Of a stretch of DNA of 64,000 nt, positions 1 through 64,000 are shown one piece after another. The position numbers and the translations under genes are program-made. The notes beneath the pieces are model-generated. The model made no database searches, was not told the origin of the DNA, and saw only the letters and a program-made list of their open reading frames with translations. The DNA comes from Bacteroidia bacterium (GTDB lineage: Bacteria > Bacteroidota > Bacteroidia > Bacteroidales > GWA2-32-17): positions 1-64,000 of the forward strand of contig JACREQ010000040.1 in NCBI GenBank assembly GCA_016218155.1, read 5' to 3'. Position 1 is the first letter of the stretch. Every line of letters begins with the position of its first letter.

Positions 1-617
1 ACGGTGCTGGAAAAACAACTTCATTTTATATGATTGTTGGTTTAATAAAACCTAATGACGGAAAAATTTTTTTAGATGATGTTGAAATCACTAAAGAACC
101 TGTTTATCGCAGAGCTCAGATGGGAATTGGATATCTTGCTCAGGAGGCATCAGTTTTCAGACAAATGACAGTCGAGGATAATATTTTATCAATTCTCGAA
201 TTATCAAAACTCTCTAAGGTGGAACAAAAAAATAAACTAGAATCCTTATTGGAAGAATTTGGGTTAAACAGAATAAGAAAAAGTTTAGGAATTCAACTTT
301 CCGGTGGTGAAAGAAGAAGAACAGAAATTGCCCGTGCATTAGCCTTAAGTCCAAAATTTATTTTACTTGACGAGCCATTTGCTGGAGTTGACCCAATTGC
401 TGTTGAGGATATACAGGAAATTGTATCAAAACTTAAAGAAAAAAACATCGGCATTCTAATTACTGATCATAACGTACATGAAACTCTTACCATTACTGAT
501 AGAGCATATTTATTAATTGAAGGTAAAATATTTAAATCCGGAACAGCTGAAGAGCTTAGTGAAGACGAACAGGTCAGGAAATTATATCTTGGAAAGAATT
601 TCGAACTAAGAAAATAA
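1..617 (+). CDS. lptB: LPS export ABC transporter ATPase LptB (5'-truncated)
   Basis: The gene enters from outside the window. The reading frame begins inside the Walker A loop (GAGKTT at bases 3-20), so roughly the first 40 residues are missing. LptB is the cytoplasmic ATPase that powers lipopolysaccharide extraction from the inner membrane by LptFG. Visible motifs are the Q-loop ([11 protein letters not shown]), the ABC signature ([16 protein letters not shown]), Walker B followed by the catalytic Glu ([13 protein letters not shown]) and the switch His (ITDHNV). The pattern GYLAQE-SVFR and the ending YLGKNFEL are characteristic of LptB rather than of amino-acid transporters. The next gene begins about 105 bases downstream and is unrelated, so lptB is likely the last gene of its unit. 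Confidence 0.93.
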
Positions 618-722
618 TATTCATATACTTAATATTATATTTTGAAATTTATTTGTTTCAAAATTAATTTGTATTTTTCGTTTTTTTTTACTCATTTTTT
701 ATAAAATCATTAACATTTATCA

Positions 723-3700
723 ATGTCTTTTAGATATTACATATTTGTATTTTTCACTTTTATTGCATTTAATGGCTTTACACAAGATACTACCATTATT
801 AAAAAATGGAAGGTCACAAAAGCTGGAAAACCCGAAGTTAAACCAGCTGGGATTCAATATTTTTTCCGCAAATTTGATATGGAACAAGGAATTGGCAATC
901 CATACATTCTAAGAATAAGAGAAAATAAAAAAGGTGAAATTTTATTTGGAACATCTGGCAATGGTGCAGGCATATTTAACGGATATATTTTTAAATTTTT
1001 TAATTTATCAAACGGATTAAAAAATAATATTGTGCAAGATGTTTTTGAAGACAATTTAGGAAAACTATGGATAGCTACTTCAGGTGGAGGAGTAAGTGTA
1101 TTTGATGGAAATTCATTTAAAAATTTTGATAAATCAAACGGACTACCTGACAACTCAGTATGGATAATTTTTCAGGATTCTAAAAATCAAATATGGTTTG
1201 GTACTGAGAATGGAGGTGTATGTTGTTATAACGGAAAGACTTTCCAAATTTTTTCTAAAAAAGATGGATTATGCAGTCAGAATATAAGAGAAATTTTTGA
1301 AGATAAACATGGAAATTTATGGTTTGGCAGTAATACAGAAGGTTTAAGTATATATGATGGAAAAAGCTTTAAAAACTACAATACAAAAAACGGATTAACC
1401 TGTAATGGAGTTTTAGGAATTGATGAAGACTATGAAGGTAAAATCTGGATTGCAACATACGGAGGTGGATTAATTTCATTTAAAAATGAAACTTTCAATT
1501 ATTATGGAAAAGTGCAGGGATTAAGTAATTTAAATACATGCGATGTGTTATGTGATTCAAAAAATAATATCTGGATTGCAACTTCAGGTAGTGGAATATT
1601 TTTATATAATGGAAAAGAATTTAAGCCATTTTCTGTAAATGAAGGGTTATCAAATAACATAGTTTTAAGTTTACTTGAAGACAAATATGGGAACATATGG
1701 GTAGCTACCTATGGCGGAGGAATATGTCAATATACAGCAAAACAATTTACATATTTAAGCGAATCAGAAGGATTACCTGGTAATGTTATAAGAAGTATTT
1801 CTATAAAAAATGACACTAACATTGTTTTCTGTTCCTCAGGCGGAGGAATATGTTTTTATAATGGCAATTTATTTAATACATATACAACAACACAGGGACT
1901 ATCATCAAACTTCATTCTATCATCTGAATTTGACAAATCAAATAATCTGTGGATGGCAAGTTCAGGAGGTGGAATTATGAAATATGATGGCAATAATTTC
2001 TATAATTTAACAACTGAGCATGGATTAAAAACCAATTTTTTTCTTTCTATTCTTATTGGTAACAAAAATGAAATTTATGCTGGTGGTTATGGTGGTGGTC
2101 TTTCTATTATTAAAAATGATACAATAATTCATTACGGCTCCAAGGATAGCTTACCCTCAATCTTTATAAATTCCATAACACAAGACACTAAACATAACGT
2201 ATGGATTGGAACAGAAACAGGTTTATATATTTTAACAAATGGTAAGATATCTAAACTTTATCCGGATGTTTTTAGTAAAAACACACCTGTTATATCTTTA
2301 TATTGTGATAATAAAAATAGGATATGGATTGGAACTGACGGTCAGGGTTTGTTTCAACTTAAAGACAAAACCTTACTTAACTTAAAAGAAGAAAATGGAT
2401 TATGCAATAATCATATTAAATCTATACTAGCTGATAACACAGATGGAATATGGATTGGTACTGCTAATGGGATATCATTTCTTAAACCAAAATCAAAAAA
2501 CATTAATTCATTATCAGATTATGAAATTCAAAACTATAGTAGAGTTGAAGGTTATACAGGCAGTACTTGTATGGCGAATTCTATTTGTATTGATAACAAT
2601 GAGATAATATGGATTGGAACAGGCAGAAAATTACTTTGTATTAATCCAAAATTAAAAGAAATAAATAATATTCAACCATCTGTTATTATTGAATCAATTG
2701 AGTTATTTTATAAAAACATCAATTGGAAAAATTATTTAGATTCCGGATTAGTTTATTTTAACAAATTAGAGAATTGGACTAAACTTCCTATTGGTCTTGT
2801 ACTTCCTTATAATCTTAATCATTTTACATTTTGTTATTCAGGCATAAATTTAAATTGCCCTGAAAAAACAAAATATAGCTTTATTTTAGAAGGAATGGAT
2901 CATCAATGGAGTCCACCAACAAGTGAAAAAAAGGCAACATACAGTAATCTCCCTTCAGGAAAATACACATTCAAGGTAATTTCCATTAATGAAAATGGTA
3001 TAAAGTCTACCGAGATTGCTCAATTCCATTTCGAAATAGAAACCCCTTGGTGGGAACAAATTTGGTTTAGAATATTGGCATTTCTCTTTTTAATTTTTAT
3101 AATTCTTGTAATTATTAAGCTTCGTGAACAAAAACTAATAAAAGCAAAAGTTTTACTTGAGAATACTGTAAATGAAAGAACAGCAGAAGTTGTTAAGCAA
3201 AGAGATGAAATTCTAATAAAGAACCAGACTTTAAATCAACAAAAAGAAGAAATAACAGCACAGCGGGACGAAATTGAATCTCAACGTGATGAAATTCTTG
3301 CTCAACGTGACCTTGTAACAATTCAAAAAGAACAGATTGAAGAAATTCATAATGAAATTTCTCAAAGTATTGATTATGCGACAAGACTACAAACTGCAAT
3401 TTTGCCAGACATAAATCAAATCAAACAATACATTTCAGATTGTTTCGTAATTTATAAGCCAAAAGATAAAGTAAGTGGTGATTTTTATTGGTTTGCTAAA
3501 GTTGAAAACAATTTAATTATTACGGTTGCAGATTGCACAGGACATGGTGTTCCTGGTGCTTTTATGAGTATGCTTGGTTCATCTTTGTTAAGAGAAATAG
3601 TAATTAAAGAATATATAACACAACCTGCAATAATTTTAAGGCGTTTACGTAAAGAAATTATTAACATTCTTAAGCAAAAAGGCGAAAGTGGAGAACAGAA

Positions 3701-4154
3701 AGATGGTATGGACATGTCGCTCATAACAATTAACATTGACACATTGGACATGCAATTTGCCGGTGCAAATAACCCTATTTATATAATCAAAAAGTCCGAA
3801 AACGAAGAGCTTTCAACTTCAGACTTTTCCGAAGGGATGCCTTCAGCACAACTTTATGAACTAAAGGGCGATAAAATGCCTGTTGCAATTCACGAGAGAA
3901 TGGACTCATTTAATAACACAAACATTCAAATTAAAAAAGGAGATTACATTTATCTTTTTAGTGATGGGTTTGCCGATCAGTTTGGAGGCCCTAAAGGCAA
4001 AAAATTTATGTATAAACAATTTAAAGAACTTTTACTTTCGGTCTCGCAAAAGCCTATGCACGAACAAAAAACAATAATTACCAATTCTCTTACTAATTGG
4101 ATTGGTAATGGAGAACAAGTTGATGACATCACATTAATTGGAATAAAAATATAA
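723..4154 (+). CDS. Membrane sensor: two-component-type beta-propeller, Y_Y_Y domain, SpoIIE/PP2C phosphatase
   Basis: This 1143-residue protein starts with a signal peptide (about residues 1-20). A long periplasmic region follows, with about 13 repeats of the Reg_prop type (patterns like NGL-x-N-x(8)-D-x-G-x-IWIGT-x-GGG) to about residue 650. Next come a Y_Y_Y immunoglobulin-like domain (about 690-775), one transmembrane helix (about 779-800), a Q/E/R-rich coiled coil with repeated QRDEI (about 805-890) and a C-terminal SpoIIE-type PP2C phosphatase. The phosphatase shows VSGDFYW, ADCTGHGVPGAFMSM, SDGFADQFGG and VDDIT, which supply the metal-binding aspartates. The architecture is a hybrid two-component sensor with the kinase replaced by a Ser/Thr phosphatase, probably acting on an anti-sigma antagonist or similar partner. 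It leads a tandem of three such genes; the next starts 4 bases after its stop. The ligand is unknown. Confidence 0.9.
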   Translation: MSFRYYIFVFFTFIAFNGFTQDTTIIKKWKVTKAGKPEVKPAGIQYFFRKFDMEQGIGNPYILRIRENKKGEILFGTSGNGAGIFNGYIFKFFNLSNGLKNNIVQDVFEDNLGKLWIATSGGGVSVFDGNSFKNFDKSNGLPDNSVWIIFQDSKNQIWFGTENGGVCCYNGKTFQIFSKKDGLCSQNIREIFEDKHGNLWFGSNTEGLSIYDGKSFKNYNTKNGLTCNGVLGIDEDYEGKIWIATYGGGLISFKNETFNYYGKVQGLSNLNTCDVLCDSKNNIWIATSGSGIFLYNGKEFKPFSVNEGLSNNIVLSLLEDKYGNIWVATYGGGICQYTAKQFTYLSESEGLPGNVIRSISIKNDTNIVFCSSGGGICFYNGNLFNTYTTTQGLSSNFILSSEFDKSNNLWMASSGGGIMKYDGNNFYNLTTEHGLKTNFFLSILIGNKNEIYAGGYGGGLSIIKNDTIIHYGSKDSLPSIFINSITQDTKHNVWIGTETGLYILTNGKISKLYPDVFSKNTPVISLYCDNKNRIWIGTDGQGLFQLKDKTLLNLKEENGLCNNHIKSILADNTDGIWIGTANGISFLKPKSKNINSLSDYEIQNYSRVEGYTGSTCMANSICIDNNEIIWIGTGRKLLCINPKLKEINNIQPSVIIESIELFYKNINWKNYLDSGLVYFNKLENWTKLPIGLVLPYNLNHFTFCYSGINLNCPEKTKYSFILEGMDHQWSPPTSEKKATYSNLPSGKYTFKVISINENGIKSTEIAQFHFEIETPWWEQIWFRILAFLFLIFIILVIIKLREQKLIKAKVLLENTVNERTAEVVKQRDEILIKNQTLNQQKEEITAQRDEIESQRDEILAQRDLVTIQKEQIEEIHNEISQSIDYATRLQTAILPDINQIKQYISDCFVIYKPKDKVSGDFYWFAKVENNLIITVADCTGHGVPGAFMSMLGSSLLREIVIKEYITQPAIILRRLRKEIINILKQKGESGEQKDGMDMSLITINIDTLDMQFAGANNPIYIIKKSENEELSTSDFSEGMPSAQLYELKGDKMPVAIHERMDSFNNTNIQIKKGDYIYLFSDGFADQFGGPKGKKFMYKQFKELLLSVSQKPMHEQKTIITNSLTNWIGNGEQVDDITLIGIKI

Positions 4155-4158
4155 TAAG

Positions 4159-6534
4159 ATGAATTGTTACAAACAATATATAAAATATTATATATGCACA
4201 TTTATTTTTGCTGCATTGTTTTACAGTAATTCATCTGCTACAAAAAATCTAGACAGTTTGTTTATTGATTTTGCTAAAAGTAAGACCGACAAAGATAGAA
4301 TTATTGCAATGTCTGCAATTGCATACGAATACACTAACACAAACTTAGATAGTGCAACAATCTGGGCAGATAAAGCCTTAAATCTGTCTAAAAAAATCAG
4401 TTTTAAAAGAGGCATTGCAACATCTTTCAGTACAAAAGGAATTATATATGAACTTCAGGGCAAATATGATCTTGCGTTAGACAATCACCTTAGATGTCTT
4501 GATATTGCACAACAATTAAGCGACACAAGTAATATTTCATCAGCATTAAATAATATTGCAATAGTTTATGATTACATGGGAAACTACCAGAAATCTTTAG
4601 ACTATCAGTTTAAAAGTTTAAATTACGCTATATTGTTAAAAGATAGCGACAATATTGCAAGTTCATATTTAAATATTGGAATTGTTTATTATTATTTAGG
4701 AATTTTTGAAAAAGCATTAGATTATACTTTTAAAGGTTTAAAAATTCAGGAAAAAATTAACCATCCCGAAAGACTTGTTAATTTTCTGAATAATATCGGA
4801 ATGATTTATGAAAGTCAGAATAAAAATAACAAAGCACTTGAATATTATTTTCAAACAGTTGGCATATATAAATCTCAAAACAATTTACTTAATCTTGGCG
4901 ATGCATATAATAATATTGGAGTTACATATTTAAATTTAAACAAATATGATACAGCTTTAAATTATTTAGAAAAAAGCAAGAAACTAAAAGAAGAAGTTGG
5001 TAACACTGCAGGTGTAGCACAAGCATTAAGCAATACTGGACTGGTATACAAGGCGCAAAAAAAGTATTTAATGGCATTAGATTGCTATAAAAAAGCTCAG
5101 GATATTCAGTCAGAAATCGGAGATCAAAATGGTGTATTAAACAATTTAGTTTGTTTTGGAGAGCTATACCTTGAAATAAAAGATTATAAAAATGCTCTCT
5201 CATATTTCAAACAAGCAGAAATATTGGGAAAAGAAATTGGCGCAAACAACCTGATAATATCAACTTATGCCGGTCTGAGTAAAACATATTACAAAATATC
5301 AGACTTCAAAAAAGCATTTGATTATAAAGAATTATACAATAATTTAGAGGATAGCCTAAATTCATATGAGAATAATCAGAAAATGATTAGACTTGAAAGT
5401 GATTATGAATATGAGAAAAAACAGGAAAAAATTGATTATGAAAATAAAAAAAGGGAATTAGCTGCAGAAACAGAATTGCAAAAACAAAAGCTTTATCGTA
5501 ATTTTTATTTATTTGGATTTGGATTAATGATTATTCTTTCTATTGTTATTTTTAGAAGCTATAGACATAAAAAGAAAGCAAACATTATTCTTGCTCAACA
5601 AAAACGAGAAATCGAAGAAAAAAACGAGGAACTTAGTCAGCAGAAAGAAGAGATTGAATCCCAAAGGGATGAAATAACAGCACAACGAGATACGGTAACC
5701 ATCCAGAAAAATCAAATAGAAATAATTCATAACGAACAAACTTCAAGTATTCATTATGCTAAACGAATTCAGGCAGCAATGATCCCATCACTTGAGATTC
5801 TAACTAAATCTAATTATGAATATTTTTCTATTTTTCTTCCAAGAAATATAGTCTCCGGTGATTTTTACTGGACTTCAAAAGTTGATAATACTATCATTTT
5901 ATGTGTTGCCGATTGTACAGGACACGGAGTACCTGGAGCATTTATGTCAATGCTGGGTATTTCATTCCTCAACGAAATTGTAAATAAAGAAAAAATTACA
6001 AATGCTGCAACAATTTTAAATAAACTCAGAGATAATATAATATTGTCATTACAACAACAAGGTATAGAGGGTGAACAAAAAGACGGCATGGACATGGCAT
6101 TAATAACAATTAACACTGAAACATTGGAAGCACAGTTTTCAGGAGCAAATAATCCACTTTATATAGTAAAAAGTGAAAAGTCGAAAGTTAAAAGTGAAGA
6201 TGGATCCTACTTTGAACTTTCAGACTTTCAACTTTATGAACTGAAGGGTGATAAAATGCCTGTTGCAATTCATGAAAGAATGGAGCCTTTTAAAAATCAC
6301 AACTTTATGCTTCAAAAAGGTGACTGCATTTATTTGTTTAGTGATGGTTTTGCTGATCAGTTTGGAGGTCCAAAAGGCAAAAAGTTTATGTATAAACAGT
6401 TTAAGGAAATATTATTATCAAACTTCAACGAACCAATGCAATTACAAAAGAAAATATTAAATAATTCTTTAAAAAATTGGATTGGGGACTCTGAACAGGT
6501 TGATGATATAACAATAGCAGGAATTAGAATTTAA
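4159..6534 (+). CDS. TPR-repeat membrane sensor with SpoIIE/PP2C phosphatase
   Basis: This 791-residue protein has an N-terminal signal sequence and about eight tetratricopeptide repeats (about residues 50-400, patterns like ALNNIAIVYDYMGNYQKSLD). One transmembrane helix follows (about 447-468), then a coiled coil rich in QQKEEIESQRDEI (about 475-535) and a SpoIIE-type PP2C domain (about 545-791). The phosphatase motifs VSGDFYW, ADCTGHGVPGAFMSM, SDGFADQFGG and VDDIT are intact. The phosphatase half is nearly the same as in the two neighbours, while the sensor half is unrelated to theirs, which suggests tandem duplication with domain swapping. It starts 4 bases after the previous stop and ends 12 bases before the next start, so the three are probably co-transcribed. 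Signal and target are not identifiable from sequence. Confidence 0.88.
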   Translation: MNCYKQYIKYYICTFIFAALFYSNSSATKNLDSLFIDFAKSKTDKDRIIAMSAIAYEYTNTNLDSATIWADKALNLSKKISFKRGIATSFSTKGIIYELQGKYDLALDNHLRCLDIAQQLSDTSNISSALNNIAIVYDYMGNYQKSLDYQFKSLNYAILLKDSDNIASSYLNIGIVYYYLGIFEKALDYTFKGLKIQEKINHPERLVNFLNNIGMIYESQNKNNKALEYYFQTVGIYKSQNNLLNLGDAYNNIGVTYLNLNKYDTALNYLEKSKKLKEEVGNTAGVAQALSNTGLVYKAQKKYLMALDCYKKAQDIQSEIGDQNGVLNNLVCFGELYLEIKDYKNALSYFKQAEILGKEIGANNLIISTYAGLSKTYYKISDFKKAFDYKELYNNLEDSLNSYENNQKMIRLESDYEYEKKQEKIDYENKKRELAAETELQKQKLYRNFYLFGFGLMIILSIVIFRSYRHKKKANIILAQQKREIEEKNEELSQQKEEIESQRDEITAQRDTVTIQKNQIEIIHNEQTSSIHYAKRIQAAMIPSLEILTKSNYEYFSIFLPRNIVSGDFYWTSKVDNTIILCVADCTGHGVPGAFMSMLGISFLNEIVNKEKITNAATILNKLRDNIILSLQQQGIEGEQKDGMDMALITINTETLEAQFSGANNPLYIVKSEKSKVKSEDGSYFELSDFQLYELKGDKMPVAIHERMEPFKNHNFMLQKGDCIYLFSDGFADQFGGPKGKKFMYKQFKEILLSNFNEPMQLQKKILNNSLKNWIGDSEQVDDITIAGIRI

Positions 6535-6546
6535 TGGAACACTAAA

Positions 6547-9500
6547 TTGAAAACACAAGAATTAAAATATCTGAAATTTACTTTAATACTATTTTTTTGC
6601 TCGTTACAATTATTTTCTCAAAACGAGGGTTTACCTTTTATAAGAATATACACTCCAGACGAATATCACGGTTTCTTTCAGAACTGGTCAGCAGAACAAG
6701 ACAATAGAGGTGTAATGTATTTTGGTAACGGAAAAGGTATTTTAGAGTATGATGGAAAAAACTGGCGACGATTTTTTACAGAGAAAATAAGTACAGTTTT
6801 ATCTTTAGGAAAAGATAGTACTGGTAGAATATATGTTGGAGGAGAAGGCGAAATTGGTTATCTTGGTGTAGATTCTTCCGGACTTGTGCACTTTGTTTCA
6901 CTTCTGAATAAAGTACCTGAAAAAGAAAGAGATTTTAGTTATGTTTGGAATACTTATACTAATAAAGATGGGGTATATTTTGTAACACCTCAAAAAATAA
7001 TAAGAATAAACAAAAAAGAAACTAAAATATTTAAACCATACTCAGGATTTTTCACAGCTTTTATGACAGATGGAAAGTTTTTTGTTCAGGATAATGACAA
7101 AGGACTTTTAACAATAGAAAATGACTCACTCATTCAACATAAAGGATGGAATCAATTAAAAGATTTAAGAGCAATTTTTAAATCTTATAACAATTCTTAC
7201 ATAGGACTATCAGAAAATAAAGGTCTGATAAATTTTAGTGCAACTACACTTCCTCAAAACATTCCTTCACAAATTGACAAACTTAAAGATCTCAGATTTT
7301 ATAAAGGAATTAAATTATCTAACAATAATTTAGCAATTGCAACTATGTCAGGTGGTATTATTATTATCAATACTAAAGGTGAAATAATACAAATTATAAA
7401 TTCTGAAACCGGTTTAACAGGAAATTCTGTATATGCTTTGTTTAACGATTCACAAGGTGAATTATGGGCAATGCTAAGCAATGGACTAGGAAGAATTGAA
7501 GTCTCATCGCCTTTCACAATTTTTGACAAAAGATTAGGAATAACAGGCATCTGCCAGGATATTGTTAAAATAGGAAATAAATTATTAATTGCAACTCTTG
7601 ATGGTTTGTTTAAATTAAATTCTGCGAAATTTGAAAATAATAAATTTTCACCATCTTTTTTTAACGTTGTTAACAATCTAAACAACCAGACATTTTCAGT
7701 TGCAAACTATAACAATAATCCTCTTATTTGTTGGTATAGCGGAATGTTTATTATTGAAAAATTAAAAAATAAATTTATTTACCATAACAATTATGAATTA
7801 TGTGTGGAAAGTTCAAGATATTATAAGAACCTGATTTTTTATGGTGGTGGCGAGGATTTTGGATTTTTCAAAAATAAAAATAACAAATGGCAACTTTACA
7901 AACCTTCAAAAGAAATCTCTGGCGATGTATATTATATCTTAGAAGAAAAAAAGAATATCTTTTGGGCAAGTACAGCTGCAAATGGTATTTATAAAATTAA
8001 ATTAAAAGATACCATAAACTATAATACTGAGGTTACACACTTTGACAGCTCAAATGGACTACCAAATGGTTTATTAGAGGTAAGACTTTTAAACAATGAG
8101 CTACATATTGGTACACCTAATGGTATGTACCAGTTTAATGAAAAAACAAATTCTTTTTATAAATCAAAAACTTTTTTTAGTGATTCTATAGAACAATCAC
8201 AACCAATGTATAATATTTCTGAAGGAAGTGATAAATCTGTTTGGTTAATGATTAATAAAACTGTTACTCAATTAAAACATGAAAATAATAAATATATAAA
8301 ATTTGACAATCCTTTTAAAAGATTAGTTTTTAACGATCTTTATTTTATATACCCTGACAGCAATGGGATAACCTGGATTGGAACAACAGACTGTATTTAC
8401 AGATATGATTCTAAACAAAATAAAAAACTTGTTACAAATTTTAAAACAATCTTATCAAGAGTAATTTACCATAAAGACACTTTATTTAATGGATGCTATT
8501 CTGACAAAGCAGGGTTATTCTCAGTTATTCAACCGGAATGGCAAAAAAAACAACTTCCCTATTCACACAACTCATTAATTTTTGAATATGCAGCTCCTAC
8601 TTTTGACAGGGAAGAAGACAATACTTTCTCATGTTTTCTTGATGGTTTTGATGATGAGTGGTCAGATTATTCAACAATATGCAAAAAAGAATATACTAAC
8701 ATACCAGAGGGAACATATATTTTCAGAGTTAAATCAAAAAATATTTATGAAATAGAAGGTCAGGAAATAACATATGAGTTTACAATACTCGCCCCGTGGT
8801 ACAGAACTTATTTAGCATATTTTTCATATTTAATTCTCTTTATAATTTTAGTTTATTTGGGAATATGGATTAATACAAGAAGACTAAAAGCTGCAAATAT
8901 TAAACTTGAACAAATTGTAGAACAAAGAACAGAAGAGCTAAGAAAAAGAAACCAGGAAATCTTACAACAAAAAGAAGAAATTGAAACTCAGCGCGATGAA
9001 ATTGAGGCTCAACGTGACAATCTGATGCTTCTAAATGAAGAAGTTAATCAGCAAAAAGAAGAAATTGAAGCACAACGCGACTTAGTTATTAATCAGAAAG
9101 ATAAAATAGAAGAAATTCATGAAGAGCTTACTTCAAGTATTCGCTATGCACAACGAATTCAGAATGCTGTATTACCTTCAAAAGAACAAATGACAGAAAT
9201 GCTTGGCGATCATTTTGTGCTATTTCTGCCAAGAGATATTGTAAGCGGAGATTTTTTCTGGACAACAAAAATAAATAATCTACTGATTTTTTGTGTTGCA
9301 GACTGCACAGGACATGGAGTTCCAGGAGGTTTTATGAGCATGCTTGGAATTTCATTTTTAAACGAGATAGTTCTTAAAGAAGAAATAACAGCTGCTGCTG
9401 ATGTATTAAATCACCTAAGACAAAGCATAATTGAATCATTAAAACAAAAAGAAGAGAGTGATGAACACCCTTCTTCAACATTAAGGGTGCAAGATGGAAT

Positions 9501-9894
9501 GGACATTTCATTATGTGTTCTTGACACAGAAACATTAAAACTACAATTTGCTGGTGCAAATAATCCATTATACATTGTTAAAAACAATGAATTAATTGAA
9601 CTCAAAGGAGATAAAATGCCAATAGCTATACATACAAAAATGAATGAATTTACTAATCACGAATTTCAACTCTCTAAAGGTGATATTCTTTATTTAATGA
9701 GTGACGGATATGCCGATCAGTTTGGTGGTGATAAAGGTAGAAAATTCAAATATGCTAAGCTTAAGGAATTATTTGTAGAAATTAACAATTTGCCGATGAA
9801 CAAGCAGTTGGAAAAAATTGAAAATAGTTTAACAAATTGGAAAGAAAATTATTTTCAGGTAGATGATATAACAATATTAGGCTTTAAAATATAA
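6547..9894 (+). CDS. Membrane sensor: beta-propeller, Y_Y_Y domain, SpoIIE/PP2C phosphatase (TTG start)
   Basis: This 1115-residue protein is the third in the tandem. The only start that keeps the signal peptide (about residues 1-24, ending FSQN) is TTG at 6547, 12 bases after the preceding stop. The periplasmic part is a more degenerate propeller than in the first gene (about 40-640) followed by a Y_Y_Y domain (about 680-745). There is a transmembrane helix (about 755-777), a coiled coil with repeated QQKEEIEAQRD (about 785-865) and a PP2C domain (about 880-1115) with VSGDFFW, ADCTGHGVPGGFMSM, MSDGYADQFGG and VDDIT. It is probably a Ser/Thr phosphatase output of an extracytoplasmic signal. 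It converges on the next gene, with only 3 bases between the stops. Confidence 0.87.
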   Translation: MKTQELKYLKFTLILFFCSLQLFSQNEGLPFIRIYTPDEYHGFFQNWSAEQDNRGVMYFGNGKGILEYDGKNWRRFFTEKISTVLSLGKDSTGRIYVGGEGEIGYLGVDSSGLVHFVSLLNKVPEKERDFSYVWNTYTNKDGVYFVTPQKIIRINKKETKIFKPYSGFFTAFMTDGKFFVQDNDKGLLTIENDSLIQHKGWNQLKDLRAIFKSYNNSYIGLSENKGLINFSATTLPQNIPSQIDKLKDLRFYKGIKLSNNNLAIATMSGGIIIINTKGEIIQIINSETGLTGNSVYALFNDSQGELWAMLSNGLGRIEVSSPFTIFDKRLGITGICQDIVKIGNKLLIATLDGLFKLNSAKFENNKFSPSFFNVVNNLNNQTFSVANYNNNPLICWYSGMFIIEKLKNKFIYHNNYELCVESSRYYKNLIFYGGGEDFGFFKNKNNKWQLYKPSKEISGDVYYILEEKKNIFWASTAANGIYKIKLKDTINYNTEVTHFDSSNGLPNGLLEVRLLNNELHIGTPNGMYQFNEKTNSFYKSKTFFSDSIEQSQPMYNISEGSDKSVWLMINKTVTQLKHENNKYIKFDNPFKRLVFNDLYFIYPDSNGITWIGTTDCIYRYDSKQNKKLVTNFKTILSRVIYHKDTLFNGCYSDKAGLFSVIQPEWQKKQLPYSHNSLIFEYAAPTFDREEDNTFSCFLDGFDDEWSDYSTICKKEYTNIPEGTYIFRVKSKNIYEIEGQEITYEFTILAPWYRTYLAYFSYLILFIILVYLGIWINTRRLKAANIKLEQIVEQRTEELRKRNQEILQQKEEIETQRDEIEAQRDNLMLLNEEVNQQKEEIEAQRDLVINQKDKIEEIHEELTSSIRYAQRIQNAVLPSKEQMTEMLGDHFVLFLPRDIVSGDFFWTTKINNLLIFCVADCTGHGVPGGFMSMLGISFLNEIVLKEEITAAADVLNHLRQSIIESLKQKEESDEHPSSTLRVQDGMDISLCVLDTETLKLQFAGANNPLYIVKNNELIELKGDKMPIAIHTKMNEFTNHEFQLSKGDILYLMSDGYADQFGGDKGRKFKYAKLKELFVEINNLPMNKQLEKIENSLTNWKENYFQVDDITILGFKI

Positions 9895-9897
9895 TTA

Positions 9898-10530
9898 TTA
9901 CAAATTCTTAAAAAACCATTTGTCTTTAACTTCTTCGTATTTATATTCATTTATATATTTAATAGCTTCCTCGGGTGTTGCCGCAACAAAATACAAATTT
10001 CTATACTCTGGCTTTGCAAATGAGTTTTCGTAAAACTTTTCAAACAAGTCAATTAATGGTTTATAGAAATCATTTGTATTTAATATAACAATAGGTTTAG
10101 TATGATACTTAAGTTGCTTTAAAGTTATTACTTCACTAATCTCCTCAAGAGTTCCAAAACCACCTGGCAAAGCAATAAATGCCTCTGACCTTTTGCGCAT
10201 TTCAGTTTTGCGATCTGCCATATCCTTTGTGATAATAATCTCATCATCAGTTTCAGATGCTATTCCTTCAAGATTTAATCTTTCCGGTAATACACCTGTT
10301 ACCTTGCTTCCATATTTCTGGCACGATTCAGAAATTGCACCCATTAAACCAATCATTCCTCCTCCGTGAACCAGATTAAACCCACTTTCAGCAATAAGTT
10401 TACCCATAATTTTTGCAACATCAAAGTAAGAGCTGTCTAACACCTCACTAGAAGAGCAAAAAACACAAATAGCTTTTTTCTGGGGCTGATTCCCTATATT
10501 AAGATTAAGGTCAAAGTCAAAATTTTTCAT
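9898..10530 (-). CDS. LOG-family (TIGR00730-type) nucleotide phosphoribohydrolase
   Basis: The 210-residue cytosolic protein has the Rossmann-like LOG fold. GGGMIGLMG and PGGFGTLEEI form the phosphate and ribose binding site, and the catalytic Arg-Glu pair falls in the MRKR and GTLEE regions. LOG proteins cleave AMP-like nucleotides to the base plus ribose 5-phosphate; in plants this releases cytokinins, and bacterial members act on AMP or related nucleotides. It was often annotated as lysine decarboxylase, which has no support. The N-terminal extension of about 20 residues before AICVFCSSSE suits this family. The gene stands alone, converging with the sensor operon. Confidence 0.88.
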   Translation of the reverse strand: MKNFDFDLNLNIGNQPQKKAICVFCSSSEVLDSSYFDVAKIMGKLIAESGFNLVHGGGMIGLMGAISESCQKYGSKVTGVLPERLNLEGIASETDDEIIITKDMADRKTEMRKRSEAFIALPGGFGTLEEISEVITLKQLKYHTKPIVILNTNDFYKPLIDLFEKFYENSFAKPEYRNLYFVAATPEEAIKYINEYKYEEVKDKWFFKNL

Positions 10531-10670
10531 TTCTTAAAAATTAATTTCTAAACAGTTACAATACAAACTATTTTATGCAATATAAATAATTTTATACTAA
10601 AATAAAACTTCACAAAATTAATTAAAAATACAACGGTAAAAACGTTAATAGAATATTACCTATAACTACC

Positions 10671-11177
10671 TCAAATATTATCTATTTCTCGTTTCTTCCT
10701 GAAAAATTCACTAATAATGCCACCACATTCCCCGCTTAATATTCCTCCTATAATCTCTGTTTTTGGGTGATAAATATTTTTGCCAACTAACGAAGCACCG
10801 CGTTTAGGATCGAGAGCACCAAATACTATTTTTTTAAATCGACTCCAGTAACAAGCTCCTGCACACATAACACAAGGCTCAAGTGTTACATATAAGGTAC
10901 ATTCTTCAAGAAATTTTCCATTAATTGCATTCTCGGCTGAAGTTATCGCCTGCATTTCAGCATGAGCTGTAACATCAGTCAAAGTTTCTGTAAGATTATG
11001 AGTTCTTGCAATAATTTTATCATTACAAACAATTACTGCACCAACAGGAACTTCATTCTCTGCTTCTGCTTTTTTGGCTTCTTTAAGCGCCTCGCGCATA
11101 AAATGCTCATCAGAAAAAGGCTGAATATTACTCACAACAATTATATTTTTAGCAAAAGTAAATAATTTTTCTTTCAA
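10671..11177 (-). CDS. tadA: tRNA-specific adenosine deaminase TadA
   Basis: This is a zinc cytidine/adenosine deaminase-fold enzyme. The zinc and catalytic motifs are HAEMQAI (HAE) and PCVMCAGA (PCxxC), and EVPVGAVIV and FGALDPKRGA are typical of TadA, which converts A34 to inosine in the anticodon of tRNA-Arg(ACG). The frame gives 168 residues from an ATG at 11177. Family members usually start close to FSDEHFMREAL, so the GTG at 11133-11135 (154 residues) is a realistic alternative start. A guanine-deaminase role is a less likely alternative. The gene is divergent from the aldehyde dehydrogenase gene, sharing a spacer of about 70 bases. Confidence 0.85.
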   Translation of the reverse strand: MKEKLFTFAKNIIVVSNIQPFSDEHFMREALKEAKKAEAENEVPVGAVIVCNDKIIARTHNLTETLTDVTAHAEMQAITSAENAINGKFLEECTLYVTLEPCVMCAGACYWSRFKKIVFGALDPKRGASLVGKNIYHPKTEIIGGILSGECGGIISEFFRKKREIDNI

Positions 11178-11249
11178 ACTTTTGATTATAAATTTTAGTT
11201 ATTTAACTTATAAAAACTAAATTTGAATTATAATTTTAAATTATTTATT

Positions 11250-12671
11250 ATGTCAGCAAATTATCCTATTTATGTTGGTGGTGAGTTTATTACAACTGAA
11301 CAAAAATTAAAAGTAATCAATTCATATTCTCACGAAGAATTTGCTCAAACGTATATTGCTGGGAAAAAAGAATTAGAAAAAGCAATTGAAAAAGCACAGG
11401 CAGTTAAAAGAACCATGCGCGAACTTCCTGCATTTACCCGCTATGAAATTTTAATAGAAATCGCAGAAAAACTAAAAGTATCGCGACAAAGGTTAGCATT
11501 GGTATTGGCAATGGAAGCTTGCAAACCTTTAAAATATGCTTTAGGTGAAATTGATCGTGCAGTGCAAACTTTTATTGTTGCTGCCGAAGAAACAAAAAGA
11601 TTGCCTGGTGAAATGATGTCACTTGACTGGACCCCAGCAGGAAAAAACAAAGAAGGAATAATCAAGTATTTTCCTTTAGGATTAATTGCAGGCATTGTAC
11701 CTTTTAATTTTCCCTTAAACCTTGCTGCACACAAAATAGCTCCTGCACTAGCAAGCGGAAATTGTATAATTATAAAGCCTGCCCGCTCCACTCCACTCTC
11801 TACTTTAGAATTAGCAAAAATTATTCACGAAACTGCATTACCAAAAGGTGCTTTTTCTGTATTACCTATGGACAGAGAAGCCGGACAACAACTTGTAACT
11901 GATGACAGATTTTCGATGTTATCTTTTACAGGTTCCTCACAAGTTGGATGGAAAATGAAAGCAGAATGTGGAAAAAAGAAAATAGCGCTAGAACTAGGCG
12001 GTAATGCCGGAGTAATTGTATCAGAATCTGCAAATATTGATTTAGCCGTAGCAAAGTGCACAGTTGGAAGCTTTGCATTCTCTGGCCAGGTTTGTATTCA
12101 TATTCAAAGAATATATGTTCATGAGAATATTTTCAATGAATTTATTTCAAAATTTACAGAAATAATTAAAAAATATAAAATCGGAAAACCAGAAGAACCA
12201 GATACAGATATCTCTGCAATGATTGACGAAGAAAATGCAATTCGTGTTGAAGACTGGGTTAATCAGGCAGTAAAAGATGGTGCAAAGGTATTAAGTGGTG
12301 GAAAACGAAATGGTACTGTTTACAAACCAACAATACTCACAAATACCAAACAAGAAATGAATGTTTGCAAATTAGAAATATTTGGACCTGTTGTTACAAT
12401 CGAAAAATATTCTGATTTTAAAAGTGCAGTTGATAGCGTAAACGATTCTGATTATGGCTTACAAGCTGGAGTATTCACAAATTCAATAAGCGAAATGAAT
12501 TATGCATTTAACGAAATTGAAGCAGGCGGAGTAATGATAAACGAAGTTCCAACTTTCCGCGTTGATCAAATGCCTTATGGAGGTGTAAAAAATTCTGGTG
12601 TTGGTCGTGAAGGCGTAAAATTTGCAATTCACGAAATGATGGAACCAAAATTAATGGTAAAGGACTTTTAA
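11250..12671 (+). CDS. NAD(P)-dependent aldehyde dehydrogenase
   Basis: The 473-residue enzyme belongs to the aldehyde dehydrogenase superfamily and oxidises an aldehyde to the acid through a thioester. The catalytic Cys is about residue 282 in SGQVC, the general base Glu about 248 in LELGGN, and the cofactor-site motif VPFNFPLN and the C-terminal EIFGPVV are present. The ATG at 11250 is preferred over the TTG at 11223 because the protein then starts directly at SANYPIYVGGEF. It resembles lactaldehyde, succinate-semialdehyde and non-phosphorylating glyceraldehyde-3-phosphate enzymes. The substrate cannot be assigned. No operon partner is seen; downstream is a set of palindromes before a convergent gene. 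Confidence 0.85.
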   Translation: MSANYPIYVGGEFITTEQKLKVINSYSHEEFAQTYIAGKKELEKAIEKAQAVKRTMRELPAFTRYEILIEIAEKLKVSRQRLALVLAMEACKPLKYALGEIDRAVQTFIVAAEETKRLPGEMMSLDWTPAGKNKEGIIKYFPLGLIAGIVPFNFPLNLAAHKIAPALASGNCIIIKPARSTPLSTLELAKIIHETALPKGAFSVLPMDREAGQQLVTDDRFSMLSFTGSSQVGWKMKAECGKKKIALELGGNAGVIVSESANIDLAVAKCTVGSFAFSGQVCIHIQRIYVHENIFNEFISKFTEIIKKYKIGKPEEPDTDISAMIDEENAIRVEDWVNQAVKDGAKVLSGGKRNGTVYKPTILTNTKQEMNVCKLEIFGPVVTIEKYSDFKSAVDSVNDSDYGLQAGVFTNSISEMNYAFNEIEAGGVMINEVPTFRVDQMPYGGVKNSGVGREGVKFAIHEMMEPKLMVKDF

Positions 12672-12742
12672 AAAAGTTAACAAGTTATTTGTTAAATGTT
12701 ATTTAATCAAGTATGAATACTTTATTAAAAAAAATGGCTGCT

Positions 12743-12794
12743 AGTGGGGATTTAAAATCCCCACTTATATAATTGCGGATTTTAAAATCCGCAA
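12743..12794. repeat. Two adjacent short palindromes of one family
   Basis: Two near-perfect palindromes lie back to back. 12743-12765 has arms AGTGGGGATTT and AAATCCCCACT. 12773-12794 is TTGCGGATTTT followed by AAAATCCGCAA. Both share a GGATTT-AAATCC core, so they look like members of one dispersed palindromic repeat family. They sit between convergent genes. Confidence 0.7.
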
Positions 12795-12805
12795 GAGCAA
12801 AAAAA

Positions 12806-12847
12806 ATAATAAATGGGAAAAGCGAAGACGCTTTTCCCATTTATTAT
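12806..12847. terminator. Strong bidirectional stem-loop between convergent genes
   Basis: A perfect 19-base stem (12806-12824 pairing with 12829-12847) with a four-base AAGA loop carries A-rich and T-rich ends. It lies between the stop of the aldehyde dehydrogenase gene and the stop of the convergent unknown gene, as expected for a shared terminator. It could also be a third repeat-family palindrome. Confidence 0.7.
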
Positions 12848-12875
12848 AAAAAGTATTTAGAAAGAAATTAAAATA

Positions 12876-13403
12876 TTACTCCCCCTTATCCCCAATAAAA
12901 TAATCTTCCGTCCTTTTAAACAAAACATTAAATGAAGTTAAGCTTCCATATATTCTTGTAATATATTGTTGAATATTTACCTTTTCCTCATCGGTCATTT
13001 TACTTGCATTTACACGTTGTTCTAAAGTTCTGATTCTATCGCGAATCATTACTATTTTATGGAAAAATGCATCAATAGGAATTACTTTTTCTTTCAGGTT
13101 TTTATCTCCGGGTCTTAAAATCATTGAACCACCTGTCCATTTGCTACCTAACTGCACATTTTCCTGAATATCAGAATAGCGCTGAATTATTTGCATAAAG
13201 CTTTTTTCGATATCAAAAAGACTAACCAACTCATTTGGAGGTAGAGTTTTATCAAGAACTTCAAAATGTGAAAAATCTTTCGAAATCTCTTTCATTCCCT
13301 CTTCAATAAAGGTAACTGTATAAGAGCTGTATTTAATCTGTACTATAACACCAACTCCAAAAGTGTTATGCTTTATTCTTGAGCCAATTCCTATTTCTTC
13401 CAT
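12876..13403 (-). CDS. Conserved protein of unknown function with Tudor-like N-terminus
   Basis: I do not recognise the function of this 175-residue protein. Residues 5-50 (GSRIKHNTFGVGVIVQI and following strands) resemble the small Tudor/KOW-like barrel at the C-terminus of UvrD/PcrA helicases. The rest (about 65-170) is predicted helical, with a polar segment TLEQRVNASKMTDEEKVN. There is no signal peptide or membrane segment, so it is likely cytosolic. It is followed 44 bases upstream in the sequence by fabD on the same strand, so the two may be co-transcribed with fabD first. Confidence 0.6.
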   Translation of the reverse strand: MEEIGIGSRIKHNTFGVGVIVQIKYSSYTVTFIEEGMKEISKDFSHFEVLDKTLPPNELVSLFDIEKSFMQIIQRYSDIQENVQLGSKWTGGSMILRPGDKNLKEKVIPIDAFFHKIVMIRDRIRTLEQRVNASKMTDEEKVNIQQYITRIYGSLTSFNVLFKRTEDYFIGDKGE

Positions 13404-13447
13404 AGTTTATTTATATTGTTGTCAGGTCTTTCGACCTGACTGATTTT

Positions 13448-14323
13448 TTATGCACTGGCACATGCCATTGCTCTGTCAACTTTTTTAATTAATCCCTGTA
13501 ACACACTACCAGGACCAACTTCAGTAAATGATGAAGCACCACCTGCTATCATATTTTTTACTATTTGTGTCCAACGCACAGGTGAAGTTAATTGTGCTAT
13601 TAAATTTTCTTTTATTTTTTCAGGATTTACTTCTGGTAAAGCATTTACATTTTGGTAAACCGGACAAATTGGATTTGCAAAATGAGTATTACTAATTGCT
13701 GCAGCTAATTCTTTTCTTGCAGGCTCCATTAAAGGTGAATGAAATGCACCTCCAACCATAAGTTTTAATGCTCGTTTTGCTCCACGTTTTGTAAGCTCTT
13801 CTATAGCTTTATCAATTCCTGAAACCGAACCGGAAATTACTATTTGTCCGGGACTATTATAATTTGCAGGCACAACAACATCAGAAATTTCTACACAAAC
13901 CTGTTCAACTATTTCATCATCAATCCCTAAAATAGCTGCCATTGTTGAAGGTTCAGCTTCACAAGCTTTTTGCATTGCCTGTGCACGTGCAGAAACTAAT
14001 CTTAAACCATCTTCAAAAGATAATGTTCCGTTAGCTACCAAAGCAGAAAATTCTCCTAAAGAATGTCCTGCAACCATTTCGGGTTTAAAATTTTCTCCCA
14101 TAGTTTTTGCTAAAATAACTGAGTGAAGAAAAATTGCTGGCTGTGTTACTTTTGTTTGTTTAAGCTCCTCATCTGTACCACCAAACATGATATCTGTAAT
14201 TCTAAAACCTAAAATTTCATTTGCTTTATCAAACATTTCTTTAGCAATAGGATTTGATTCGTAAAGATCTTTTCCCATTCCTGAAAATTGAGCACCCTGG
14301 CCCGGAAATACATATGCTTTCAT
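13448..14323 (-). CDS. fabD: Malonyl-CoA:ACP transacylase FabD
   Basis: This 291-residue enzyme loads malonyl groups onto acyl carrier protein for fatty-acid synthesis in the cytosol. The N-terminal PGQGAQ loop, the nucleophile Ser88 in GHSLGE, the active-site Arg in RAQAMQ and the catalytic His in GGAFHSPLM are all present, and the length is typical. The ATG at 14323, giving MKAYVFPGQGAQ, is preferred over the frame's longer start at 14350, which adds nine unusual residues. It is transcribed ahead of the unknown gene at 12876-13403. Confidence 0.95.
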   Translation of the reverse strand: MKAYVFPGQGAQFSGMGKDLYESNPIAKEMFDKANEILGFRITDIMFGGTDEELKQTKVTQPAIFLHSVILAKTMGENFKPEMVAGHSLGEFSALVANGTLSFEDGLRLVSARAQAMQKACEAEPSTMAAILGIDDEIVEQVCVEISDVVVPANYNSPGQIVISGSVSGIDKAIEELTKRGAKRALKLMVGGAFHSPLMEPARKELAAAISNTHFANPICPVYQNVNALPEVNPEKIKENLIAQLTSPVRWTQIVKNMIAGGASSFTEVGPGSVLQGLIKKVDRAMACASA

Positions 14324-14544
14324 CTTTTTATATTTAAAAATTCGGTGCAAAGATATAGGTTTTAGATATTAAGATTAATGATTATTGTATTAAAAATTAA
14401 CATATTTTTCTCCAACCCCTTTTTTTCGCCATTCAACGAGAAAAATTGCCCATTCGTAAAAAACAATTTTAAAAGGCAAAACGTCAAAAATACTTTTGTC
14501 GCAAAATATCAGATAGTTGAAAAAATGAAAAGCAAAAAAATGTT

Positions 14545-14586
14545 AAACTGCGGAAACTTTTTACATGCAAATAGTTTCCAAAGTTT
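14545..14586. promoter_or_regulatory. Candidate TetR operator (long inverted repeat)
   Basis: Two 14-base arms face each other: AAACTGCGGAAACT at 14545-14558 and AGTTTCCAAAGTTT at 14573-14586. They match at 12 of 14 positions and are separated by 14 bases. The repeat lies directly upstream of the TetR gene and its putative promoter box, the usual place for an autoregulatory operator controlling the efflux operon. The role is inferred from position and symmetry. Confidence 0.6.
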
Positions 14587-14596
14587 AATTTTTATA

Positions 14597-14604
14597 TAAT
14601 TTTG
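14597..14604 (+). promoter_or_regulatory. Candidate Bacteroidota -7 box (TAATTTTG)
   Basis: TAATTTTG fits the Bacteroidota TAnnTTTG consensus and lies 4 bases before the TetR start codon, next to the inverted repeat. If real, the TetR transcript would be nearly leaderless. Confidence 0.4.
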
Positions 14605-14608
14605 CGCC

Positions 14609-15235
14609 ATGAATCCAGAATTAGAAAATATACTCAGTCGCATTTACAACCTGTATTTTAAATATGGGATAAAAAGTGTTACTATGGATGATGTTAGTCG
14701 TGAACTTGGCATCTCTAAAAAAACACTTTACGAACATTTCAAAGATAAAGATGAAATGGTTAGTCAGGTTTTTGAATTAGAAAGAAATAAGGTTTTAAAA
14801 GATTTGTGTGAAATTTTAGGTTGTGCACAAAATGCAATTCTTGAATTATTTCTTATTAATAAATATTTCAGCGAAAAAATAAAAAATTATAACGCAAATG
14901 TTGATTTTGATTTAAGGAAATACCATTTCTCTATTTATGAAAATCATAAAAACAAGGCGCTTGAAGCAATGCATTCACATATTCTTGCAAATTTAAACCG
15001 GGGTATAAAAGAAAAAGTATACAGAAATGATTTTAATGCTGAGTTTATTGCAAGACTTCATGTTTCTAGATTAGTTACAATGCAACAATCTGAAATATTT
15101 ACTATGGAAGAATTACTTGATAAAAGCTGTCATCGCGAATTAATTGTTTATCATGTAAGGGGAATTGCAACTCAGGAAGGAATAAAAATTTTAGAAAAAG
15201 AACTTGAAAACATAAAAAAAGAATCAGAAAAATGA
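14609..15235 (+). CDS. TetR-family transcriptional regulator of the adjacent efflux operon
   Basis: The 208-residue protein has an N-terminal TetR helix-turn-helix (about residues 8-55: YGIKSVTMDDVSRELGISKKTLYEHFKDKDEM) and a helical C-terminal domain for ligand and dimer contacts. Its stop codon overlaps the start of the TolC-like gene by 4 bases (ATGA), so regulator and pump genes are translationally coupled. TetR regulators in this position normally repress their own efflux operon and release on binding a pump substrate. The inverted repeat at 14545-14586 is the likely target. Confidence 0.92.
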   Translation: MNPELENILSRIYNLYFKYGIKSVTMDDVSRELGISKKTLYEHFKDKDEMVSQVFELERNKVLKDLCEILGCAQNAILELFLINKYFSEKIKNYNANVDFDLRKYHFSIYENHKNKALEAMHSHILANLNRGIKEKVYRNDFNAEFIARLHVSRLVTMQQSEIFTMEELLDKSCHRELIVYHVRGIATQEGIKILEKELENIKKESEK

Positions 15236-16638
15236 GAAGTATTTGTATTTTAGTTTTAACGTATACATTAATTACTATTAGCTTTATATCGTTTGCTCAA
15301 AGCGATAGTACAATTCGTGTAAATTTAAAAGAATCGCAGGATTATGCTTTAAAAAATAGTCCGCTAACAAAAAACGCACAACTTGATTTAGAATCGGCTA
15401 AAAAGAAAATTTGGGAAACAACTGCATTTGGTTTACCACAGATAAACGCAAAACTTAATGCAACTTATATGCTAACTGTTCCTGCATCTATTAAATCATT
15501 TTCAGGATTAAGCAACTTGGGAACTTGGATGTATGGTGCCGATCAAGCATTAAACCAATTAGCACCCGGGCAAGGTTTTGGATATTATCCAAATCCAGGA
15601 CCTCCAGAAACCGTTAAAGAAAGTGATATGAAATGGGGGTCAACATTGGATATTACAGCAACTCAACTAATTTTTAGTGGCTCTTATATTGTAGGATTAC
15701 AAACTGCAAAAACATTCAGAAGCTTATCTGAAATCGCATTAACAAAATCAGAAAAAGATTTAAAACAATCTGTATCCAGTGCATATTACTTAGTATTAGT
15801 AGCCGAAGAAAACAAAAAAGTTCTTGACTCTACATATTTCAATACAGAGAAATTAAAATTTAAAATGGAGCAGATGTTTGTTCAGGGTTTTATTGAAGAA
15901 ACAGATGTTGACCAGATGAAATTAACATTAAGCAATTTAAACGATTCAAGAATGATGATTACCCGTCAGGTTGAGATTGCATATAATCTTTTAAAATTTC
16001 AGATGGGATTAGATCTTTCAAAGAAAATTGAACTAACAGATAAAATTGAAAATTTTGTTGATGAAAACAATTTGCAGGAATTATTGATCAAACCATTTGA
16101 ATCATCAGCTACACCAGAAGTTCAGCTACTAGAAAGTCAGGAAAGATTAACTCTATTAAATGTTAAATACAACCAATCAACATACTTGCCTGACATTGCT
16201 GCATTCTATGCACATAATGAAAACTTCAATACACATTCATTATCGTTTACTGCCCCTGATATGATTGGATTATCGGTTAATATTCCAATTTTCAGCTCAG
16301 GAATGAAACATGCAAAAGTACAGCAAGCCAGAATAGCTCTCGATAAAACAAGAATATCTAAAGAACAGGCTTCACAGGGATTAAAATTAGATCACGAGAA
16401 ATCAAAAAGTGAATTAATGTCGGCTCTTGATAAATATAAAACGAGTAAAGAAAACATGAGGCTTTCTGATAAAATTCAGAAACGTACAATAATTAAATAT
16501 AAAGAAGGGATGTCATCAAGTACAGATATTACACAGGTTTCAAACCAATACCTGCAGTCAATGTCAAACTATTTTACATCTATGATGGATTTGCTTAATG
16601 CAAAAGCAAAAATGGAAAAACTTTTGAATCTTAATTAA
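15232..16638 (+). CDS. TolC-family outer-membrane efflux channel
   Basis: The 468-residue protein has a signal peptide (about residues 1-23, ending SFAQ) and the duplicated helical/beta pattern of outer-membrane efflux proteins. Residues 27-60 contain the typical LKESQDYALKNSPLTKNAQLDLE opening, and the C-terminal half repeats the long coiled-coil helices. It would form the trimeric channel that completes a tripartite pump with the adaptor and RND proteins downstream. It overlaps the TetR gene by 4 bases and is followed by the adaptor gene 22 bases later. Confidence 0.9.
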   Translation: MRSICILVLTYTLITISFISFAQSDSTIRVNLKESQDYALKNSPLTKNAQLDLESAKKKIWETTAFGLPQINAKLNATYMLTVPASIKSFSGLSNLGTWMYGADQALNQLAPGQGFGYYPNPGPPETVKESDMKWGSTLDITATQLIFSGSYIVGLQTAKTFRSLSEIALTKSEKDLKQSVSSAYYLVLVAEENKKVLDSTYFNTEKLKFKMEQMFVQGFIEETDVDQMKLTLSNLNDSRMMITRQVEIAYNLLKFQMGLDLSKKIELTDKIENFVDENNLQELLIKPFESSATPEVQLLESQERLTLLNVKYNQSTYLPDIAAFYAHNENFNTHSLSFTAPDMIGLSVNIPIFSSGMKHAKVQQARIALDKTRISKEQASQGLKLDHEKSKSELMSALDKYKTSKENMRLSDKIQKRTIIKYKEGMSSSTDITQVSNQYLQSMSNYFTSMMDLLNAKAKMEKLLNLN

Positions 16639-16660
16639 AAAATTAAAACAATATATACAA

Positions 16661-17773
16661 ATGAACACAAAATTATTAGTTCTAATAGCAACAGTTGTAA
16701 TGTTTACAGCTTGTAGCGGAGATAAAAAAGCCCAGCTCGAAAAAATGAAAGCTGATTACGAAAAACTTGGGAATGACATAAAAGCATTAGAAAGTGAAAT
16801 TAAAAATAATGGTGACACAACTCTTATTGCAAGTAATGCAAAAGTTCCGTTTTTAGAAATTAAAAAAACAACTTTCAGTCATTATATTGAAGTACAAGGA
16901 AAAGTTGATGGAGAAGAAAATGTAATTGCTACATCCCAAGCCATGGGAGTTGTAACAAAAGTTCTTGTAAAAGAAGGTGACAAAGTTTCTAAAGGACAGA
17001 TATTGGCAGAACTTGATGCTGGCATGGTTACTCAAACATTAAATCAATTAAACACACAATTAGTATTTCTAACTGATTTATATAACCGTCAAAAAGCATT
17101 ATGGGATCAGAAAATTGGTAGCGAAGTACAATATCTTTCAGCAAAGAATAACAAAGAAAACATAGAAAATCAAATAAAAACGATAAAAGAACAGGGCGAC
17201 ATGTATAAAGTAACTTCTCCAATTTCTGGTACAATTGAAGAAGCACCTATTAAAATAGGTCAAAGTTTGGCTCCGGGTATGGTTGCATTCAGAGTAATTA
17301 ATTTCAACAGAGTAAAGATTGTATCTGATGTTTCAGAAGTAAATGCAATTAAAATTAAAAAAGGAAATGAAGTAAAAATTACTTTCCCTGAAGACAACAA
17401 AACATTTGATGCAAAAATTGATTTCACAAGTCGTTTTATAAACCCGATTAATCGTACATTCCAAATTGAATCATATGTAAAACCTGGCGAAATTGAGTAT
17501 AGAGCAAATATGATTGCTATAATGAATATTCTTGATTATAGAAATAATGAGGCTTTTGTTATACCAGTAAATCTTATACAGAACGATTCAAAGTCTCAAT
17601 TTGTTTGGGTTGCCTTAAAAAATGATAAAGGTTATACTGTTTCTAAAAAAGTAATTACACAGGGACTAAGTTATAATGGCTTAACCGAAATTATTTCAGG
17701 ATTAAGTGAAGGCGACATTCTGCTTACATCAAACTTATTCGACATAGAAGAAAATCAAAAAATTGAATTGTAG
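16661..17773 (+). CDS. RND efflux periplasmic adaptor (membrane fusion lipoprotein)
   Basis: The 370-residue protein begins with a lipoprotein signal ending MFTACSG, so Cys18 is the lipid anchor. A short coiled coil (about 22-48) follows. The lipoyl-like half-motifs are around 80-115 (GVVTKVLVKEGDKVSKGQIL) and 170-195 (VTSPISGTIEEAPIKIGQ), with a helical hairpin between them, then the beta-barrel and membrane-proximal domains. This is the HlyD/AcrA-type adaptor linking the RND pump to the TolC channel. It is encoded between them in the operon. Confidence 0.93.
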   Translation: MNTKLLVLIATVVMFTACSGDKKAQLEKMKADYEKLGNDIKALESEIKNNGDTTLIASNAKVPFLEIKKTTFSHYIEVQGKVDGEENVIATSQAMGVVTKVLVKEGDKVSKGQILAELDAGMVTQTLNQLNTQLVFLTDLYNRQKALWDQKIGSEVQYLSAKNNKENIENQIKTIKEQGDMYKVTSPISGTIEEAPIKIGQSLAPGMVAFRVINFNRVKIVSDVSEVNAIKIKKGNEVKITFPEDNKTFDAKIDFTSRFINPINRTFQIESYVKPGEIEYRANMIAIMNILDYRNNEAFVIPVNLIQNDSKSQFVWVALKNDKGYTVSKKVITQGLSYNGLTEIISGLSEGDILLTSNLFDIEENQKIEL

Positions 17774-17818
17774 AAATATTTAAATTATCAGCAGAATTAT
17801 TTCTAACAAAGAATAAAA

Positions 17819-20800
17819 ATGAAACTACATAAAACAAAAGAATTCGGACCTACCAGCTGGTCTATTGACAATAAGATGAGTATTTACGTGCTGGTTTTTA
17901 TTATAAGCATTTTTGGAATCTGGAACTATAATACAATTCCCAAAGAACAGTTTCCGGAAATTGTAATACCAACGATTTTAGTAAATACTATTTATCCTGG
18001 TACTTCGCCAAATGATATGGAAAACCTTATATCAAGGCCAATTGAGAAAAACATTAAATCAATAAGCGGAGTAAAAAAAATTACCAGTAACAGTATTCAG
18101 GATTTTTCAACTATAGTTGTAGAATTTAACACAGGTATTGATGTTGCCGAGGCAAAACAAAAGGTAAAAGATGCAGTTGATAAAACCAAATCTTCACTTC
18201 CAAACGATTTACCTGCCGACCCTGCAGTAAGAGAAATTGACATTTCAGAGATTCCTATTATGTACCTCAATATCTCCGGAAACTATCCTCTGGATAAACT
18301 AAAAAAATATGCAGAACTTCTTCAGGACAGAATTGAATCATTAAAAGAAATAACACGTGTTGACATTGTTGGTGCATTATCCAGAGAAATTCAGATAAAT
18401 GTTGATATGTACAAAATGCAAATGTCCGGTTGTACATTTTCTGATATAGAGAGAGCAATTTCTGTCGAAAATATGACAATCTCCGGAGGTACTATTGACT
18501 TGCAGGGAATGACACGCTCAATAAGAATTACAGGCGAGTTTAAAGATATTGAAACAATAAAAAATATTAATTTTAAGAGCAGTGCGGGTGCATTGTTAAA
18601 ACTTAGTGATATTGCAGAAGTAAAAGATTCATTTAAAACACAGGAAAGCTTTGCACGTTTAAACAATGAAAATGTAATCACATTGAACATTGTTAAAAAA
18701 AGCGGTCAAAATCTTTTAGATGCAAGTGATCAGATTAAAGATATAATTGCTGACCTTCAAGAAGAAAAATTACCAGAAGATTTAACAATAACTATTTCGG
18801 GAGACCAATCACGTTTAACAAGAACAACACTTGCAGATTTGAACAACACTATTATTATTGGATTTATTCTGGTAACAATCATCCTTATGTTCTTCATGGG
18901 GCTTACCAATGCTGTTTTTGTAGGATTGGCAGTGCCACTTTCAATGGGAATTGCATATATTGTTATGCCAGGATTTGATTTTACAATGAATATGCTTGTA
19001 ATGTTCTCGTTTATTTTTGCACTGGGAATTGTTGTTGATGATGCCATTGTGGTAATAGAAAATACTCACAGAATTTTCAATCAACATAATGGAAAAATGA
19101 GTATAGGCAAGGCTGCCAAGATTGCAGCCGGAGAAGTATTTGTTCCTATCCTTTCGGGTACGCTTACAACTATTGCTCCATTTTTCCCATTGTTATTCTG
19201 GCCAGGAACCGTAGGTAGTTTCATGTACTTTATTCCTGCAACTCTTATCATCACATTAACTGCATCCCTATTTGTAGCATACATCATAAATCCTGTATTT
19301 GCTGTTCGCTTTATGAAACATGAAAATGAAGAAGAAAAATTAAGCAGCAAAAAAATATTCAGGAATGCTCTGATTATAACTTGTGTATCATTACCTTTCT
19401 ATATTTTTCAGGTTTGGGGTATTGGAAATTTCATAGTGTTTTTAGCACTTCTTTATATTTTTCATAACTTCTGGGGTCAGTTTATTTTACTCAGATTCCA
19501 AAAGAAAACAATTCCAAATATTCTTAAAAAATATGAAAATATTTTACACTGGTCATTAAAGAACAGACGTCCTTATTATTTAATGATTGGATTAGTTGTG
19601 CTGCTTTTTGCAACATTTGTTATAACCGGAATCAAAAAACCAAAAGTAGTTTTCTTCCCGGATAATGAACCAAACAATTTATTTGTATTAATTAAAATGC
19701 CTGTTGGAACAAGTGTAAAAGTTACTGATTCTGTTACAACAATCGTCGAGAAAAAAGTTTTTGAAGTTATTGGCAAACACAATCCTATTGTAGAATCTAT
19801 TATTAGTAATGTTGCACTTGGTGCATCTAGTAATGCTTTTGATTTTGGAACGATAACCCCTAATCAGGGAAAAGTTACTGTAAACTTTGTTGACTTTGCA
19901 AAACGTCACGGAGAAAGTACTTCAAAATATATGGATTTATTAAGTAGATCTGTTAAAAATATTCCGGGTGCACAGATTTCTATTGAGAAACAAAAAATGG
20001 GACCTCCAACAGGTAAACCCGTTAATATTGAAATTAGTGGCGAAAATCTTGAAGAACTTATAGACGCCTCTGTACACTTTAAACGTTATCTTGATTCTTT
20101 AAACATACAAGGAATAGAATTATTGAAGTCTGATTTCGAACAAGGTAAACCTGAAATCATTATTGACATTGATCGCGAGAGAGCAAATAGTGAAGGCATT
20201 ATGACAGGTCAGGTTGGTGGTGAACTTAGAACCGCTGTATATGGAAAAGAAATAACAAAATACCGTGAAGGCGAAGATCAATATCCTGTGCAGTTACGAT
20301 ATTCAGAAGAAACAAGAGAAAATATTGATAAACTTTTAAATCATCGCATCACTTATCGTGATATGAATAGCGGTATGCTTAGAAGTATTCCACTATCATC
20401 TGTTGCTAAAATCAGATATCAGAATTCTTTTGGAGGAATTAAAAGATATAATTTAAAACGCGTAATTACTCTATCATCAGACATTACTTCAGGGTATACT
20501 GCAAATGAAATTGTTGCTAAAATAAATAAAGCAATTCCTGGTTTCCAAAAAAGTGAAAACATTGAAATTAAATTAACAGGTGAGCAGGAAGATCAGGCTG
20601 AAACCATGGGATTCTTATCAAAAGCTATGGTATTAGCATTACTATTAATATTCTTTATTCTAATAACACAGTTTAACTCATTTGGAAAATCGGTTATCAT
20701 TCTTTCAGAAGTAATATTCAGTATAATTGGAGTATTGTTAGGATTTATTATTTTTGATATGACAATCTCAATAATTATGACCGGATTAGGAGTTGTTGCT

Positions 20801-21214
20801 TTAGGTGGTATAGTTGTTAGAAATGGTATATTGTTAGTAGAATTTGCTGATGTTTTGAAAGAACGTGGATTAAAAACCCGCGATGCAATTATTCAGGCTG
20901 GTAAAACACGTATCACTCCGGTGTTACTTACTGCAAGTGCAACAATTATAGGACTTATACCTTTGGCTATCGGTCTAAACATTGACTTTGTAAGCTTATT
21001 CAGTAGTTTTGATCCTAAAATTCACCTTGGTGGGGATAATGTTACATTCTTTGGACCACTTGCATGGACTATTATATTTGGACTTACATTTGCTACTTTC
21101 TTAACATTAATTATGATACCAGTAATGTATTATTTAATGTACACTTCTAAAGTTAAAATTAAACGCGGAAAATCAAACAGAGCCGCAAGAAGATTACAAA
21201 GAGCAAAGATTTAA
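17819..21214 (+). CDS. RND-family efflux transporter, inner-membrane subunit
   Basis: The 1131-residue protein has the AcrB/MexB plan: a first membrane helix (about 20-40), porter domain, six-helix membrane bundle from about 340, second porter domain, and a second membrane bundle from about 940. The proton-relay aspartates are in GIVVDDAIVVIENTHR, and the periplasmic porter motif FPEIVIPTILVNTIYPGTSPND is near the start. It exports a hydrophobic or cationic compound using the proton gradient. Substrate class (drug, metal or metabolite) is not clear. It closes the TetR-TolC-adaptor-RND operon and is followed by a strong terminator. Confidence 0.95.
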   Translation: MKLHKTKEFGPTSWSIDNKMSIYVLVFIISIFGIWNYNTIPKEQFPEIVIPTILVNTIYPGTSPNDMENLISRPIEKNIKSISGVKKITSNSIQDFSTIVVEFNTGIDVAEAKQKVKDAVDKTKSSLPNDLPADPAVREIDISEIPIMYLNISGNYPLDKLKKYAELLQDRIESLKEITRVDIVGALSREIQINVDMYKMQMSGCTFSDIERAISVENMTISGGTIDLQGMTRSIRITGEFKDIETIKNINFKSSAGALLKLSDIAEVKDSFKTQESFARLNNENVITLNIVKKSGQNLLDASDQIKDIIADLQEEKLPEDLTITISGDQSRLTRTTLADLNNTIIIGFILVTIILMFFMGLTNAVFVGLAVPLSMGIAYIVMPGFDFTMNMLVMFSFIFALGIVVDDAIVVIENTHRIFNQHNGKMSIGKAAKIAAGEVFVPILSGTLTTIAPFFPLLFWPGTVGSFMYFIPATLIITLTASLFVAYIINPVFAVRFMKHENEEEKLSSKKIFRNALIITCVSLPFYIFQVWGIGNFIVFLALLYIFHNFWGQFILLRFQKKTIPNILKKYENILHWSLKNRRPYYLMIGLVVLLFATFVITGIKKPKVVFFPDNEPNNLFVLIKMPVGTSVKVTDSVTTIVEKKVFEVIGKHNPIVESIISNVALGASSNAFDFGTITPNQGKVTVNFVDFAKRHGESTSKYMDLLSRSVKNIPGAQISIEKQKMGPPTGKPVNIEISGENLEELIDASVHFKRYLDSLNIQGIELLKSDFEQGKPEIIIDIDRERANSEGIMTGQVGGELRTAVYGKEITKYREGEDQYPVQLRYSEETRENIDKLLNHRITYRDMNSGMLRSIPLSSVAKIRYQNSFGGIKRYNLKRVITLSSDITSGYTANEIVAKINKAIPGFQKSENIEIKLTGEQEDQAETMGFLSKAMVLALLLIFFILITQFNSFGKSVIILSEVIFSIIGVLLGFIIFDMTISIIMTGLGVVALGGIVVRNGILLVEFADVLKERGLKTRDAIIQAGKTRITPVLLTASATIIGLIPLAIGLNIDFVSLFSSFDPKIHLGGDNVTFFGPLAWTIIFGLTFATFLTLIMIPVMYYLMYTSKVKIKRGKSNRAARRLQRAKI

Positions 21215-21236
21215 CAACAAATAATAAGTTTTCATT

Positions 21237-21269
21237 AAAGTCATGTAAGTTTCCTTACATGACTTTTTT
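21237..21269 (+). terminator. Rho-independent terminator of the efflux operon
   Basis: A perfect 13-base stem (AAAGTCATGTAAG with CTTACATGACTTT) and a TTTC loop are followed by a T run, 22 bases after the RND stop codon. Confidence 0.85.
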
Positions 21270-21322
21270 GTTTTGTAATAACAAATGCAATTTCTGGTAT
21301 TTTATTTCAAAATATAATAAAT

Positions 21323-21482
21323 AACGCGAGTTCGATATAATTTGTCATTCTGAACGTAGTGAAGAATCTATATTCTTGACAAATAAATACTTCGATCTTC
21401 AGCAACAGACAATCAATATGACATTAGCGTTATCTGTAAAGTGTATATAATAAACACGATATGCTTATATCGAACTTGCGTT
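21323..21482. mobile_element. MITE-like element with 17-base terminal inverted repeats
   Basis: The ends AACGCGAGTTCGATATA (21323-21339) and TATATCGAACTTGCGTT (21466-21482) are inverted copies matching at 16 of 17 positions around a 126-base non-coding interior. The interior holds a GTCATTCTGAACG-type repeat (21344-21369). No transposase frame is present. The remainder of the 313-base spacer between the RND gene and the next gene holds only the terminator and AT-rich sequence. Confidence 0.55.
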
Positions 21483-21527
21483 AAATAGTAATACTTTGAA
21501 CGTTTACACTTGATGTATTAATTTAAT

Positions 21528-22094
21528 CTACTGTTCGCTTTTCACTTTAAAATGATAACCAATCATTATTAGTACTCCGGATGGATTAACTTTCTCCATA
21601 ACGGGTGGAATAAGTAGATTATATGTAAGAGTTAATGATAACTGACTTTTGTTCTTACAAATTGCACGAATACCTGTGCCGAGATGAAAACCATAAGTAA
21701 AAGAATAAATTGGTTTATCCATAAAAACATTATGATCTGCTTTACCAAGAAAAGTAAAGCCCGAAGAAAAAACAGGAAACACTTTAGTGTCTGGATTAGC
21801 TGCAGTGTAATTCATACTAAACAGGAGTGGAACCATATACAAATAATGATGATTCTCATTATAGTCTTTTGATTTGAAGGAGAAACCCGGAATTACTTCC
21901 ATACACAGTTTATTGCGTTGCCAAACAGGTATTCCAAACTGAATAGTTGGAGCAACCCTGTATATCTCACTTGCAGCCATTCCAGTAAAGTCATATATTC
22001 CTGCACGTATAGATACATTCTGGGCATACAAGGAACCAACCGGAAAAAATGCTCCGATACAAATACTATAAATCAAAATCTTCAATTTCTTCAT
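21528..22094 (-). CDS. Predicted secreted/outer-membrane beta-strand protein, function unknown
   Basis: The protein (188 residues from the ATG at 22094; a TTG at 22106 would add four) has a signal peptide, KKLKILIYSICIGAFFPVGSLYAQ. Alternating strand patterns follow (SIRAGIYDF, IQFGIPVW, LCMEVIPGFSF, SLTLTYNLLIP) and the end is strand-like (GVLIMIGYHFKV). This suggests a small outer-membrane barrel of the kind common in Bacteroidota. No family can be named. Its start lies inside the 3' end of the phosphoesterase gene (29-base overlap), so the two are translationally coupled and probably act together at the cell surface. Confidence 0.6.
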   Translation of the reverse strand: MKKLKILIYSICIGAFFPVGSLYAQNVSIRAGIYDFTGMAASEIYRVAPTIQFGIPVWQRNKLCMEVIPGFSFKSKDYNENHHYLYMVPLLFSMNYTAANPDTKVFPVFSSGFTFLGKADHNVFMDKPIYSFTYGFHLGTGIRAICKNKSQLSLTLTYNLLIPPVMEKVNPSGVLIMIGYHFKVKSEQ

Positions 22095-22920
22095 TAAAAA
22101 GTCCAATTGTTTTTATATTTATTCTTAAGGGATTACTAAAGAATGAAACTTTAATAAAGTGGTTATATTCTCCACCGTAACCTTTATCTAGTGAAGCTCC
22201 TGCCCCACCTGTAGTGATATAACATAATCCATCTTTATAATGTTTATGAAACATATGTTCATGCCCTGAAAATATTGCTTTTACTTTCGGGTGATTGAGA
22301 AACATCTGATGAAGCGAATCATTGTTATGAAGTGGAAATTGCACCTGTGCTCCTTGTGGGTACAAAGGTTTATGCATAAAAATAAAAACATATGGAATAC
22401 TTGTATCATTTGTTGCAGTATCCAGTTGATTATGCAACCATGCCATTTGTGTTCCTGCAATTGAATTTTCTTCACCGGTAACATCACAATCGAGCACAAT
22501 GCAAGTTGCTTTACCTATGTAATTAACATAATACAGATTATTGCCGGGAATATGTCCCCATGTATGCAAAAACTCTTCTGCAGCTGATCCAAAACCCTCA
22601 TGATTACCACGTGCAATAAACAAGGGCATTTTTTCAGTAACCGGCTCAGAATATTTCCAGAAGTTTATCCACTCCGCTTCGTTACCGGCACGCAGCATAA
22701 TATCTCCGCAGCAAAACATTGCTTTTGGGGTTGGAATAATTTCACCCATTTCTTTTGCAAGCACACTGTAAACACCCAATCCCTGTTGTGGATCGCTGCA
22801 CACAACAAATGACCAGTCTTCGCCATCACTTTTCTTTTCTTCTTTTTTGCAACTTTCAAAAAAAGAAATAACAATACAAAATATAATTAACACCGGCCAT
22901 ATAGGTTTTACTATATTCAA
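22066..22920 (-). CDS. Calcineurin-like metallophosphoesterase, predicted lipoprotein
   Basis: The 284-residue protein has an N-terminal hydrophobic signal ending in FFESCKK (lipid anchor Cys24), so it is exported. The metallophosphoesterase motifs are SDPQ (in place of the usual DxH), CCGD, ARGNHE, FIFMHKPLY and SGHEHMF, which form the two-metal site. It likely hydrolyses a phosphomonoester or phosphodiester in the periplasm or at the surface. The frame's start is TTG at 22920 and is kept because it preserves the positively charged signal n-region. It overlaps the downstream barrel-like gene by 29 bases. Confidence 0.8.
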   Translation of the reverse strand: MNIVKPIWPVLIIFCIVISFFESCKKEEKKSDGEDWSFVVCSDPQQGLGVYSVLAKEMGEIIPTPKAMFCCGDIMLRAGNEAEWINFWKYSEPVTEKMPLFIARGNHEGFGSAAEEFLHTWGHIPGNNLYYVNYIGKATCIVLDCDVTGEENSIAGTQMAWLHNQLDTATNDTSIPYVFIFMHKPLYPQGAQVQFPLHNNDSLHQMFLNHPKVKAIFSGHEHMFHKHYKDGLCYITTGGAGASLDKGYGGEYNHFIKVSFFSNPLRINIKTIGLFNEEIEDFDL

Positions 22921-23027
22921 TAGTTTTATTTAAATAAATAATTAAATCAAATGTATAAAATTATTTAATAGAATATAATACGATTAATAATAGATAATAC
23001 TAATCTTCTCGTTGCAAAAGTGACTAT

Positions 23028-23080
23028 GTTGCCAATTTACTACCAACCGTCCAAATGGTTTTGTATTGTGTTAGCTGTTG
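23028..23080 (-). repeat. attC-like half-site after the DUF2971 gene
   Basis: On the plus strand this begins GTTGCCAATTTAC and ends TGTGTTAGCTGTTGG, the same layout as the spacer after two other genes nearby (GTTGCCAAG... GTGTTATGGGC at 27499-27551). It begins 6 bases from the stop of the minus-strand gene. It is reported as a possible remnant recombination boundary. Confidence 0.3.
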
Positions 23081-23086
23081 GATGTA

Positions 23087-24091
23087 TTAATATTCTGATT
23101 CAACAATATATTCTTTACCTTTTTTTACACAAATCAATTTCATGTTTGAAACTTTCAAGTTATATGTATTGTTTTCTTCAATAGTCATTTCATTTGTTTT
23201 AATTTTATTTTCAATTAAAAAGTCAAGAATTTGTATTTTAAATTTGTCATTTACATTTTCGTTTGGTCTAAGTTCAAAAAATCTTTTCCCTTTACCTAAA
23301 TATTTATTAGTCAGATTTCCCTTAAAAAACTTATAACCAAGAATAATGGAATTAATTTTTTCAAAACCATAATTAATTTTCCTTTTCTCTAAACTATGAT
23401 TTGGCAAATCATAATCAGGAATTGACATATTTTCTCTATTTAAAATAAATCTCCACTCTTTTTCATGTAGCCAACGATTAGATTTAACATTAGTTACGTA
23501 TAAGAGATTTTCTTTTTCCATCTCCACACTTTCAGGGGAAATTGTAATATAACTTTCACTGTAATTTATAGGAAAAGGACCTATTATTTCGTTATTATTA
23601 TTAAATAAACTATTATTAAAATCTATAACAAAGCCTTCATGATTAGTATAATATGACCACATTAACAAATCATTGTCAATTTCTGATAAAGATAAGATGC
23701 CACAATCTTTAAAAAGAAGATTCCAATAAATATTTAGAGTAATATCAAGAAGTTCTTCTTTATTTTCAAATAATGTATGTTTAACAAAATTCTCAAGTTG
23801 ATCATTAGTTTTTGGTGAATCTGGGAAAACATAATGATTACTTTTTATCATTAAATTAATAAATTGACTTTCTGAAAATTTATTTAAACTAATTAATCTT
23901 CGACAAGAATCAAATGGGTCGTTTAGAATTAATGGATGTGAAAAAAATAAATAACTATTTATCAATGCATTTACATTATATTCTGTTAAACTAAAATATT
24001 TAATAAAAGAATTAGGTAAAACAATTTTTCTATTAGGAATAATACTTCCATTTTGATTGTCACAAAAATATTCCCAGTCATTAAACTTCAT
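23087..24091 (-). CDS. DUF2971-family protein
   Basis: The protein (334 residues from the ATG at 24091; a GTG at 24112 would add seven) matches the DUF2971 pattern. Near the start are KYFSLTEYNVNALINSYLFF and SHPLILNDPFD, in the middle CGILSLSE-(x)5-LMWSYYTNHEGFVI, and then a strand region with KEWRF. The biochemical function of this family is not established; members often sit in accessory and defence-rich regions and in integron cassettes. There is no signal peptide. It stands alone between repeated spacers, with base composition even more AT-rich than its neighbours, which fits acquired DNA. Confidence 0.75.
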   Translation of the reverse strand: MKFNDWEYFCDNQNGSIIPNRKIVLPNSFIKYFSLTEYNVNALINSYLFFSHPLILNDPFDSCRRLISLNKFSESQFINLMIKSNHYVFPDSPKTNDQLENFVKHTLFENKEELLDITLNIYWNLLFKDCGILSLSEIDNDLLMWSYYTNHEGFVIDFNNSLFNNNNEIIGPFPINYSESYITISPESVEMEKENLLYVTNVKSNRWLHEKEWRFILNRENMSIPDYDLPNHSLEKRKINYGFEKINSIILGYKFFKGNLTNKYLGKGKRFFELRPNENVNDKFKIQILDFLIENKIKTNEMTIEENNTYNLKVSNMKLICVKKGKEYIVESEY

Positions 24092-24118
24092 TTTGATATA
24101 ATTTTTTCGCACACCTTG

Positions 24119-24220
24119 CCGCTAACACTTATAAATTCAAATTAATAACTAATATATTTATTGTATCTAAACCATAAAAATAGCAAGTATTAACATTAAA
24201 TCAAAATGTTATTAAACAAA
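24119..24220. repeat. Spacer repeat, copy 1 (second copy 28180-28285)
   Basis: The segment 24141-24220 is almost the same as 28206-28285 (for example ACTAATATATTTATTGTATC and AATAGCAAGTATTA in both). Both copies are preceded by TAACAC, and both lie just upstream of a minus-strand gene. The similarity across about 100 bases is too long for chance. Confidence 0.75.
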
Positions 24221-24368
24221 TAATTAATACAATTAAGTATTTTAATTACTCGTGATTTTCTCCTCTTCCATGGTTCGTGTGTTCTCGAATCTAAGTTGAA
24301 TATTAAATATGACCTAACAAAATTTACAAATTAAATTTATAAAAAACTTAGTTAAAATTGCGTTTCAA

Positions 24369-25706
24369 TTAATCTTTAACACAACGACAACTAAAACCAC
24401 TCTCCACTGCATAGCTAGAGCGCCCAACAACAGTAAGGCTATAATTCAATGCATGAACCCAGGCCATAAAAAATGGCTCTGTTGATGTCCAAAAATATGC
24501 ACTTTGACCAAAATCTTCGAAAACTCCATTCCATGTATCTCCTCCCGGAAGACCGGAAAAACCGGTTAAATTTGTTGCACCTGAATTAGGAGCCCACCAA
24601 TAAGATGTACATGTCTCTTTTAAGTTGCCACCTTCGTCTGTTCCAAGCAAACTTATTGTTGAAGTATTGTAAGGGAAAGCACCGGGATTGATACCAGAAT
24701 TTCTTTCTAAAGTTGTCCACTCATAATGAGATGGGATATGCCAACCATTAGGGCAAAGTCCTTTTACGGGATTTGTACATTTGTCATTAGGCGGAGCACC
24801 TGTACCATTACATTGTATAGCTCCTTGCATAAGATTTGCCCACTCATATAAACCTCCCATAGGACAATTTGGATCGGCTTGCCCATATACGTCCATACAA
24901 AATTTTGTTCCAGATACCTGAGGACTGGTAACCGGTACATAAGTACCGGCATTCAAATTTTCAGCCATCCACCATTGGTTTCCTATTTGTACTATAGAAT
25001 AGCTATTACCATTGGAATCAGTACAAGGCATAAAAGTAAAATTTACTGTTTGACTATTGTTAGGAACAAGCATTACTATGGTGCGGAATACGCCCGATTT
25101 TCCTGTCAGTTTTAAAAGATCACCAACGGTATATTGCATGTCTATTATTGCTTTTTCACTTTTTAAGCTCTTTGGCATCTCTGTTAACATTTTGTCAGGA
25201 ATTGTTTCGACACGCTTTATTTCAGGGTTAGCAAGAACTTTATTTACACTTACAATTTTAGAATTAAAACAATATGTTTCAGATTCAACCTTTAGTAAAT
25301 ATACACCTTCACTTATTCCACTTAGTTTGTAAATATGATGCCCCTTTGTTAATAATTCCTGAACTTGAATAATTTTATTTCCGGCTAAATTATATAATCC
25401 TACAGTTGCTTTTCCAATTGATTTTGACTCAATTTCAATATAACAAAGATCAGACATAGGATTCGGATAAGTAAAAAGCTTAATTTCTGTTCCTGTATTC
25501 ACTTCATTAATTCCAACTTCAGCAACAAGGTGCAATATATTACTTCCTGCAATATTTATACTTTTACATTGTGTTAAGTTTTCTACATTTACAGAGTCAA
25601 CAAAAGTACTTGATCCTGAACCCATAAAATCAATCTGATAATCCTGAGCATTAATAACAGAACTAACAAATAGTGTAATAATAAATGTAAATATTTTTGA
25701 TCTCAT
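24369..25706 (-). CDS. Secreted FISUMP-domain protein with internal T9SS-like sorting domain
   Basis: The 445-residue protein has a signal peptide (residues 1-20, ending INAQ). Residues about 75-155 look like a type IX secretion C-terminal sorting domain (TYPNPMSDLCYIEI, VGLYNLAGNKI, GISEGVYLLKVES), but here it lies in the N-terminal half. The C-terminal 220 residues are a FISUMP (Fibrobacter major paralogous) domain: GNQWWMAENLNAGTYV, CPMGGLYEWANLM, GLCPNGWHIPSHYEW, SGLPGGDTWNG, and a closing FSCRCVKD. FISUMP proteins are cell-surface proteins of poorly known role. The unusual domain order suggests fusion. The gene is single, between repeated spacers. Confidence 0.82.
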   Translation of the reverse strand: MRSKIFTFIITLFVSSVINAQDYQIDFMGSGSSTFVDSVNVENLTQCKSINIAGSNILHLVAEVGINEVNTGTEIKLFTYPNPMSDLCYIEIESKSIGKATVGLYNLAGNKIIQVQELLTKGHHIYKLSGISEGVYLLKVESETYCFNSKIVSVNKVLANPEIKRVETIPDKMLTEMPKSLKSEKAIIDMQYTVGDLLKLTGKSGVFRTIVMLVPNNSQTVNFTFMPCTDSNGNSYSIVQIGNQWWMAENLNAGTYVPVTSPQVSGTKFCMDVYGQADPNCPMGGLYEWANLMQGAIQCNGTGAPPNDKCTNPVKGLCPNGWHIPSHYEWTTLERNSGINPGAFPYNTSTISLLGTDEGGNLKETCTSYWWAPNSGATNLTGFSGLPGGDTWNGVFEDFGQSAYFWTSTEPFFMAWVHALNYSLTVVGRSSYAVESGFSCRCVKD

Positions 25707-25757
25707 ATTGTTTCAGCATATTATCGTTTATATTTTTATTAATGTTAAATGTATAAA

Positions 25758-25800
25758 GTTGCCCATAACTGCTCGTTGTTGTCATTGATGGTGTTATAGA
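25758..25800 (-). repeat. attC-like half-site after the T9SS cargo gene
   Basis: The plus strand reads TTGCCCATAACTGCTCGTTG and ends GGTGTTATAGATG, matching one arm of the fuller element at 27420-27552. It starts 4 bases from the stop of the minus-strand gene at 25805. Confidence 0.35.
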
Positions 25801-25804
25801 TGCT

Positions 25805-27394
25805 CTATTGTATGATTATTTTTCCTATTTCAACTGTTTTTGAATCGGAAATAATATGATAAATATATACTCCACTTACAAGATTGTCACGTGTAATTTG
25901 GGATTCTGGTTTGGTAAGTGGAATTTGCTTAACTTTTTGTCCAAAGACATTAAATAACTCAAGTGTGGCATATTTAATTACACTTTCTGTTTTAATTGTA
26001 GCTGAGAAGGAGAATGGATTAGGATAAATGTTCCACAATTTGTCTATTTCTTGAATTGAAGGCACTGATACCGGCAAACAAATATTTTTTGTATAAAAAT
26101 TACGACTAACAGCATTCCATGGTATTTGAGTTGATTGAAAATTAATATTTTCGAGAGTAGAAGCAATCGATATTTGAAATGTTTGATTTATAATTGATGG
26201 TGTCCAAGAAACATTAGAGCAAGTTGTATTACCAAGTGAATCAGTTTTTACTAAATGAATTTTTGAACTATCATTATTAGAACCGGTAGCCCATGTCTGC
26301 CCAGTAAACACAAAGCCACTATCATTAATTTGAATAGCATTTGCAGGATGTTCTGCCCAAGAAGTGCCATAAGCTTTAGACCAAGAAACAGAGCCGTCAG
26401 GCTTTATTTTAATTAAGCATGCATCATCGTCCCCATTACCAACACTATTTGTTTGACCACATATTATGACACCGCCGTCACTAGTTTTTGAGATAGATCG
26501 ACAATTATCGGTATAAGTACCACCGTAGCATTTATTCCAAATACAATTGCCTGTACTGTTAAGTTTAAAGACACCTATATCCTCTGACTGCGCGACGGTA
26601 TTGGGATTACTAAAAGCATAATTTACAAAAATATCTCCAAATTTATTTTCTGTGATTGAGTAACCAACCAAACCACTGTATGTAGGGGTTGGAGTATAAC
26701 GATTAGACCAAAGAACATTGCCTGATGAAGATATTTTCCAAACATCAATACCATAAGAAGACCCATGTCCGCAAACCACCACGTCTCCTGTCGTTGTCGA
26801 TGTGATATCTAATGGCCACCAATCTCCCTGAGGGTCCCAATCAGGTGCCCATTTAATCCAATTAACACTTCCTGCACTGTCAATCTTCATTATTGCGATA
26901 CCCACATTGCTTGATGTATTATTCACAGCAAAGCCGGAAACATAAAAGCCATTTTCATTATCTGCACTAAGTTTATAAAATTCCTCATATAAGACATTAC
27001 CATAGGATTTTGCCCATAAGGTATTTCCTGAACTATCAGTTTTCATTACAAAACCATCATATGAACCTGAACCAAAACTAAGTGTTGAACCACACATTAC
27101 TAATTTTCTATCTGCAAGTTCAATAACATCAAAAATAATATCAATATTAACACCTTCATAATCCTTTACCCATAGAATAATTCCAGAAGCATTAACTTTC
27201 ATCATAAAGGCGTTTCCAGAAGAACCAAATCCATTAGTTTGTCCAACTATAATAAAATTACCATCATCTGTTTGGATGACTTTTTTTGCTCTGTCAAAAT
27301 ATGAAGAACCATAACGGAAATTAAAATTTGTCTGAGCAAATAGAATTTGTGTAAGAAATAAAAATATAATGGATAATAATAATAATTTTTTCAT
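25805..27394 (-). CDS. Secreted T9SS cargo protein with propeller-like repeats
   Basis: The 529-residue protein has a signal peptide (residues 1-20, ending LFAQ). About seven repeats follow in the form DDGNFIIVGQTNGFGSSGNA-FMMK-(x)n-G-x-ILW-K-Y, typical of a beta-propeller of the Kelch/SBBP-like class (residues about 25-400). The C-terminal 80 residues are a type A sorting domain for type IX secretion: IYPNPFSFSATIKT, YATLELFNVFGQKV and VSGVYIYHIISDSKTVEIGKIIIQ. It is therefore exported to the surface or medium. The ligand or activity is unknown. It is a single gene flanked by attC-like spacers. Confidence 0.82.
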   Translation of the reverse strand: MKKLLLLSIIFLFLTQILFAQTNFNFRYGSSYFDRAKKVIQTDDGNFIIVGQTNGFGSSGNAFMMKVNASGIILWVKDYEGVNIDIIFDVIELADRKLVMCGSTLSFGSGSYDGFVMKTDSSGNTLWAKSYGNVLYEEFYKLSADNENGFYVSGFAVNNTSSNVGIAIMKIDSAGSVNWIKWAPDWDPQGDWWPLDITSTTTGDVVVCGHGSSYGIDVWKISSSGNVLWSNRYTPTPTYSGLVGYSITENKFGDIFVNYAFSNPNTVAQSEDIGVFKLNSTGNCIWNKCYGGTYTDNCRSISKTSDGGVIICGQTNSVGNGDDDACLIKIKPDGSVSWSKAYGTSWAEHPANAIQINDSGFVFTGQTWATGSNNDSSKIHLVKTDSLGNTTCSNVSWTPSIINQTFQISIASTLENINFQSTQIPWNAVSRNFYTKNICLPVSVPSIQEIDKLWNIYPNPFSFSATIKTESVIKYATLELFNVFGQKVKQIPLTKPESQITRDNLVSGVYIYHIISDSKTVEIGKIIIQ

Positions 27395-27419
27395 ATTGTC
27401 AATTTTTGTTTTAAGGGTT

Positions 27420-27552
27420 GCTAACGGTTGAAGTTACGGAACGACGAGCATTTGCTTGCAGTCAGCGTCAAACCGCTAAGAATATTATTTAATGTTATAG
27501 TTGCCAAGTTGCACATTACTGCTCGTTGTTTTCGTAGGTGGTGTTATGGGCT
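27420..27552 (-). repeat. attC-like imperfect palindrome
   Basis: The arms GCTAACGG...ACGGAACGACGAGCA (27420-27450) and TGCTCGTTGTTTTCGT...GTGTTATGGGC (27520-27551) fold back on each other with bulges around a spacer of about 70 bases. Outer boxes TAAC and GTTA, inner complementary stems, total length about 130 bases and a position just after a gene stop are the layout of integron attC sites. No integrase gene is visible in the window, so the assignment is tentative. Confidence 0.4.
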
Positions 27553-27559
27553 GTAATTT

Positions 27560-28123
27560 CTATTCTTTAATTAAAGTCTTAAAGTAAGTTTTATGGTCTG
27601 AAGTCAATTTAACAACATACACGCCTTTGTTAAATTTACTGATGTCACATTGCTTGTCACTTATAATTATTTCTTTAAGCAGAATTTTGCCATTTAAATC
27701 GAAAAATTCTGCAACTGCATTTGAAAGAGAAGTCTTAATGTAAACTTTATCGATTGCGGGATTCGGAGTAATCAGCCAATTTGTATTTTTTACATTTTCG
27801 ATTCCATTACACAATGAAACATACATATCTCCTGATGTTGTCACTGAAGTGTCAGGATATTGAATTACTGTCAAAGAAATTGTGATAGTTCCTGCAATTG
27901 GAAAACTAACCTGAATTGGTCCTTGTCCACTTCCACTAACTATTTGTCCTGAACCAAAATCCCATATATATATTGCAGAAGGTGAGGCGTTACCAGTATA
28001 AACTACGGTAGTAATTTGATTTGTGCATACATATTCACTCGGCACAGCAAAATAGGATGTAGGTGCTTGACCAAAAGAAAATGTTGCAGTTGCAAGTAAG
28101 AAAAGTAATATTAAATTTCTCAT
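27560..28123 (-). CDS. Small secreted PKD-domain protein with T9SS sorting domain
   Basis: The 187-residue protein has a signal peptide (residues 1-18, ending SFGQ). A PKD-like immunoglobulin fold follows (about 25-108; YIWDFGSGQIVSGSGQ, GTITISLTVIQYP), and then a type IX C-terminal sorting domain (about 112-187; WLITPNPAIDKVYIKT, VAEFFDLNGKIL, NKGVYVVKLTSD). It is a surface or secreted protein, possibly involved in binding or adhesion. Inverted GTGTTATGGGCT and AGCCCATAACAC sequences lie just outside its two ends (27541-27552 and about 28180-28191), giving it the look of a mobile gene cassette. Confidence 0.8.
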   Translation of the reverse strand: MRNLILLFLLATATFSFGQAPTSYFAVPSEYVCTNQITTVVYTGNASPSAIYIWDFGSGQIVSGSGQGPIQVSFPIAGTITISLTVIQYPDTSVTTSGDMYVSLCNGIENVKNTNWLITPNPAIDKVYIKTSLSNAVAEFFDLNGKILLKEIIISDKQCDISKFNKGVYVVKLTSDHKTYFKTLIKE

Positions 28124-28179
28124 ATTATTTTTAGATTATGTGGTTAAAACAATATTATACGATTCACTATTTCTTATTA

Positions 28180-28285
28180 TAGCCCATAACACATATTTAT
28201 TCCCAATTAATTACTAATATATTTATTGTATCTATACTATAAAAATAGCAAGTATTAGCATTAAATCAAAATGTTATTAAGCATA
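28180..28285. repeat. Spacer repeat, copy 2 (first copy 24119-24220)
   Basis: It begins AGCCCATAACAC and continues with about 80 bases nearly the same as 24141-24220, including AAATCAAAATGTTATTAA. It lies upstream of the PKD-domain gene. Confidence 0.75.
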
Positions 28286-28304
28286 ATACCTATCATAAAA
28301 AGAT

Positions 28305-29015
28305 TTATTTATATAACCCAGTAAAATCAAACGCTTGTTCTAATAGCCAGTTTTTATATTCTTTGTTACTTACAGTAATATTTTGCATACATGAATTTAT
28401 CTGTTCTTTAGAAATATTTTCTTTGTAGGTTATACAAATATCTGAAATTTGTTTTTCGATATCACCATATTTAACAATGTTCAGAGATTTATAATTATCA
28501 TTGATACCAGTCAATAAATACCATTCTGCATATCCATATATTCGTTCAGACATATGATAGTACATTGTTCCACCTTGCGAAACACATTGGAAAGTACTAT
28601 TAACACTGTTAAATATATTTTGCAAAGCTATTCTTAACGTATCAGAATCAACAAATTTTTTATCTACCTCTTTCCTTAAAACCATTGAATATATTTTATA
28701 AAATTCATCCTGTCCTGCTTCGCTTGTAAATCCATTTATATCAAGCTGCTCTTCACAACTTAATAAACAAAGTGCATATAAACTATCAGGATTATAAATT
28801 TTACAAGAATCAACATTCAAATAAGGTATAGCATTTTGAATTTCCTGCATTTGCTTTTCAGTTAATCTTATTATCTGCCCTGTGTCAGAGTCGTAATATC
28901 TAAAAAAATATCCTGAACTATCTTCATTAATTTTTATAGTTTTTTCTTTAATCTGATTACATGAAACAGATAAAATAAGAACAAATAACATTATAATATG
29001 AAATAGACTTTTCAT
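28305..29015 (-). CDS. Predicted lipoprotein of unknown function
   Basis: The 236-residue protein starts at the ATG at 29015 (a TTG two codons earlier is also in frame). It has a lipoprotein signal, MKSLFHIIMLFVLILSVSCNQ, with the anchor Cys about residue 19. The mature part is polar and mostly helical, with four scattered further cysteines, and I do not recognise a family. The gene starts 6 bases after the thiolase stop, so it may be transcribed with the thiolase, but nothing ties it to aromatic metabolism. Confidence 0.6.
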   Translation of the reverse strand: MKSLFHIIMLFVLILSVSCNQIKEKTIKINEDSSGYFFRYYDSDTGQIIRLTEKQMQEIQNAIPYLNVDSCKIYNPDSLYALCLLSCEEQLDINGFTSEAGQDEFYKIYSMVLRKEVDKKFVDSDTLRIALQNIFNSVNSTFQCVSQGGTMYYHMSERIYGYAEWYLLTGINDNYKSLNIVKYGDIEKQISDICITYKENISKEQINSCMQNITVSNKEYKNWLLEQAFDFTGLYK

Positions 29016-29021
29016 ATACAA

Positions 29022-30212
29022 TTACAATTCTCTTTTAATTACCATTGCAGTTGTTACACCGCCACCGCCACAAATACTGGCAACACAAAATGTTTTATCA
29101 AGATTTTTTAAAGCATAATAACCTGTAACTAGAATTCTTGCTCCGCTGATTCCGGTTGGATGTCCCAATGCTATAGCACCACCATTAACATTTAGCTTAT
29201 TGTTATCAATTTTCAATACTTTTTGGTTTGATAAAACCTGAATAGCAAAAGCTTCATTAATTTCAACCAAATCCATATCACTTAATTCCATCTTTGCATT
29301 TTTTAATGCCAATGGAATAGAATATGAAGGACCCTCGCCCATAACATTAGGCTCAACAGAAGTCTGAGCAAATGACACTATTGAAAATAATGGTTTAACT
29401 CCTAATTCAGTTGCTTTTTGTCTAGATGTTACAATTAACGCAGTGGCACCATCACTCAAGCCACATGAATTTCCAGCTGAAACAGTTCCACCTTTTCTGA
29501 AAGCAGGAGGAATTTTCGCCATCTTTTCAATATTTATCTCATGGCGAATAGTTTCATCTTTATCAAAAGTAATTGCATTAGTGTGTTTTGTTGCAGGAAT
29601 TTCAACCGGTACAATTTCATCATTAAATCGTCCGCTCTTTTGTGCAGCAGAAGCTTTCAAATGGCTTTGCACTGCATACTCATCCTGCTCTTCTCTTGAA
29701 ATTTTATATTTATCATAAAGATTTTCCGCTGTGTCACCCATGCCCATTCCAATTAATGGATCAATGCTATCACTCCAGCCATCTTCAATAGTTTTATTAC
29801 CCATTTTAAAACCTTCCCACCTTGCACCTTTCAACAAATAAGGAATAGAGCTCATATTATCAAATCCACCTGCTAAAACAATCTCAGCTTCACCCAGACG
29901 AATAGCCTGAGATGCAAAGGCAACAGATCTCATTCCTGATGGACACGCCATATTTAAGGAGATTGCAGGAACTAATGGATTTATTCCACCTCTAACGGCC
30001 GCAGTACGCGCAGGGTTAGGTCCATTACCAGCCTGACGACAGCTCCCAAGAATTACATCATCAATCTGACTTCCTATTAAGCCTGCTCTTTGCAAAGCTC
30101 CTTTTATTACAACAGCACCTAAATCATAAGATTCAATATCTCTTAAAGATCCGCCAAATTTACCCATTGCTGTTCTGCAAGCAGAAATAACAACTATATC
30201 ATTTAAATTCAT
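29022..30212 (-). CDS. Acetyl-CoA acetyltransferase (thiolase)
   Basis: The 396-residue enzyme is a classical thiolase: nucleophile Cys90 in NMACPSGM, NEAFA, ALGHPTGISGAR with the catalytic His, and the second Cys in SICGGGG. It interconverts acetoacetyl-CoA (or a longer 3-oxoacyl-CoA) and acetyl-CoA. In context it lies 254 bases downstream of a short-chain dehydrogenase on the same strand as the 4-hydroxybenzoyl-CoA reductase-like operon. It could therefore finish crotonyl-CoA breakdown to acetyl-CoA, or equally serve general fatty-acid or butyrate metabolism. Specificity cannot be read from sequence. Confidence 0.92.
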   Translation of the reverse strand: MNLNDIVVISACRTAMGKFGGSLRDIESYDLGAVVIKGALQRAGLIGSQIDDVILGSCRQAGNGPNPARTAAVRGGINPLVPAISLNMACPSGMRSVAFASQAIRLGEAEIVLAGGFDNMSSIPYLLKGARWEGFKMGNKTIEDGWSDSIDPLIGMGMGDTAENLYDKYKISREEQDEYAVQSHLKASAAQKSGRFNDEIVPVEIPATKHTNAITFDKDETIRHEINIEKMAKIPPAFRKGGTVSAGNSCGLSDGATALIVTSRQKATELGVKPLFSIVSFAQTSVEPNVMGEGPSYSIPLALKNAKMELSDMDLVEINEAFAIQVLSNQKVLKIDNNKLNVNGGAIALGHPTGISGARILVTGYYALKNLDKTFCVASICGGGGVTTAMVIKREL

Positions 30213-30230
30213 TTTCGTTTATTTTTAAAT

Positions 30231-30440
30231 GCCACAAAAACACTAAATCACAAAATCTCACTAAAACTATTTTAATAACTTAATAACCAAATAACTCTTT
30301 TGCCACAAAAACTCAAAATCACAAAAACTCACTAAATATTTTTAATAACTTAATAACCTATGAACTCTTTTTGCCACAAAAAACACTAAATCGCAAAATC
30401 TCACTAAAACCATTTTAATAACTTAATAACTCTATAACCT
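30231..30440. repeat. Three tandem copies of a ~71-base GCCACAAAAA repeat
   Basis: Copies begin at 30231, 30302 and 30373. Each starts TGCCACAAAAA(A)CACTAAATC or close to it, continues with CAAAATCTCACTAAA, and ends with TTTTAATAACTTAATAAC. They fill the spacer between the thiolase and dehydrogenase genes. The same GCCAC-type sequence recurs as an inverted pair at 53280-53368, so this is a dispersed repeat family. No spacers of distinct sequence occur, which excludes a CRISPR array. Confidence 0.8.
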
Positions 30441-30466
30441 ATTAACTTTTAAAACTTAATAACTTT

Positions 30467-31210
30467 TCAAATATACTGTCCTCCATCAACTTTTAAAACG
30501 TCTCCTGTAATATGTTTTGCAAGCTCACTGCACAAAAAAGCAACAGCATTTGCAATATCTTCAGGCTGTCCAATTCTTCCTAATGTTATATCTGCCATTG
30601 CCTGAATTCTTACACTTTCATCAGCATTTTTCATCATTTCTGTTTCAATTAACCCTGGAGCAACTGCATTTACATTTACATTATATTTTCCAAGTTCCTT
30701 TGCAACAGTTTTTGTTAAGCCTATAATACCTGATTTTGCTGCAGAATAATTTGCTTGACCGAATTTTCCGCGCATACCATTAATTGATGTAATATTTACA
30801 ATCTTACCTGATTGTTGTTCGCGAAATATTGGAGAAACTGCTCGTATGTAATTAAAAAAACCTTTAAGATTAATATCAACCACGTTATCCCACTGTTCTT
30901 CTGTCATCTTCCATATTACGCCATCCTTATTTATTCCTGCATTATTGACAAGGATATCTATTCTTCCAAATTCTTTAACAACGTTCTCCACTGCAGTTTG
31001 TGCATCATTAAATTTAGAAACGTCAGCACGAATAAAAATTGCTTTTCTTCCCAGTTTTTCTATTTCTGAAATTATTGCATTTGCTTCTTCTTTCCAATCT
31101 ACAATTGCAATATTCGCACCGTATTCGGCGAGTTTTAAAGCTATTGCAGCACCTATACCGGCACTACCACCTGTAACAATTGCAGTTTTATTTTCTAAAT
31201 TCATTTTCAT
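30467..31210 (-). CDS. Short-chain dehydrogenase/reductase, FabG/PhbB-like
   Basis: The 247-residue protein has the NAD(P)-binding TGGSAGIG, NNAG and the catalytic Ser-Tyr-Lys set (NITSINGMRGKFGQANYSAAKSG). Its C-terminal GQPEDIANAVAFLCSE and VDGGQYI are typical of 3-oxoacyl reductases. It reduces a 3-oxoacyl-ACP or 3-oxoacyl-CoA, or oxidises the 3-hydroxyacyl-CoA in the reverse direction. The start abuts the stop of the FAD subunit gene (31211), so it is in the same operon as the molybdenum hydroxylase genes. That context supports a role with CoA esters of aromatic or short-chain acids rather than housekeeping fatty-acid synthesis. Confidence 0.85.
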   Translation of the reverse strand: MKMNLENKTAIVTGGSAGIGAAIALKLAEYGANIAIVDWKEEANAIISEIEKLGRKAIFIRADVSKFNDAQTAVENVVKEFGRIDILVNNAGINKDGVIWKMTEEQWDNVVDINLKGFFNYIRAVSPIFREQQSGKIVNITSINGMRGKFGQANYSAAKSGIIGLTKTVAKELGKYNVNVNAVAPGLIETEMMKNADESVRIQAMADITLGRIGQPEDIANAVAFLCSELAKHITGDVLKVDGGQYI

Positions 31211-32149
31211 TTATTTTAATAAAGATAACTCTTTAAAACTTCTTTGTAAAAATACAGAAATCATTTCTTTTCTGTATGATCTCGAATAAACATCATTATC
31301 TACAATTCTAGTATTAGAAATTAAAGCATTAAGTATTTCATTAAAATCATCTGTAACATTACCATTAAAAATAATTGGTTTAGCATGTACAGCACCTAAT
31401 ACAATTTTAAGTTTACCTATTTTATTTATTGTTACAGCAGTTGACATAGAACTGAATTCTAAAGTCTCACGCTGTCGCAGTTTTTTAAATACAGATTTAT
31501 ATTGATTATTAAGCGGAATATGAATTGACTTAACAATAGCTAGTTTGCTTAACTTAACAGGTATTATACCATCGCCGGAATAAATTTCTTCAATTGGAAT
31601 TATTGATAATTTATTATCATCAAAAACTTCAATACTGGCATTCATGCTTATTAAAACAACAGCAGTATCAGAAACAAATTTCGCAAAACAATTTTTATTT
31701 CCACCTGAGGCTATGCAAACATTACCATTACATTTTAAGCAATGTCCAGCAGCTTCTCTCCACCATTCACTTTGATTGTAAAAAACACATCTGTTTTCGC
31801 AAAGTAAATTACCGCCTATAGTTGCAGTTTTTCTTATAACCGGTGAAGCAACTAAATTTGCAGCCTCAAGTAAAGCAGGAAAATTATCAGTAATTACTTT
31901 ATAATTTTTCAAATCATCTAAACGAACTAAAGCACCTATTTCTATATGGTTTTCTTTTGTAACAACTTGCTTTAATTCTGCTATTCCACTAATGTCAATC
32001 AAACAATCGGCATTATCATTTCCCTGAAATTTATTTACTATTACGTCTGTTCCGCCAGCAATATAACGAAAACCAGATAGACATTTCTTTGCTTCAAAAA
32101 ATGCATGGTCAATAGTTAAAGCTGTGATGTATGTTTTTTCTGTTATCAT
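31211..32149 (-). CDS. hcrB: FAD subunit of a 4-hydroxybenzoyl-CoA reductase-like enzyme
   Basis: The 312-residue protein is the FAD-binding subunit of a molybdenum hydroxylase: AGGTDVIVNK and TIGGNLL bind FAD. Between them and the C-terminal domain it carries the extra loop that marks 4-hydroxybenzoyl-CoA reductase. Cys121, Cys137, Cys145 and Cys154 are spaced 16, 8 and 9 residues apart, the same spacing I recall for the four ligands of the additional [4Fe-4S] cluster in the Thauera enzyme. The loop also contains YNQSEWWREAAGHCLK. This cluster lets the enzyme work reductively, removing the para-hydroxyl of 4-hydroxybenzoyl-CoA to give benzoyl-CoA. It overlaps the large-subunit gene by one base. 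Confidence 0.85.
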   Translation of the reverse strand: MITEKTYITALTIDHAFFEAKKCLSGFRYIAGGTDVIVNKFQGNDNADCLIDISGIAELKQVVTKENHIEIGALVRLDDLKNYKVITDNFPALLEAANLVASPVIRKTATIGGNLLCENRCVFYNQSEWWREAAGHCLKCNGNVCIASGGNKNCFAKFVSDTAVVLISMNASIEVFDDNKLSIIPIEEIYSGDGIIPVKLSKLAIVKSIHIPLNNQYKSVFKKLRQRETLEFSSMSTAVTINKIGKLKIVLGAVHAKPIIFNGNVTDDFNEILNALISNTRIVDNDVYSRSYRKEMISVFLQRSFKELSLLK

Positions 32150-34950
32150 TACGCAATAGTTTTTTCTTTTAACAATTTATTCTCCTTCATTTGCTTTAAA
32201 ATATCCTCGGCAGTTATTGGCAATTTGGTAATTCTTACGCCAACTGCATTAAAAATAGCATTTGCTATTGCAGGAATTACAGGATGAATAGCTCCCTCAC
32301 CTGCTTCTTTTGCTCCAAACGGACCTTCAGGATCAATTGTTTCTATAATGTTAGCATGAATATCAGGAGTATCAAGTGAAGTTGGAATTTTATAATCAAG
32401 GAAATTATTATTTAACAATAAACCTTTATAATATTTCATTTGTTCGCTTATTGCCTGCCCCACTCCCATATGCCACGAGCCTTCTAACTGACCTTCAACT
32501 GCCATTGGGTTTAAAGCTTTTCCACAATCATGCGCTCCCCATACGTTTAAAACTTTTACAAAACCTGTTTCAGTATCAACATTCACTTCAGCAACACAAG
32601 ATCCAAAAGTATATGACGGACTTAAACCAGCTCCTGCACCTTTAAAATCGCCACCCAGTTTTGGAGAAATATATTTTCCACTAACACAGACAGCTCCGCG
32701 TTTAGCAGTTAAAATATCTACCACTTCAATCCATGATAAATCGACAGTTTTGTCATTACTAAAAACTCTACCACCTACAAAATTTAGTTCTTCTTTAGAA
32801 ATATTTTTTTGATTTGTTACAGATTCAATTATTTCTTTCTTTAAATTCCCAGCAGCATCCTTTGCTGCATTACCTGCCATAAAAGTTACCCTGCTTGAAT
32901 AACTACCAAAATCAACAGGAGTAAGTAAAGTGTCAGCAGCTAAAACGAATATTTTATCTAAACTAATTCCTAAAACTTCAGAAACAATTATTGCAAGCAT
33001 TGTATCACTTCCCTGACCAATATCACTTGAACCAGATGTTACTAACACTCTGCCATCAAAATCAAGTTTTAAATGAACTACTGATTGAGGTAATTCATTC
33101 CATATAATTGGAAGTGCACTTCCACTAATAAAAAAGCCACAAGCAGCACCTAATCCATGCCCGGTTACTAATTTACCAATTCGTTTTTTCCATTCAGATT
33201 GCTCCATTACTTTTAATAAAGCCTCTCGACTACCATTTGAAGTAATTCTATATTGACCAACTGTTAAAGTATTTGAATCAAGGAAATTTTTCAATCTTAA
33301 TTCACATGGATCAACTTTAATTTTGTGAGCTAAATCATCAATTATTGATTCAACTGCAAAACGGGAATTTACAGCACCATGCCCGCGCATAGCACCGCAC
33401 TGAGGCTTGTTTGTATAAACCCTGTAAGTTTTAAAACCAAAATTATTTAATTTATAAGGTGCCTGTAACAACACACCATTATAATAAGAAGTTACAACAC
33501 CAAAACTTCCATAAGCGCCACCATCAATCGCAACATCAGCATCAAGAACTTTGAATTCACCATCATTTGAAATACCCATTTCAACAGTCATTTTTGATGG
33601 ATGCCTGCCATGATTTGTTAAGAATACTTCTTCACGTGTTAATCTAACCCTTACCGGTCTTCCTGTTTTTCTAGCTAAATGCGAAACAATAATCTCATGT
33701 GGAAAAGGATCACTTTTACCTCCGAAGCCACCACCTAAATATGGTTTAATAACCCTAACTCTACTTAAGGGGACTTCCATTACTTTTGCCAATGCACGAT
33801 GCAAATAATGAGGAACCTGAGTTGCTGTAGTTATTGTTAAACCATTCTCATCCCAATAAGCAGTTGCAGCATGAGGTTCAGTAAAACCATGATTTATTCC
33901 CTCAAATTCAAAAAACATTTTTGATGTTACATCAGCTTCTTTTATTCCTTGTTGCTGATCACCAAACCGAAGTTCTGCTTTCTTATGAATATTGTTATTG
34001 AATTTTCCATATTCATGAATTTTTTCATTTTCGCCAACATCATAAAGTGATTCATCAATCTCTAAAAATTCTTTTAATGGAATATATTTTACTTTAATAA
34101 GTTTACATGCCTGTTCTGCAATTTCTTCGCTATCAGCTGCAACAGCTGCAACTATTTCGCCTTCATAACGAACCTTATTAACTGCAATTGCATTTTCATC
34201 CTGAGAAATTGGAAGCACTCCAAATGTTATTGGCAATTCTTTTCCAATCGCAACATAATGCACACCTTCAAGTCTTAATGCTTCTGAAGTATCAATACTT
34301 TCAATTTTAGCATGAGAATATGTACTACGTAATAACTTACAATGCAATGCATTTCTTGTGTAAATATCATCAGCATATTCTGCAGCACCTCTTACTTTTT
34401 TCTCTGCTTCAATATATGGTCGTGATATACCCACAGCCCCATTTAAATTATCATTTATTTTTGATTTAGAATTTTCTATTTCCAAAGCATGTTCGGCAAC
34501 TGCATCAATTATTTTTTTATATCCTGTACATCTGCATAAATTTCCTGAGATCCCTTCCTTTATCTGATTTCTGACAGCTTCCATTCCTGCCTTTAAATCA
34601 AGATTTGGAATTAAACATATTGCAGTCATTACCATGCCCGGTGTACAAAAGCCACATTGAATTGCACCTTTTTCTACAAATTTTTCCTGTAGTTTATGCA
34701 ATTTTCCATCAACAGCAAGAGCTTCAATTGTCGTTATTTCTGTATTGTTACAACGAAGTGCAGGAGTTATACAACTAAGAACAGGTTCATTATTAACTAA
34801 AACAGTACAAGCGCCACAACTTCCCTGCTCACAACCAATTTTAGTTCCGGTTAATCCAACTTTATCCCTAATTACTGATGAAAGTAATTCATGTTCGTTA
34901 ATTAAAACTTCAAATTGCTTTCCATTAATTTTTATACTTAGTTGTTTCAT
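32149..34950 (-). CDS. Fused [2Fe-2S] and molybdopterin subunits of a 4-hydroxybenzoyl-CoA reductase-like enzyme
   Basis: Residues 1-155 form a two-cluster ferredoxin-like domain: Cys40, 45, 48 and 60 for the plant-type cluster, and Cys99, 102, 139 and 141 for the second. Residues about 170-933 are the molybdopterin subunit, with VGISRPYIEAEKKVRGAA at its start, the motifs GGGFGGKSD and GAMRGHGAVNSRFAVE, and the active-site region GPFGAKEAGEGA with the conserved Glu. The stretch LPITFGVLPISQDENA resembles the alpha subunit of 4-hydroxybenzoyl-CoA reductase. In Thauera these two parts are separate genes; here they are fused. With the FAD subunit this should form the soluble cytosolic enzyme. 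Xanthine or aldehyde oxidation is the alternative, made less likely by the FAD subunit's extra cluster. Confidence 0.82.
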   Translation of the reverse strand: MKQLSIKINGKQFEVLINEHELLSSVIRDKVGLTGTKIGCEQGSCGACTVLVNNEPVLSCITPALRCNNTEITTIEALAVDGKLHKLQEKFVEKGAIQCGFCTPGMVMTAICLIPNLDLKAGMEAVRNQIKEGISGNLCRCTGYKKIIDAVAEHALEIENSKSKINDNLNGAVGISRPYIEAEKKVRGAAEYADDIYTRNALHCKLLRSTYSHAKIESIDTSEALRLEGVHYVAIGKELPITFGVLPISQDENAIAVNKVRYEGEIVAAVAADSEEIAEQACKLIKVKYIPLKEFLEIDESLYDVGENEKIHEYGKFNNNIHKKAELRFGDQQQGIKEADVTSKMFFEFEGINHGFTEPHAATAYWDENGLTITTATQVPHYLHRALAKVMEVPLSRVRVIKPYLGGGFGGKSDPFPHEIIVSHLARKTGRPVRVRLTREEVFLTNHGRHPSKMTVEMGISNDGEFKVLDADVAIDGGAYGSFGVVTSYYNGVLLQAPYKLNNFGFKTYRVYTNKPQCGAMRGHGAVNSRFAVESIIDDLAHKIKVDPCELRLKNFLDSNTLTVGQYRITSNGSREALLKVMEQSEWKKRIGKLVTGHGLGAACGFFISGSALPIIWNELPQSVVHLKLDFDGRVLVTSGSSDIGQGSDTMLAIIVSEVLGISLDKIFVLAADTLLTPVDFGSYSSRVTFMAGNAAKDAAGNLKKEIIESVTNQKNISKEELNFVGGRVFSNDKTVDLSWIEVVDILTAKRGAVCVSGKYISPKLGGDFKGAGAGLSPSYTFGSCVAEVNVDTETGFVKVLNVWGAHDCGKALNPMAVEGQLEGSWHMGVGQAISEQMKYYKGLLLNNNFLDYKIPTSLDTPDIHANIIETIDPEGPFGAKEAGEGAIHPVIPAIANAIFNAVGVRITKLPITAEDILKQMKENKLLKEKTIA

Positions 34951-34968
34951 TAATTTTCTTTAACAATT

Positions 34969-35733
34969 TTAGTGCAATGTGTTTTTTTCTTTAATAAGTT
35001 TTGCGATAATACTTATGGCTATTTCATCAGCAGTTTCAGCATTGATATCAATACCCATTGGCATATCAACTTTTTCAAGTTGTTCTTTTGTAGAAATTCC
35101 TTCTGACTGGAACATTTCATAGGTTCGTGCAATCTTGGTTTTACTACCAATCATACCTAAATAAAAATGCGGTTGTTTCATACAAAAAGCTAACACCTCT
35201 CTATCGATAGCATGATCAAACGTTGTTATAATAATGAATGTATTATTATCATATGATAGAGTTGGAAGAACCTGAGTAAAAGGTGCAATAATTTTCTCAA
35301 CCCCATCAAATGCCCATTCGTTAAAAATGCCTTCACGACTATCAATCACAGTAATATCAAAATCTAAATCAAGTGAATGTTTAACTATTGCTTTACCTAC
35401 GTGTCCTGCCCCAAACAAAAACATTTTTTTCTTTTGCATAATTGGTTCTATAAATATTTCTAATGATCCACCACAACACATTTCATGCTGAGCCTTTAGT
35501 TCATGCTTAAATAATTTTGGTTCTTTTGCCTTAATAACAACAAGTGCATTTTTAATTGTAGCTTCCTCTAGATGCCCACCACCAATAGTTCCGAAAATAC
35601 TTCCATCTTCATAAACTATCATCTTTGCACCCGCTTTTAATGGTGTAGAACCAACAGTAGAAACTATTGTACATAACGCAGTCCTATTATTCGACTTTAA
35701 AATTTCAGATATTTTATTATATATATTGTTCAT
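34969..35733 (-). CDS. xdhC: XdhC/CoxI-family molybdenum cofactor maturation factor
   Basis: The 254-residue protein has an N-terminal XdhC/CoxI domain (STVGSTPLKAGAKMIVYEDG, GGHLEEA, EMCCGGSLEIFIEP) and a C-terminal Rossmann domain (FLFGAGHVGKAIV, TVIDSREG, TTFDHAID, YLGMIGSKTK). These proteins bind molybdenum cofactor and help sulfurate and insert it into molybdenum hydroxylases. It lies 18 bases upstream of the large-subunit gene in the same operon, as expected for a dedicated chaperone. Confidence 0.9.
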   Translation of the reverse strand: MNNIYNKISEILKSNNRTALCTIVSTVGSTPLKAGAKMIVYEDGSIFGTIGGGHLEEATIKNALVVIKAKEPKLFKHELKAQHEMCCGGSLEIFIEPIMQKKKMFLFGAGHVGKAIVKHSLDLDFDITVIDSREGIFNEWAFDGVEKIIAPFTQVLPTLSYDNNTFIIITTFDHAIDREVLAFCMKQPHFYLGMIGSKTKIARTYEMFQSEGISTKEQLEKVDMPMGIDINAETADEIAISIIAKLIKEKNTLH

Positions 35734-35742
35734 TTTTTCTAA

Positions 35743-36336
35743 TCAGGAATTAAAATAATAATTATAGTCTTCGGGAGTATTTATATTAATAAGTATATCT
35801 TTATTAGGAATCTCTAATTTATAGCTTTTATAATCTGACAAAAACTCTTTTAAATTTGCACTTTGTTTTTGATATTTTTTCAAATCAGATATTATACTTT
35901 CTGGCAATAAAATAGGATGCCCGCCTTTACCCTTATAGCTTGGTATTATATATTGATCAGGCAAATTCTCAGAATAAACATAAGTCAGAATATCCTTTGT
36001 TATAAATGGATTATCTGCATCCTGTAAAAAACAGAAATCACAATCCTGCATTTTCTGAAAACCAAGTTTTGCAGAATGAAATCTTTCAAGTTCTATGTTT
36101 TCATTAATTACTATTGTAACATTATCAACTTGAAATTTTCTAATAGCTTCAACACATTCAGTATTTACAACTATTATAATATCATCACAACCAAATTTCT
36201 GATAACTGGATATAATTTTTTCTATAAATGTTATGTTTTTATCAAACTTCAAAAAAGGTTTAGGAGCATTCATTCTTGTAGAATTTCCTGCAGCTAATAT
36301 CAGAGCATTCACTTTTTTGTTTTTCTCAACTTTCAT
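35743..36336 (-). CDS. MobA/MocA-like nucleotidyltransferase for molybdenum cofactor
   Basis: The 197-residue protein (ATG at 36336; a frame to 36381 would add 15 residues) starts with the nucleotidyltransferase signature ALILAAGNSTRMNAPKPFL, followed by CDFCFLQDADNPF with the metal-binding Asp and GKGGHPIL. MocA-type enzymes convert molybdopterin to the cytosine dinucleotide form used by bacterial molybdenum hydroxylases. It is the first gene of the molybdenum hydroxylase operon, 10 bases before xdhC. That supports a cofactor role rather than sugar-nucleotide synthesis. Confidence 0.8.
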   Translation of the reverse strand: MKVEKNKKVNALILAAGNSTRMNAPKPFLKFDKNITFIEKIISSYQKFGCDDIIIVVNTECVEAIRKFQVDNVTIVINENIELERFHSAKLGFQKMQDCDFCFLQDADNPFITKDILTYVYSENLPDQYIIPSYKGKGGHPILLPESIISDLKKYQKQSANLKEFLSDYKSYKLEIPNKDILININTPEDYNYYFNS

Positions 36337-36531
36337 TATCTGACAAAAAATAAAATTACAAAATACTGAAAGCCTTAACAATAAATCCTTAATTAGTTAA
36401 AAGGCTAACAGACAAAGATAATATTATTAAGTAAAAAAAGAAATATAAAAGTCATGGTTTAGGGGAATAAGTGCCTTAATTAATTAAAGTACTTAGAGTA
36501 TCTAAAGTTTAAAAATTGATCTATATTTTTT

Positions 36532-37047
36532 TTATAAGTCAACAAGTCCATCCTGAACATCCAAAGTAATTTGCTTCTTGGACTTATTAAAATCAATTAA
36601 AACATGCTCATTAAATGGTATAAGAATTTCTTTATTCCCAAACATTACTGTTACAAGAAAATTTCCTGGAATATCCATAAAGTCGATAATTTTACCAAGA
36701 TTTACCCCATCCTGATTTAAAACTGAAAATCCAATTAAATCAGAAGTTGAGAATTCTACCTTAGGAGCTTTGGATTTATTTTTTTCGATAAAAACATTGC
36801 AGTCGACAAATCTTACTGCTTTATTTTTGTTATCTATAAAAGAAAGTTTTACAATAATTGTCTGATTTGAAGAAACTGTATATTCTTCAATAAAAAACGG
36901 AACCAATAATCCTTCTATTTCAAGGAATATTGATTCCGCTAATTCGTAACTGTCAGAAATCTCAAATACCGTTTTTATAAGTAGTTCGCCTTTTACACCG
37001 TGCGTTTTCAGCACAATGCCGAACTCACGGCATTTTTCTCTGAACAT
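36532..37047 (-). CDS. rimM: Ribosome maturation factor RimM
   Basis: The 171-residue protein shows the RimM N-terminal barrel (GIVLKTHGVKGELLIKT) and the C-terminal PRC-like barrel (DLIGFSVLNQDGVNLGKIIDF and ILIPFNEHVLIDFNKSKKQI). RimM assists 30S head assembly and binds S19. It is encoded 9 bases after rpsP, the classical arrangement. Confidence 0.93.
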   Translation of the reverse strand: MFREKCREFGIVLKTHGVKGELLIKTVFEISDSYELAESIFLEIEGLLVPFFIEEYTVSSNQTIIVKLSFIDNKNKAVRFVDCNVFIEKNKSKAPKVEFSTSDLIGFSVLNQDGVNLGKIIDFMDIPGNFLVTVMFGNKEILIPFNEHVLIDFNKSKKQITLDVQDGLVDL

Positions 37048-37055
37048 AAGAACGT

Positions 37056-37592
37056 TTATGCTTCAGCTTGAGCTGCTTCGTCAGCTGGTGCTTCAGAAAC
37101 TTCTTCGTTTTCAGCTTTAGCTTTTTCTGCAGCTTTAGCTAATTTTTTAGCTATTGCTTCTGCTCTTGCATCTTTTACTTTTGATTCAGCTTCTAAACGA
37201 GCTTTAAGTTCAGAAACACTTTCTTTGCTTAATCTGTTTTTCTTATCCTGAATCTTATTGAATTTCTGTTGTTTCCAATCGTTAAAACGAGTTTCTGCAA
37301 CAGTCTCATCAAATGCGCCTTTTTTAACGCCTTCCATAAGATGTTTTTTCATATACACTCCTGTATATGATAAAATTGCGCGGCAGGTTTCTGTAGGAAC
37401 TGCCCCGTTGTTTAACCAAGCTAACGCTTTATCGAAATTAATGTCGATAGTTGCTGGGTTTGTTACTGGATTGTAGGTGCCAATGCTTTCGATGAACTTG
37501 CCATCTCGTGGCGCCCGCGCGTCCGCAATCACAATGTGATAATACGGCGATCTTTTCTTACCATGTCTTGCTAATCTGATTTTTGCTGGCAT
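37056..37592 (-). CDS. rpsP: 30S ribosomal protein S16 with long C-terminal tail
   Basis: The protein is 178 residues from the ATG at 37592 ([20 protein letters not shown]); the longer frame start at 37628 is not supported. The S16 core covers residues 1-80 ([33 protein letters not shown]). The tail of about 95 residues is lysine-, alanine- and glutamate-rich ([16 protein letters not shown]) and is typical of Bacteroidota S16. It forms a two-gene unit with rimM. Confidence 0.96.
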
Positions 37593-37766
37593 ATAATTAT
37601 TTATTTTAAACGGACTGCAAAGATACAATTAATTCGGAAATCAAAAATTCATTTACAAAAAATAATTTCATATAATCACAAAAAATATTTACGACTCAAT
37701 CATCTATTTTTATGGCGATTACGTAAATACTTGAAAAAAATATTATTTTATTATTCAAAAAAAGTT

Positions 37767-37795
37767 TTGTGTAATATTAAATTTTTATACTTTTG
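37767..37795 (+). promoter_or_regulatory. Bacteroidota-type promoter for tRNA-Phe
   Basis: TTG at 37767-37769 and TACTTTTG at 37788-37795 are 18 bases apart, matching the TTG / TAnnTTTG pattern. The box ends 15 bases before the tRNA. Confidence 0.65.
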
Positions 37796-37809
37796 CAACC
37801 CAACAAAAG

Positions 37810-37882
<73 letters not shown>

Positions 37883-37883
37883 C

Positions 37884-37912
37884 AAAAAGCTCCGAATTTT
37901 CGGAGCTTTTTT
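37884..37912 (+). terminator. Terminator after tRNA-Phe
   Basis: The stem AAAAAGCTCCGA/TCGGAGCTTTTT with an ATTT loop and a T-rich end begins 2 bases after the tRNA. Confidence 0.9.
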
Positions 37913-37945
37913 AACTTTAAGAAATAATTTATTGAAATTCTTTAA

Positions 37946-38365
37946 ATGAAACATTCTGTTAAAACTTCCTGGAAAGGTAAAATGGCATTTAATGCTGAAG
38001 TAAATGGCCATAATTTAACAATGGATGCAAATGCAGAAGTTGGAGGCAATAATGAGGGTCCACGTCCGAAAGAATTAATGCTTGCTTCTGTTGCAGGCTG
38101 CTCAGGTATGGATGTAGTTTCTATTCTTGAAAAAATGCGCGTTGAAATCACCAGCTTTAATATTATTGTTGACGCAGACATTACCGAAGAACACCCTAAG
38201 CATTATACCAAAATGCATATTATTTACGAATTTGAAGGTAAAGATTTACCAATAGAAAAACTTCAGAAAGCCGTAGAATTATCACAAGATCGCTATTGCG
38301 GTGTTTCATACATGTATAAAAAAGCATTTGAATTAACACACGAAATCAGAGTAATTAATAACTAA
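37946..38365 (+). CDS. OsmC/Ohr-family peroxide-handling protein
   Basis: The 139-residue protein has the OsmC pattern: GPRPKELMLASVAGCSGMDV with the first redox Cys, and ELSQDRYCGVSYMYKK with the second. Members reduce organic hydroperoxides with a Cys pair. The sequence is closer to the general OsmC-like (YhfA-type) branch than to Ohr. The gene stands alone after tRNA-Phe and would protect oxygen-sensitive metabolism, but no link to the aromatic genes is shown. Confidence 0.87.
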   Translation: MKHSVKTSWKGKMAFNAEVNGHNLTMDANAEVGGNNEGPRPKELMLASVAGCSGMDVVSILEKMRVEITSFNIIVDADITEEHPKHYTKMHIIYEFEGKDLPIEKLQKAVELSQDRYCGVSYMYKKAFELTHEIRVINN

Positions 38366-38416
38366 GGAATAAGTCAAACAGTTATTAAGTTAAAAGCTAT
38401 TTCAAAATTTATAATT

Positions 38417-39949
38417 CTATTTTGTTATTCTTTCCCATTCTGCCATTCTAATCATTATCTTCTCATACTTTTCTTTAATTTCAGCAAGAGAACAGGTAAA
38501 ATTATTTGTAATAATTGCGAAAATTAATGTCTTTCCCTTAATCGTTGTTACATAACCCGCATAACTAGAAACTCTGGACATTGTTCCACTCTTGGCAAAA
38601 ACTCTTCCTTCTGCCAGAGTATTTTTCCCCATACGTCGCATTGTACCTGTTTTACCAGCTTCTGGTAAAGTATTTTTAAACGACTCATAATGCTGACTCT
38701 TATTTTTCATATGTGATAACACAAAAGCAAGTTGTGAAACAGTAATGCCATTATATCTGCTTATCCCGCTACCATCATGTAAAAACAAACCACCTGTATC
38801 CATTTTTTTATTTTTCCAGAATGCAGCTTCATAATTTAATCCTGACTGTCTGCTTCCTTTACCACTTCTCATAAAACCTAAATGCTTTAAAATATGTTCG
38901 GCAAAAAGATTTCTACTAACAAGATTAGTCTCAGAAATAATTGAGTACAAACTATGAGAGAAGGTTGTTATAATTTCCTTACGCTCACCACCAGTATCCA
39001 TTCTATGCAACTTTAATTCACGAATAGTTGTTGCTGTATCACAAACTTTAACACCATTTCTTTTTAACCAGAAATTTAATTGATATGCTGCAGCCAAAGC
39101 AGGATCGGGCATAGTTCCAACCATCATAGAACTTCCCTGACTATTTGGATAATAACCTTGAATATCAAATTCCTTTCCGTATGGCATACCTAAAAAATAA
39201 GTTTCAAGTTCGCCAATTCCTGCTCCCTGAGAAAAATTATTAAATCTAATTCCAGGCACATAAGGTTTCATATTTCCTGAACTGGAATATAATGCTGCTT
39301 TGTTAGTAACATTAAACCTAAGTTCAAAAACATTATCATTAAAAGTTAAACCACTTGCAGGCTGACAGTAATAATTTGCTACCTCACCCCAACTCCATGT
39401 GGGGCAGGCAAGTTCATCTTCATACACCGATGCATCACCAATAACTTTTCCATTTATTGAATCTATTCCTAATTTTTTAATTGCATTTCCCCATTTCGAC
39501 ACAATATTTGACTCATCAACTCTGCCAAGAGTCGGATCACCACCTCCTTTAATAATAATATTACCATTTAATATATGCCCTTCAGAAATATTACCATTAT
39601 ATTGTAAAGTGGTTTTAAATGACATTCCCCCACCAAGGGCTTCCAATGCTGTAGCTGTTGTTAGTAATTTCAATACTGATGCCGGCACTAAACTTATTTG
39701 CGGGTTATATTGATAAATAACATTATCAATCGAATCTTCAGCAATTATAATTCCTACAGAAGCATGACGAATTGTGCTATCTGTAAGAAATTGCTCAATT
39801 TCCCACTTTAATGAATCTATAGGTTTTACTTTTATACTATCATTTTTTGCAACAACATCCTTTTTTACAACATCTTTTTTGGATTTACTATTACAAGAAC
39901 TAAAGTAAATACACAATGAAAAAATTCCTAAAAAAAATAAACTCTTCAT
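38417..39949 (-). CDS. dacB: D-alanyl-D-alanine carboxypeptidase/endopeptidase, S13 family (PBP4, DacB-like)
   Basis: The 510-residue protein has a lipoprotein-type signal ending YFSSCNS (Cys19), so it is likely membrane-anchored in the periplasm. The serine peptidase motifs are SVLK (Ser91, Lys94), DGSGISRYN and KSGT near the C-terminus, with the large family-specific insertion between the first two. It trims or cleaves peptide crosslinks in peptidoglycan. Length and order of motifs match PBP4. The gene stands alone, divergent from the benzoyl-CoA operon with a 350-base spacer. Confidence 0.9.
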   Translation of the reverse strand: MKSLFFLGIFSLCIYFSSCNSKSKKDVVKKDVVAKNDSIKVKPIDSLKWEIEQFLTDSTIRHASVGIIIAEDSIDNVIYQYNPQISLVPASVLKLLTTATALEALGGGMSFKTTLQYNGNISEGHILNGNIIIKGGGDPTLGRVDESNIVSKWGNAIKKLGIDSINGKVIGDASVYEDELACPTWSWGEVANYYCQPASGLTFNDNVFELRFNVTNKAALYSSSGNMKPYVPGIRFNNFSQGAGIGELETYFLGMPYGKEFDIQGYYPNSQGSSMMVGTMPDPALAAAYQLNFWLKRNGVKVCDTATTIRELKLHRMDTGGERKEIITTFSHSLYSIISETNLVSRNLFAEHILKHLGFMRSGKGSRQSGLNYEAAFWKNKKMDTGGLFLHDGSGISRYNGITVSQLAFVLSHMKNKSQHYESFKNTLPEAGKTGTMRRMGKNTLAEGRVFAKSGTMSRVSSYAGYVTTIKGKTLIFAIITNNFTCSLAEIKEKYEKIMIRMAEWERITK

Positions 39950-40182
39950 TAAATTAAAATTTAAAAAACTTGGTAAATGTAAGAAAAATAGGAAATAAGA
40001 TTTTCAGGCAAAAATATAATATCAGAATAAAATAACTAATCTAATTGTAAAAATACTTGTATTAAAATTTGATTAATTTAAATATTAAAAAATTGAATAT
40101 TTATTTAATTTACTATAAACAAGAAAGTAACACGATATTTATATTTTATGCTAAATAACATTTTTATTTTAAATAATATTAT

Positions 40183-40190
40183 TATATTTG
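40183..40190 (+). promoter_or_regulatory. Candidate -7 box (TATATTTG) of the bcr operon
   Basis: TATATTTG fits TAnnTTTG and lies 110 bases before the bcrC start, giving a leader of about 100 bases. The 350-base spacer 39950-40299 is otherwise AT-rich without a clear gene. An AGGAG at 40206-40210 precedes a 35-codon frame without ATG, GTG or TTG start (40218-40325) that runs into bcrC. No -33 TTG at ideal spacing is seen. Confidence 0.4.
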
Positions 40191-40299
40191 GTAGTTGATT
40201 AATTAAGGAGCAATCTTATTATCGCGCTTACAATCTGCCTATTAGGATTTTACTTTTTCTTCAACAAATTAATTACCAATCAATTTAATTTAATTTATT

Positions 40300-41463
40300 T
40301 TGGAAGCATTAAACGATATAATTAAAAAATGTAATGAACTAGCTTTTGACCTGAATTTTACCAGAGCAAAAGAATGGAAGAAACAGGATAATAGCAGAGT
40401 TTTGGTTGGATATATGCCTATTTACTTTCCGCGAGAAATAGTTCATGCAGCTAATGGTTTGGCGGTAGGAATACTTGGCGGTGGAGATAAGAAGCAGATT
40501 ATTAAGGGTGACGCATACTATCAATCATATGTGTGTCATATGCCCCGTGGGATTGTAGAATTAGTACTTGATAATCATCTTGAAGATTTTGACGGATTTA
40601 TATTTCCGTCAATTTGTGATGTAATAAGGAATCTATCCGGAATGTTTCAGCTTTTTGGTAAAGGTAAATTTGTGAAATACATGGACTTTCCTCAAAACTT
40701 CTTACCTGAAGTCGGAGGTGAATTTTATAAATCAGAGCTTCAACATATATTAAATGAGATTAAAAAAATAAATAATATTGAAGTTACACCTGAGCGTCTT
40801 CAAAAATCAATTGATCTATTTAATAAAAACAGAAAACTAACTGAAGAAATATACAATATCAGATCAGAGTTTCCATGGAGAATTACTGCTGCCGACATAT
40901 ATAATATTGTACGTGCCGGTTTTGTAATTCCGGTTGAAGAACATAATGACATTTTAGAAGAAGTTGTAAATCTTTTAAAAGTTGAAAACGGTGAACCTCA
41001 TGATAAAATAAGAGTTCTTGTAATTGGTGCATTCTGCGAACAACCTCCCTTAAGTTTAATAAAAACAATTGAGCTTGCAGGGTGTTATATTATTGAAGAC
41101 GATTTTCTTCTTGGTTCAAGATGGATAAAAGGCGATATAAATACAACAAAATACTCACCTTTAGATTCTATAGTTAGAGCTTACCTCGAACAAAGCACAT
41201 TTTCTTCGTCAGTTTATGATGTAGACAATCCAAAAGAAGGTCGCTTACTAACTCAATTGAAAGAAAGAAACGTAGACGGGATCATTTTTGCAGCTCCAAG
41301 TTTCTGCGACCCAGCTCTACTTGATCATCCTATTTTGCAAAAAGCCTGCGATGATAACAACGTTCGTTACATAAGCTTTTTATACAGCGAAAACACCGGT
41401 CAGTTTAAGGTAATTAAAGAACAGGTCGGAACTTTTTCAGACTCAATTAAACTTTGGGCTTAA
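40300..41463 (+). CDS. bcrC: Benzoyl-CoA reductase (class I), subunit C
   Basis: The 387-residue protein is one of the two iron-sulfur, substrate-binding subunits of ATP-dependent benzoyl-CoA reductase, which reduces benzoyl-CoA to cyclohexa-1,5-diene-1-carbonyl-CoA. It closely follows the Thauera BcrC/Rhodopseudomonas BadD pattern: GYMPIYFPREIVHAANGLAV, GDAYYQSYVCHMPRG, FPSICDVIRNLSGM and AAPSFCDPALLDHPIL. Cys79, Cys106 and Cys336 are the expected cluster ligands. Length equals the family norm (about 385). The start is TTG at 40300, since an in-frame stop lies three codons upstream and no ATG fits the conserved N-terminus. It leads bcrC-B-A-D, the order known from the Thauera type. Confidence 0.93.
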   Translation: MEALNDIIKKCNELAFDLNFTRAKEWKKQDNSRVLVGYMPIYFPREIVHAANGLAVGILGGGDKKQIIKGDAYYQSYVCHMPRGIVELVLDNHLEDFDGFIFPSICDVIRNLSGMFQLFGKGKFVKYMDFPQNFLPEVGGEFYKSELQHILNEIKKINNIEVTPERLQKSIDLFNKNRKLTEEIYNIRSEFPWRITAADIYNIVRAGFVIPVEEHNDILEEVVNLLKVENGEPHDKIRVLVIGAFCEQPPLSLIKTIELAGCYIIEDDFLLGSRWIKGDINTTKYSPLDSIVRAYLEQSTFSSSVYDVDNPKEGRLLTQLKERNVDGIIFAAPSFCDPALLDHPILQKACDDNNVRYISFLYSENTGQFKVIKEQVGTFSDSIKLWA

Positions 41464-41501
41464 TTAAATCACAATTAAAGAAGAAAATATTAATAAATAA
41501 T

Positions 41502-42779
41502 ATGTCAAAATCTGTTAGCAAAGAAAAGAGCATGATCATCCAGAAAGAGATGATTGCAGGATTGTTAAAGGAGTTGGGAAATGCTAAAGAAACCGGAAAG
41601 AAAGTTGTTTATACTTTTGTTCCCGGAAATATTTCAGAGCTTATTCTTGCTTTCGACATGCTTCCTGTTTATCCTGAAATTAATGCACTTCAATCCGGTA
41701 TGCGAAAGAAATCTGAAGGCTTCATACTTGATGCAGAAAAATTGGGACATTCAGAAGATGTTTGTACTTACGTTAAATGTGATGTTGGTATGATGATTAA
41801 TGGTAACATTGGACCATCAGGTGAAAAGATTCCGGCACCTGATCTTTTGTTATTAAGCTATACCGGCTGTTTCACATTTATGAAATGGTTCGAGACATTA
41901 AAACGACTTTACCCAAATGTACCAGTTGCTTTACTTCACACTCCATATCAGGAAGGTCATAAAATTACTCCAGAAATGACGCAATATATGGTAAAACAAC
42001 TCAAAGAAGAAGTTATACCAAAAATGGAAAAAGTTTCAGGTAACAAATATGACGAAGAAAAATTAAAGAAAATACTTGCAAATTCCTCAAAAGTTGAAGA
42101 AACAATAATCAAAATATTTGATACAACTAAAAACCGTCCCTCACCTATTGATGCTTATTTTGCAGGAGTATATTATATCGGACCTATAAATAATGGTTTC
42201 AGAGGAACTCCTGAAGCTATAGATTATTATAATGAGCTATACAAAGAAATTATGGACAGAGTTCATAATGGATTAGGACCTATAACACCTGAAGGTGAAA
42301 TGGAGAAAGAACGTTTCCGTTTAGTGGTTGAAGGTCCACCCAACTGGACACACTTTCGCGAATTCTGGAAATTATTTTATGATATGGGTGCCGTTATTGT
42401 AGCTTCTTCATATACAAAAGTTGGTGGAGTTTACGATATGGGATTCCGTGTAAATCCGGATAAACCATTGGAAAGTCTTGCCGATTACTGTATGAATTGT
42501 TATACAAATCTAAACCTTGAACAACGTGTAGAACTTTTAAGTAAATGTATTACTGATTATCATGCAGATGGATTTCTCGTTAATTCAATTAAAAGCTGTA
42601 ATTCATTCTCGGCAGGTCAGTTAATGATTATGCAACAACTGGAACGTCGTCTGGAAATACCAGTTGGTTTTATTGAATCTGATTTGGTTGATCCTAGATA
42701 CTTTTCATATGCAAATATTAAAAATCGTCTCGAATCATTCTTCCAAATGTTAGAACAACGTAAATTAATTTTAGAATAA
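41502..42779 (+). CDS. bcrB: Benzoyl-CoA reductase (class I), subunit B
   Basis: The 425-residue protein (ATG at 41502, MSKSVSKEKS; a longer in-frame start at 41454 would overlap bcrC) is the partner iron-sulfur subunit of BcrC. The BcrB/BadE signatures are VPGNISELILAFDMLPVYPE, CTYVKCDVGMM, LSYTGCFTFMKWFE, CYTNLNLEQRV, NSIKSCNSFSAGQL and FIESDLVDPRYFS. Ligand candidates are Cys88 or Cys93, Cys123 and Cys366. BcrB and BcrC together bind benzoyl-CoA and hold the catalytic clusters. It is 38 bases from bcrC and 36 bases before bcrA. Confidence 0.93.
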   Translation: MSKSVSKEKSMIIQKEMIAGLLKELGNAKETGKKVVYTFVPGNISELILAFDMLPVYPEINALQSGMRKKSEGFILDAEKLGHSEDVCTYVKCDVGMMINGNIGPSGEKIPAPDLLLLSYTGCFTFMKWFETLKRLYPNVPVALLHTPYQEGHKITPEMTQYMVKQLKEEVIPKMEKVSGNKYDEEKLKKILANSSKVEETIIKIFDTTKNRPSPIDAYFAGVYYIGPINNGFRGTPEAIDYYNELYKEIMDRVHNGLGPITPEGEMEKERFRLVVEGPPNWTHFREFWKLFYDMGAVIVASSYTKVGGVYDMGFRVNPDKPLESLADYCMNCYTNLNLEQRVELLSKCITDYHADGFLVNSIKSCNSFSAGQLMIMQQLERRLEIPVGFIESDLVDPRYFSYANIKNRLESFFQMLEQRKLILE

Positions 42780-42815
42780 TCATAACAATCTTTTAATTAA
42801 GAAAAATAATTATTA

Positions 42816-44198
42816 ATGAAAAAATATTTTTTAGGTATCGACCTTGGTTCAACTACTTCAAAGGCTGTTATTATTAACGAGCAGGATGAAATCATTGGAA
42901 GAGGAATAACAAATACTAGGGCAAATTACATGGTAGCAACAGAAATTGCAAGATTGGAAGCAATTTACAATGCCCGTTTTTCAATTCTTAAAATGAAATT
43001 AGATGATGAAATAAAAAGTAAACCTGAATATAAAAAATATATTGAGGATATTGAATCTGTATTTCAATATTTACAGTTTAAACGTAGATTAGATAAGCTA
43101 ATTGTTCAGTTTGACGAATCAATAAATTCTACTTTTGAAGGTGAGAAAAAAACTACTATTGTTAATTTTGTTAAAACAATATTCAATATTATTGCTCCTG
43201 AAATAAGACATGAATTTATTTTCGCAAATCTTGGAAATAAAAATCAGTTTTTCCGTGATATAGTAAGTGAACGCTACAATAAAGAAATTGCAAAACTTGG
43301 CAAAGAATATTTTGAGCCAATGATGCTGATTTACGATAAAAGTATTACTCCTGTGGAAAATGAATTAACTGAGTTTGATTTTAAAGAACTGATATTTGAA
43401 GCACTTGAAGTTCTTAATGAAAAATATTCTTATTTAGAAAACACAAATCCAGAGGTTTCAGATATCCAGTTCGACATTGAAATGAATATCCTGAAAGGAA
43501 ATCATAAACAAGTTCACGAGTCAATAAAAGAACACATAACTTTTATTGCAAACATGGATATACATATAGCAAACATGGTTGGTACCGGCTATGGTCGTGC
43601 GCTTTTACCATTTCCGGAGAAATCTATAAAATCGGAAATTCTTTGCCATGCTTTTGGTGCCCATGCAGTATTTCCAAATACTAAAACCGTTCTGGATATT
43701 GGTGGTCAGGACACAAAAGCAATTCAGGTTGACAGCCATGGTTTAGTTACAAGTTTTCACATGAATGACAGATGTGCTGCAGGTTGTGGAAGATATTTAG
43801 GCTATATTGCAGATGAATTTAACATTTCACTTAATGAATTAGGTCCCCTTGCATCAGACGCAAAGAAAGAAGTAACAATTTGCTCAACATGTACTGTTTT
43901 TGCAGCCGCAGAAATAAGAGAATTATTAAATGTTGGCGAAGAACGTGCAGACATTCTTGCAGGCTTACATAAATCAATTGTTATGAGGGCGATGTCTTTA
44001 CTTGCGCGTTCAGGTGGTGTTAGAAATGAATTCACATTTACAGGAGGCGTAGCAAGAAACCAAGCTGTATTAAAATATGTTACAGAACTTGTAAGAAAAA
44101 ATTACGGTGACGATCTTAAAATAAATATTCACACCGACTCAATTTTTATGGGAGCTTTGGGCGGTGCAATGTTTGCACGCAGAAGTTATAAAGATTAA
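42816..44198 (+). CDS. bcrA: Benzoyl-CoA reductase (class I), ATPase subunit A
   Basis: The 460-residue protein is the larger ASKHA-fold ATPase of the reductase. ATP-site motifs are FLGIDLGSTTSKAVI, VLDIGGQDTKAI and FTGGVARNQ. The subunit-bridging [4Fe-4S] cluster ligands are expected among Cys320 and Cys324 (DRCAAGCGRYLG) and Cys356 and Cys359 (CSTCTVF). A helical insertion of about 200 residues (about 45-240) sits inside the first ATPase lobe. Such an insertion makes BcrA/BadF longer than BcrD and separates the Thauera type from the Azoarcus Bzd type, whose ATPases are both short. ATP hydrolysis drives electrons from a reduced ferredoxin to the BcrBC clusters. It is 15 bases before bcrD. 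Confidence 0.93.
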   Translation: MKKYFLGIDLGSTTSKAVIINEQDEIIGRGITNTRANYMVATEIARLEAIYNARFSILKMKLDDEIKSKPEYKKYIEDIESVFQYLQFKRRLDKLIVQFDESINSTFEGEKKTTIVNFVKTIFNIIAPEIRHEFIFANLGNKNQFFRDIVSERYNKEIAKLGKEYFEPMMLIYDKSITPVENELTEFDFKELIFEALEVLNEKYSYLENTNPEVSDIQFDIEMNILKGNHKQVHESIKEHITFIANMDIHIANMVGTGYGRALLPFPEKSIKSEILCHAFGAHAVFPNTKTVLDIGGQDTKAIQVDSHGLVTSFHMNDRCAAGCGRYLGYIADEFNISLNELGPLASDAKKEVTICSTCTVFAAAEIRELLNVGEERADILAGLHKSIVMRAMSLLARSGGVRNEFTFTGGVARNQAVLKYVTELVRKNYGDDLKINIHTDSIFMGALGGAMFARRSYKD

Positions 44199-44213
44199 AA
44201 TTAATTTTAAAAA

Positions 44214-45038
44214 ATGGATAACAAATTATACACAATAGGAGTTGATGTTGGAAGTAGTAACATTAAAATGGTTCTTCTGAACTATTCAGAAAATCCTGTT
44301 ATTATTGATAAAGATTCCGAGAAAATTAGAAAACGTAATCCCGAAATGGTTGCAAATTTACTTATCGACCATCTTCTGGAAAAAAACAACCTTAATATAA
44401 AGGACATTGCATACATTGCATCAACTGGAGAAGGTGAAATGCTTACAAGAAAACGAGGTCATTTTTACAGTATGACAACCCATGCCCGTGGAGGAATTTA
44501 TTTTTCGCCCGGCGCAAAAACAGTTGTTGACCTAGGTGCACTGTATGTTAGAGCAATTAAAGTTGACGATTTTGGTAAAGTAATTGACTATAAAATGACC
44601 GGACAATGCGCATCAGGATCAGGGCAATTTATCGAGAATATTTCAAGATATTTAGGTTTAGCTATTGAAGAAGTTGGAGAAACATCTCTAAAATCTACCA
44701 AACCCGAATTACCATCAGGAATATGTGCAGTATTAGCTGAAACAGATGTTATTAATATGGTTTCAAGAGGAATTTCAACACCAGATATAATAAAAGGAAT
44801 TCATCTTTCAATAGCAAATAAAGTTGTTAAACTATTAACATCGGTAAGAGCAGAATCACCTGTTACTCTAACGGGTGGAATGGCAATGAATATCGGAATG
44901 GTTCAGGCTATTAATGAACTTGCTGAGCTTGGTAAGCTAAACTTAACTATTACTTCAAATCCGGATGCAGTATATGCAGGCGCACTCGGTGCAGCTATAT
45001 GGGGTGGTTTCAGGCATCTAAAATTATCTTCAAAATAA
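44214..45038 (+). CDS. bcrD: Benzoyl-CoA reductase (class I), ATPase subunit D
   Basis: The 274-residue protein is the smaller ASKHA ATPase and matches BcrD/BadG: TIGVDVGSSNIKMVLL, VVDLGALYVRAIKVD, GQCASGSGQFIENISRYLG and CAVLAETDVINMVSRGI. Cys132 and Cys171 are the candidate bridging-cluster ligands, and the family length of about 275 is kept. With BcrA it forms the ATP-hydrolysing electron activator of the reductase. The gene closes the four-subunit set and is followed 53 bases later by the ADP-forming synthetase gene on the same strand. Confidence 0.93.
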   Translation: MDNKLYTIGVDVGSSNIKMVLLNYSENPVIIDKDSEKIRKRNPEMVANLLIDHLLEKNNLNIKDIAYIASTGEGEMLTRKRGHFYSMTTHARGGIYFSPGAKTVVDLGALYVRAIKVDDFGKVIDYKMTGQCASGSGQFIENISRYLGLAIEEVGETSLKSTKPELPSGICAVLAETDVINMVSRGISTPDIIKGIHLSIANKVVKLLTSVRAESPVTLTGGMAMNIGMVQAINELAELGKLNLTITSNPDAVYAGALGAAIWGGFRHLKLSSK

Positions 45039-45091
45039 ACGTGATATATGTAATAATTTTTTAAAATTAGTATTTTTAATTTTGAAAGTTT

Positions 45092-47173
45092 ATGAATGAC
45101 TTAAAGGCTTTTTTCGAACCAAAATCAATTGCTTTAATCGGTGCTTCAGTAAAGGAACTTTCGATTGGGAATGTAATAATCAAGAATTTATTACATTATG
45201 GATTCACTGGACCTATATATCCCATAAATCCTAAAGTAGATGAAATTAGAGGATTAAAGGCTTATCAATCTATTATCGATGTTCCGGGTGAAATTGACTT
45301 AGCTCATATTGTAATACCACCAACATTTGTTCCGGAAGAAGTTGAAAATTGCGGAAAAAAAGGAGTTAAAGCTATTATAATAAATACAGCTGGTTTTAAA
45401 GAAATGGGCGCAGAAGGTCAGGCTCTTGAAAATGACTTTCTTGCAATTGCAAAAAAATATGGAATAAGAATAATAGGTCCAAATTGTCAGGGTACAATAA
45501 ATTCCGATCCAAAATATAAAGCATATTGTAATTTCACTTTCACATTTCCAGAAGAAGGATATATTTCTGTTGTTGCACAAAGTGGTGGTGTTGGTGCAGT
45601 TATAATGCAAGCTTTTTATGATTGGGGAATTGGAATGAGAATGTACACATCAAACGGTAATGCATCTGACGTATCAATTCCAGAGGTTATTCGTCACTAC
45701 GGGAATGATGAAAACACACGCGCTATTGTGCTTTATGTTGAAAGTTTGACTGACCCGAAAGAATTCATGGATATTGCACTTGAAGTTACTGCTAAAAAAC
45801 CTATTTTGGCAATGACTGCCGGCAGAACAGATAAAGGTGCAGAAGCATCACGTTCGCATATCGGTGGTTTAGCCGGTAGTATTTCAATGGAAGTTGTTTT
45901 CAAAAAAGTTGGAATTCTTTCATTTACAAATCTTGAAGATTTATGTAATGCTGCAGTTGCATTTGCATACCAACCCATTCCACATGGAAAAAGAGTTGGA
46001 ATTATTACAAATACCGGTGGTCCTTCAGTAATAGCAATAGACGAGCTAGTAAGTAATGGCTTAGAAATTCCGCCACTCTCAGAAAAAGCAAAAGCCATTT
46101 TAAAAACCACAATGCTCGAATCTGCTTCAATTAATAATCCGTTGGACGTTGTTGCAACAGCTAACGCACAGCATTTTAAATCGGCATTTGAAGTTATGAT
46201 GAATGAAGAAAATGTTGACAATATATATGTGAACTTTGTTACCCCTCCATTTGTAGATTGCGAAAGCGTTGCAAGAGAATTTGCAGAAGCTGCAAAAAAC
46301 AGCACAAAACCAATTGTCTGCAATTACATGACTGACAAGCAAAAATGGCAGGAAACTTCAAAAATATTAAAAGATGGTTCAATTCCATGTTTTGATTTTG
46401 CCGAAACTGCAGCAAAAGCATTGGCAGCAATGGTAAGATATAATGATATTTTATCAAGAAAAAAAGGTGAAATAAAACAGTTTATTGACTCTGATAAAAA
46501 CATTTCTAAAATAATAATAGAAAAGGCAAAAGCTGCAAATCGTGAGGTTTTAACTGCAAATGAAGTATATTCAATTCTAGGTGCCTACTCTATTCCTGTT
46601 TCAGAATGGAGAAATGCAAGTAAAGCAGAAGAAGCGGTTGAAGCAGCAATTAAAATTGGTTTTCCAGTTGTTATAAAGGCTGATTCAGAAAAAGTAATCC
46701 ATAAAAGCGATGTTGGTGGTGTTGCTTTAAACATTGAAAATGAAGATCAGGTAATAAAAACTGTAAAAGAAATGCAGGAAAAATTTATAATTAATGATCT
46801 TAAATTTTTTATTCAGAAACAACAACCAAAAGGATTAGAGTTAATTATCGGTGCAAAAAAAGAAGAAGGATTGGGTCATTTGATTATGTTTGGAATGGGT
46901 GGTATTTTTGTTGAAATATTTAAAGATGTAAAATTTAATATTGCACCAATATCAGATATTGAAGCACAGGAAATGGTTGAAACAATTAAAGCAGCAAAAT
47001 TAATTTCAGGATATCGTGGTAACAAAGGGGTTAATAAGAAATTATTAATTGAATTAATACAAAGAGTTTCAAAACTTGTTTCAGATAATCCCGAAATAAA
47101 AGAACTTGATATAAACCCTGTATTTGCTTTCGAAGACAGAGTTTGTGCTGTTGATGCAAGAATAATACTTTAA
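45092..47173 (+). CDS. ADP-forming acyl-CoA synthetase (fused alpha-beta)
   Basis: The 693-residue protein joins a CoA-binding/succinyl-CoA-synthetase-like alpha part (about 1-450: FFEPKSIALIGASVKELSIG, IIGPNCQGTIN, and the phospho-His256 in SRSHIGG) to a C-terminal ATP-grasp beta part (about 475-693: VIKADSEKVIHKSDVGGVAL, ELIIGAKKEEGLGHLIMFG, and DINPVF). Such enzymes interconvert acyl-CoA plus ADP plus phosphate with acid plus ATP plus CoA. The position between bcrD and had suggests either activation of benzoate or 4-hydroxybenzoate at a cost of one ATP, or ATP recovery from an end-product CoA ester. No AMP-forming ligase is in the window. Acyl specificity is not readable. Confidence 0.88.
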   Translation: MNDLKAFFEPKSIALIGASVKELSIGNVIIKNLLHYGFTGPIYPINPKVDEIRGLKAYQSIIDVPGEIDLAHIVIPPTFVPEEVENCGKKGVKAIIINTAGFKEMGAEGQALENDFLAIAKKYGIRIIGPNCQGTINSDPKYKAYCNFTFTFPEEGYISVVAQSGGVGAVIMQAFYDWGIGMRMYTSNGNASDVSIPEVIRHYGNDENTRAIVLYVESLTDPKEFMDIALEVTAKKPILAMTAGRTDKGAEASRSHIGGLAGSISMEVVFKKVGILSFTNLEDLCNAAVAFAYQPIPHGKRVGIITNTGGPSVIAIDELVSNGLEIPPLSEKAKAILKTTMLESASINNPLDVVATANAQHFKSAFEVMMNEENVDNIYVNFVTPPFVDCESVAREFAEAAKNSTKPIVCNYMTDKQKWQETSKILKDGSIPCFDFAETAAKALAAMVRYNDILSRKKGEIKQFIDSDKNISKIIIEKAKAANREVLTANEVYSILGAYSIPVSEWRNASKAEEAVEAAIKIGFPVVIKADSEKVIHKSDVGGVALNIENEDQVIKTVKEMQEKFIINDLKFFIQKQQPKGLELIIGAKKEEGLGHLIMFGMGGIFVEIFKDVKFNIAPISDIEAQEMVETIKAAKLISGYRGNKGVNKKLLIELIQRVSKLVSDNPEIKELDINPVFAFEDRVCAVDARIIL

Positions 47174-47208
47174 AAAATTAATATATTTAGAGCTTAAATA
47201 ATAAAAAT

Positions 47209-48192
47209 ATGAAAAAACAACTTTCCAAAATTGGAATTATTGGGTTAGGTCCTATTGGGGAAACACTAGCTGTTCATTTTAATGAAGCTGGATGTGAAGT
47301 AGCAATTACCGATCTTGACAGAGAGAAATTAAGTTTAGTAAGATCTCATGGTATTGAATTGTGCGGAAAAATTCAAAAAAAGTCATATTTCAAGCATGTT
47401 TATAATTCTATTGAAGAATTAATGGAGCATGATTTCGATTTGTTAATTAGTGCTGTAAAAGCTTACCATGTTGACACAATTTTAGATGAACTTGATAAAA
47501 GCGGCAAAAAAGATCTTTATTTACTAAGTGCTCAAAATGGAATTGATATTAGAAAAAAATATGTAAACCATTTTACAGATTCAAAAATTTTCAGAATGGT
47601 TGTAAACTATGCAGGTAATTTACAAGCTCCAAATGTAGTTAACATTAATTTCTTTAATCCTCCTAATTTTGTTGGCTCTATTGACGATTCACAAAAAGAA
47701 ATGGCTCAATGGATAGCTGATACATTGACTAGTGTTAATCTTGAAACAAGAATGGCTGACTCTTTTGTAATTGCTGATAAAATTTGGGAAAAAACTATAT
47801 TAAATGCAGCTCTTAGTCCACTTTGTGCTATTTCCAGATTAACAATGAAAGAAGCAATGAGTCACCCTGACACTTTAGAAATTGTTGAACAAATTTTATA
47901 CGAAGCCGTTGAAGTCGCCAAAGCAGAAGAGATTAAATTACCTGACAACTTTGTTAAATTATGTATTCGTTATTTAATGGCTGCCGGAAATCACATGCCT
48001 TCTCTTGCAGTTGACTTAATTAACAATAAAGAAACTGAAATCGATTATATGAACGGTAAAATAGTTGAATACGGAAGAAAACATTATATACGAACTCCGT
48101 TAAATTTAACATTCACAAATCTGGTTAATGCAATCGGACATAAAAATGGTGTAAATAATTACAAGAAAAAAGACACTTTCAGATTTGAATAA
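47209..48192 (+). CDS. Ketopantoate reductase-like (PanE/ApbA) dehydrogenase
   Basis: The 327-residue protein has an N-terminal Rossmann site (IGIIGLGPIGETLAVHF), the family pattern ISAVKAYH and QNGIDIRKKY around the substrate pocket, and a helical C-terminal domain (ADKIWEKTILNAALSPLCAI, IDYMNGKIVEYGRKH) with the conserved Lys and Asn. True PanE makes pantoate for CoA synthesis. Here the gene is inside the benzoyl-CoA operon, 36 bases after the synthetase and 35 bases before had. It may therefore serve as an NAD(P)-dependent dehydrogenase in that pathway or support CoA supply. Neither is shown by sequence. Confidence 0.75.
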   Translation: MKKQLSKIGIIGLGPIGETLAVHFNEAGCEVAITDLDREKLSLVRSHGIELCGKIQKKSYFKHVYNSIEELMEHDFDLLISAVKAYHVDTILDELDKSGKKDLYLLSAQNGIDIRKKYVNHFTDSKIFRMVVNYAGNLQAPNVVNINFFNPPNFVGSIDDSQKEMAQWIADTLTSVNLETRMADSFVIADKIWEKTILNAALSPLCAISRLTMKEAMSHPDTLEIVEQILYEAVEVAKAEEIKLPDNFVKLCIRYLMAAGNHMPSLAVDLINNKETEIDYMNGKIVEYGRKHYIRTPLNLTFTNLVNAIGHKNGVNNYKKKDTFRFE

Positions 48193-48226
48193 ACAATAAC
48201 ATTTAACACAAATAACAAATTATACT

Positions 48227-49288
48227 ATGGAAGGACAAATGTATTCCTGGCAGATGACAGAGCTAAAAGCTGATTTTATAATAGTAGAAAGTGCTTTTCC
48301 TGAATTATCAGAAGGTGAAGCTCTGGTAAAAATAGCCGGTTGTGGAGTTTGTCATACCGATTTAAGTTTTTGGCATTTTGGAGTTAAAACAAAAAAGGAA
48401 TTACCCTTAACATTAGGTCATGAAATTTCAGGAGAAGTAATTGCCGGACCATCACATTGGATTGGCAAAAAAGTAATAATTCCTGCTGTTTTACCTTGTG
48501 GCGAATGCGAACTTTGTAAAAAAGGGCGTAGCAATATGTGCCAGAAACAGCTTATGCCAGGTAACGATTTCCATGGTGGATTTGCATCACATATTAAAGT
48601 TCCTTCAAAATATTTATGTCCTGTTCCAGAAAAGATTTTAGAAAACTACACCTTAGAACAACTTGCAGTAATTGCTGATGCTATATCAACTCCATATCAG
48701 GTAATAAAAAAATCTGAACTTGAAAGTGGCGATTTAGCTATTGTTATTGGCATTGGTGGAGTTGGTGTTTATGCAGCGCTGATTGCAAAGATAATGGGTG
48801 CAAAAGTTTTAGCACTTGATATTGATGATGAAAAATTAAATACTGCAAAAGTAAATGGTATTGATGCCACTCTTAACGTGAAAGGATTAGACATTAAAGC
48901 AGTAAAAGAACAAATAAGAGAAATAACAAAGAACTTAGGAGTTTCACGTTACGGATGGAAAATTTTTGAAGTTTCCGGCACAAAAGCTGGTCAAGAATTA
49001 GGATATAATTTAATTACTTATACATCTACACTGTCTGTTGTTGGATTTACAATGGATAAACCGGAAGTTCGTTTAAGTAACTTAATGGCATTCGATGCAA
49101 AAGTAATCGGAACTTGGGGTTGTAAACCTGAATTATACCCGGAAGTAGTTGAATTAATCGCTTCAGGAAAATTAAAAATTCATGATTTTGTAGAAACATT
49201 CCCGATGTCACAAATTAATGAAGTATTTAAAAATACTCTCGAACATAAATACAAAAAACGTTCAGTATTAGTTCCGGATTTTAAATAA
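48227..49288 (+). CDS. had: 6-hydroxycyclohex-1-ene-1-carbonyl-CoA dehydrogenase
   Basis: The 353-residue zinc-dependent alcohol dehydrogenase matches the Had/BamQ type. Catalytic zinc is held by Cys42 (GCGVCHTDL) and His65 (LGHEISG), structural zinc by Cys91, 94, 97 and 105 (PCGECELCKKG...NMC). MPGNDFHGGFASHIKVP follows and is characteristic of this subgroup, and the NAD site is GIGGVGVYAA. It oxidises the 6-hydroxy intermediate formed from the dienoyl-CoA to 6-oxocyclohex-1-ene-1-carbonyl-CoA. The neighbouring oah and dch encode the next and previous steps. Confidence 0.9.
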   Translation: MEGQMYSWQMTELKADFIIVESAFPELSEGEALVKIAGCGVCHTDLSFWHFGVKTKKELPLTLGHEISGEVIAGPSHWIGKKVIIPAVLPCGECELCKKGRSNMCQKQLMPGNDFHGGFASHIKVPSKYLCPVPEKILENYTLEQLAVIADAISTPYQVIKKSELESGDLAIVIGIGGVGVYAALIAKIMGAKVLALDIDDEKLNTAKVNGIDATLNVKGLDIKAVKEQIREITKNLGVSRYGWKIFEVSGTKAGQELGYNLITYTSTLSVVGFTMDKPEVRLSNLMAFDAKVIGTWGCKPELYPEVVELIASGKLKIHDFVETFPMSQINEVFKNTLEHKYKKRSVLVPDFK

Positions 49289-49289
49289 T

Positions 49290-49350
49290 GTCATCCTTCG
49301 ACTCCGCTCAGGATGACTGATTGCCCGTCAGTCTGAGCGTAGTCGAAGAC
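49290..49350. repeat. GTCAT-type inverted repeat pair between had and oah
   Basis: A unit starting GTCATCCTTCGACTCCGCTC (49290-49317) is followed by a diverged inverted copy ending GCGTAGTCGAAGAC (49327-49350). It is the same family as 21344-21369, 57506-57588 and 60264-60342. It lies inside the operon and would form a stem-loop in the transcript. Confidence 0.7.
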
Positions 49351-49391
49351 AATAAATTCTTAATAAAATAACAACTTAAAAATAAATAATT

Positions 49392-50486
49392 ATGTCAGGA
49401 TTATCAAGCCACAATTTAGTTGAAACAACTTACAAAGAAATTATTTACGAAAAACGACCAGCAAAAGATAACCAGGGAAATATAATCGAAGGATTATTTA
49501 ATGCCTGGATATTCCTTAACAATCCTTCACAGTACAATTCTTATACAACAAGTGCTGTAAAAGAAGTCATTCTTGCTATGCGTGAATCTTCAAACGATCG
49601 TAGTGTAGTTGCTGTAGTTTTTACAGGTGTTGGCGACAAAGCTTTCTGTACTGGTGGTAACACTAAAGAATATGCAGAATATTATGCTGGTAATCCACAG
49701 GAATATAAACAATATATGCGTATATTCAATGATATGGTTTCATCAATCTTGATGCATGATAAGCCTGTTATTTGTCGTGTAAATGGAATGAGAATTGGCG
49801 GTGGTCAGGAAATTGGAATGGCTTGTGATTTTTCAATAGCTTCGGATTTAGCTCGTTTTGGTCAGGCCGGACCGAAACACGGAAGTGCACCTATTGGAGG
49901 TGCTACAGATTTCTTACCACTTTTTGTAGGTATTGAAAATGCAATGTTCTCATGTACTGTTTGCGAACCTTGGTCTGCTCATGAAGCTTTGAGATATGGA
50001 TTACTTACCGAAGTTGTTCCTGCATTAAAAGTGAATGGCGAATACGTTGCAAATCCAATGGTGATAGTTGACAAATGGGTTGACGATAAAGGACAACTTG
50101 TTTATGGAAAATCAAAAACGGGTGCAGATTTAACAAATGGCAAAGAAATTATGAAATCTGGTACTGTTGATTTAACTGCATTAGATGAAGTTGTCGATAA
50201 ATATTGCACCAAATTGCTTTATACAATGCCAAACTGTTTAAGCAAAACAATAAACACTCTTCGTATTCATAAATTAAATTTATGGGATATAAATAAAGAG
50301 GGTCACAGAGATTGGTTAGCATTAAACATGATGACCGAAGGTAAAGCTGGATTCCGAGCTTTCAACGATGGACCAAAAGATAACCGCGAAGTTGATTTTG
50401 TTAAACTTCGTCAAATGCTTGCAAAAGGTCACGAGTGGAATGATGAATTGATTAATGCTACTTCACCAAACTATAAAAATGTTTAA
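49392..50486 (+). CDS. oah: 6-oxocyclohex-1-ene-1-carbonyl-CoA hydrolase (ring opening)
   Basis: The 364-residue crotonase-superfamily enzyme is the BamA/Oah type used as the marker of anaerobic aromatic degradation. It shows FTGVGDKAFCTGGNTKEYAE, YAGNPQEYKQYMRIFNDMV, VNGMRIGGGQEIGMACDFS, FGQAGPKHGSAPIGGATDFL and the subgroup insertion PALKVNGEYVANPMVI. It hydrates and hydrolyses the ring C-C bond to give 3-hydroxypimelyl-CoA. The length is about 100 residues over ordinary crotonases, as expected. It follows had after a repeat pair, and a four-helix-bundle gene separates it from dch. Confidence 0.95.
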   Translation: MSGLSSHNLVETTYKEIIYEKRPAKDNQGNIIEGLFNAWIFLNNPSQYNSYTTSAVKEVILAMRESSNDRSVVAVVFTGVGDKAFCTGGNTKEYAEYYAGNPQEYKQYMRIFNDMVSSILMHDKPVICRVNGMRIGGGQEIGMACDFSIASDLARFGQAGPKHGSAPIGGATDFLPLFVGIENAMFSCTVCEPWSAHEALRYGLLTEVVPALKVNGEYVANPMVIVDKWVDDKGQLVYGKSKTGADLTNGKEIMKSGTVDLTALDEVVDKYCTKLLYTMPNCLSKTINTLRIHKLNLWDINKEGHRDWLALNMMTEGKAGFRAFNDGPKDNREVDFVKLRQMLAKGHEWNDELINATSPNYKNV

Positions 50487-50488
50487 AA

Positions 50489-51070
50489 AGTTCTATGTTA
50501 TTTGTTCTATGTTCAACAAAACATTTATCTTTTAATTGAATAGTTAACGATGAAAGCAAACAAAGAACAATGAACCTGAAACAAAAAAAAAAAATAAACG
50601 ATTAAATAGAAACTAAAGGTTATGTCCACTTTTAAAAAATTTGAAGATTTAGAAATTTGGCAACTTGCTCGTAAATTATGTAATAATATTTTTGAAATTA
50701 CAGAAAAGGGAAGCTTTGTTAAAGATTTTAGATTTAAAGATCAGATAAAATCTTCAAGTGGATCAATAATGGACAATATTGCAGAAGGATTCGGAAGAGG
50801 TGGAAATAAAGAGTTTGTTAATTTTTTAAGCATTGCTTTAGGTTCATGCTCAGAATGTAGTTCACAGCTATATCGTGCGTTAGATTGGAAATATATTTCA
50901 GAAAGCGAGTTTAAAATCAGTTCTCAACTCTGCGAAGAAATTATCTCAAAATCCGGAGGATTAATTTCGTATCTTAAAAATTCGGACTTAAGAGGTACAA
51001 AGTTTCATAAAACAGCAACCGATAAACATTGAACGATTAACTTAAGACATTGAACATAAAACAAAGAACT
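50489..51070. mobile_element. Repeat-flanked unit carrying a four-helix-bundle gene
   Basis: AGTTCTATGTTATTTGTTCT and following bases at 50489-50514 are an approximate inverted copy of GAACATAAAACAAAGAACT at 51052-51070. Between them lies only the four-helix-bundle gene. The unit interrupts the otherwise tight oah-dch arrangement, which suggests insertion. No transposase is present. Confidence 0.4.
50622..51032 (+). CDS. Four-helix bundle protein (23S rRNA intervening-sequence type)
   Basis: The 136-residue protein has the pattern FEDLEIWQLARKLCNNIFEI, FRFKDQIKSSSGSIMDNIAEG, FGRGGNKEFVNFLSIALGS and a final helix pair, typical of the small four-helix bundle proteins first seen in rRNA intervening sequences. 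Their function is unknown; the fold forms pentamers in solved examples. In Bacteroidota they occur singly among unrelated genes with short repeats at their sides, as here. A metabolic role in the benzoyl-CoA pathway is unlikely. Confidence 0.88.
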   Translation: MSTFKKFEDLEIWQLARKLCNNIFEITEKGSFVKDFRFKDQIKSSSGSIMDNIAEGFGRGGNKEFVNFLSIALGSCSECSSQLYRALDWKYISESEFKISSQLCEEIISKSGGLISYLKNSDLRGTKFHKTATDKH

Positions 51071-51120
51071 TGAAACATTTAACACAAAACAATGAACATT
51101 TAACATACAACAAAAGAAAG

Positions 51121-51894
51121 ATGACTAAAATAAAGTTAGAGTACACTCATGATAACTCTGTAGCAAGAATAATTCTTGACGATGGAAAAGGCAATGTTCT
51201 TGACAATATAATGATGAATGAGTTAATTCCTTTGCTTCAATCATTCAAAACAAACAATAACATTAAGCTTATTACTTTTGAAGGAGCAGGAAAAAACTTT
51301 TCATTCGGTGCCAGTGTTGAGGAACACACTAAAGAAAAAGCTGATGAAATGCTAACAACATTTCACAAAATATTTTTTACTTTACTTGATTTACATATTC
51401 CTACAATGGCAAAAATTTCAGGTCAATGCCTAGGTGGAGGACTTGAATTACCATTAATGTGTAATTTTCTTTTTGCAGATAAAACTGCGAAACTTGGTCA
51501 GCCAGAAATTGTGCTAGGTGTTTTTGCACCTCCAGCTTCAATAATGCTTCCATTAAAAATTGGTAACGCAAGAGCTGAAGAACTATTAATTACTGGAAAA
51601 ATAATTAATGCAGAAGAAGCTAAAAATCTTGGGCTGTTAAATGAAGTTTTCGAAGATAAAGAAACTCTTGAACGTGAAATTGATGCTTGGATAACTAAGA
51701 ACATATGTCCAAAATCTGCAATTTCATTACGTTATGCTACTAAAGCAGCAAGAGCGTCATTTGATTATTTTATGTTAAAAAACCTACCTGTTTTTCATGA
51801 TCTTTTTGTAAAAGATTTAATGGAAACAAATGATGCCAATGAAGGAATTAATTCTTTTATGGAAAAGAGAAAAGCCGAATGGAAAAACAACTAA
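51121..51894 (+). CDS. dch: Cyclohexa-1,5-diene-1-carbonyl-CoA hydratase
   Basis: The 257-residue crotonase-fold enzyme starts at the ATG at 51121 (MTKIKLEYTHDN); the frame from TTG 51070 adds low-complexity residues from the spacer. The motifs GAGKNFSFGASVEEH (oxyanion hole), GQCLGGGLELPLMCNFLFAD and LGQPEIVLGVFAPPAS match Dch/BamR, including the FAPPAS stretch. It adds water to the dienoyl-CoA produced by benzoyl-CoA reductase to give 6-hydroxycyclohex-1-ene-1-carbonyl-CoA, the substrate of had. Confidence 0.88.
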   Translation: MTKIKLEYTHDNSVARIILDDGKGNVLDNIMMNELIPLLQSFKTNNNIKLITFEGAGKNFSFGASVEEHTKEKADEMLTTFHKIFFTLLDLHIPTMAKISGQCLGGGLELPLMCNFLFADKTAKLGQPEIVLGVFAPPASIMLPLKIGNARAEELLITGKIINAEEAKNLGLLNEVFEDKETLEREIDAWITKNICPKSAISLRYATKAARASFDYFMLKNLPVFHDLFVKDLMETNDANEGINSFMEKRKAEWKNN

Positions 51895-51931
51895 CAGTCA
51901 CAAACACAAAATCTCAAATACCAAATTCCAA

Positions 51932-51945
51932 TCCACCGCGGCGGA
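51932..51945. repeat. GC-rich palindrome (TCCACCGCGGCGGA)
   Basis: A GC-rich near-palindrome in AT-rich spacer between dch and the next gene. A nearly identical longer copy lies at 58760-58775. Confidence 0.55.
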
Positions 51946-52036
51946 CCAAACAATATACAACAAATAGTAAAAATAAAACAAAGAACATAAAACATTCAGC
52001 ATAGAACTTATAACATTAATCAGTAAACAATATTTC

Positions 52037-53275
52037 ATGAGTGAAGAAATTAAAGAAGTAGCAAAATTACAATCCGTAAATGCATTACGGAAAACTATGG
52101 ACGAGTATTTTTTACGTCTTAGTACTGCTGCTGAAACCGGAAATAAAAAAATTGCATGGTGTACAAGCGTCGGACCAGCAGAGCTTTTATATTCTATGGG
52201 TTTTGAAGTTTATTTTCCTGAAAATCATGGTGCAATGTTAGGAGCTTCAAAATTAGCAGACAAATATATTCCTACTGCTGTTGCTCATGGTTACTCACCT
52301 GATATTTGTTCATACTTAACTGCTGATATAGGTGCATTTTTACAGAACGAAACACCTCTTCAAAAAAATGGTTTTAAATCTGTTCCAAAACCTGACATTT
52401 TAGTTTATAACACAAATCAATGTCACGAAGTTGGTGACTGGTTTATGTATTATGCAAAACATTTTAATGTTCCAATACTTGGAGTAAATACTCCACTTTG
52501 GATAAATGAATTAACACCTAGCATAATAAACGGAATTGCAAATCAGTTTAAAGATTTAGTTCCGGAATTAGAAAAAGTTGCAATACAAAAATTCGATTTG
52601 GAAAAATTCCGCGAAACTGTTCATTTATCTCACGAAGGTTGTGTCTTGTGGCGCAAAGTTCTTGAAACAGCAAAACATAAACCCTCTCCTATTAACTTTT
52701 TCGATTCAGCAATTCATATGGGCCCCATTGTTGTAATGCGTGGAACCCAATATGCAGTTGACTACTACAAAATTCTTCTTACTGAATTAGAAGAAAGAAT
52801 TAAAAATAATATTAGTTCAATACCTAATGAAAAATTAAGATTATACTGGGACGGAATGCCATTATGGTATAAACTCAGCAGTATGTCTAAACTTTTTGCT
52901 CATCACGATACATGCGTAGTAGCATCTACATATTGTAACAGCTGGGTATTTGACGACCTAGATCCTAAAGACCCTTTTGAGTCATCTGCAATTGCTTATT
53001 GCAAATTGTTTATTGTTAGATCTGATGATGCAAAACAAAATGTTCTGGAAAAATTAATGACTGATTTTTCAATTGATGGCATTATTTATCACGATGCAAA
53101 AACATGTGCACGTAATTCAAACAATCGCTTTGGATTGCAAAACAGACTAAATGAAAAAAATAAAATTCCTTATCTGGAGATAAATGGTGACTTATGTGAT
53201 TCACGTTGTTATAGTGAAGAACAAAGCATTATAGCTATTGAAACTTTTATAAAACAATTATCTACTAGAAAATAA
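52037..53275 (+). CDS. 2-hydroxyacyl-CoA dehydratase/benzoyl-CoA reductase-family catalytic subunit
   Basis: The 412-residue protein is a third member of the HgdB/BcrB/BcrC iron-sulfur family but not an ortholog of either Bcr subunit. The family outline is WCTSVGPAELLYSMGFEVYF, candidate ligands Cys91 (SPDICSYLTADIG), Cys129 (YNTNQCHEVGDW) and Cys357 (DAKTCARNSNN), and the closing EINGDLCDSRCYSEEQ. It is followed by its own activator ATPase gene, so one catalytic chain plus one activator may make a separate enzyme. This could be another aryl- or enoyl-CoA reductase or a 2-hydroxyacyl-CoA dehydratase. Substrate is unknown; context favours a CoA ester of this pathway. Confidence 0.82.
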   Translation: MSEEIKEVAKLQSVNALRKTMDEYFLRLSTAAETGNKKIAWCTSVGPAELLYSMGFEVYFPENHGAMLGASKLADKYIPTAVAHGYSPDICSYLTADIGAFLQNETPLQKNGFKSVPKPDILVYNTNQCHEVGDWFMYYAKHFNVPILGVNTPLWINELTPSIINGIANQFKDLVPELEKVAIQKFDLEKFRETVHLSHEGCVLWRKVLETAKHKPSPINFFDSAIHMGPIVVMRGTQYAVDYYKILLTELEERIKNNISSIPNEKLRLYWDGMPLWYKLSSMSKLFAHHDTCVVASTYCNSWVFDDLDPKDPFESSAIAYCKLFIVRSDDAKQNVLEKLMTDFSIDGIIYHDAKTCARNSNNRFGLQNRLNEKNKIPYLEINGDLCDSRCYSEEQSIIAIETFIKQLSTRK

Positions 53276-53279
53276 TTAT

Positions 53280-53368
53280 GCCACTAAAACACAAAATCGC
53301 TAAATCTCACAAAAGACAATTCACTAATTATTTCTTCGTGAATTTTTGTGCTTTGGTGAATTTGTGGC
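53280..53368. repeat. MITE-like palindrome of the GCCAC repeat family
   Basis: The left end GCCACTAAAACACAAAA (from 53280) and right end TTTTGTGCTTTGGTGAATTTGTGGC (to 53368) face each other across about 45 bases. The left half matches the tandem units at 30231-30440. It occupies nearly the whole 108-base spacer between the catalytic subunit and its activator gene. Confidence 0.65.
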
Positions 53369-53383
53369 AAATAAAATATAATT

Positions 53384-54139
53384 ATGTATAAAATAGGAAT
53401 TGATCTAGGCTCATCATTTACCAAAGGTGTATTAGTTGACGATAACAATAATATTATTGATTATCATTTAACACGTACAGGATTTGATTTCAATAAAGCG
53501 GCTCAAAAAATAATTGATAAATTTTCAGCTGACCATGAAATTCAATACCCAGTATACACCTGTGGATATGGTCGTGAAGAATTAAAAATTCCTTTTGCCT
53601 CTAACTCAGAAATTATTGCATTGGCAAATGCCGTTTTCAAACATTACAATAAAAAATGTTCAATCATTGATATAGGCGGACAGGATACAAAATATGTTAC
53701 AGTTAGCGAATCTGGCCAGGTTGATAAATTTAAGATGAATCGCAAATGTGCTGCAGGAACAGGTTCATTTATTGAAGAAATTGCATTCAGATTAGATATT
53801 TCTGTTGAAGAATTTACTTCATTAGCAAAACAAGCTACAGAAGAAACAAAAATAAATAGTTACTGCACAGTGTTTGCAGTTTCTGAAATTGTTGGAATGA
53901 TTAAAAAAGGATCTACAATGCCAAATATAATTCTCGGCATTTACAATTCTGTTATTGACAGAAGTGTTGAATTATCACCAATAGAAGATTTTTTAGTAAT
54001 TACAGGAGGTATCCCAGACAATCATCCATTAATAGTGAATTTATTTAAAAAAAGATTTCCAAATTGTGATAGCCCTGAGAAATCTCAGTTTATGGCAGCC
54101 TATGGATGCGTTCTACTCAATTTGGAAAACAATATTTAA
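53384..54139 (+). CDS. ASKHA-family activator ATPase of 2-hydroxyacyl-CoA dehydratase/reductase type
   Basis: The 251-residue protein matches the HgdC/activase family: GIDLGSSFTKGVLV, IIDIGGQDTKYV, and cluster ligands Cys122 (KCAAGTGSFIEEI) and Cys161 (YCTVFAVSEI), one from each half so that a homodimer holds one [4Fe-4S] cluster. It couples ATP hydrolysis to electron injection into the preceding catalytic subunit. The C-terminal TGGIPDNHPLI closes the ATP site. It is shorter than BcrA and closer to dehydratase activators than to BcrA or BcrD. Confidence 0.87.
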   Translation: MYKIGIDLGSSFTKGVLVDDNNNIIDYHLTRTGFDFNKAAQKIIDKFSADHEIQYPVYTCGYGREELKIPFASNSEIIALANAVFKHYNKKCSIIDIGGQDTKYVTVSESGQVDKFKMNRKCAAGTGSFIEEIAFRLDISVEEFTSLAKQATEETKINSYCTVFAVSEIVGMIKKGSTMPNIILGIYNSVIDRSVELSPIEDFLVITGGIPDNHPLIVNLFKKRFPNCDSPEKSQFMAAYGCVLLNLENNI

Positions 54140-54172
54140 CAACGAACAAGAATAATAAATAAACAATCAATA

Positions 54173-54178
54173 AGGAGG
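54173..54178 (+). promoter_or_regulatory. Strong Shine-Dalgarno (AGGAGG)
   Basis: AGGAGG lies 6 bases before the ATG at 54185. Such a strong site is unusual here, where most starts lack one. The next gene has GGAGG at 55391-55395, 7 bases before its ATG. Confidence 0.8.
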
Positions 54179-54184
54179 CACAAA

Positions 54185-55381
54185 ATGAAAGTAGTCGAAT
54201 CAATGTTTCCAAATGCACGAATCCCATACGGAACCTGGGGAAGTAGTTACTTTCCAGCATGGCAATCATCACCATTAGCAGAAGTAAATATAGGTCAGTT
54301 TGCAGGAGAAGCTATGGCAAATATATTAGGAAAAAGAAAAGTTTCACGAAAAGAACTTGAGTATCTTGTTATAGGTTCAACAATTCCATGGCATTGGAAA
54401 TTCTGGAACGGACCAGCTGTTGCAAGTTGCATGGGACAAAGAATTCCCGGATTCCAAATGGAACAAGCATGTGCCACCGGATTAAGTTCAGTAATTCTTG
54501 CCGGATCAGAAGTAAATTCAAAATCATACGATGTTGCAGGTGTTTTAACATTTGACAGAACAAGTGATTCACCGGTTGGTGTTTTTCCAGAACGTCGCTC
54601 ATACAGAAGAACTGAAGTTCTTGCTGACGTTTGGGATAATTTTAATTTTGACCCTTCAACTGGTGGAACCATGATGGCAACTGCCGGTTTAGCTGCTCGT
54701 AAATATAAAATCGACAAAAAAGAAGTCGACGAGTTAACATATCTCAGATATAAACAATATTTCAATGCAAAGAATTCTGGTTTTCTGGATAAAGTACTAT
54801 TCTCATTCGATGTATTAAATGTTCAGGGAAAATCTCTTGGTAAAATCAGTGAAGATGTTGGTGTTCGTGAAATTTCTTTACAGTCACTTAATGACCAAAG
54901 AGAATTAGATACTTGTGTAACATCAGGCACACAAACTCATGCTGCAGATGGAATGGCTACACTACTTGTTGCGTCTCCTGCAAAATCAAAAGAATTAAGC
55001 ACTAGACCAGAAATAAATATTGAATTTATTGCAAAAATTGATGTTCGTACATTACCAGGATTAATGCCCGAAGCACCCGGAATGGCAGTTCAAAAATTAC
55101 TTCAACGAACAGGATTAACAATGAATGACATGAAAGTTGTTAAAAACCATAATCCTTTTGCTGTTAACGATGCTATTTTTGCAAAAACAATGAATTACGA
55201 TTGGGCAAAAATGAATAACACCGGTTGTTCACTTGTGTGGGGACATCCTCAAGCACCAACCTTAACAAGAATTATTATCGAAGCATTGGAAGAAGCAGTT
55301 GACTTGGGTGGTGGTTATGTATTAGTTTTTGGTTGCGCTGCCGGCGATGTTGGTACTGCAGGTATTTTTAGAGTTTCATAA
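54185..55381 (+). CDS. Thiolase-family acyltransferase
   Basis: The 398-residue thiolase-fold protein has the nucleophile Cys96 in EQACATGLSS, a variant KNHNPFAVND box in place of NEAFA, WGHPQAPTLTR in place of GHPxGxxG, and VFGCAAGDVG with the second Cys. It differs clearly from the classical thiolase at 29022. Paired with the fused dehydrogenase/hydratase that starts 22 bases later, it probably cleaves 3-oxopimelyl-CoA to glutaryl-CoA and acetyl-CoA, the last beta-oxidation step after ring opening. Chain-length preference cannot be confirmed. Strong Shine-Dalgarno sites on both genes hint at a shared foreign origin. Confidence 0.8.
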   Translation: MKVVESMFPNARIPYGTWGSSYFPAWQSSPLAEVNIGQFAGEAMANILGKRKVSRKELEYLVIGSTIPWHWKFWNGPAVASCMGQRIPGFQMEQACATGLSSVILAGSEVNSKSYDVAGVLTFDRTSDSPVGVFPERRSYRRTEVLADVWDNFNFDPSTGGTMMATAGLAARKYKIDKKEVDELTYLRYKQYFNAKNSGFLDKVLFSFDVLNVQGKSLGKISEDVGVREISLQSLNDQRELDTCVTSGTQTHAADGMATLLVASPAKSKELSTRPEINIEFIAKIDVRTLPGLMPEAPGMAVQKLLQRTGLTMNDMKVVKNHNPFAVNDAIFAKTMNYDWAKMNNTGCSLVWGHPQAPTLTRIIIEALEEAVDLGGGYVLVFGCAAGDVGTAGIFRVS

Positions 55382-55402
55382 CAAAGAATCGGAGGAAAAA
55401 TT

Positions 55403-57493
55403 ATGATAAATCAAATGAGATCGTCAACATTACAGACCTTAGGATTAGGTTCTGTATTTGAAATATTTCAGAACGGAAAATTACCTGTAACAGCAGAAGA
55501 ATTGGTAGAACAAATTTTTGGGAAAGCTGATAACAGAGGAGCATTAGTTATATCTGGGGCAAACGGAATAGTTGGCGCAGGAAAGACAATGCAATTAGGG
55601 TCAAGACTTGAGCCTTTCGGTATTCCAATCGTAGCCCTTGATTTTCCAGGTGTTTCGGATGGTATTGCAAAACAATATCCAGGATTAGTAAAAGCATTTG
55701 GTAAAGGAAATGCCAATAAAGTAATGGGTAACATTATAAAATATTCATATGATGGAAAAACTCTTCCTAAAGGATTAGCTGCTCACAATCCAAAATTCTT
55801 ACTCGAAGCTATTCCAGAAATACTTGATATTAAAAAAGAACATTATAAAACATTCAGAGAAAATTTTCCGGATATTGATATCTGGTCTGTTACATCAGGA
55901 TTCCCAAGTTCTCAATTAGGTGTTGGAATTGCTCACCCTGCATTTCCTCACGAAGTAAATAAAATTTGGGAAATTGTTGAACCAACTCCATCAGCTAGCT
56001 CAAAACTACTATGGGCATTAGGTTTAATCCCTATGCAGGTTAGCGATAACTGGGCATTTGTGCTCGATGTTTTATTCTGCGGACTTACTCTTGCAGGATC
56101 AAGATTTAATGAGGCTACCAATATGCCTTTCTGGAAAACAGATAAATATATTCGAAAATATTACGGACCAAATCCATTCAGAGCACATGATGCAATTGGT
56201 GCTGCCGGCGCAAATTTCTTAACCTGGTCTTGTTTACATCATTTAAGTCAGCATTACGGTGAATTGTTTACACCTACCGATATTTTAAATGAGAAGAAAG
56301 ATAGCGGAATGAACTGGTATCCACTAGATCATTTCAGACCAATGGTTGATTGGTCGATGAATGAAGAGGAAACTGCTGAATTTAATGCATGGATACTTGG
56401 TCCTCTTTTCCAAATGACAAGTATGATGTTACACGAAAACCGTTCACATCTTTCGCAAATGAATTTAATTGGTGAATTATGTGCACAATTCAGTAAAGGA
56501 GTTCTTGCTGTTACCCGTAACTTAGGTGCTGACGCTGTAAGGAATATTGTTAGCGATTACCATAAACTTCATCCGGCAGCCGCAAAACAAGCATGGTATC
56601 CTGAGGTATTTGATAAAATTGATTCACCTGAATGGCAACAATTATATGTTAATGCAGAGCATGATGGAAAGGTAGGAGTTATTTCAATTAACCGTGAAAG
56701 CTATAACCATGATGTAAATGCCGAACTTAACAGAGCTATCGATTGGTTAAAATCTAACAAAATAGAAAATGTAATAATTACCGGCGATTTCCATATTGCA
56801 ACTCAAATGGTTGGTGCCGATACTACTGAATTTTTTCCAGCAATTGAAAATGCAAATATTGGCATTGAACTTAGCAAAGCATGGTCAATTACTGCACGTC
56901 GTTTAAATTCTGACTTTAAAACTTCTGTAGGTTTTATAAATGGCAAACGTTGTTTAGGTGGATTCCTTGAACTAATGGTACATTGCCATTATTTAATTGC
57001 CGAAGAAAATTCATCACTTGGAATGCCGGAAGTTACACTTCCTGTAATTCCTGGAATGGAAGGTTGTCATTGGCCTTTAAGAAAAATGAATTCTGCTAAC
57101 TATAAAGATTTTCTACATTTTATTTTATCCGGAAAATCAGTAAAAGCAAAAGATTCTGTAGGCTGGTTAACTGACTATGCTGGTAACATGGAACAATCTA
57201 TAAAAATGGCATGGAAATTAGCTTCAGGCACAGATCATGGTTTGAAAAAACGTGAACTAAACGAAAAGAGTATTTCTGATATTCCAACTGAAGTTTCCGG
57301 ACTTGCAAATACCGAAGATGAAACAATTACTGAAGCACGCAAAGCTATAATGGCTTGTATTCAGAATTCTTGCAAAGCAACTTTAGCTGATGCAATTTCT
57401 GTACAAGCAAAACACTCTGGTGATTTTATGACTACTAAACTTTGTAAAAAAGGTGTAGTTGGCTCTGCTTATACAAAGACGTGGAAAGTGTAA
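55403..57493 (+). CDS. Fused 3-hydroxyacyl-CoA dehydrogenase/enoyl-CoA hydratase (dehydrogenase first)
   Basis: The 696-residue protein has an N-terminal divergent 3-hydroxyacyl-CoA dehydrogenase (about 1-410) with a nucleotide-binding variant ISGANGIVGAG and GIAHPAFPHEVNKIWEIVEP around the catalytic His-Glu pair. A crotonase domain follows (about 415-640) with CLGGFLELMVHCHYLIA and SLGMPEVTLPVIPG, keeping both catalytic glutamates. The order dehydrogenase-then-hydratase is the reverse of FadB and resembles FadN. It probably oxidises 3-hydroxypimelyl-CoA for the thiolase encoded just upstream. The last gene of the operon, it ends 12 bases before a large inverted repeat. Confidence 0.8.
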   Translation: MINQMRSSTLQTLGLGSVFEIFQNGKLPVTAEELVEQIFGKADNRGALVISGANGIVGAGKTMQLGSRLEPFGIPIVALDFPGVSDGIAKQYPGLVKAFGKGNANKVMGNIIKYSYDGKTLPKGLAAHNPKFLLEAIPEILDIKKEHYKTFRENFPDIDIWSVTSGFPSSQLGVGIAHPAFPHEVNKIWEIVEPTPSASSKLLWALGLIPMQVSDNWAFVLDVLFCGLTLAGSRFNEATNMPFWKTDKYIRKYYGPNPFRAHDAIGAAGANFLTWSCLHHLSQHYGELFTPTDILNEKKDSGMNWYPLDHFRPMVDWSMNEEETAEFNAWILGPLFQMTSMMLHENRSHLSQMNLIGELCAQFSKGVLAVTRNLGADAVRNIVSDYHKLHPAAAKQAWYPEVFDKIDSPEWQQLYVNAEHDGKVGVISINRESYNHDVNAELNRAIDWLKSNKIENVIITGDFHIATQMVGADTTEFFPAIENANIGIELSKAWSITARRLNSDFKTSVGFINGKRCLGGFLELMVHCHYLIAEENSSLGMPEVTLPVIPGMEGCHWPLRKMNSANYKDFLHFILSGKSVKAKDSVGWLTDYAGNMEQSIKMAWKLASGTDHGLKKRELNEKSISDIPTEVSGLANTEDETITEARKAIMACIQNSCKATLADAISVQAKHSGDFMTTKLCKKGVVGSAYTKTWKV

Positions 57494-57505
57494 AATAAAA
57501 ACTTC

Positions 57506-57588
57506 GTCATCCTGAGGCACTCGAAGGATGATAAAGTTTTTATCCCATAAACTTATAAATAGTCGCCCTTCGAGCACCTCAGGGTGAC
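57506..57588. repeat. Large inverted repeat after the operon, likely acting as terminator
   Basis: Arms 57506-57531 (GTCATCCTGAGGCACTCGAA...) and 57563-57588 (...CGAGCACCTCAGGGTGAC) are diverged inverted copies, 31 bases apart, with a T run directly after. It is a member of the GTCAT repeat family. The rest of the 289-base spacer up to 57782 is AT-rich with nothing recognisable. Confidence 0.7.
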
Positions 57589-57782
57589 TATTTTTTTAGT
57601 TCTAGTTAATTATTTCAGCAAAGCTAAATCCCGAATAAACTTTATTCTAAATTTTTCAATAAAAAATATAAATTTGCTATTCCAATTTAGAGTAGCAAAA
57701 TAATATCTTTCTATTTTACCATGCATGTTATTTAAAATAATCTTATTTTTGAAGTAAATAAAATCACTTAATATAAATTCTT

Positions 57783-58049
57783 ATGAACCTAACAGAAAAA
57801 GAATTAAACGAATTAGCCGAAAAAATTATTGAAGCTTGTTTTGATATTTGCATGGAAAAAGAACCAACACTTATTTCCGGTGAAGTATTTAAAAGAGTTT
57901 TTAAACATGATAAACGTGCTGAGATAATGTCAGTATTTAAAGATTTTATCATGAAATCAGAATTTGAATTAACAAATTCAGATAAATGGAAAGAAAAAGT
58001 TGATTTAAAGTTTAAAATAGTAGAATTGTATCTATCTACCCCAAAATAA
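57783..58049 (+). CDS. Small acidic helical protein, unknown
   Basis: This 88-residue protein is predicted to be all helical and soluble, with two cysteines (ACFDICMEKEP) and charged helices. No family is recognised. Its stop is 2 bases before the start of the rubredoxin-headed membrane protein gene, so they are co-transcribed and likely work together. Conserved spacing with that neighbour is the main support for its being real. Confidence 0.6.
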   Translation: MNLTEKELNELAEKIIEACFDICMEKEPTLISGEVFKRVFKHDKRAEIMSVFKDFIMKSEFELTNSDKWKEKVDLKFKIVELYLSTPK

Positions 58050-58051
58050 TT

Positions 58052-58660
58052 ATGAAAGAGCTTGTAAGATGTCGGCCTTGCGGTTTTGTAATTGAAGCCG
58101 ATAAGCTTGGCGATGTTTGTCCAGCTTGCGGATTACCCAGAAAAGTTTTTGAACCTTACAGAGAAAAAGTTTCAAGAAACAGGTTAATGCTTTTGGGTAT
58201 TGACATGCATCCAATTGCAATTCATTTATCTCAAACATTTGTAATTCTAATTCCTGTTTTAATCTTTTTCATAAAAGTCTTTCCCCATTTTTATTTCGAA
58301 ATGTTTTCTAATGTGTTACAGTTCTCAATTATTGTTTTTCCTTTTACGCTTGTAATTGCAATTATAACAGGAATAGTAGATGGTTTAACAAGATTTAAAT
58401 CTTTAAAACCACCACTATTAAGAATTAAAATTATTTTTTCTGCCATAATTTTTGTGCTTGCATTTGCTATGTTATTTTATGCAAAGTATGACAATTTTGG
58501 AATTATCACTATTTTATTAAGTTTAGCCTCTTTGGCATGTGCTGTAAGGTTAGGCTTATGGGGAAAGAAATTAATTGATGTTATACTTCCTGGAACATAT
58601 CCACAAAAGAAAGGAAGTAGAATAAAAGAAAAGGAAGCTGAAGAAAAAGTTAAAGTTTAG
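58052..58660 (+). CDS. Membrane protein with N-terminal rubredoxin-like metal site
   Basis: The 202-residue protein begins with a rubredoxin-like knuckle pair, Cys7-Cys10 (CRPCGFVIEAD) and Cys23-Cys26 (CPACGLPRKVF), able to bind iron or zinc. About four membrane helices follow (residues about 58-76, 84-110, 125-143 and 148-168) and a charged tail. HPIAIHLSQ before the first helix has two histidines and resembles membrane haem-binding DUF2231-like proteins. It may pass electrons between cytosolic carriers and the membrane. Being near the benzoyl-CoA operon it could matter for ferredoxin-level electron flow, but this is conjecture. Confidence 0.72.
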   Translation: MKELVRCRPCGFVIEADKLGDVCPACGLPRKVFEPYREKVSRNRLMLLGIDMHPIAIHLSQTFVILIPVLIFFIKVFPHFYFEMFSNVLQFSIIVFPFTLVIAIITGIVDGLTRFKSLKPPLLRIKIIFSAIIFVLAFAMLFYAKYDNFGIITILLSLASLACAVRLGLWGKKLIDVILPGTYPQKKGSRIKEKEAEEKVKV

Positions 58661-58759
58661 AATTTAATAACAACGTATAGATATTATCAAAATAGAATCT
58701 ACTTCCTATTTAACTTTGGTGAAATATTCAATTAATAATTCGTAACAAATTCTTCACTT

Positions 58760-58775
58760 CTCCGCCGCGGCGGAG
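58760..58775. repeat. Perfect GC-rich palindrome (CTCCGCCGCGGCGGAG)
   Basis: The 16-base perfect palindrome stands out in an AT-rich spacer of 155 bases before aspartase. A shorter variant is at 51932-51945. Confidence 0.7.
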
Positions 58776-58815
58776 GACATAATGACAAAAGAAGTTACTA
58801 TTCAAATAAACTACA

Positions 58816-60225
58816 ATGCAAACAACAAGAAAAGAACACGATTTTTTAGGAGAATTAGATATTCCTGATAATGTTTATTATGGAATTCAAACCTTCAGAG
58901 CTTTAGAAAATTTCAATATAACTGGAATTCAACTTTCCAAACAACCAACTTTTATTAAAGCTCTAGGTTATGTTAAAAAAGCTGCTGCTCTTGCAAATAA
59001 AGATTGTGGAGTGTTGGATGATAAAACTACTGAAGCAATTTGTTATGGTTGCGATCAACTAATTGCAGGAAATTATCATGAACAATTTGTTACAGATTTA
59101 ATCCAAGGTGGTGCTGGAACATCGTGCAATATGAATGCTAATGAAGTCATTGCAAATCTTGGTTTAGAATTTCTTGGTCACAAAAAAGGTGATTACCAAT
59201 TTTTACACCCTAACAATCATGTAAATTGTTCGCAATCCACAAATGACGCTTACCCTACAGCGTTCAGAATTGCGTTATATTTTAAGTTAAACAGGTATAT
59301 TGAAGTTCTTTCATTACTTGAGGATGCTTTCAGAAAGAAAGGGAAAGAATTTAAAAAAGTATTAAAAATGGGTAGAACCCAATTACAAGATGCTGTACCA
59401 ATGACTTTAGGTCAGGAATTTCATGCATATGCAACTACTATAGGAGAAGATATTCACAGACTAAGAGAAGCACAACATTTAATTTTAGAGGTCAATATGG
59501 GTGCTACAGCTATTGGCACAATGGTAAACGCACCAAAAGGATATGCGGAAATTTGTGTAAAACACCTTGCAAAAGAAAGTGGAGTTCCAGTTAAATTAGC
59601 ACCAGATTTAATTGAAGCTACAGGCGATACAGGAGCATATGTTCAAATTATGGGAACATTAAAACGTTCTGCAATAAAAATATCTAAAATTTGTAACGAT
59701 TTACGTTTATTGAGTTCTGGTCCAAGAACAGGGTTCCATGAAATAAACCTACCACCACGTCAACCTGGTTCATCTATTATGCCAGGAAAAGTAAATCCGG
59801 TTATTCCTGAGGTAGTAAATCAAACATGTTTTTATGTAATTGGTCAGGACTTAACTGTTACTATGGCAGCTGAAGCTGGACAATTACAGTTAAATGTTAT
59901 GGAACCGGTAATTGCTTTTGCAATGTTTACTTCAATACAGTATTTAAAAAATGCAATCATTACTTTAATTGAGAAATGCATAAATGGTATAACCGCAAAT
60001 GCAGATGCAACATACAAAATGGTAATGAACAGTATTGGAATTGTAACACAATTAAGTCCAATTTTAGGTTACGAAGAAAGCTCAAGTGTTGCAGGTGAAG
60101 CACTAAAAACTGGAAAGAGTGTTCATGAAATTGTTGTTATTGAGAGAAAACTTATAACACAAGACAAGTGGAATGAGATTTATTCAATTGAAAATTTAAT
60201 TAATCCTAAATTTATTAATAGTTAA
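58816..60225 (+). CDS. aspA: Aspartate ammonia-lyase
   Basis: The 469-residue enzyme of the fumarase/aspartase superfamily has the catalytic loop GSSIMPGKVNPVIPE, TNDAYPTAFRIA, the upstream GGAGTSCNMNANEV and KMGRTQLQDAVPMTLGQEF. It deaminates aspartate to fumarate and ammonia. Aspartase is favoured over fumarase by MNANEV and by the KVNPVIPEVVNQ tail. The gene stands alone and would feed fumarate to anaerobic respiration or succinate formation. Confidence 0.92.
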   Translation: MQTTRKEHDFLGELDIPDNVYYGIQTFRALENFNITGIQLSKQPTFIKALGYVKKAAALANKDCGVLDDKTTEAICYGCDQLIAGNYHEQFVTDLIQGGAGTSCNMNANEVIANLGLEFLGHKKGDYQFLHPNNHVNCSQSTNDAYPTAFRIALYFKLNRYIEVLSLLEDAFRKKGKEFKKVLKMGRTQLQDAVPMTLGQEFHAYATTIGEDIHRLREAQHLILEVNMGATAIGTMVNAPKGYAEICVKHLAKESGVPVKLAPDLIEATGDTGAYVQIMGTLKRSAIKISKICNDLRLLSSGPRTGFHEINLPPRQPGSSIMPGKVNPVIPEVVNQTCFYVIGQDLTVTMAAEAGQLQLNVMEPVIAFAMFTSIQYLKNAIITLIEKCINGITANADATYKMVMNSIGIVTQLSPILGYEESSSVAGEALKTGKSVHEIVVIERKLITQDKWNEIYSIENLINPKFINS

Positions 60226-60263
60226 ACATATTAAAGGCTGGATGACAAAAGGTAATTTAGTAT

Positions 60264-60342
60264 GTCATTCAGAGCGTAGCGAAGAAACTGGTTTGAATTT
60301 CTAACCAGATCCTTCATTACGTTACACTACATTCAGGATGAC
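60264..60342. repeat. GTCAT-type inverted repeat pair after aspA
   Basis: GTCATTCAGAGCGTAGCGAA (from 60264) and the inverted, diverged ...CATTCAGGATGAC (to 60342) meet through AACTGGTT and AACCAG. This fills much of the 254-base spacer between convergent aspA and the flavoprotein gene; the remainder is AT-rich with nothing seen. Confidence 0.7.
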
Positions 60343-60479
60343 AAACACCAATATTCGACTTATTTTATTAATGTTACTATTTATGACTCTGGTTTTATTT
60401 TAAGATACGAAAAATAATTATTTGTAATTTACCTTATTGCATTTTTTACAAAATATTAAAATTCAGAATAAAAGCAACA

Positions 60480-61748
60480 TTATAGATTTTTTTTACTAGA
60501 AACATATTTCGCAGCACTTTCTCCTGCAACATAACCTGTAGAGAATGCTATTTGCAAATTATAACCCCCGGTATCTGCATCTAAATCCAATATTTCACCT
60601 GCGATAAAAAGATTCTCAATTATTTTTGACTGCATTGTTTTTGAATCAACCTCATCAAGACTTACACCGCCGGAAGTAACCATTGCTTCGGCAAATGATC
60701 TGCTTCCAGAGATTTCTATTTTAAATTCTTTCAACCACAATCTTAATTTTTTTCTTTCAACTGCAGAGATATTATTGCTAATTTTATCAGGTAAAATTCC
60801 TGTAGCATTTATACATACAGGTATTAATTTTGGTGGCAAATACAATGAAATAAAATTAGAGAACAACTTTTTTCCATGAATACTCAATTGATTTAACAAA
60901 TAACCATCAATTTCATTTTCTGTAATATCAGCTAACAAATCAAATGCAAAAACAATATTTTTTCCTTTTTGTAAATCCTCAATAATATGTCGGCTTAATG
61001 AATGCACTAATGGACCAGTAATACCAAAATGAGTAAAAAGCATATCCCCTACTCTTTCAATTTTCTTTTTTCCATCAACCCATACAACTATTTTTGTTTT
61101 AGGCAAAGATAGACCTTGCAATTGTTGAGCAGTATTTCCTTTTGTTTCCAATGGAACTAATGCAGGACGAATCGGCGTTACTTTATGTCCTAAAGATTTA
61201 AACCATTTGTATCCATCACCACTGGAACCTGTAGCAGGATAAGAAGCTCCACCACAAGTAACAATTAAACTTCTTGAATAATATTTTTCATTGGATTCAC
61301 TAACAACATACTCAACACAATTATCTTTTTTAATTATATCAATAATATTTGAATTACAAATAATTTCAACACCCATTTCCTTATTCCATTCCAACAAAGC
61401 ATTAACTACATCAATTGCCTTACATGATTTGGTAAAAACAAATTCTTCATCCTCTACTACAGTTGGAACTCCATTTTTTTCGAGCAAACTAACAATATCT
61501 TTCGAAAAGAATTTCGAAAAAGAAGGTCGAACAAATTTGTTATCCGGTCCAATATGTTTTATAAACTCACCAAGTTGTGCTGTATTTGTAATATTACATC
61601 TTCCATTGCCGGTAATAGTAAGTTTTCTGCCGGGTCTGTTCATTTTTTCTAACAGCAGAACTTTTGTACCACATTCCGCAGCTCTGCCAGCAGCTAAAAG
61701 ACCTGCTGCACCTGCACCTACAACTATTACATCATAGTAATATGGCAT
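60480..61748 (-). CDS. HI0933-family NAD(P)/FAD-dependent flavoprotein
   Basis: The 422-residue protein starts with an FAD-binding VVGAGAAGLLAAGRAAE and LLLEKMNRPGRKLTITGNGRCN, and ends with LFIAGEILDLDADTGGYNLQ and FSTGYVAGE, the HI0933/YhiN (BaiN-like) pattern. Members are putative reductases of unsaturated or aromatic-type compounds; most are uncharacterised. It starts 29 bases after the glutaryl-CoA dehydrogenase stop on the same strand, so the two may share a transcript. Involvement in aromatic metabolism is possible but unproved. Confidence 0.88.
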   Translation of the reverse strand: MPYYYDVIVVGAGAAGLLAAGRAAECGTKVLLLEKMNRPGRKLTITGNGRCNITNTAQLGEFIKHIGPDNKFVRPSFSKFFSKDIVSLLEKNGVPTVVEDEEFVFTKSCKAIDVVNALLEWNKEMGVEIICNSNIIDIIKKDNCVEYVVSESNEKYYSRSLIVTCGGASYPATGSSGDGYKWFKSLGHKVTPIRPALVPLETKGNTAQQLQGLSLPKTKIVVWVDGKKKIERVGDMLFTHFGITGPLVHSLSRHIIEDLQKGKNIVFAFDLLADITENEIDGYLLNQLSIHGKKLFSNFISLYLPPKLIPVCINATGILPDKISNNISAVERKKLRLWLKEFKIEISGSRSFAEAMVTSGGVSLDEVDSKTMQSKIIENLFIAGEILDLDADTGGYNLQIAFSTGYVAGESAAKYVSSKKNL

Positions 61749-61777
61749 TTACAATTATGTTAGAAAAATATAACAAA

Positions 61778-62956
61778 TTACTTAAAAGCAGGAATTCCGG
61801 TAATATCGAGCCCAGTAATAAGTAAATGAACATCATGTGTACCTTCATAAGTAATTACAGATTCAAGATTTGCAGAGTGTCGCATAATTGGAAAATCATT
61901 AGTAATTCCCATTGCTCCGAACACCTGACGCATTTCTCTTGCAATATTTAATGCCATTGCAACATTGTTACGTTTAGCCATTGAAATCTGCCCTGGAGTT
62001 GATTTTCCTTCATTCCTAAGTTGTCCTAACCTTAAAACTAATAACTGAGCTTTCGTAATTTCAGTTAATGCTTCAGCAAATTTTTTCTGTTGTAATTGAA
62101 ATCCGGCTATTGGTTTTCCAAATTGTTTTCTTTCCAACGCATATCTAACAGCGGCATCATAACAATCCATTGCTGCACCAATAACACCCCAGGCAATACC
62201 ATATCTTGCTGAATTAAGGCATGACATTGGTCCTTTTAAACCTTTAACATTAGGAAAAACATTTTCTTTTGGTACAATAACATCATCAAATACTAGCTCT
62301 CCAGTAACTGAAGCGCGTAAAGATAATTTCCCATGAGTTTCCGGAGCAGTAAATCCTTTAGTTCCTTTTTCAACCAACATACCACGTATAATTCCCTCTT
62401 CATCTTTTGCCCAAACTACAGCAACATCAGCAACTGTAGAATTAGTTATCCACATTTTTGCTCCATTTAAAATATAATGATCGCCTTTATCTTTAACATT
62501 TGTTATCATACTTCCGGGATCGGAACCATGATTTGGTTCTGTTAATCCGAAACAACCAATAAATTCACCTGTAGCTAATTTTGGTAAAAATTTCTTCTTT
62601 TGCTCCTCGCTTCCAAAAGCGTAGATAGGGTACATAACTAAAGAAGTTTGAACAGATGCCATTGAACGAATGCCTGAATCACCTCGTTCTAATTCCTGCA
62701 TAATTATTCCATATGCAATATAATCTAAACCTGCACCACCATATTCAACCGGAATAAACGGACCAAACATTCCATTTTCGCCCATTTCTTTAATAAGATG
62801 AGATGGAAATTTAGATTTCTCAAAATATTCTTCAATATCTGGTTTAACTCTTCTATCAACCCATGCTCTAACAGATTCACGAATAAGTTTGTGTTCTTCT
62901 GAAAGCAATTCGTCCATTAAATAATAGTCGGGTGCATTATATTGTACTTCGCTCAT
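61778..62956 (-). CDS. gcdH: Glutaryl-CoA dehydrogenase
   Basis: The 392-residue acyl-CoA dehydrogenase follows the glutaryl-CoA type: MASVQTSLVMYPIYAFGSEE, GCFGLTEPNHGSDPGSM, and the catalytic base Glu371 in TYEGTHDVH. Arg97, which binds the substrate's free carboxylate, is present, as is Glu90 seven residues before it. Those positions correspond to residues conserved in decarboxylating enzymes, so the product should be crotonyl-CoA plus CO2. It would take the glutaryl-CoA made by the benzoyl-CoA pathway, although lysine or tryptophan breakdown also uses it. It is transcribed away from tRNA-Pro with the flavoprotein gene downstream. Confidence 0.9.
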   Translation of the reverse strand: MSEVQYNAPDYYLMDELLSEEHKLIRESVRAWVDRRVKPDIEEYFEKSKFPSHLIKEMGENGMFGPFIPVEYGGAGLDYIAYGIIMQELERGDSGIRSMASVQTSLVMYPIYAFGSEEQKKKFLPKLATGEFIGCFGLTEPNHGSDPGSMITNVKDKGDHYILNGAKMWITNSTVADVAVVWAKDEEGIIRGMLVEKGTKGFTAPETHGKLSLRASVTGELVFDDVIVPKENVFPNVKGLKGPMSCLNSARYGIAWGVIGAAMDCYDAAVRYALERKQFGKPIAGFQLQQKKFAEALTEITKAQLLVLRLGQLRNEGKSTPGQISMAKRNNVAMALNIAREMRQVFGAMGITNDFPIMRHSANLESVITYEGTHDVHLLITGLDITGIPAFK

Positions 62957-62991
62957 AATATTAGTTTGTTATTAAACATATTTTATTTTGT

Positions 62992-62999
62992 CAAATATA
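62992..62999 (-). promoter_or_regulatory. Candidate -7 box upstream of gcdH
   Basis: The minus strand reads TATATTTG, matching TAnnTTTG, 36 bases before the gcdH start. A -33 element at ideal spacing is not evident. Confidence 0.4.
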
Positions 63000-63050
63000 T
63001 ATTTTTTTCCGAATATTAATATGAACAATTTCATGTTTTTGGTATAAAGC

Positions 63051-63081
63051 AAAAAAAAAACGGCTAATGCCGTTTTTTTTT
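63051..63081 (-). terminator. Terminator after tRNA-Pro
   Basis: CGGC-TAAT-GCCG flanked by a run of ten A and a run of T forms a bidirectional stem directly after the tRNA on the minus strand. Confidence 0.85.
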
Positions 63082-63082
63082 G

Positions 63083-63156
63083 TCGGGGTAGCAAGACTCG
63101 AACTTGCGACCCTCTGCTCCCAAAGCAGATACGCTAGCCAACTGCGCTATACCCCG
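63083..63156 (-). tRNA. tRNA-Pro (anticodon TGG)
   Basis: On the minus strand: acceptor CGGGGTA with TACCCCG, D-arm GCGC/GCGT, anticodon stem TCTGC/GCAGA around TTTGGGA (anticodon TGG), T-arm GCAAG-TTCGAGT-CTTGC, discriminator A. CCA is not encoded. Confidence 0.96.
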
Positions 63157-63227
63157 AATAATTAATGAACGTTTTTAAATCTCTTTAAAAAGAGGTGCAA
63201 ATATACTAGAGATTTTTTAATTTACTA

Positions 63228-63620
63228 TTATAAATTAAAATTTTCTTCTTGAGGAATAAGTTGCTGATCTCTTTTGCTATAGCTACGATACATTCCTAAT
63301 AACATCTTTGAAGCCTTCTCATAACCATCATAAAAATCCATATAAGTCATTTCATCAATCCAACCAAGATCTCTTACAGTTTGTAAAATTGTGGCAGCCT
63401 CAAAAATGTTTCCTCTTGAAGATGTAAGAAAATCTTTTTTCTCGTCTGTATTCTTTCTGCCTGTACCTTCGGCTAAATTTAAAACACTACTTAAACTTGA
63501 TTTTTTCCAATAGTCTTTTAACAAAGAATCTATTTCGTTATTTGAGTTAAGAAACTGAATTACTTTATTGTTTTGTTCCTTTACTACCTGATATACATCC
63601 AACTTTTCGAAATCAAACAT
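63228..63620 (-). CDS. Four-helix bundle protein, second copy
   Basis: The 130-residue protein belongs to the same broad four-helix bundle family as 50622-51032 but is distant in sequence: FEKLDVYQVVKEQNNKVIQFL, SSLSSVLNLAEGTGRKNTDEK and FLTSSRGNIFEAATILQ. Function is unknown. It is a lone gene on the minus strand upstream of tRNA-Pro. Confidence 0.85.
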   Translation of the reverse strand: MFDFEKLDVYQVVKEQNNKVIQFLNSNNEIDSLLKDYWKKSSLSSVLNLAEGTGRKNTDEKKDFLTSSRGNIFEAATILQTVRDLGWIDEMTYMDFYDGYEKASKMLLGMYRSYSKRDQQLIPQEENFNL

Positions 63621-64000
63621 GTTAATGAGTTTTAAGCATTGATTAATATTGTATTCTTCTCATTCTAAAATAAAAATTAAATCATTTAAGAATGTCTGTA
63701 AGAACGTTTGCTGTTAAAGCGTGCAAAGGTAAAAATATTTTCGAAATCGCAAATCAACATTAGCATTTAACATATATTTCATCTTTTTTATTATTGATAT
63801 TATCCCTTATTTTTAGGACAATAAAAAAGTTTTAAGCTATTTTTTTGGTTAAATAACATTATTCTAAACTACATATTTTTATGAAATAAAAGATTTATTT
63901 AAAAGACTCCAGGCTTATCCCTTTTGTGAAACTATTATTCGTTTTCATTATTTTTATATTGGGTTATTATCGGTTCTTCAAAAATCTCAGATTCATTAAC
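63621..64000. other. Terminal spacer, no gene seen
   Basis: The last 380 bases are AT-rich with stops in all frames. I see no RNA gene, repeat arm or coding segment. It may hold upstream control sequences for the four-helix-bundle gene and for whatever lies beyond the window. Confidence 0.5.

What the first reader, a model, noticed from the sequence alone, without database searches (positions are those of the whole stretch)
40300..57493. Apparently complete anaerobic benzoyl-CoA degradation operon in a Bacteroidota genome
Seen: bcrC-B-A-D, had, oah and dch are all present on one strand, with family-defining motifs and normal lengths, followed by a thiolase and a fused beta-oxidation enzyme. 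Known: these are the steps from benzoyl-CoA to 3-hydroxypimelyl-CoA (Thauera/Rhodopseudomonas type). Inference: the flanking genes carry the product to glutaryl-CoA. To my knowledge ATP-dependent class I reductase is described mainly from Proteobacteria and some archaea, while obligate anaerobes usually use the tungsten class II enzyme. A class I set in an apparently anaerobic Bacteroidota would extend both taxonomy and energetics.
Basis: partly seen in the sequence, partly recalled or inferred. Interest (0 to 1): 0.92.

Follow-up and report, generated by a model that had tools for sequence, protein, structure and literature searches.

The report
Swappable ring-breaking enzyme in benzoate operon
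A Bacteroidota bacterium with genes for nitrate and oxygen respiration carries a full set of genes for breaking down benzoate without oxygen, and in a sister species the ATP-driven ring-breaking enzyme at the head of the same operon is swapped for an unrelated tungsten enzyme.

Summary
Window 40300-57493 encodes bcrC-B-A-D, an ADP-forming acyl-CoA synthetase, had, oah and dch, plus a thiolase and a fused FadB-like enzyme. A glutaryl-CoA dehydrogenase lies at 61778 and a 4-hydroxybenzoyl-CoA-reductase-like set at 29-36 kb. The reductase is class I, bcr (Thauera) type, in a Bacteroidota draft genome with native flanks.

Class I BCR is not new to Bacteroidota: 66 of the 80 best GTDB loci come from Bacteroidota records, and two papers mention the pathway there. 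The organism does not look like an obligate anaerobe: its bin holds NarG, aa3 and cbb3 oxidases, as expected for class I.

The new point is that the reductase is exchangeable. In congener G001 (92-97% identity over ACD-HGD2) the same operon, behind the same dacB-side region, has a class II bamB-I set and no bcr. Of five congeners, two have BcrB only and three BamB only (one of these 74% complete). A related MAG carries both classes head to head.

A single-subunit HadB-like radical protein (51 of 58 loci) and a ketopantoate-reductase-like protein (52 of 58) accompany the pathway without a known role.

The parts
40145..40299 (+). Region between dacB and bcrC, shared with the dacB-side gap before bamB in G001; holds TATATTTG at 40183-40190, a TAnnTTTG Bacteroidota -7-like element (element recalled; one hit where 0.26 per 350 bp is the window average)
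   Evidence: blastn 70.9% over 151 bp, E 7e-14 in a 1.4-kb target; alignment; element position and count
40300..41463 (+). bcrC, class I benzoyl-CoA reductase, double-cubane-type subunit
   Evidence: TIGR02263 461 > 421; MbdN 9g87_B E 4e-54; Cys79/106/246/262/336 in 75/75 and Cys11 in 69/75 homologues
41454..42779 (+). bcrB, active-site subunit of class I reductase
   Evidence: TIGR02260 651 > 487; MbdO 9g87_A; Cys104/109/139/346/349/382 in 78/78
42816..44198 (+). bcrA, ATPase / electron-activating subunit
   Evidence: TIGR02259 419 (cut-off 578, top hit); MbdQ 9gai_D E 2e-62
44214..45038 (+). bcrD, ATPase / electron-activating subunit
   Evidence: TIGR02261 317.5 > 312.9; Cys132/171 in 67/67
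45092..47173 (+). ADP-forming acyl-CoA synthetase (inferred benzoate/aromatic acid-CoA ligase)
   Evidence: PF13549, PF13607, PF13380; NF045493 540 bits, below cut-off 1300
47209..48192 (+). KPR/PanE-like dehydrogenase, role unknown; fused to the activase in G118
   Evidence: TIGR00745 157 > 141; fusion in L023
48227..49288 (+). [quoted passage not shown]
   Evidence: TIGR03201 458 > 339
49392..50486 (+). oah, 6-oxocyclohex-1-ene-1-carbonyl-CoA hydratase/hydrolase
   Evidence: TIGR03200 597 > 464
51070..51894 (+). [quoted passage not shown]
   Evidence: TIGR03189 206, top hit, below cut-off 293
52037..53275 (+). HGD2: single-subunit HadB-like radical [4Fe-4S] protein, role unknown
   Evidence: PF06050; AF2 pLDDT 87, best fold 3o3m_A HadB TM 0.88/0.91; five Cys in 53/53 sequences, window included
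53384..54139 (+). activase of HGD2
   Evidence: TIGR00241 165 > 125
54185..55381 (+). divergent thiolase (inferred 3-oxopimelyl-CoA thiolase)
   Evidence: TIGR01930 145, below 241; Cys-His-Cys positions kept in alignment (residue roles recalled)
55403..57493 (+). divergent FadB-like fusion, 3-hydroxyacyl-CoA dehydrogenase + crotonase
   Evidence: hhalign to FadB-like fusions prob 99.6, E 1.8e-23, 592 columns, 21% identity
61778..62956 (-). glutaryl-CoA dehydrogenase, nearest the decarboxylating type
   Evidence: 3d6b 468 bits vs 242 for 3mpi; NF045552 269, below 470
32149..34950 (-). fused 2Fe-2S + Mo subunit, 4-hydroxybenzoyl-CoA reductase-like
   Evidence: TIGR03194 822, below 995, top hit
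31211..32149 (-). FAD subunit with HcrB-type [4Fe-4S] insert
   Evidence: 1rm6_B E 9e-36, Cys121/137/145/154 aligned; TIGR03195 202, below 405
29022..31210 (-). canonical thiolase (29022-30212) and SDR (30467-31210), linked to the hcr genes
   Evidence: TIGR01930 439 > 241; synteny in G004
34969..36381 (-). XdhC-like and MobA-like Mo-cofactor maturation genes
   Evidence: PF13478, PF12804

Best explanation
This is a catabolic operon that oxidises benzoate (and, with the linked hcr genes, probably 4-hydroxybenzoate) in a facultatively respiring Bacteroidota. Inferred steps: the ADP-forming synthetase makes benzoyl-CoA. BcrCBAD reduces it to cyclohexadienoyl-CoA using ATP and a low-potential donor (ferredoxin, by analogy). 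Dch, Had and Oah lead to 3-hydroxypimelyl-CoA. The FadB-like fusion and thiolase give glutaryl-CoA + acetyl-CoA, and the glutaryl-CoA dehydrogenase gives crotonyl-CoA. The dearomatising step is a replaceable cassette. Downstream of one dacB-side region and upstream of one conserved backbone (synthetase-KPR-had-oah-dch-HGD2-activase), different species hold either class I bcrCBAD or class II bamBCDEFGHI. Shown: gene content, order, the swap and the shared flanks. Inferred: substrates, reaction direction, expression, and that the swap tracks electron acceptor or energy budget.
For: Family models and structures for the enzymes. G001:C159 is one contig with dacB-side DNA - bamB-C-D-E-F-G-H-I - ACD-KPR-had-oah-dch-HGD2-act2-thlL-fECH; ACD to HGD2 are 92-97% identical to the window. 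G001 BamB aligns over 651 residues of the 653-residue Geobacter BamB chain 4z3w, 1273 bits. Genus of five: BcrB over cut-off in G000, G004; BamB in G001, G002, G003; never both. Among 60 relatives, own included: BcrB over cut-off 2, BamB 4, both 0. G048, another family, has the same bam-backbone order. L033/G454 has bam and bcr divergent, 272 bp between the called ORFs (302 bp from the conserved bamB start), with the backbone behind bcr. Backbone tree: at least 3 changes of class over 17 rows; L033 (both) not counted, G003 not in the tree.
Against: BcrA, Dch and the hcr subunits score below curated cut-offs. The genus is known only from drafts of 113-410 contigs; G004's record is a MAG and the others probably are; G000 has 4.4% estimated contamination; G003 is 74% complete and shows only pieces of BamB. 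In G002 the bam set is on a different contig from the backbone, whose synthetase there follows an mnmH piece, so the in-place swap is shown for G001 (with G048 alike). The bam quartet does not reject vertical descent (AU p 0.29). No link to respiration was shown: only about 25% of G002 could be looked at. No source of reduced ferredoxin was found: no RnfC over the cut-off, others not searched. No expression data.
Confidence: 0.85

Rival explanations
1. An ordinary class I benzoyl-CoA operon; the bam/bcr difference between congeners is a binning or assembly artefact.
For: Genus members are drafts of 113-410 contigs. The bam quartet slightly prefers G001 with another family over its congener, though not significantly.
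Against: bam and backbone lie on one G001 contig whose end carries the window's dacB-side DNA. The bcrD-synthetase junction is seen in both G000 and G004; G004's contig ends 104 bp before bcrC, so dacB-bcrC itself is seen only in G000. G048 repeats the bam-backbone order and L033 holds both on one contig.
Confidence: 0.08
2. The cluster runs mainly in reverse or sideways (benzoate or cyclohexanoate formation, or ATP gain through the ADP-forming synthetase) rather than degrading benzoate.
For: The synthetase is of the ADP-forming kind, which is reversible (recalled). Class II holders could in principle run reversibly (recalled chemistry).
Against: Class I reduction is ATP-driven and practically irreversible (recalled). 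A decarboxylating-type glutaryl-CoA dehydrogenase, nitrate reductase and oxidases point to oxidation. Many related loci have an AMP-forming ligase instead (33 of 58 AMP only).
Confidence: 0.05
3. HGD2 + activase + KPR form a phenylalanine or phenylpropanoid entry branch (2-oxo acid to (R)-2-hydroxyacyl-CoA to enoyl-CoA to benzoyl-CoA) feeding the ring pathway. This concerns the companion module and can hold beside the main explanation.
For: HadB is the best fold. The three cysteines aligned with the HadB cluster ligands are kept. KPR is fused to the activase in G118. HGD2 in 51 and KPR in 52 of 58 loci with enough downstream DNA.
Against: No HadC-type second subunit and no CoA-transferase was recognised in the operon. 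NF052455 cut-off not met (219 vs 750). Two extra invariant Cys (42, 300) are not Cys in HadB in the alignment.
Confidence: 0.25

Closest known systems
Class I BCR of bcr/mbd type (Thauera; MbdONPQ structures 9g87, 9gai)
   Same: BcrC, BcrB and BcrA align to MbdN, MbdO and MbdQ; conserved cluster cysteines; had-oah-dch beside them
   Different: Backbone with ADP-forming synthetase, KPR, HGD2 and its activase; divergent FadB/thiolase pair; host is Bacteroidota
Class II BCR, bamBCDEFGHI (Geobacter BamB 4z3w)
   Same: G001, G002 and G048 carry BamB, Fe-S, HdrA, MvhD-like, NuoE/F and HoxU-like genes in bam order
   Different: In G001 it sits in the slot that class I occupies in its congeners, in front of the same backbone
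Desulfotomaculum gibsoniae (PMC4148979; passages read)
   Same: One genome with class I and class II BCR genes
   Different: bzd-type class I genes not in one transcriptional unit; a strict anaerobe; no swap between congeners described in the passages
Vicingaceae MAG (PMC8470020) and Flavobacteriales MAG 18 (PMC8099898); passages read
   Same: Bacteroidota with BCR genes plus NarG, or with expressed benzoyl-CoA degradation in a nitrate-fed reactor
   Different: No operon described in the passages; 'Bzd-type' in PMC8470020. L088, record 'Vicingaceae bacterium isolate KA17', is presumably that MAG (its number is not in the passages) and its BcrB is 76% identical to the window's bcr-type protein
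(R)-2-hydroxyisocaproyl-CoA dehydratase HadBC / HadI (3o3m)
   Same: HGD2 has the HadB fold, three aligned cluster Cys and an activase
   Different: No second subunit in the module; extra invariant Cys; in a benzoyl-CoA operon

Membership tests
Class I benzoyl-CoA reductase, bcr type | BcrC and BcrB active-site subunits over curated cut-offs, above dehydratase models | tested here: met
   461 > 421 and 651 > 487; HadC/HadB models 172 each
Class I benzoyl-CoA reductase, bcr type | Two ASKHA ATPase subunits BcrA and BcrD | tested here: inconclusive
   BcrD over cut-off; BcrA top hit but 419 < 578; BcrA aligns to MbdQ, E 2e-62
Class I benzoyl-CoA reductase, bcr type | Cluster-binding cysteines | tested here: met
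   BcrC Cys79/106/246/262/336 in 75/75 and Cys11 in 69/75; BcrB six Cys in 78/78; BcrC Cys aligned with Cys of MbdN. That they bind the clusters is by analogy with BzdNO (PMC11971306)
Class I benzoyl-CoA reductase, bcr type | ATP-dependent benzoyl-CoA reduction | not testable with these tools
   needs protein
Had/Oah branch of benzoyl-CoA pathway | Had and Oah equivalogs | tested here: met
   458 > 339; 597 > 464
Had/Oah branch of benzoyl-CoA pathway | Dch equivalog | tested here: inconclusive
   top hit, 206 < 293
Class II benzoyl-CoA reductase (G001) | BamB orthologue | tested here: met
   residues 1-651 of the 653-residue chain, 1273 bits to 4z3w; next best AOR 220 bits
Class II benzoyl-CoA reductase (G001) | Bam C-I electron-transfer genes in order | tested here: met
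   gene types and order; the comparison with the Geobacter order is recalled
4-hydroxybenzoyl-CoA reductase | HcrA/B/C models over cut-off | tested here: not met
   822 < 995; 202 < 405; 156 < 258; so called 'like' only
4-hydroxybenzoyl-CoA reductase | [4Fe-4S] insert of HcrB | tested here: met
   Cys121/137/145/154 aligned to 1rm6_B
(R)-2-hydroxyacyl-CoA dehydratase (for HGD2) | Heterodimer HadB+HadC | tested here: not met
   only one HGD-D gene in the module
Double-cubane protein DCCP (for HGD2) | Six cluster cysteines; NF040772 | tested here: not met
   five invariant, sixth candidate 40/53; NF040772 58 < 350

The most novel reading that the evidence does not exclude
In this Bacteroidota genus the ring-reducing enzyme is a plug-in cassette. 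ATP-burning class I and tungsten, electron-bifurcating class II replace each other in place behind one promoter as species move between respiratory and strictly anaerobic life. Bacteroidota also run a pathway variant with an extra, undescribed radical step carried out by HGD2/activase/KPR.
Probability: 0.3. Interest if true: 0.85.

Novelty: new variant of a known kind. Interest (0 to 1): 0.66.

Why it matters
Why some anaerobes pay ATP for dearomatisation and others use a bifurcating tungsten enzyme has been argued from distant organisms. Here close relatives share the rest of the operon and differ in the reductase, so cost, redox partner and regulation can be compared on one background. The data also show that class I benzoyl-CoA degradation is widespread in uncultured Bacteroidota and tie a radical enzyme of unknown role to it.

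Tried and rejected
Double-cubane identity of HGD2: tested and dropped (only five Cys invariant, the sixth candidate in 40 of 53; HadB is the best fold).

Horizontal origin of G001's bam genes: BamB is 90% identical to that of G048 against 82% to congener G002, but the concatenated quartet does not reject vertical descent (AU p 0.29), so I make no claim.

tblastn of eight respiratory proteins of G000 (NarG, NarH, CtaD, CcoNO, a third COX1 protein and three neighbours) on about 25% of G002 (1.22 of 4.8 Mb) gave only distant NarG- and NarH-like matches (25-32% identity over 95-195 residues) and nothing for the oxidases. Inconclusive.

The AF2 model of the FadB-like fusion was poor (pLDDT 53). A profile comparison was used instead.

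G219 and G056 have Oah over the cut-off but no BcrB over the cut-off and no BamB-level match. On G219's oah contig no ORF resembles a bcr or bam protein. Unexplained.

BcrB against the plasmid collection gave only 22-26% relatives, so no named reference for a wide tree.

The BCR and backbone trees are quick trees without bootstrap; I see no strong conflict over the window's place. A first attempt at them failed.

The NarG stretch has somewhat higher GC (0.349) than the window (0.318), the oxidase stretches do not (0.311); contamination of the bin is not excluded for NarG.

Literature: 9 searches, open-licence PMC papers only. No title or abstract start listed there describes a class I/class II swap at one locus. 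I read passages of seven papers and none in full, so an earlier report may exist.
Full report
OBSERVATION. The window is the first 64,000 of 64,676 bases of contig C40 of a 4.78 Mb draft genome in 113 contigs, estimated 100% complete with 4.4% contamination. BcrC, BcrB, BcrD, Had and Oah pass NCBI's curated cut-offs. BcrA and Dch are best hits but fall below theirs (419 vs 578; 206 vs 293). The nearest solved relatives of BcrB, BcrC and BcrA are subunits of the 3-methylbenzoyl-CoA reductase of Thauera chlorobenzoica (organism named). Cysteines are conserved across loci.

COMPLETENESS. Between bcrD and had lie an ADP-forming acyl-CoA synthetase and a ketopantoate-reductase-like (KPR) protein. 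After dch come a single HGD-D protein (HGD2) and its activase. The last two genes are a divergent thiolase, with the Cys, His and Cys positions of thiolases kept (residue roles recalled), and a fusion that aligns over 592 columns with FadB-like enzymes (probability 99.6). The acyl-CoA dehydrogenase at 61778-62956 matches decarboxylating glutaryl-CoA dehydrogenases (468 bits, 3d6b) far better than the non-decarboxylating one (242 bits, 3mpi; which PDB entry is which type is recalled). At 29-36 kb lies a molybdenum enzyme with a fused 2Fe-2S domain, a FAD subunit with the four-cysteine insert of 4-hydroxybenzoyl-CoA reductase, a thiolase, an SDR and cofactor genes. Its models stay below their cut-offs, so I call it 4-HBCR-like.

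HOST AND CHIMERISM. T9SS sorting domains lie on the contig. The cluster contig of congener G004, C110 (12,180 bases), agrees in length and in gene identities with L031, whose record names an uncultured Bacteroidetes bacterium. Window 11-37 kb is syntenic with G004:C167, 31-40 kb with G001:C347, and 45-63.6 kb with G001:C159. The flanks are native. GC is 0.28-0.37 in 2-kb steps, with no break at the cluster.

LIFESTYLE. The same bin holds NarG (1484 bits, cut-off 1084), CtaD (680, cut-off 671) and a fused cbb3 CcoNO (1233, cut-off 1080), on three contigs. There is no RnfC over the cut-off. So the organism is by genome a facultative respirer. A legend I read ties class I to facultative and class II to obligate anaerobes (PMC10936416), and another passage calls class II characteristic of strict anaerobes while noting class I genes in one of them (PMC4148979). 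The window fits the rule rather than breaking it.

DISTRIBUTION. BcrB over the cut-off: 3 of 395 phylum genomes, own included, and 2 of 60 relatives, own included. A scan of GTDB r220 contigs gave 256 relatives, of which the best 80 (74% identity or more) were kept. By NCBI's ranks for the record titles 66 are Bacteroidota, 5 Chlorobiota, 4 Ignavibacteriota, 1 Calditrichota and 4 unassigned. Class I BCR is thus widespread, though not frequent, in uncultured Bacteroidota. Prior print: a Vicingaceae MAG with four BCR subunits and NarG (PMC8470020; L088, isolate KA17, is presumably it) and a Flavobacteriales MAG that expresses benzoyl-CoA degradation (PMC8099898).

THE SWAP. The species G001 has no BcrB over the cut-off, yet its ACD-to-HGD2 backbone genes are 92-97% identical to the window's. 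On its contig C159 the backbone is preceded by bamB-C-D-E-F-G-H-I (bamH is cut at the border of two fetched stretches, its two pieces adding up to the length of its homologues). BamB is a true BamB: it aligns over 651 of the 653 residues of Geobacter 4z3w at 1273 bits. The 388 bases at the contig end beside bamB match the window's dacB-bcrC gap (70.9% over 151 bp, E 7e-14; 86% over 44 bp next to dacB; both E-values for a 1.4-kb target). Both gaps hold a TAnnTTTG element in the shared block (element recalled, weak by itself). So bcrCBAD and bamB-I sit in the same slot behind the same upstream region. In the genus, G000 and G004 have BcrB only, and G001, G002 and G003 have BamB only; G003 is 74% complete and its BamB is in pieces. 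G000 and G004 do have a weak AOR paralogue (36-37% over about 190 residues), which is not BamB. In 60 relatives (own included) BamB occurs in 4 and BcrB over the cut-off in 2, never together. Oah is over the cut-off in 6 of 60. G048, of another family, repeats the bam-backbone order. L033/G454 carries bam and bcr head to head, 272 bp between called ORFs, with the backbone behind bcr. On a quick backbone tree of 18 rows, with L033 left uncounted and G003 not included, class changes at least 3 times. In G002 bam lies on another contig and its synthetase follows an mnmH piece, so the exact in-place exchange rests on G001 and is echoed by G048.

THE COMPANION MODULE. Of 80 loci, 3 had no intact bcrB ORF in my calling and were dropped. 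Of the rest, 58 had at least 9.5 kb downstream; HGD2 is in 51 and KPR in 52 of these. HGD2 also accompanies bam-type operons (G001; G048). Its model (pLDDT 87) is closest to HadB. It keeps three cysteines that align with Cys of HadB (taken as cluster ligands by analogy with BzdO, PMC11971306) plus two more that are invariant (each 53 of 53). No HadC-type partner is in the module. KPR is fused to the activase in G118. I do not know its reaction. An entry branch from 2-oxo acids is the best guess, at about 25%.

VERDICT. A real operon, complete in gene content, with a known core chemistry. The exchange of class I and class II reductase at one operon slot between close relatives, and the companion module, are what is new as far as my searches show.

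Noticed in passing
window 29022-36381; L135 (G002:C46), L136 (G003:C381), L150 (G454:C44): In G002 the Mo-hydroxylase between the cofactor genes and the SDR/thiolase is a 42-43% identical version, and G003 has a like one beside its SDR/thiolase; in G002 and G454 the FAD subunit that goes with it lacks the [4Fe-4S] insert, and in G002 it scores as XdhB-like. A second exchange at one locus.
   Followed up: partly
window 50622-51032: A 23S-rRNA-IVP-like four-helix-bundle gene sits between oah and dch in the window and G002, and after oah in L039, but not in G004 or G001.
   Followed up: no
G219:C76 (L181), G219:C37 (L027), G056:C114: Two genomes have Oah and HGD2 but neither BcrB over the cut-off nor a BamB-level match; in G219 the genes are scattered. 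Another reductase or loss.
   Followed up: partly
window 54185-57493; L079, L093, L101, L106: The divergent thiolase + FadB-like pair recurs in few of the 80 loci (thiolase 68-71% in L093, L101, L106; fusion also in L079), while many others show an ordinary thiolase in that part of the cluster.
   Followed up: partly
window 45092-47173 and L023:12368-14110: The ligase varies: of 58 loci, ADP-forming only 16, AMP-forming only 33, both 7, neither 2. A different ATP price for the first step.
   Followed up: partly
window 723-9894: Three adjacent long proteins (1143, 791 and 1115 aa) match one and the same G002 ORF at 46-48% over 160 aa; that ORF lies just upstream of the G002 synthetase.
   Followed up: no
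L148:1808-4273, L150:12653-15118: An 821-aa protein follows the thiolase in the G048 and G454 operons; the G048 copy has no NCBIfam hit at E 1e-30.
   Followed up: no
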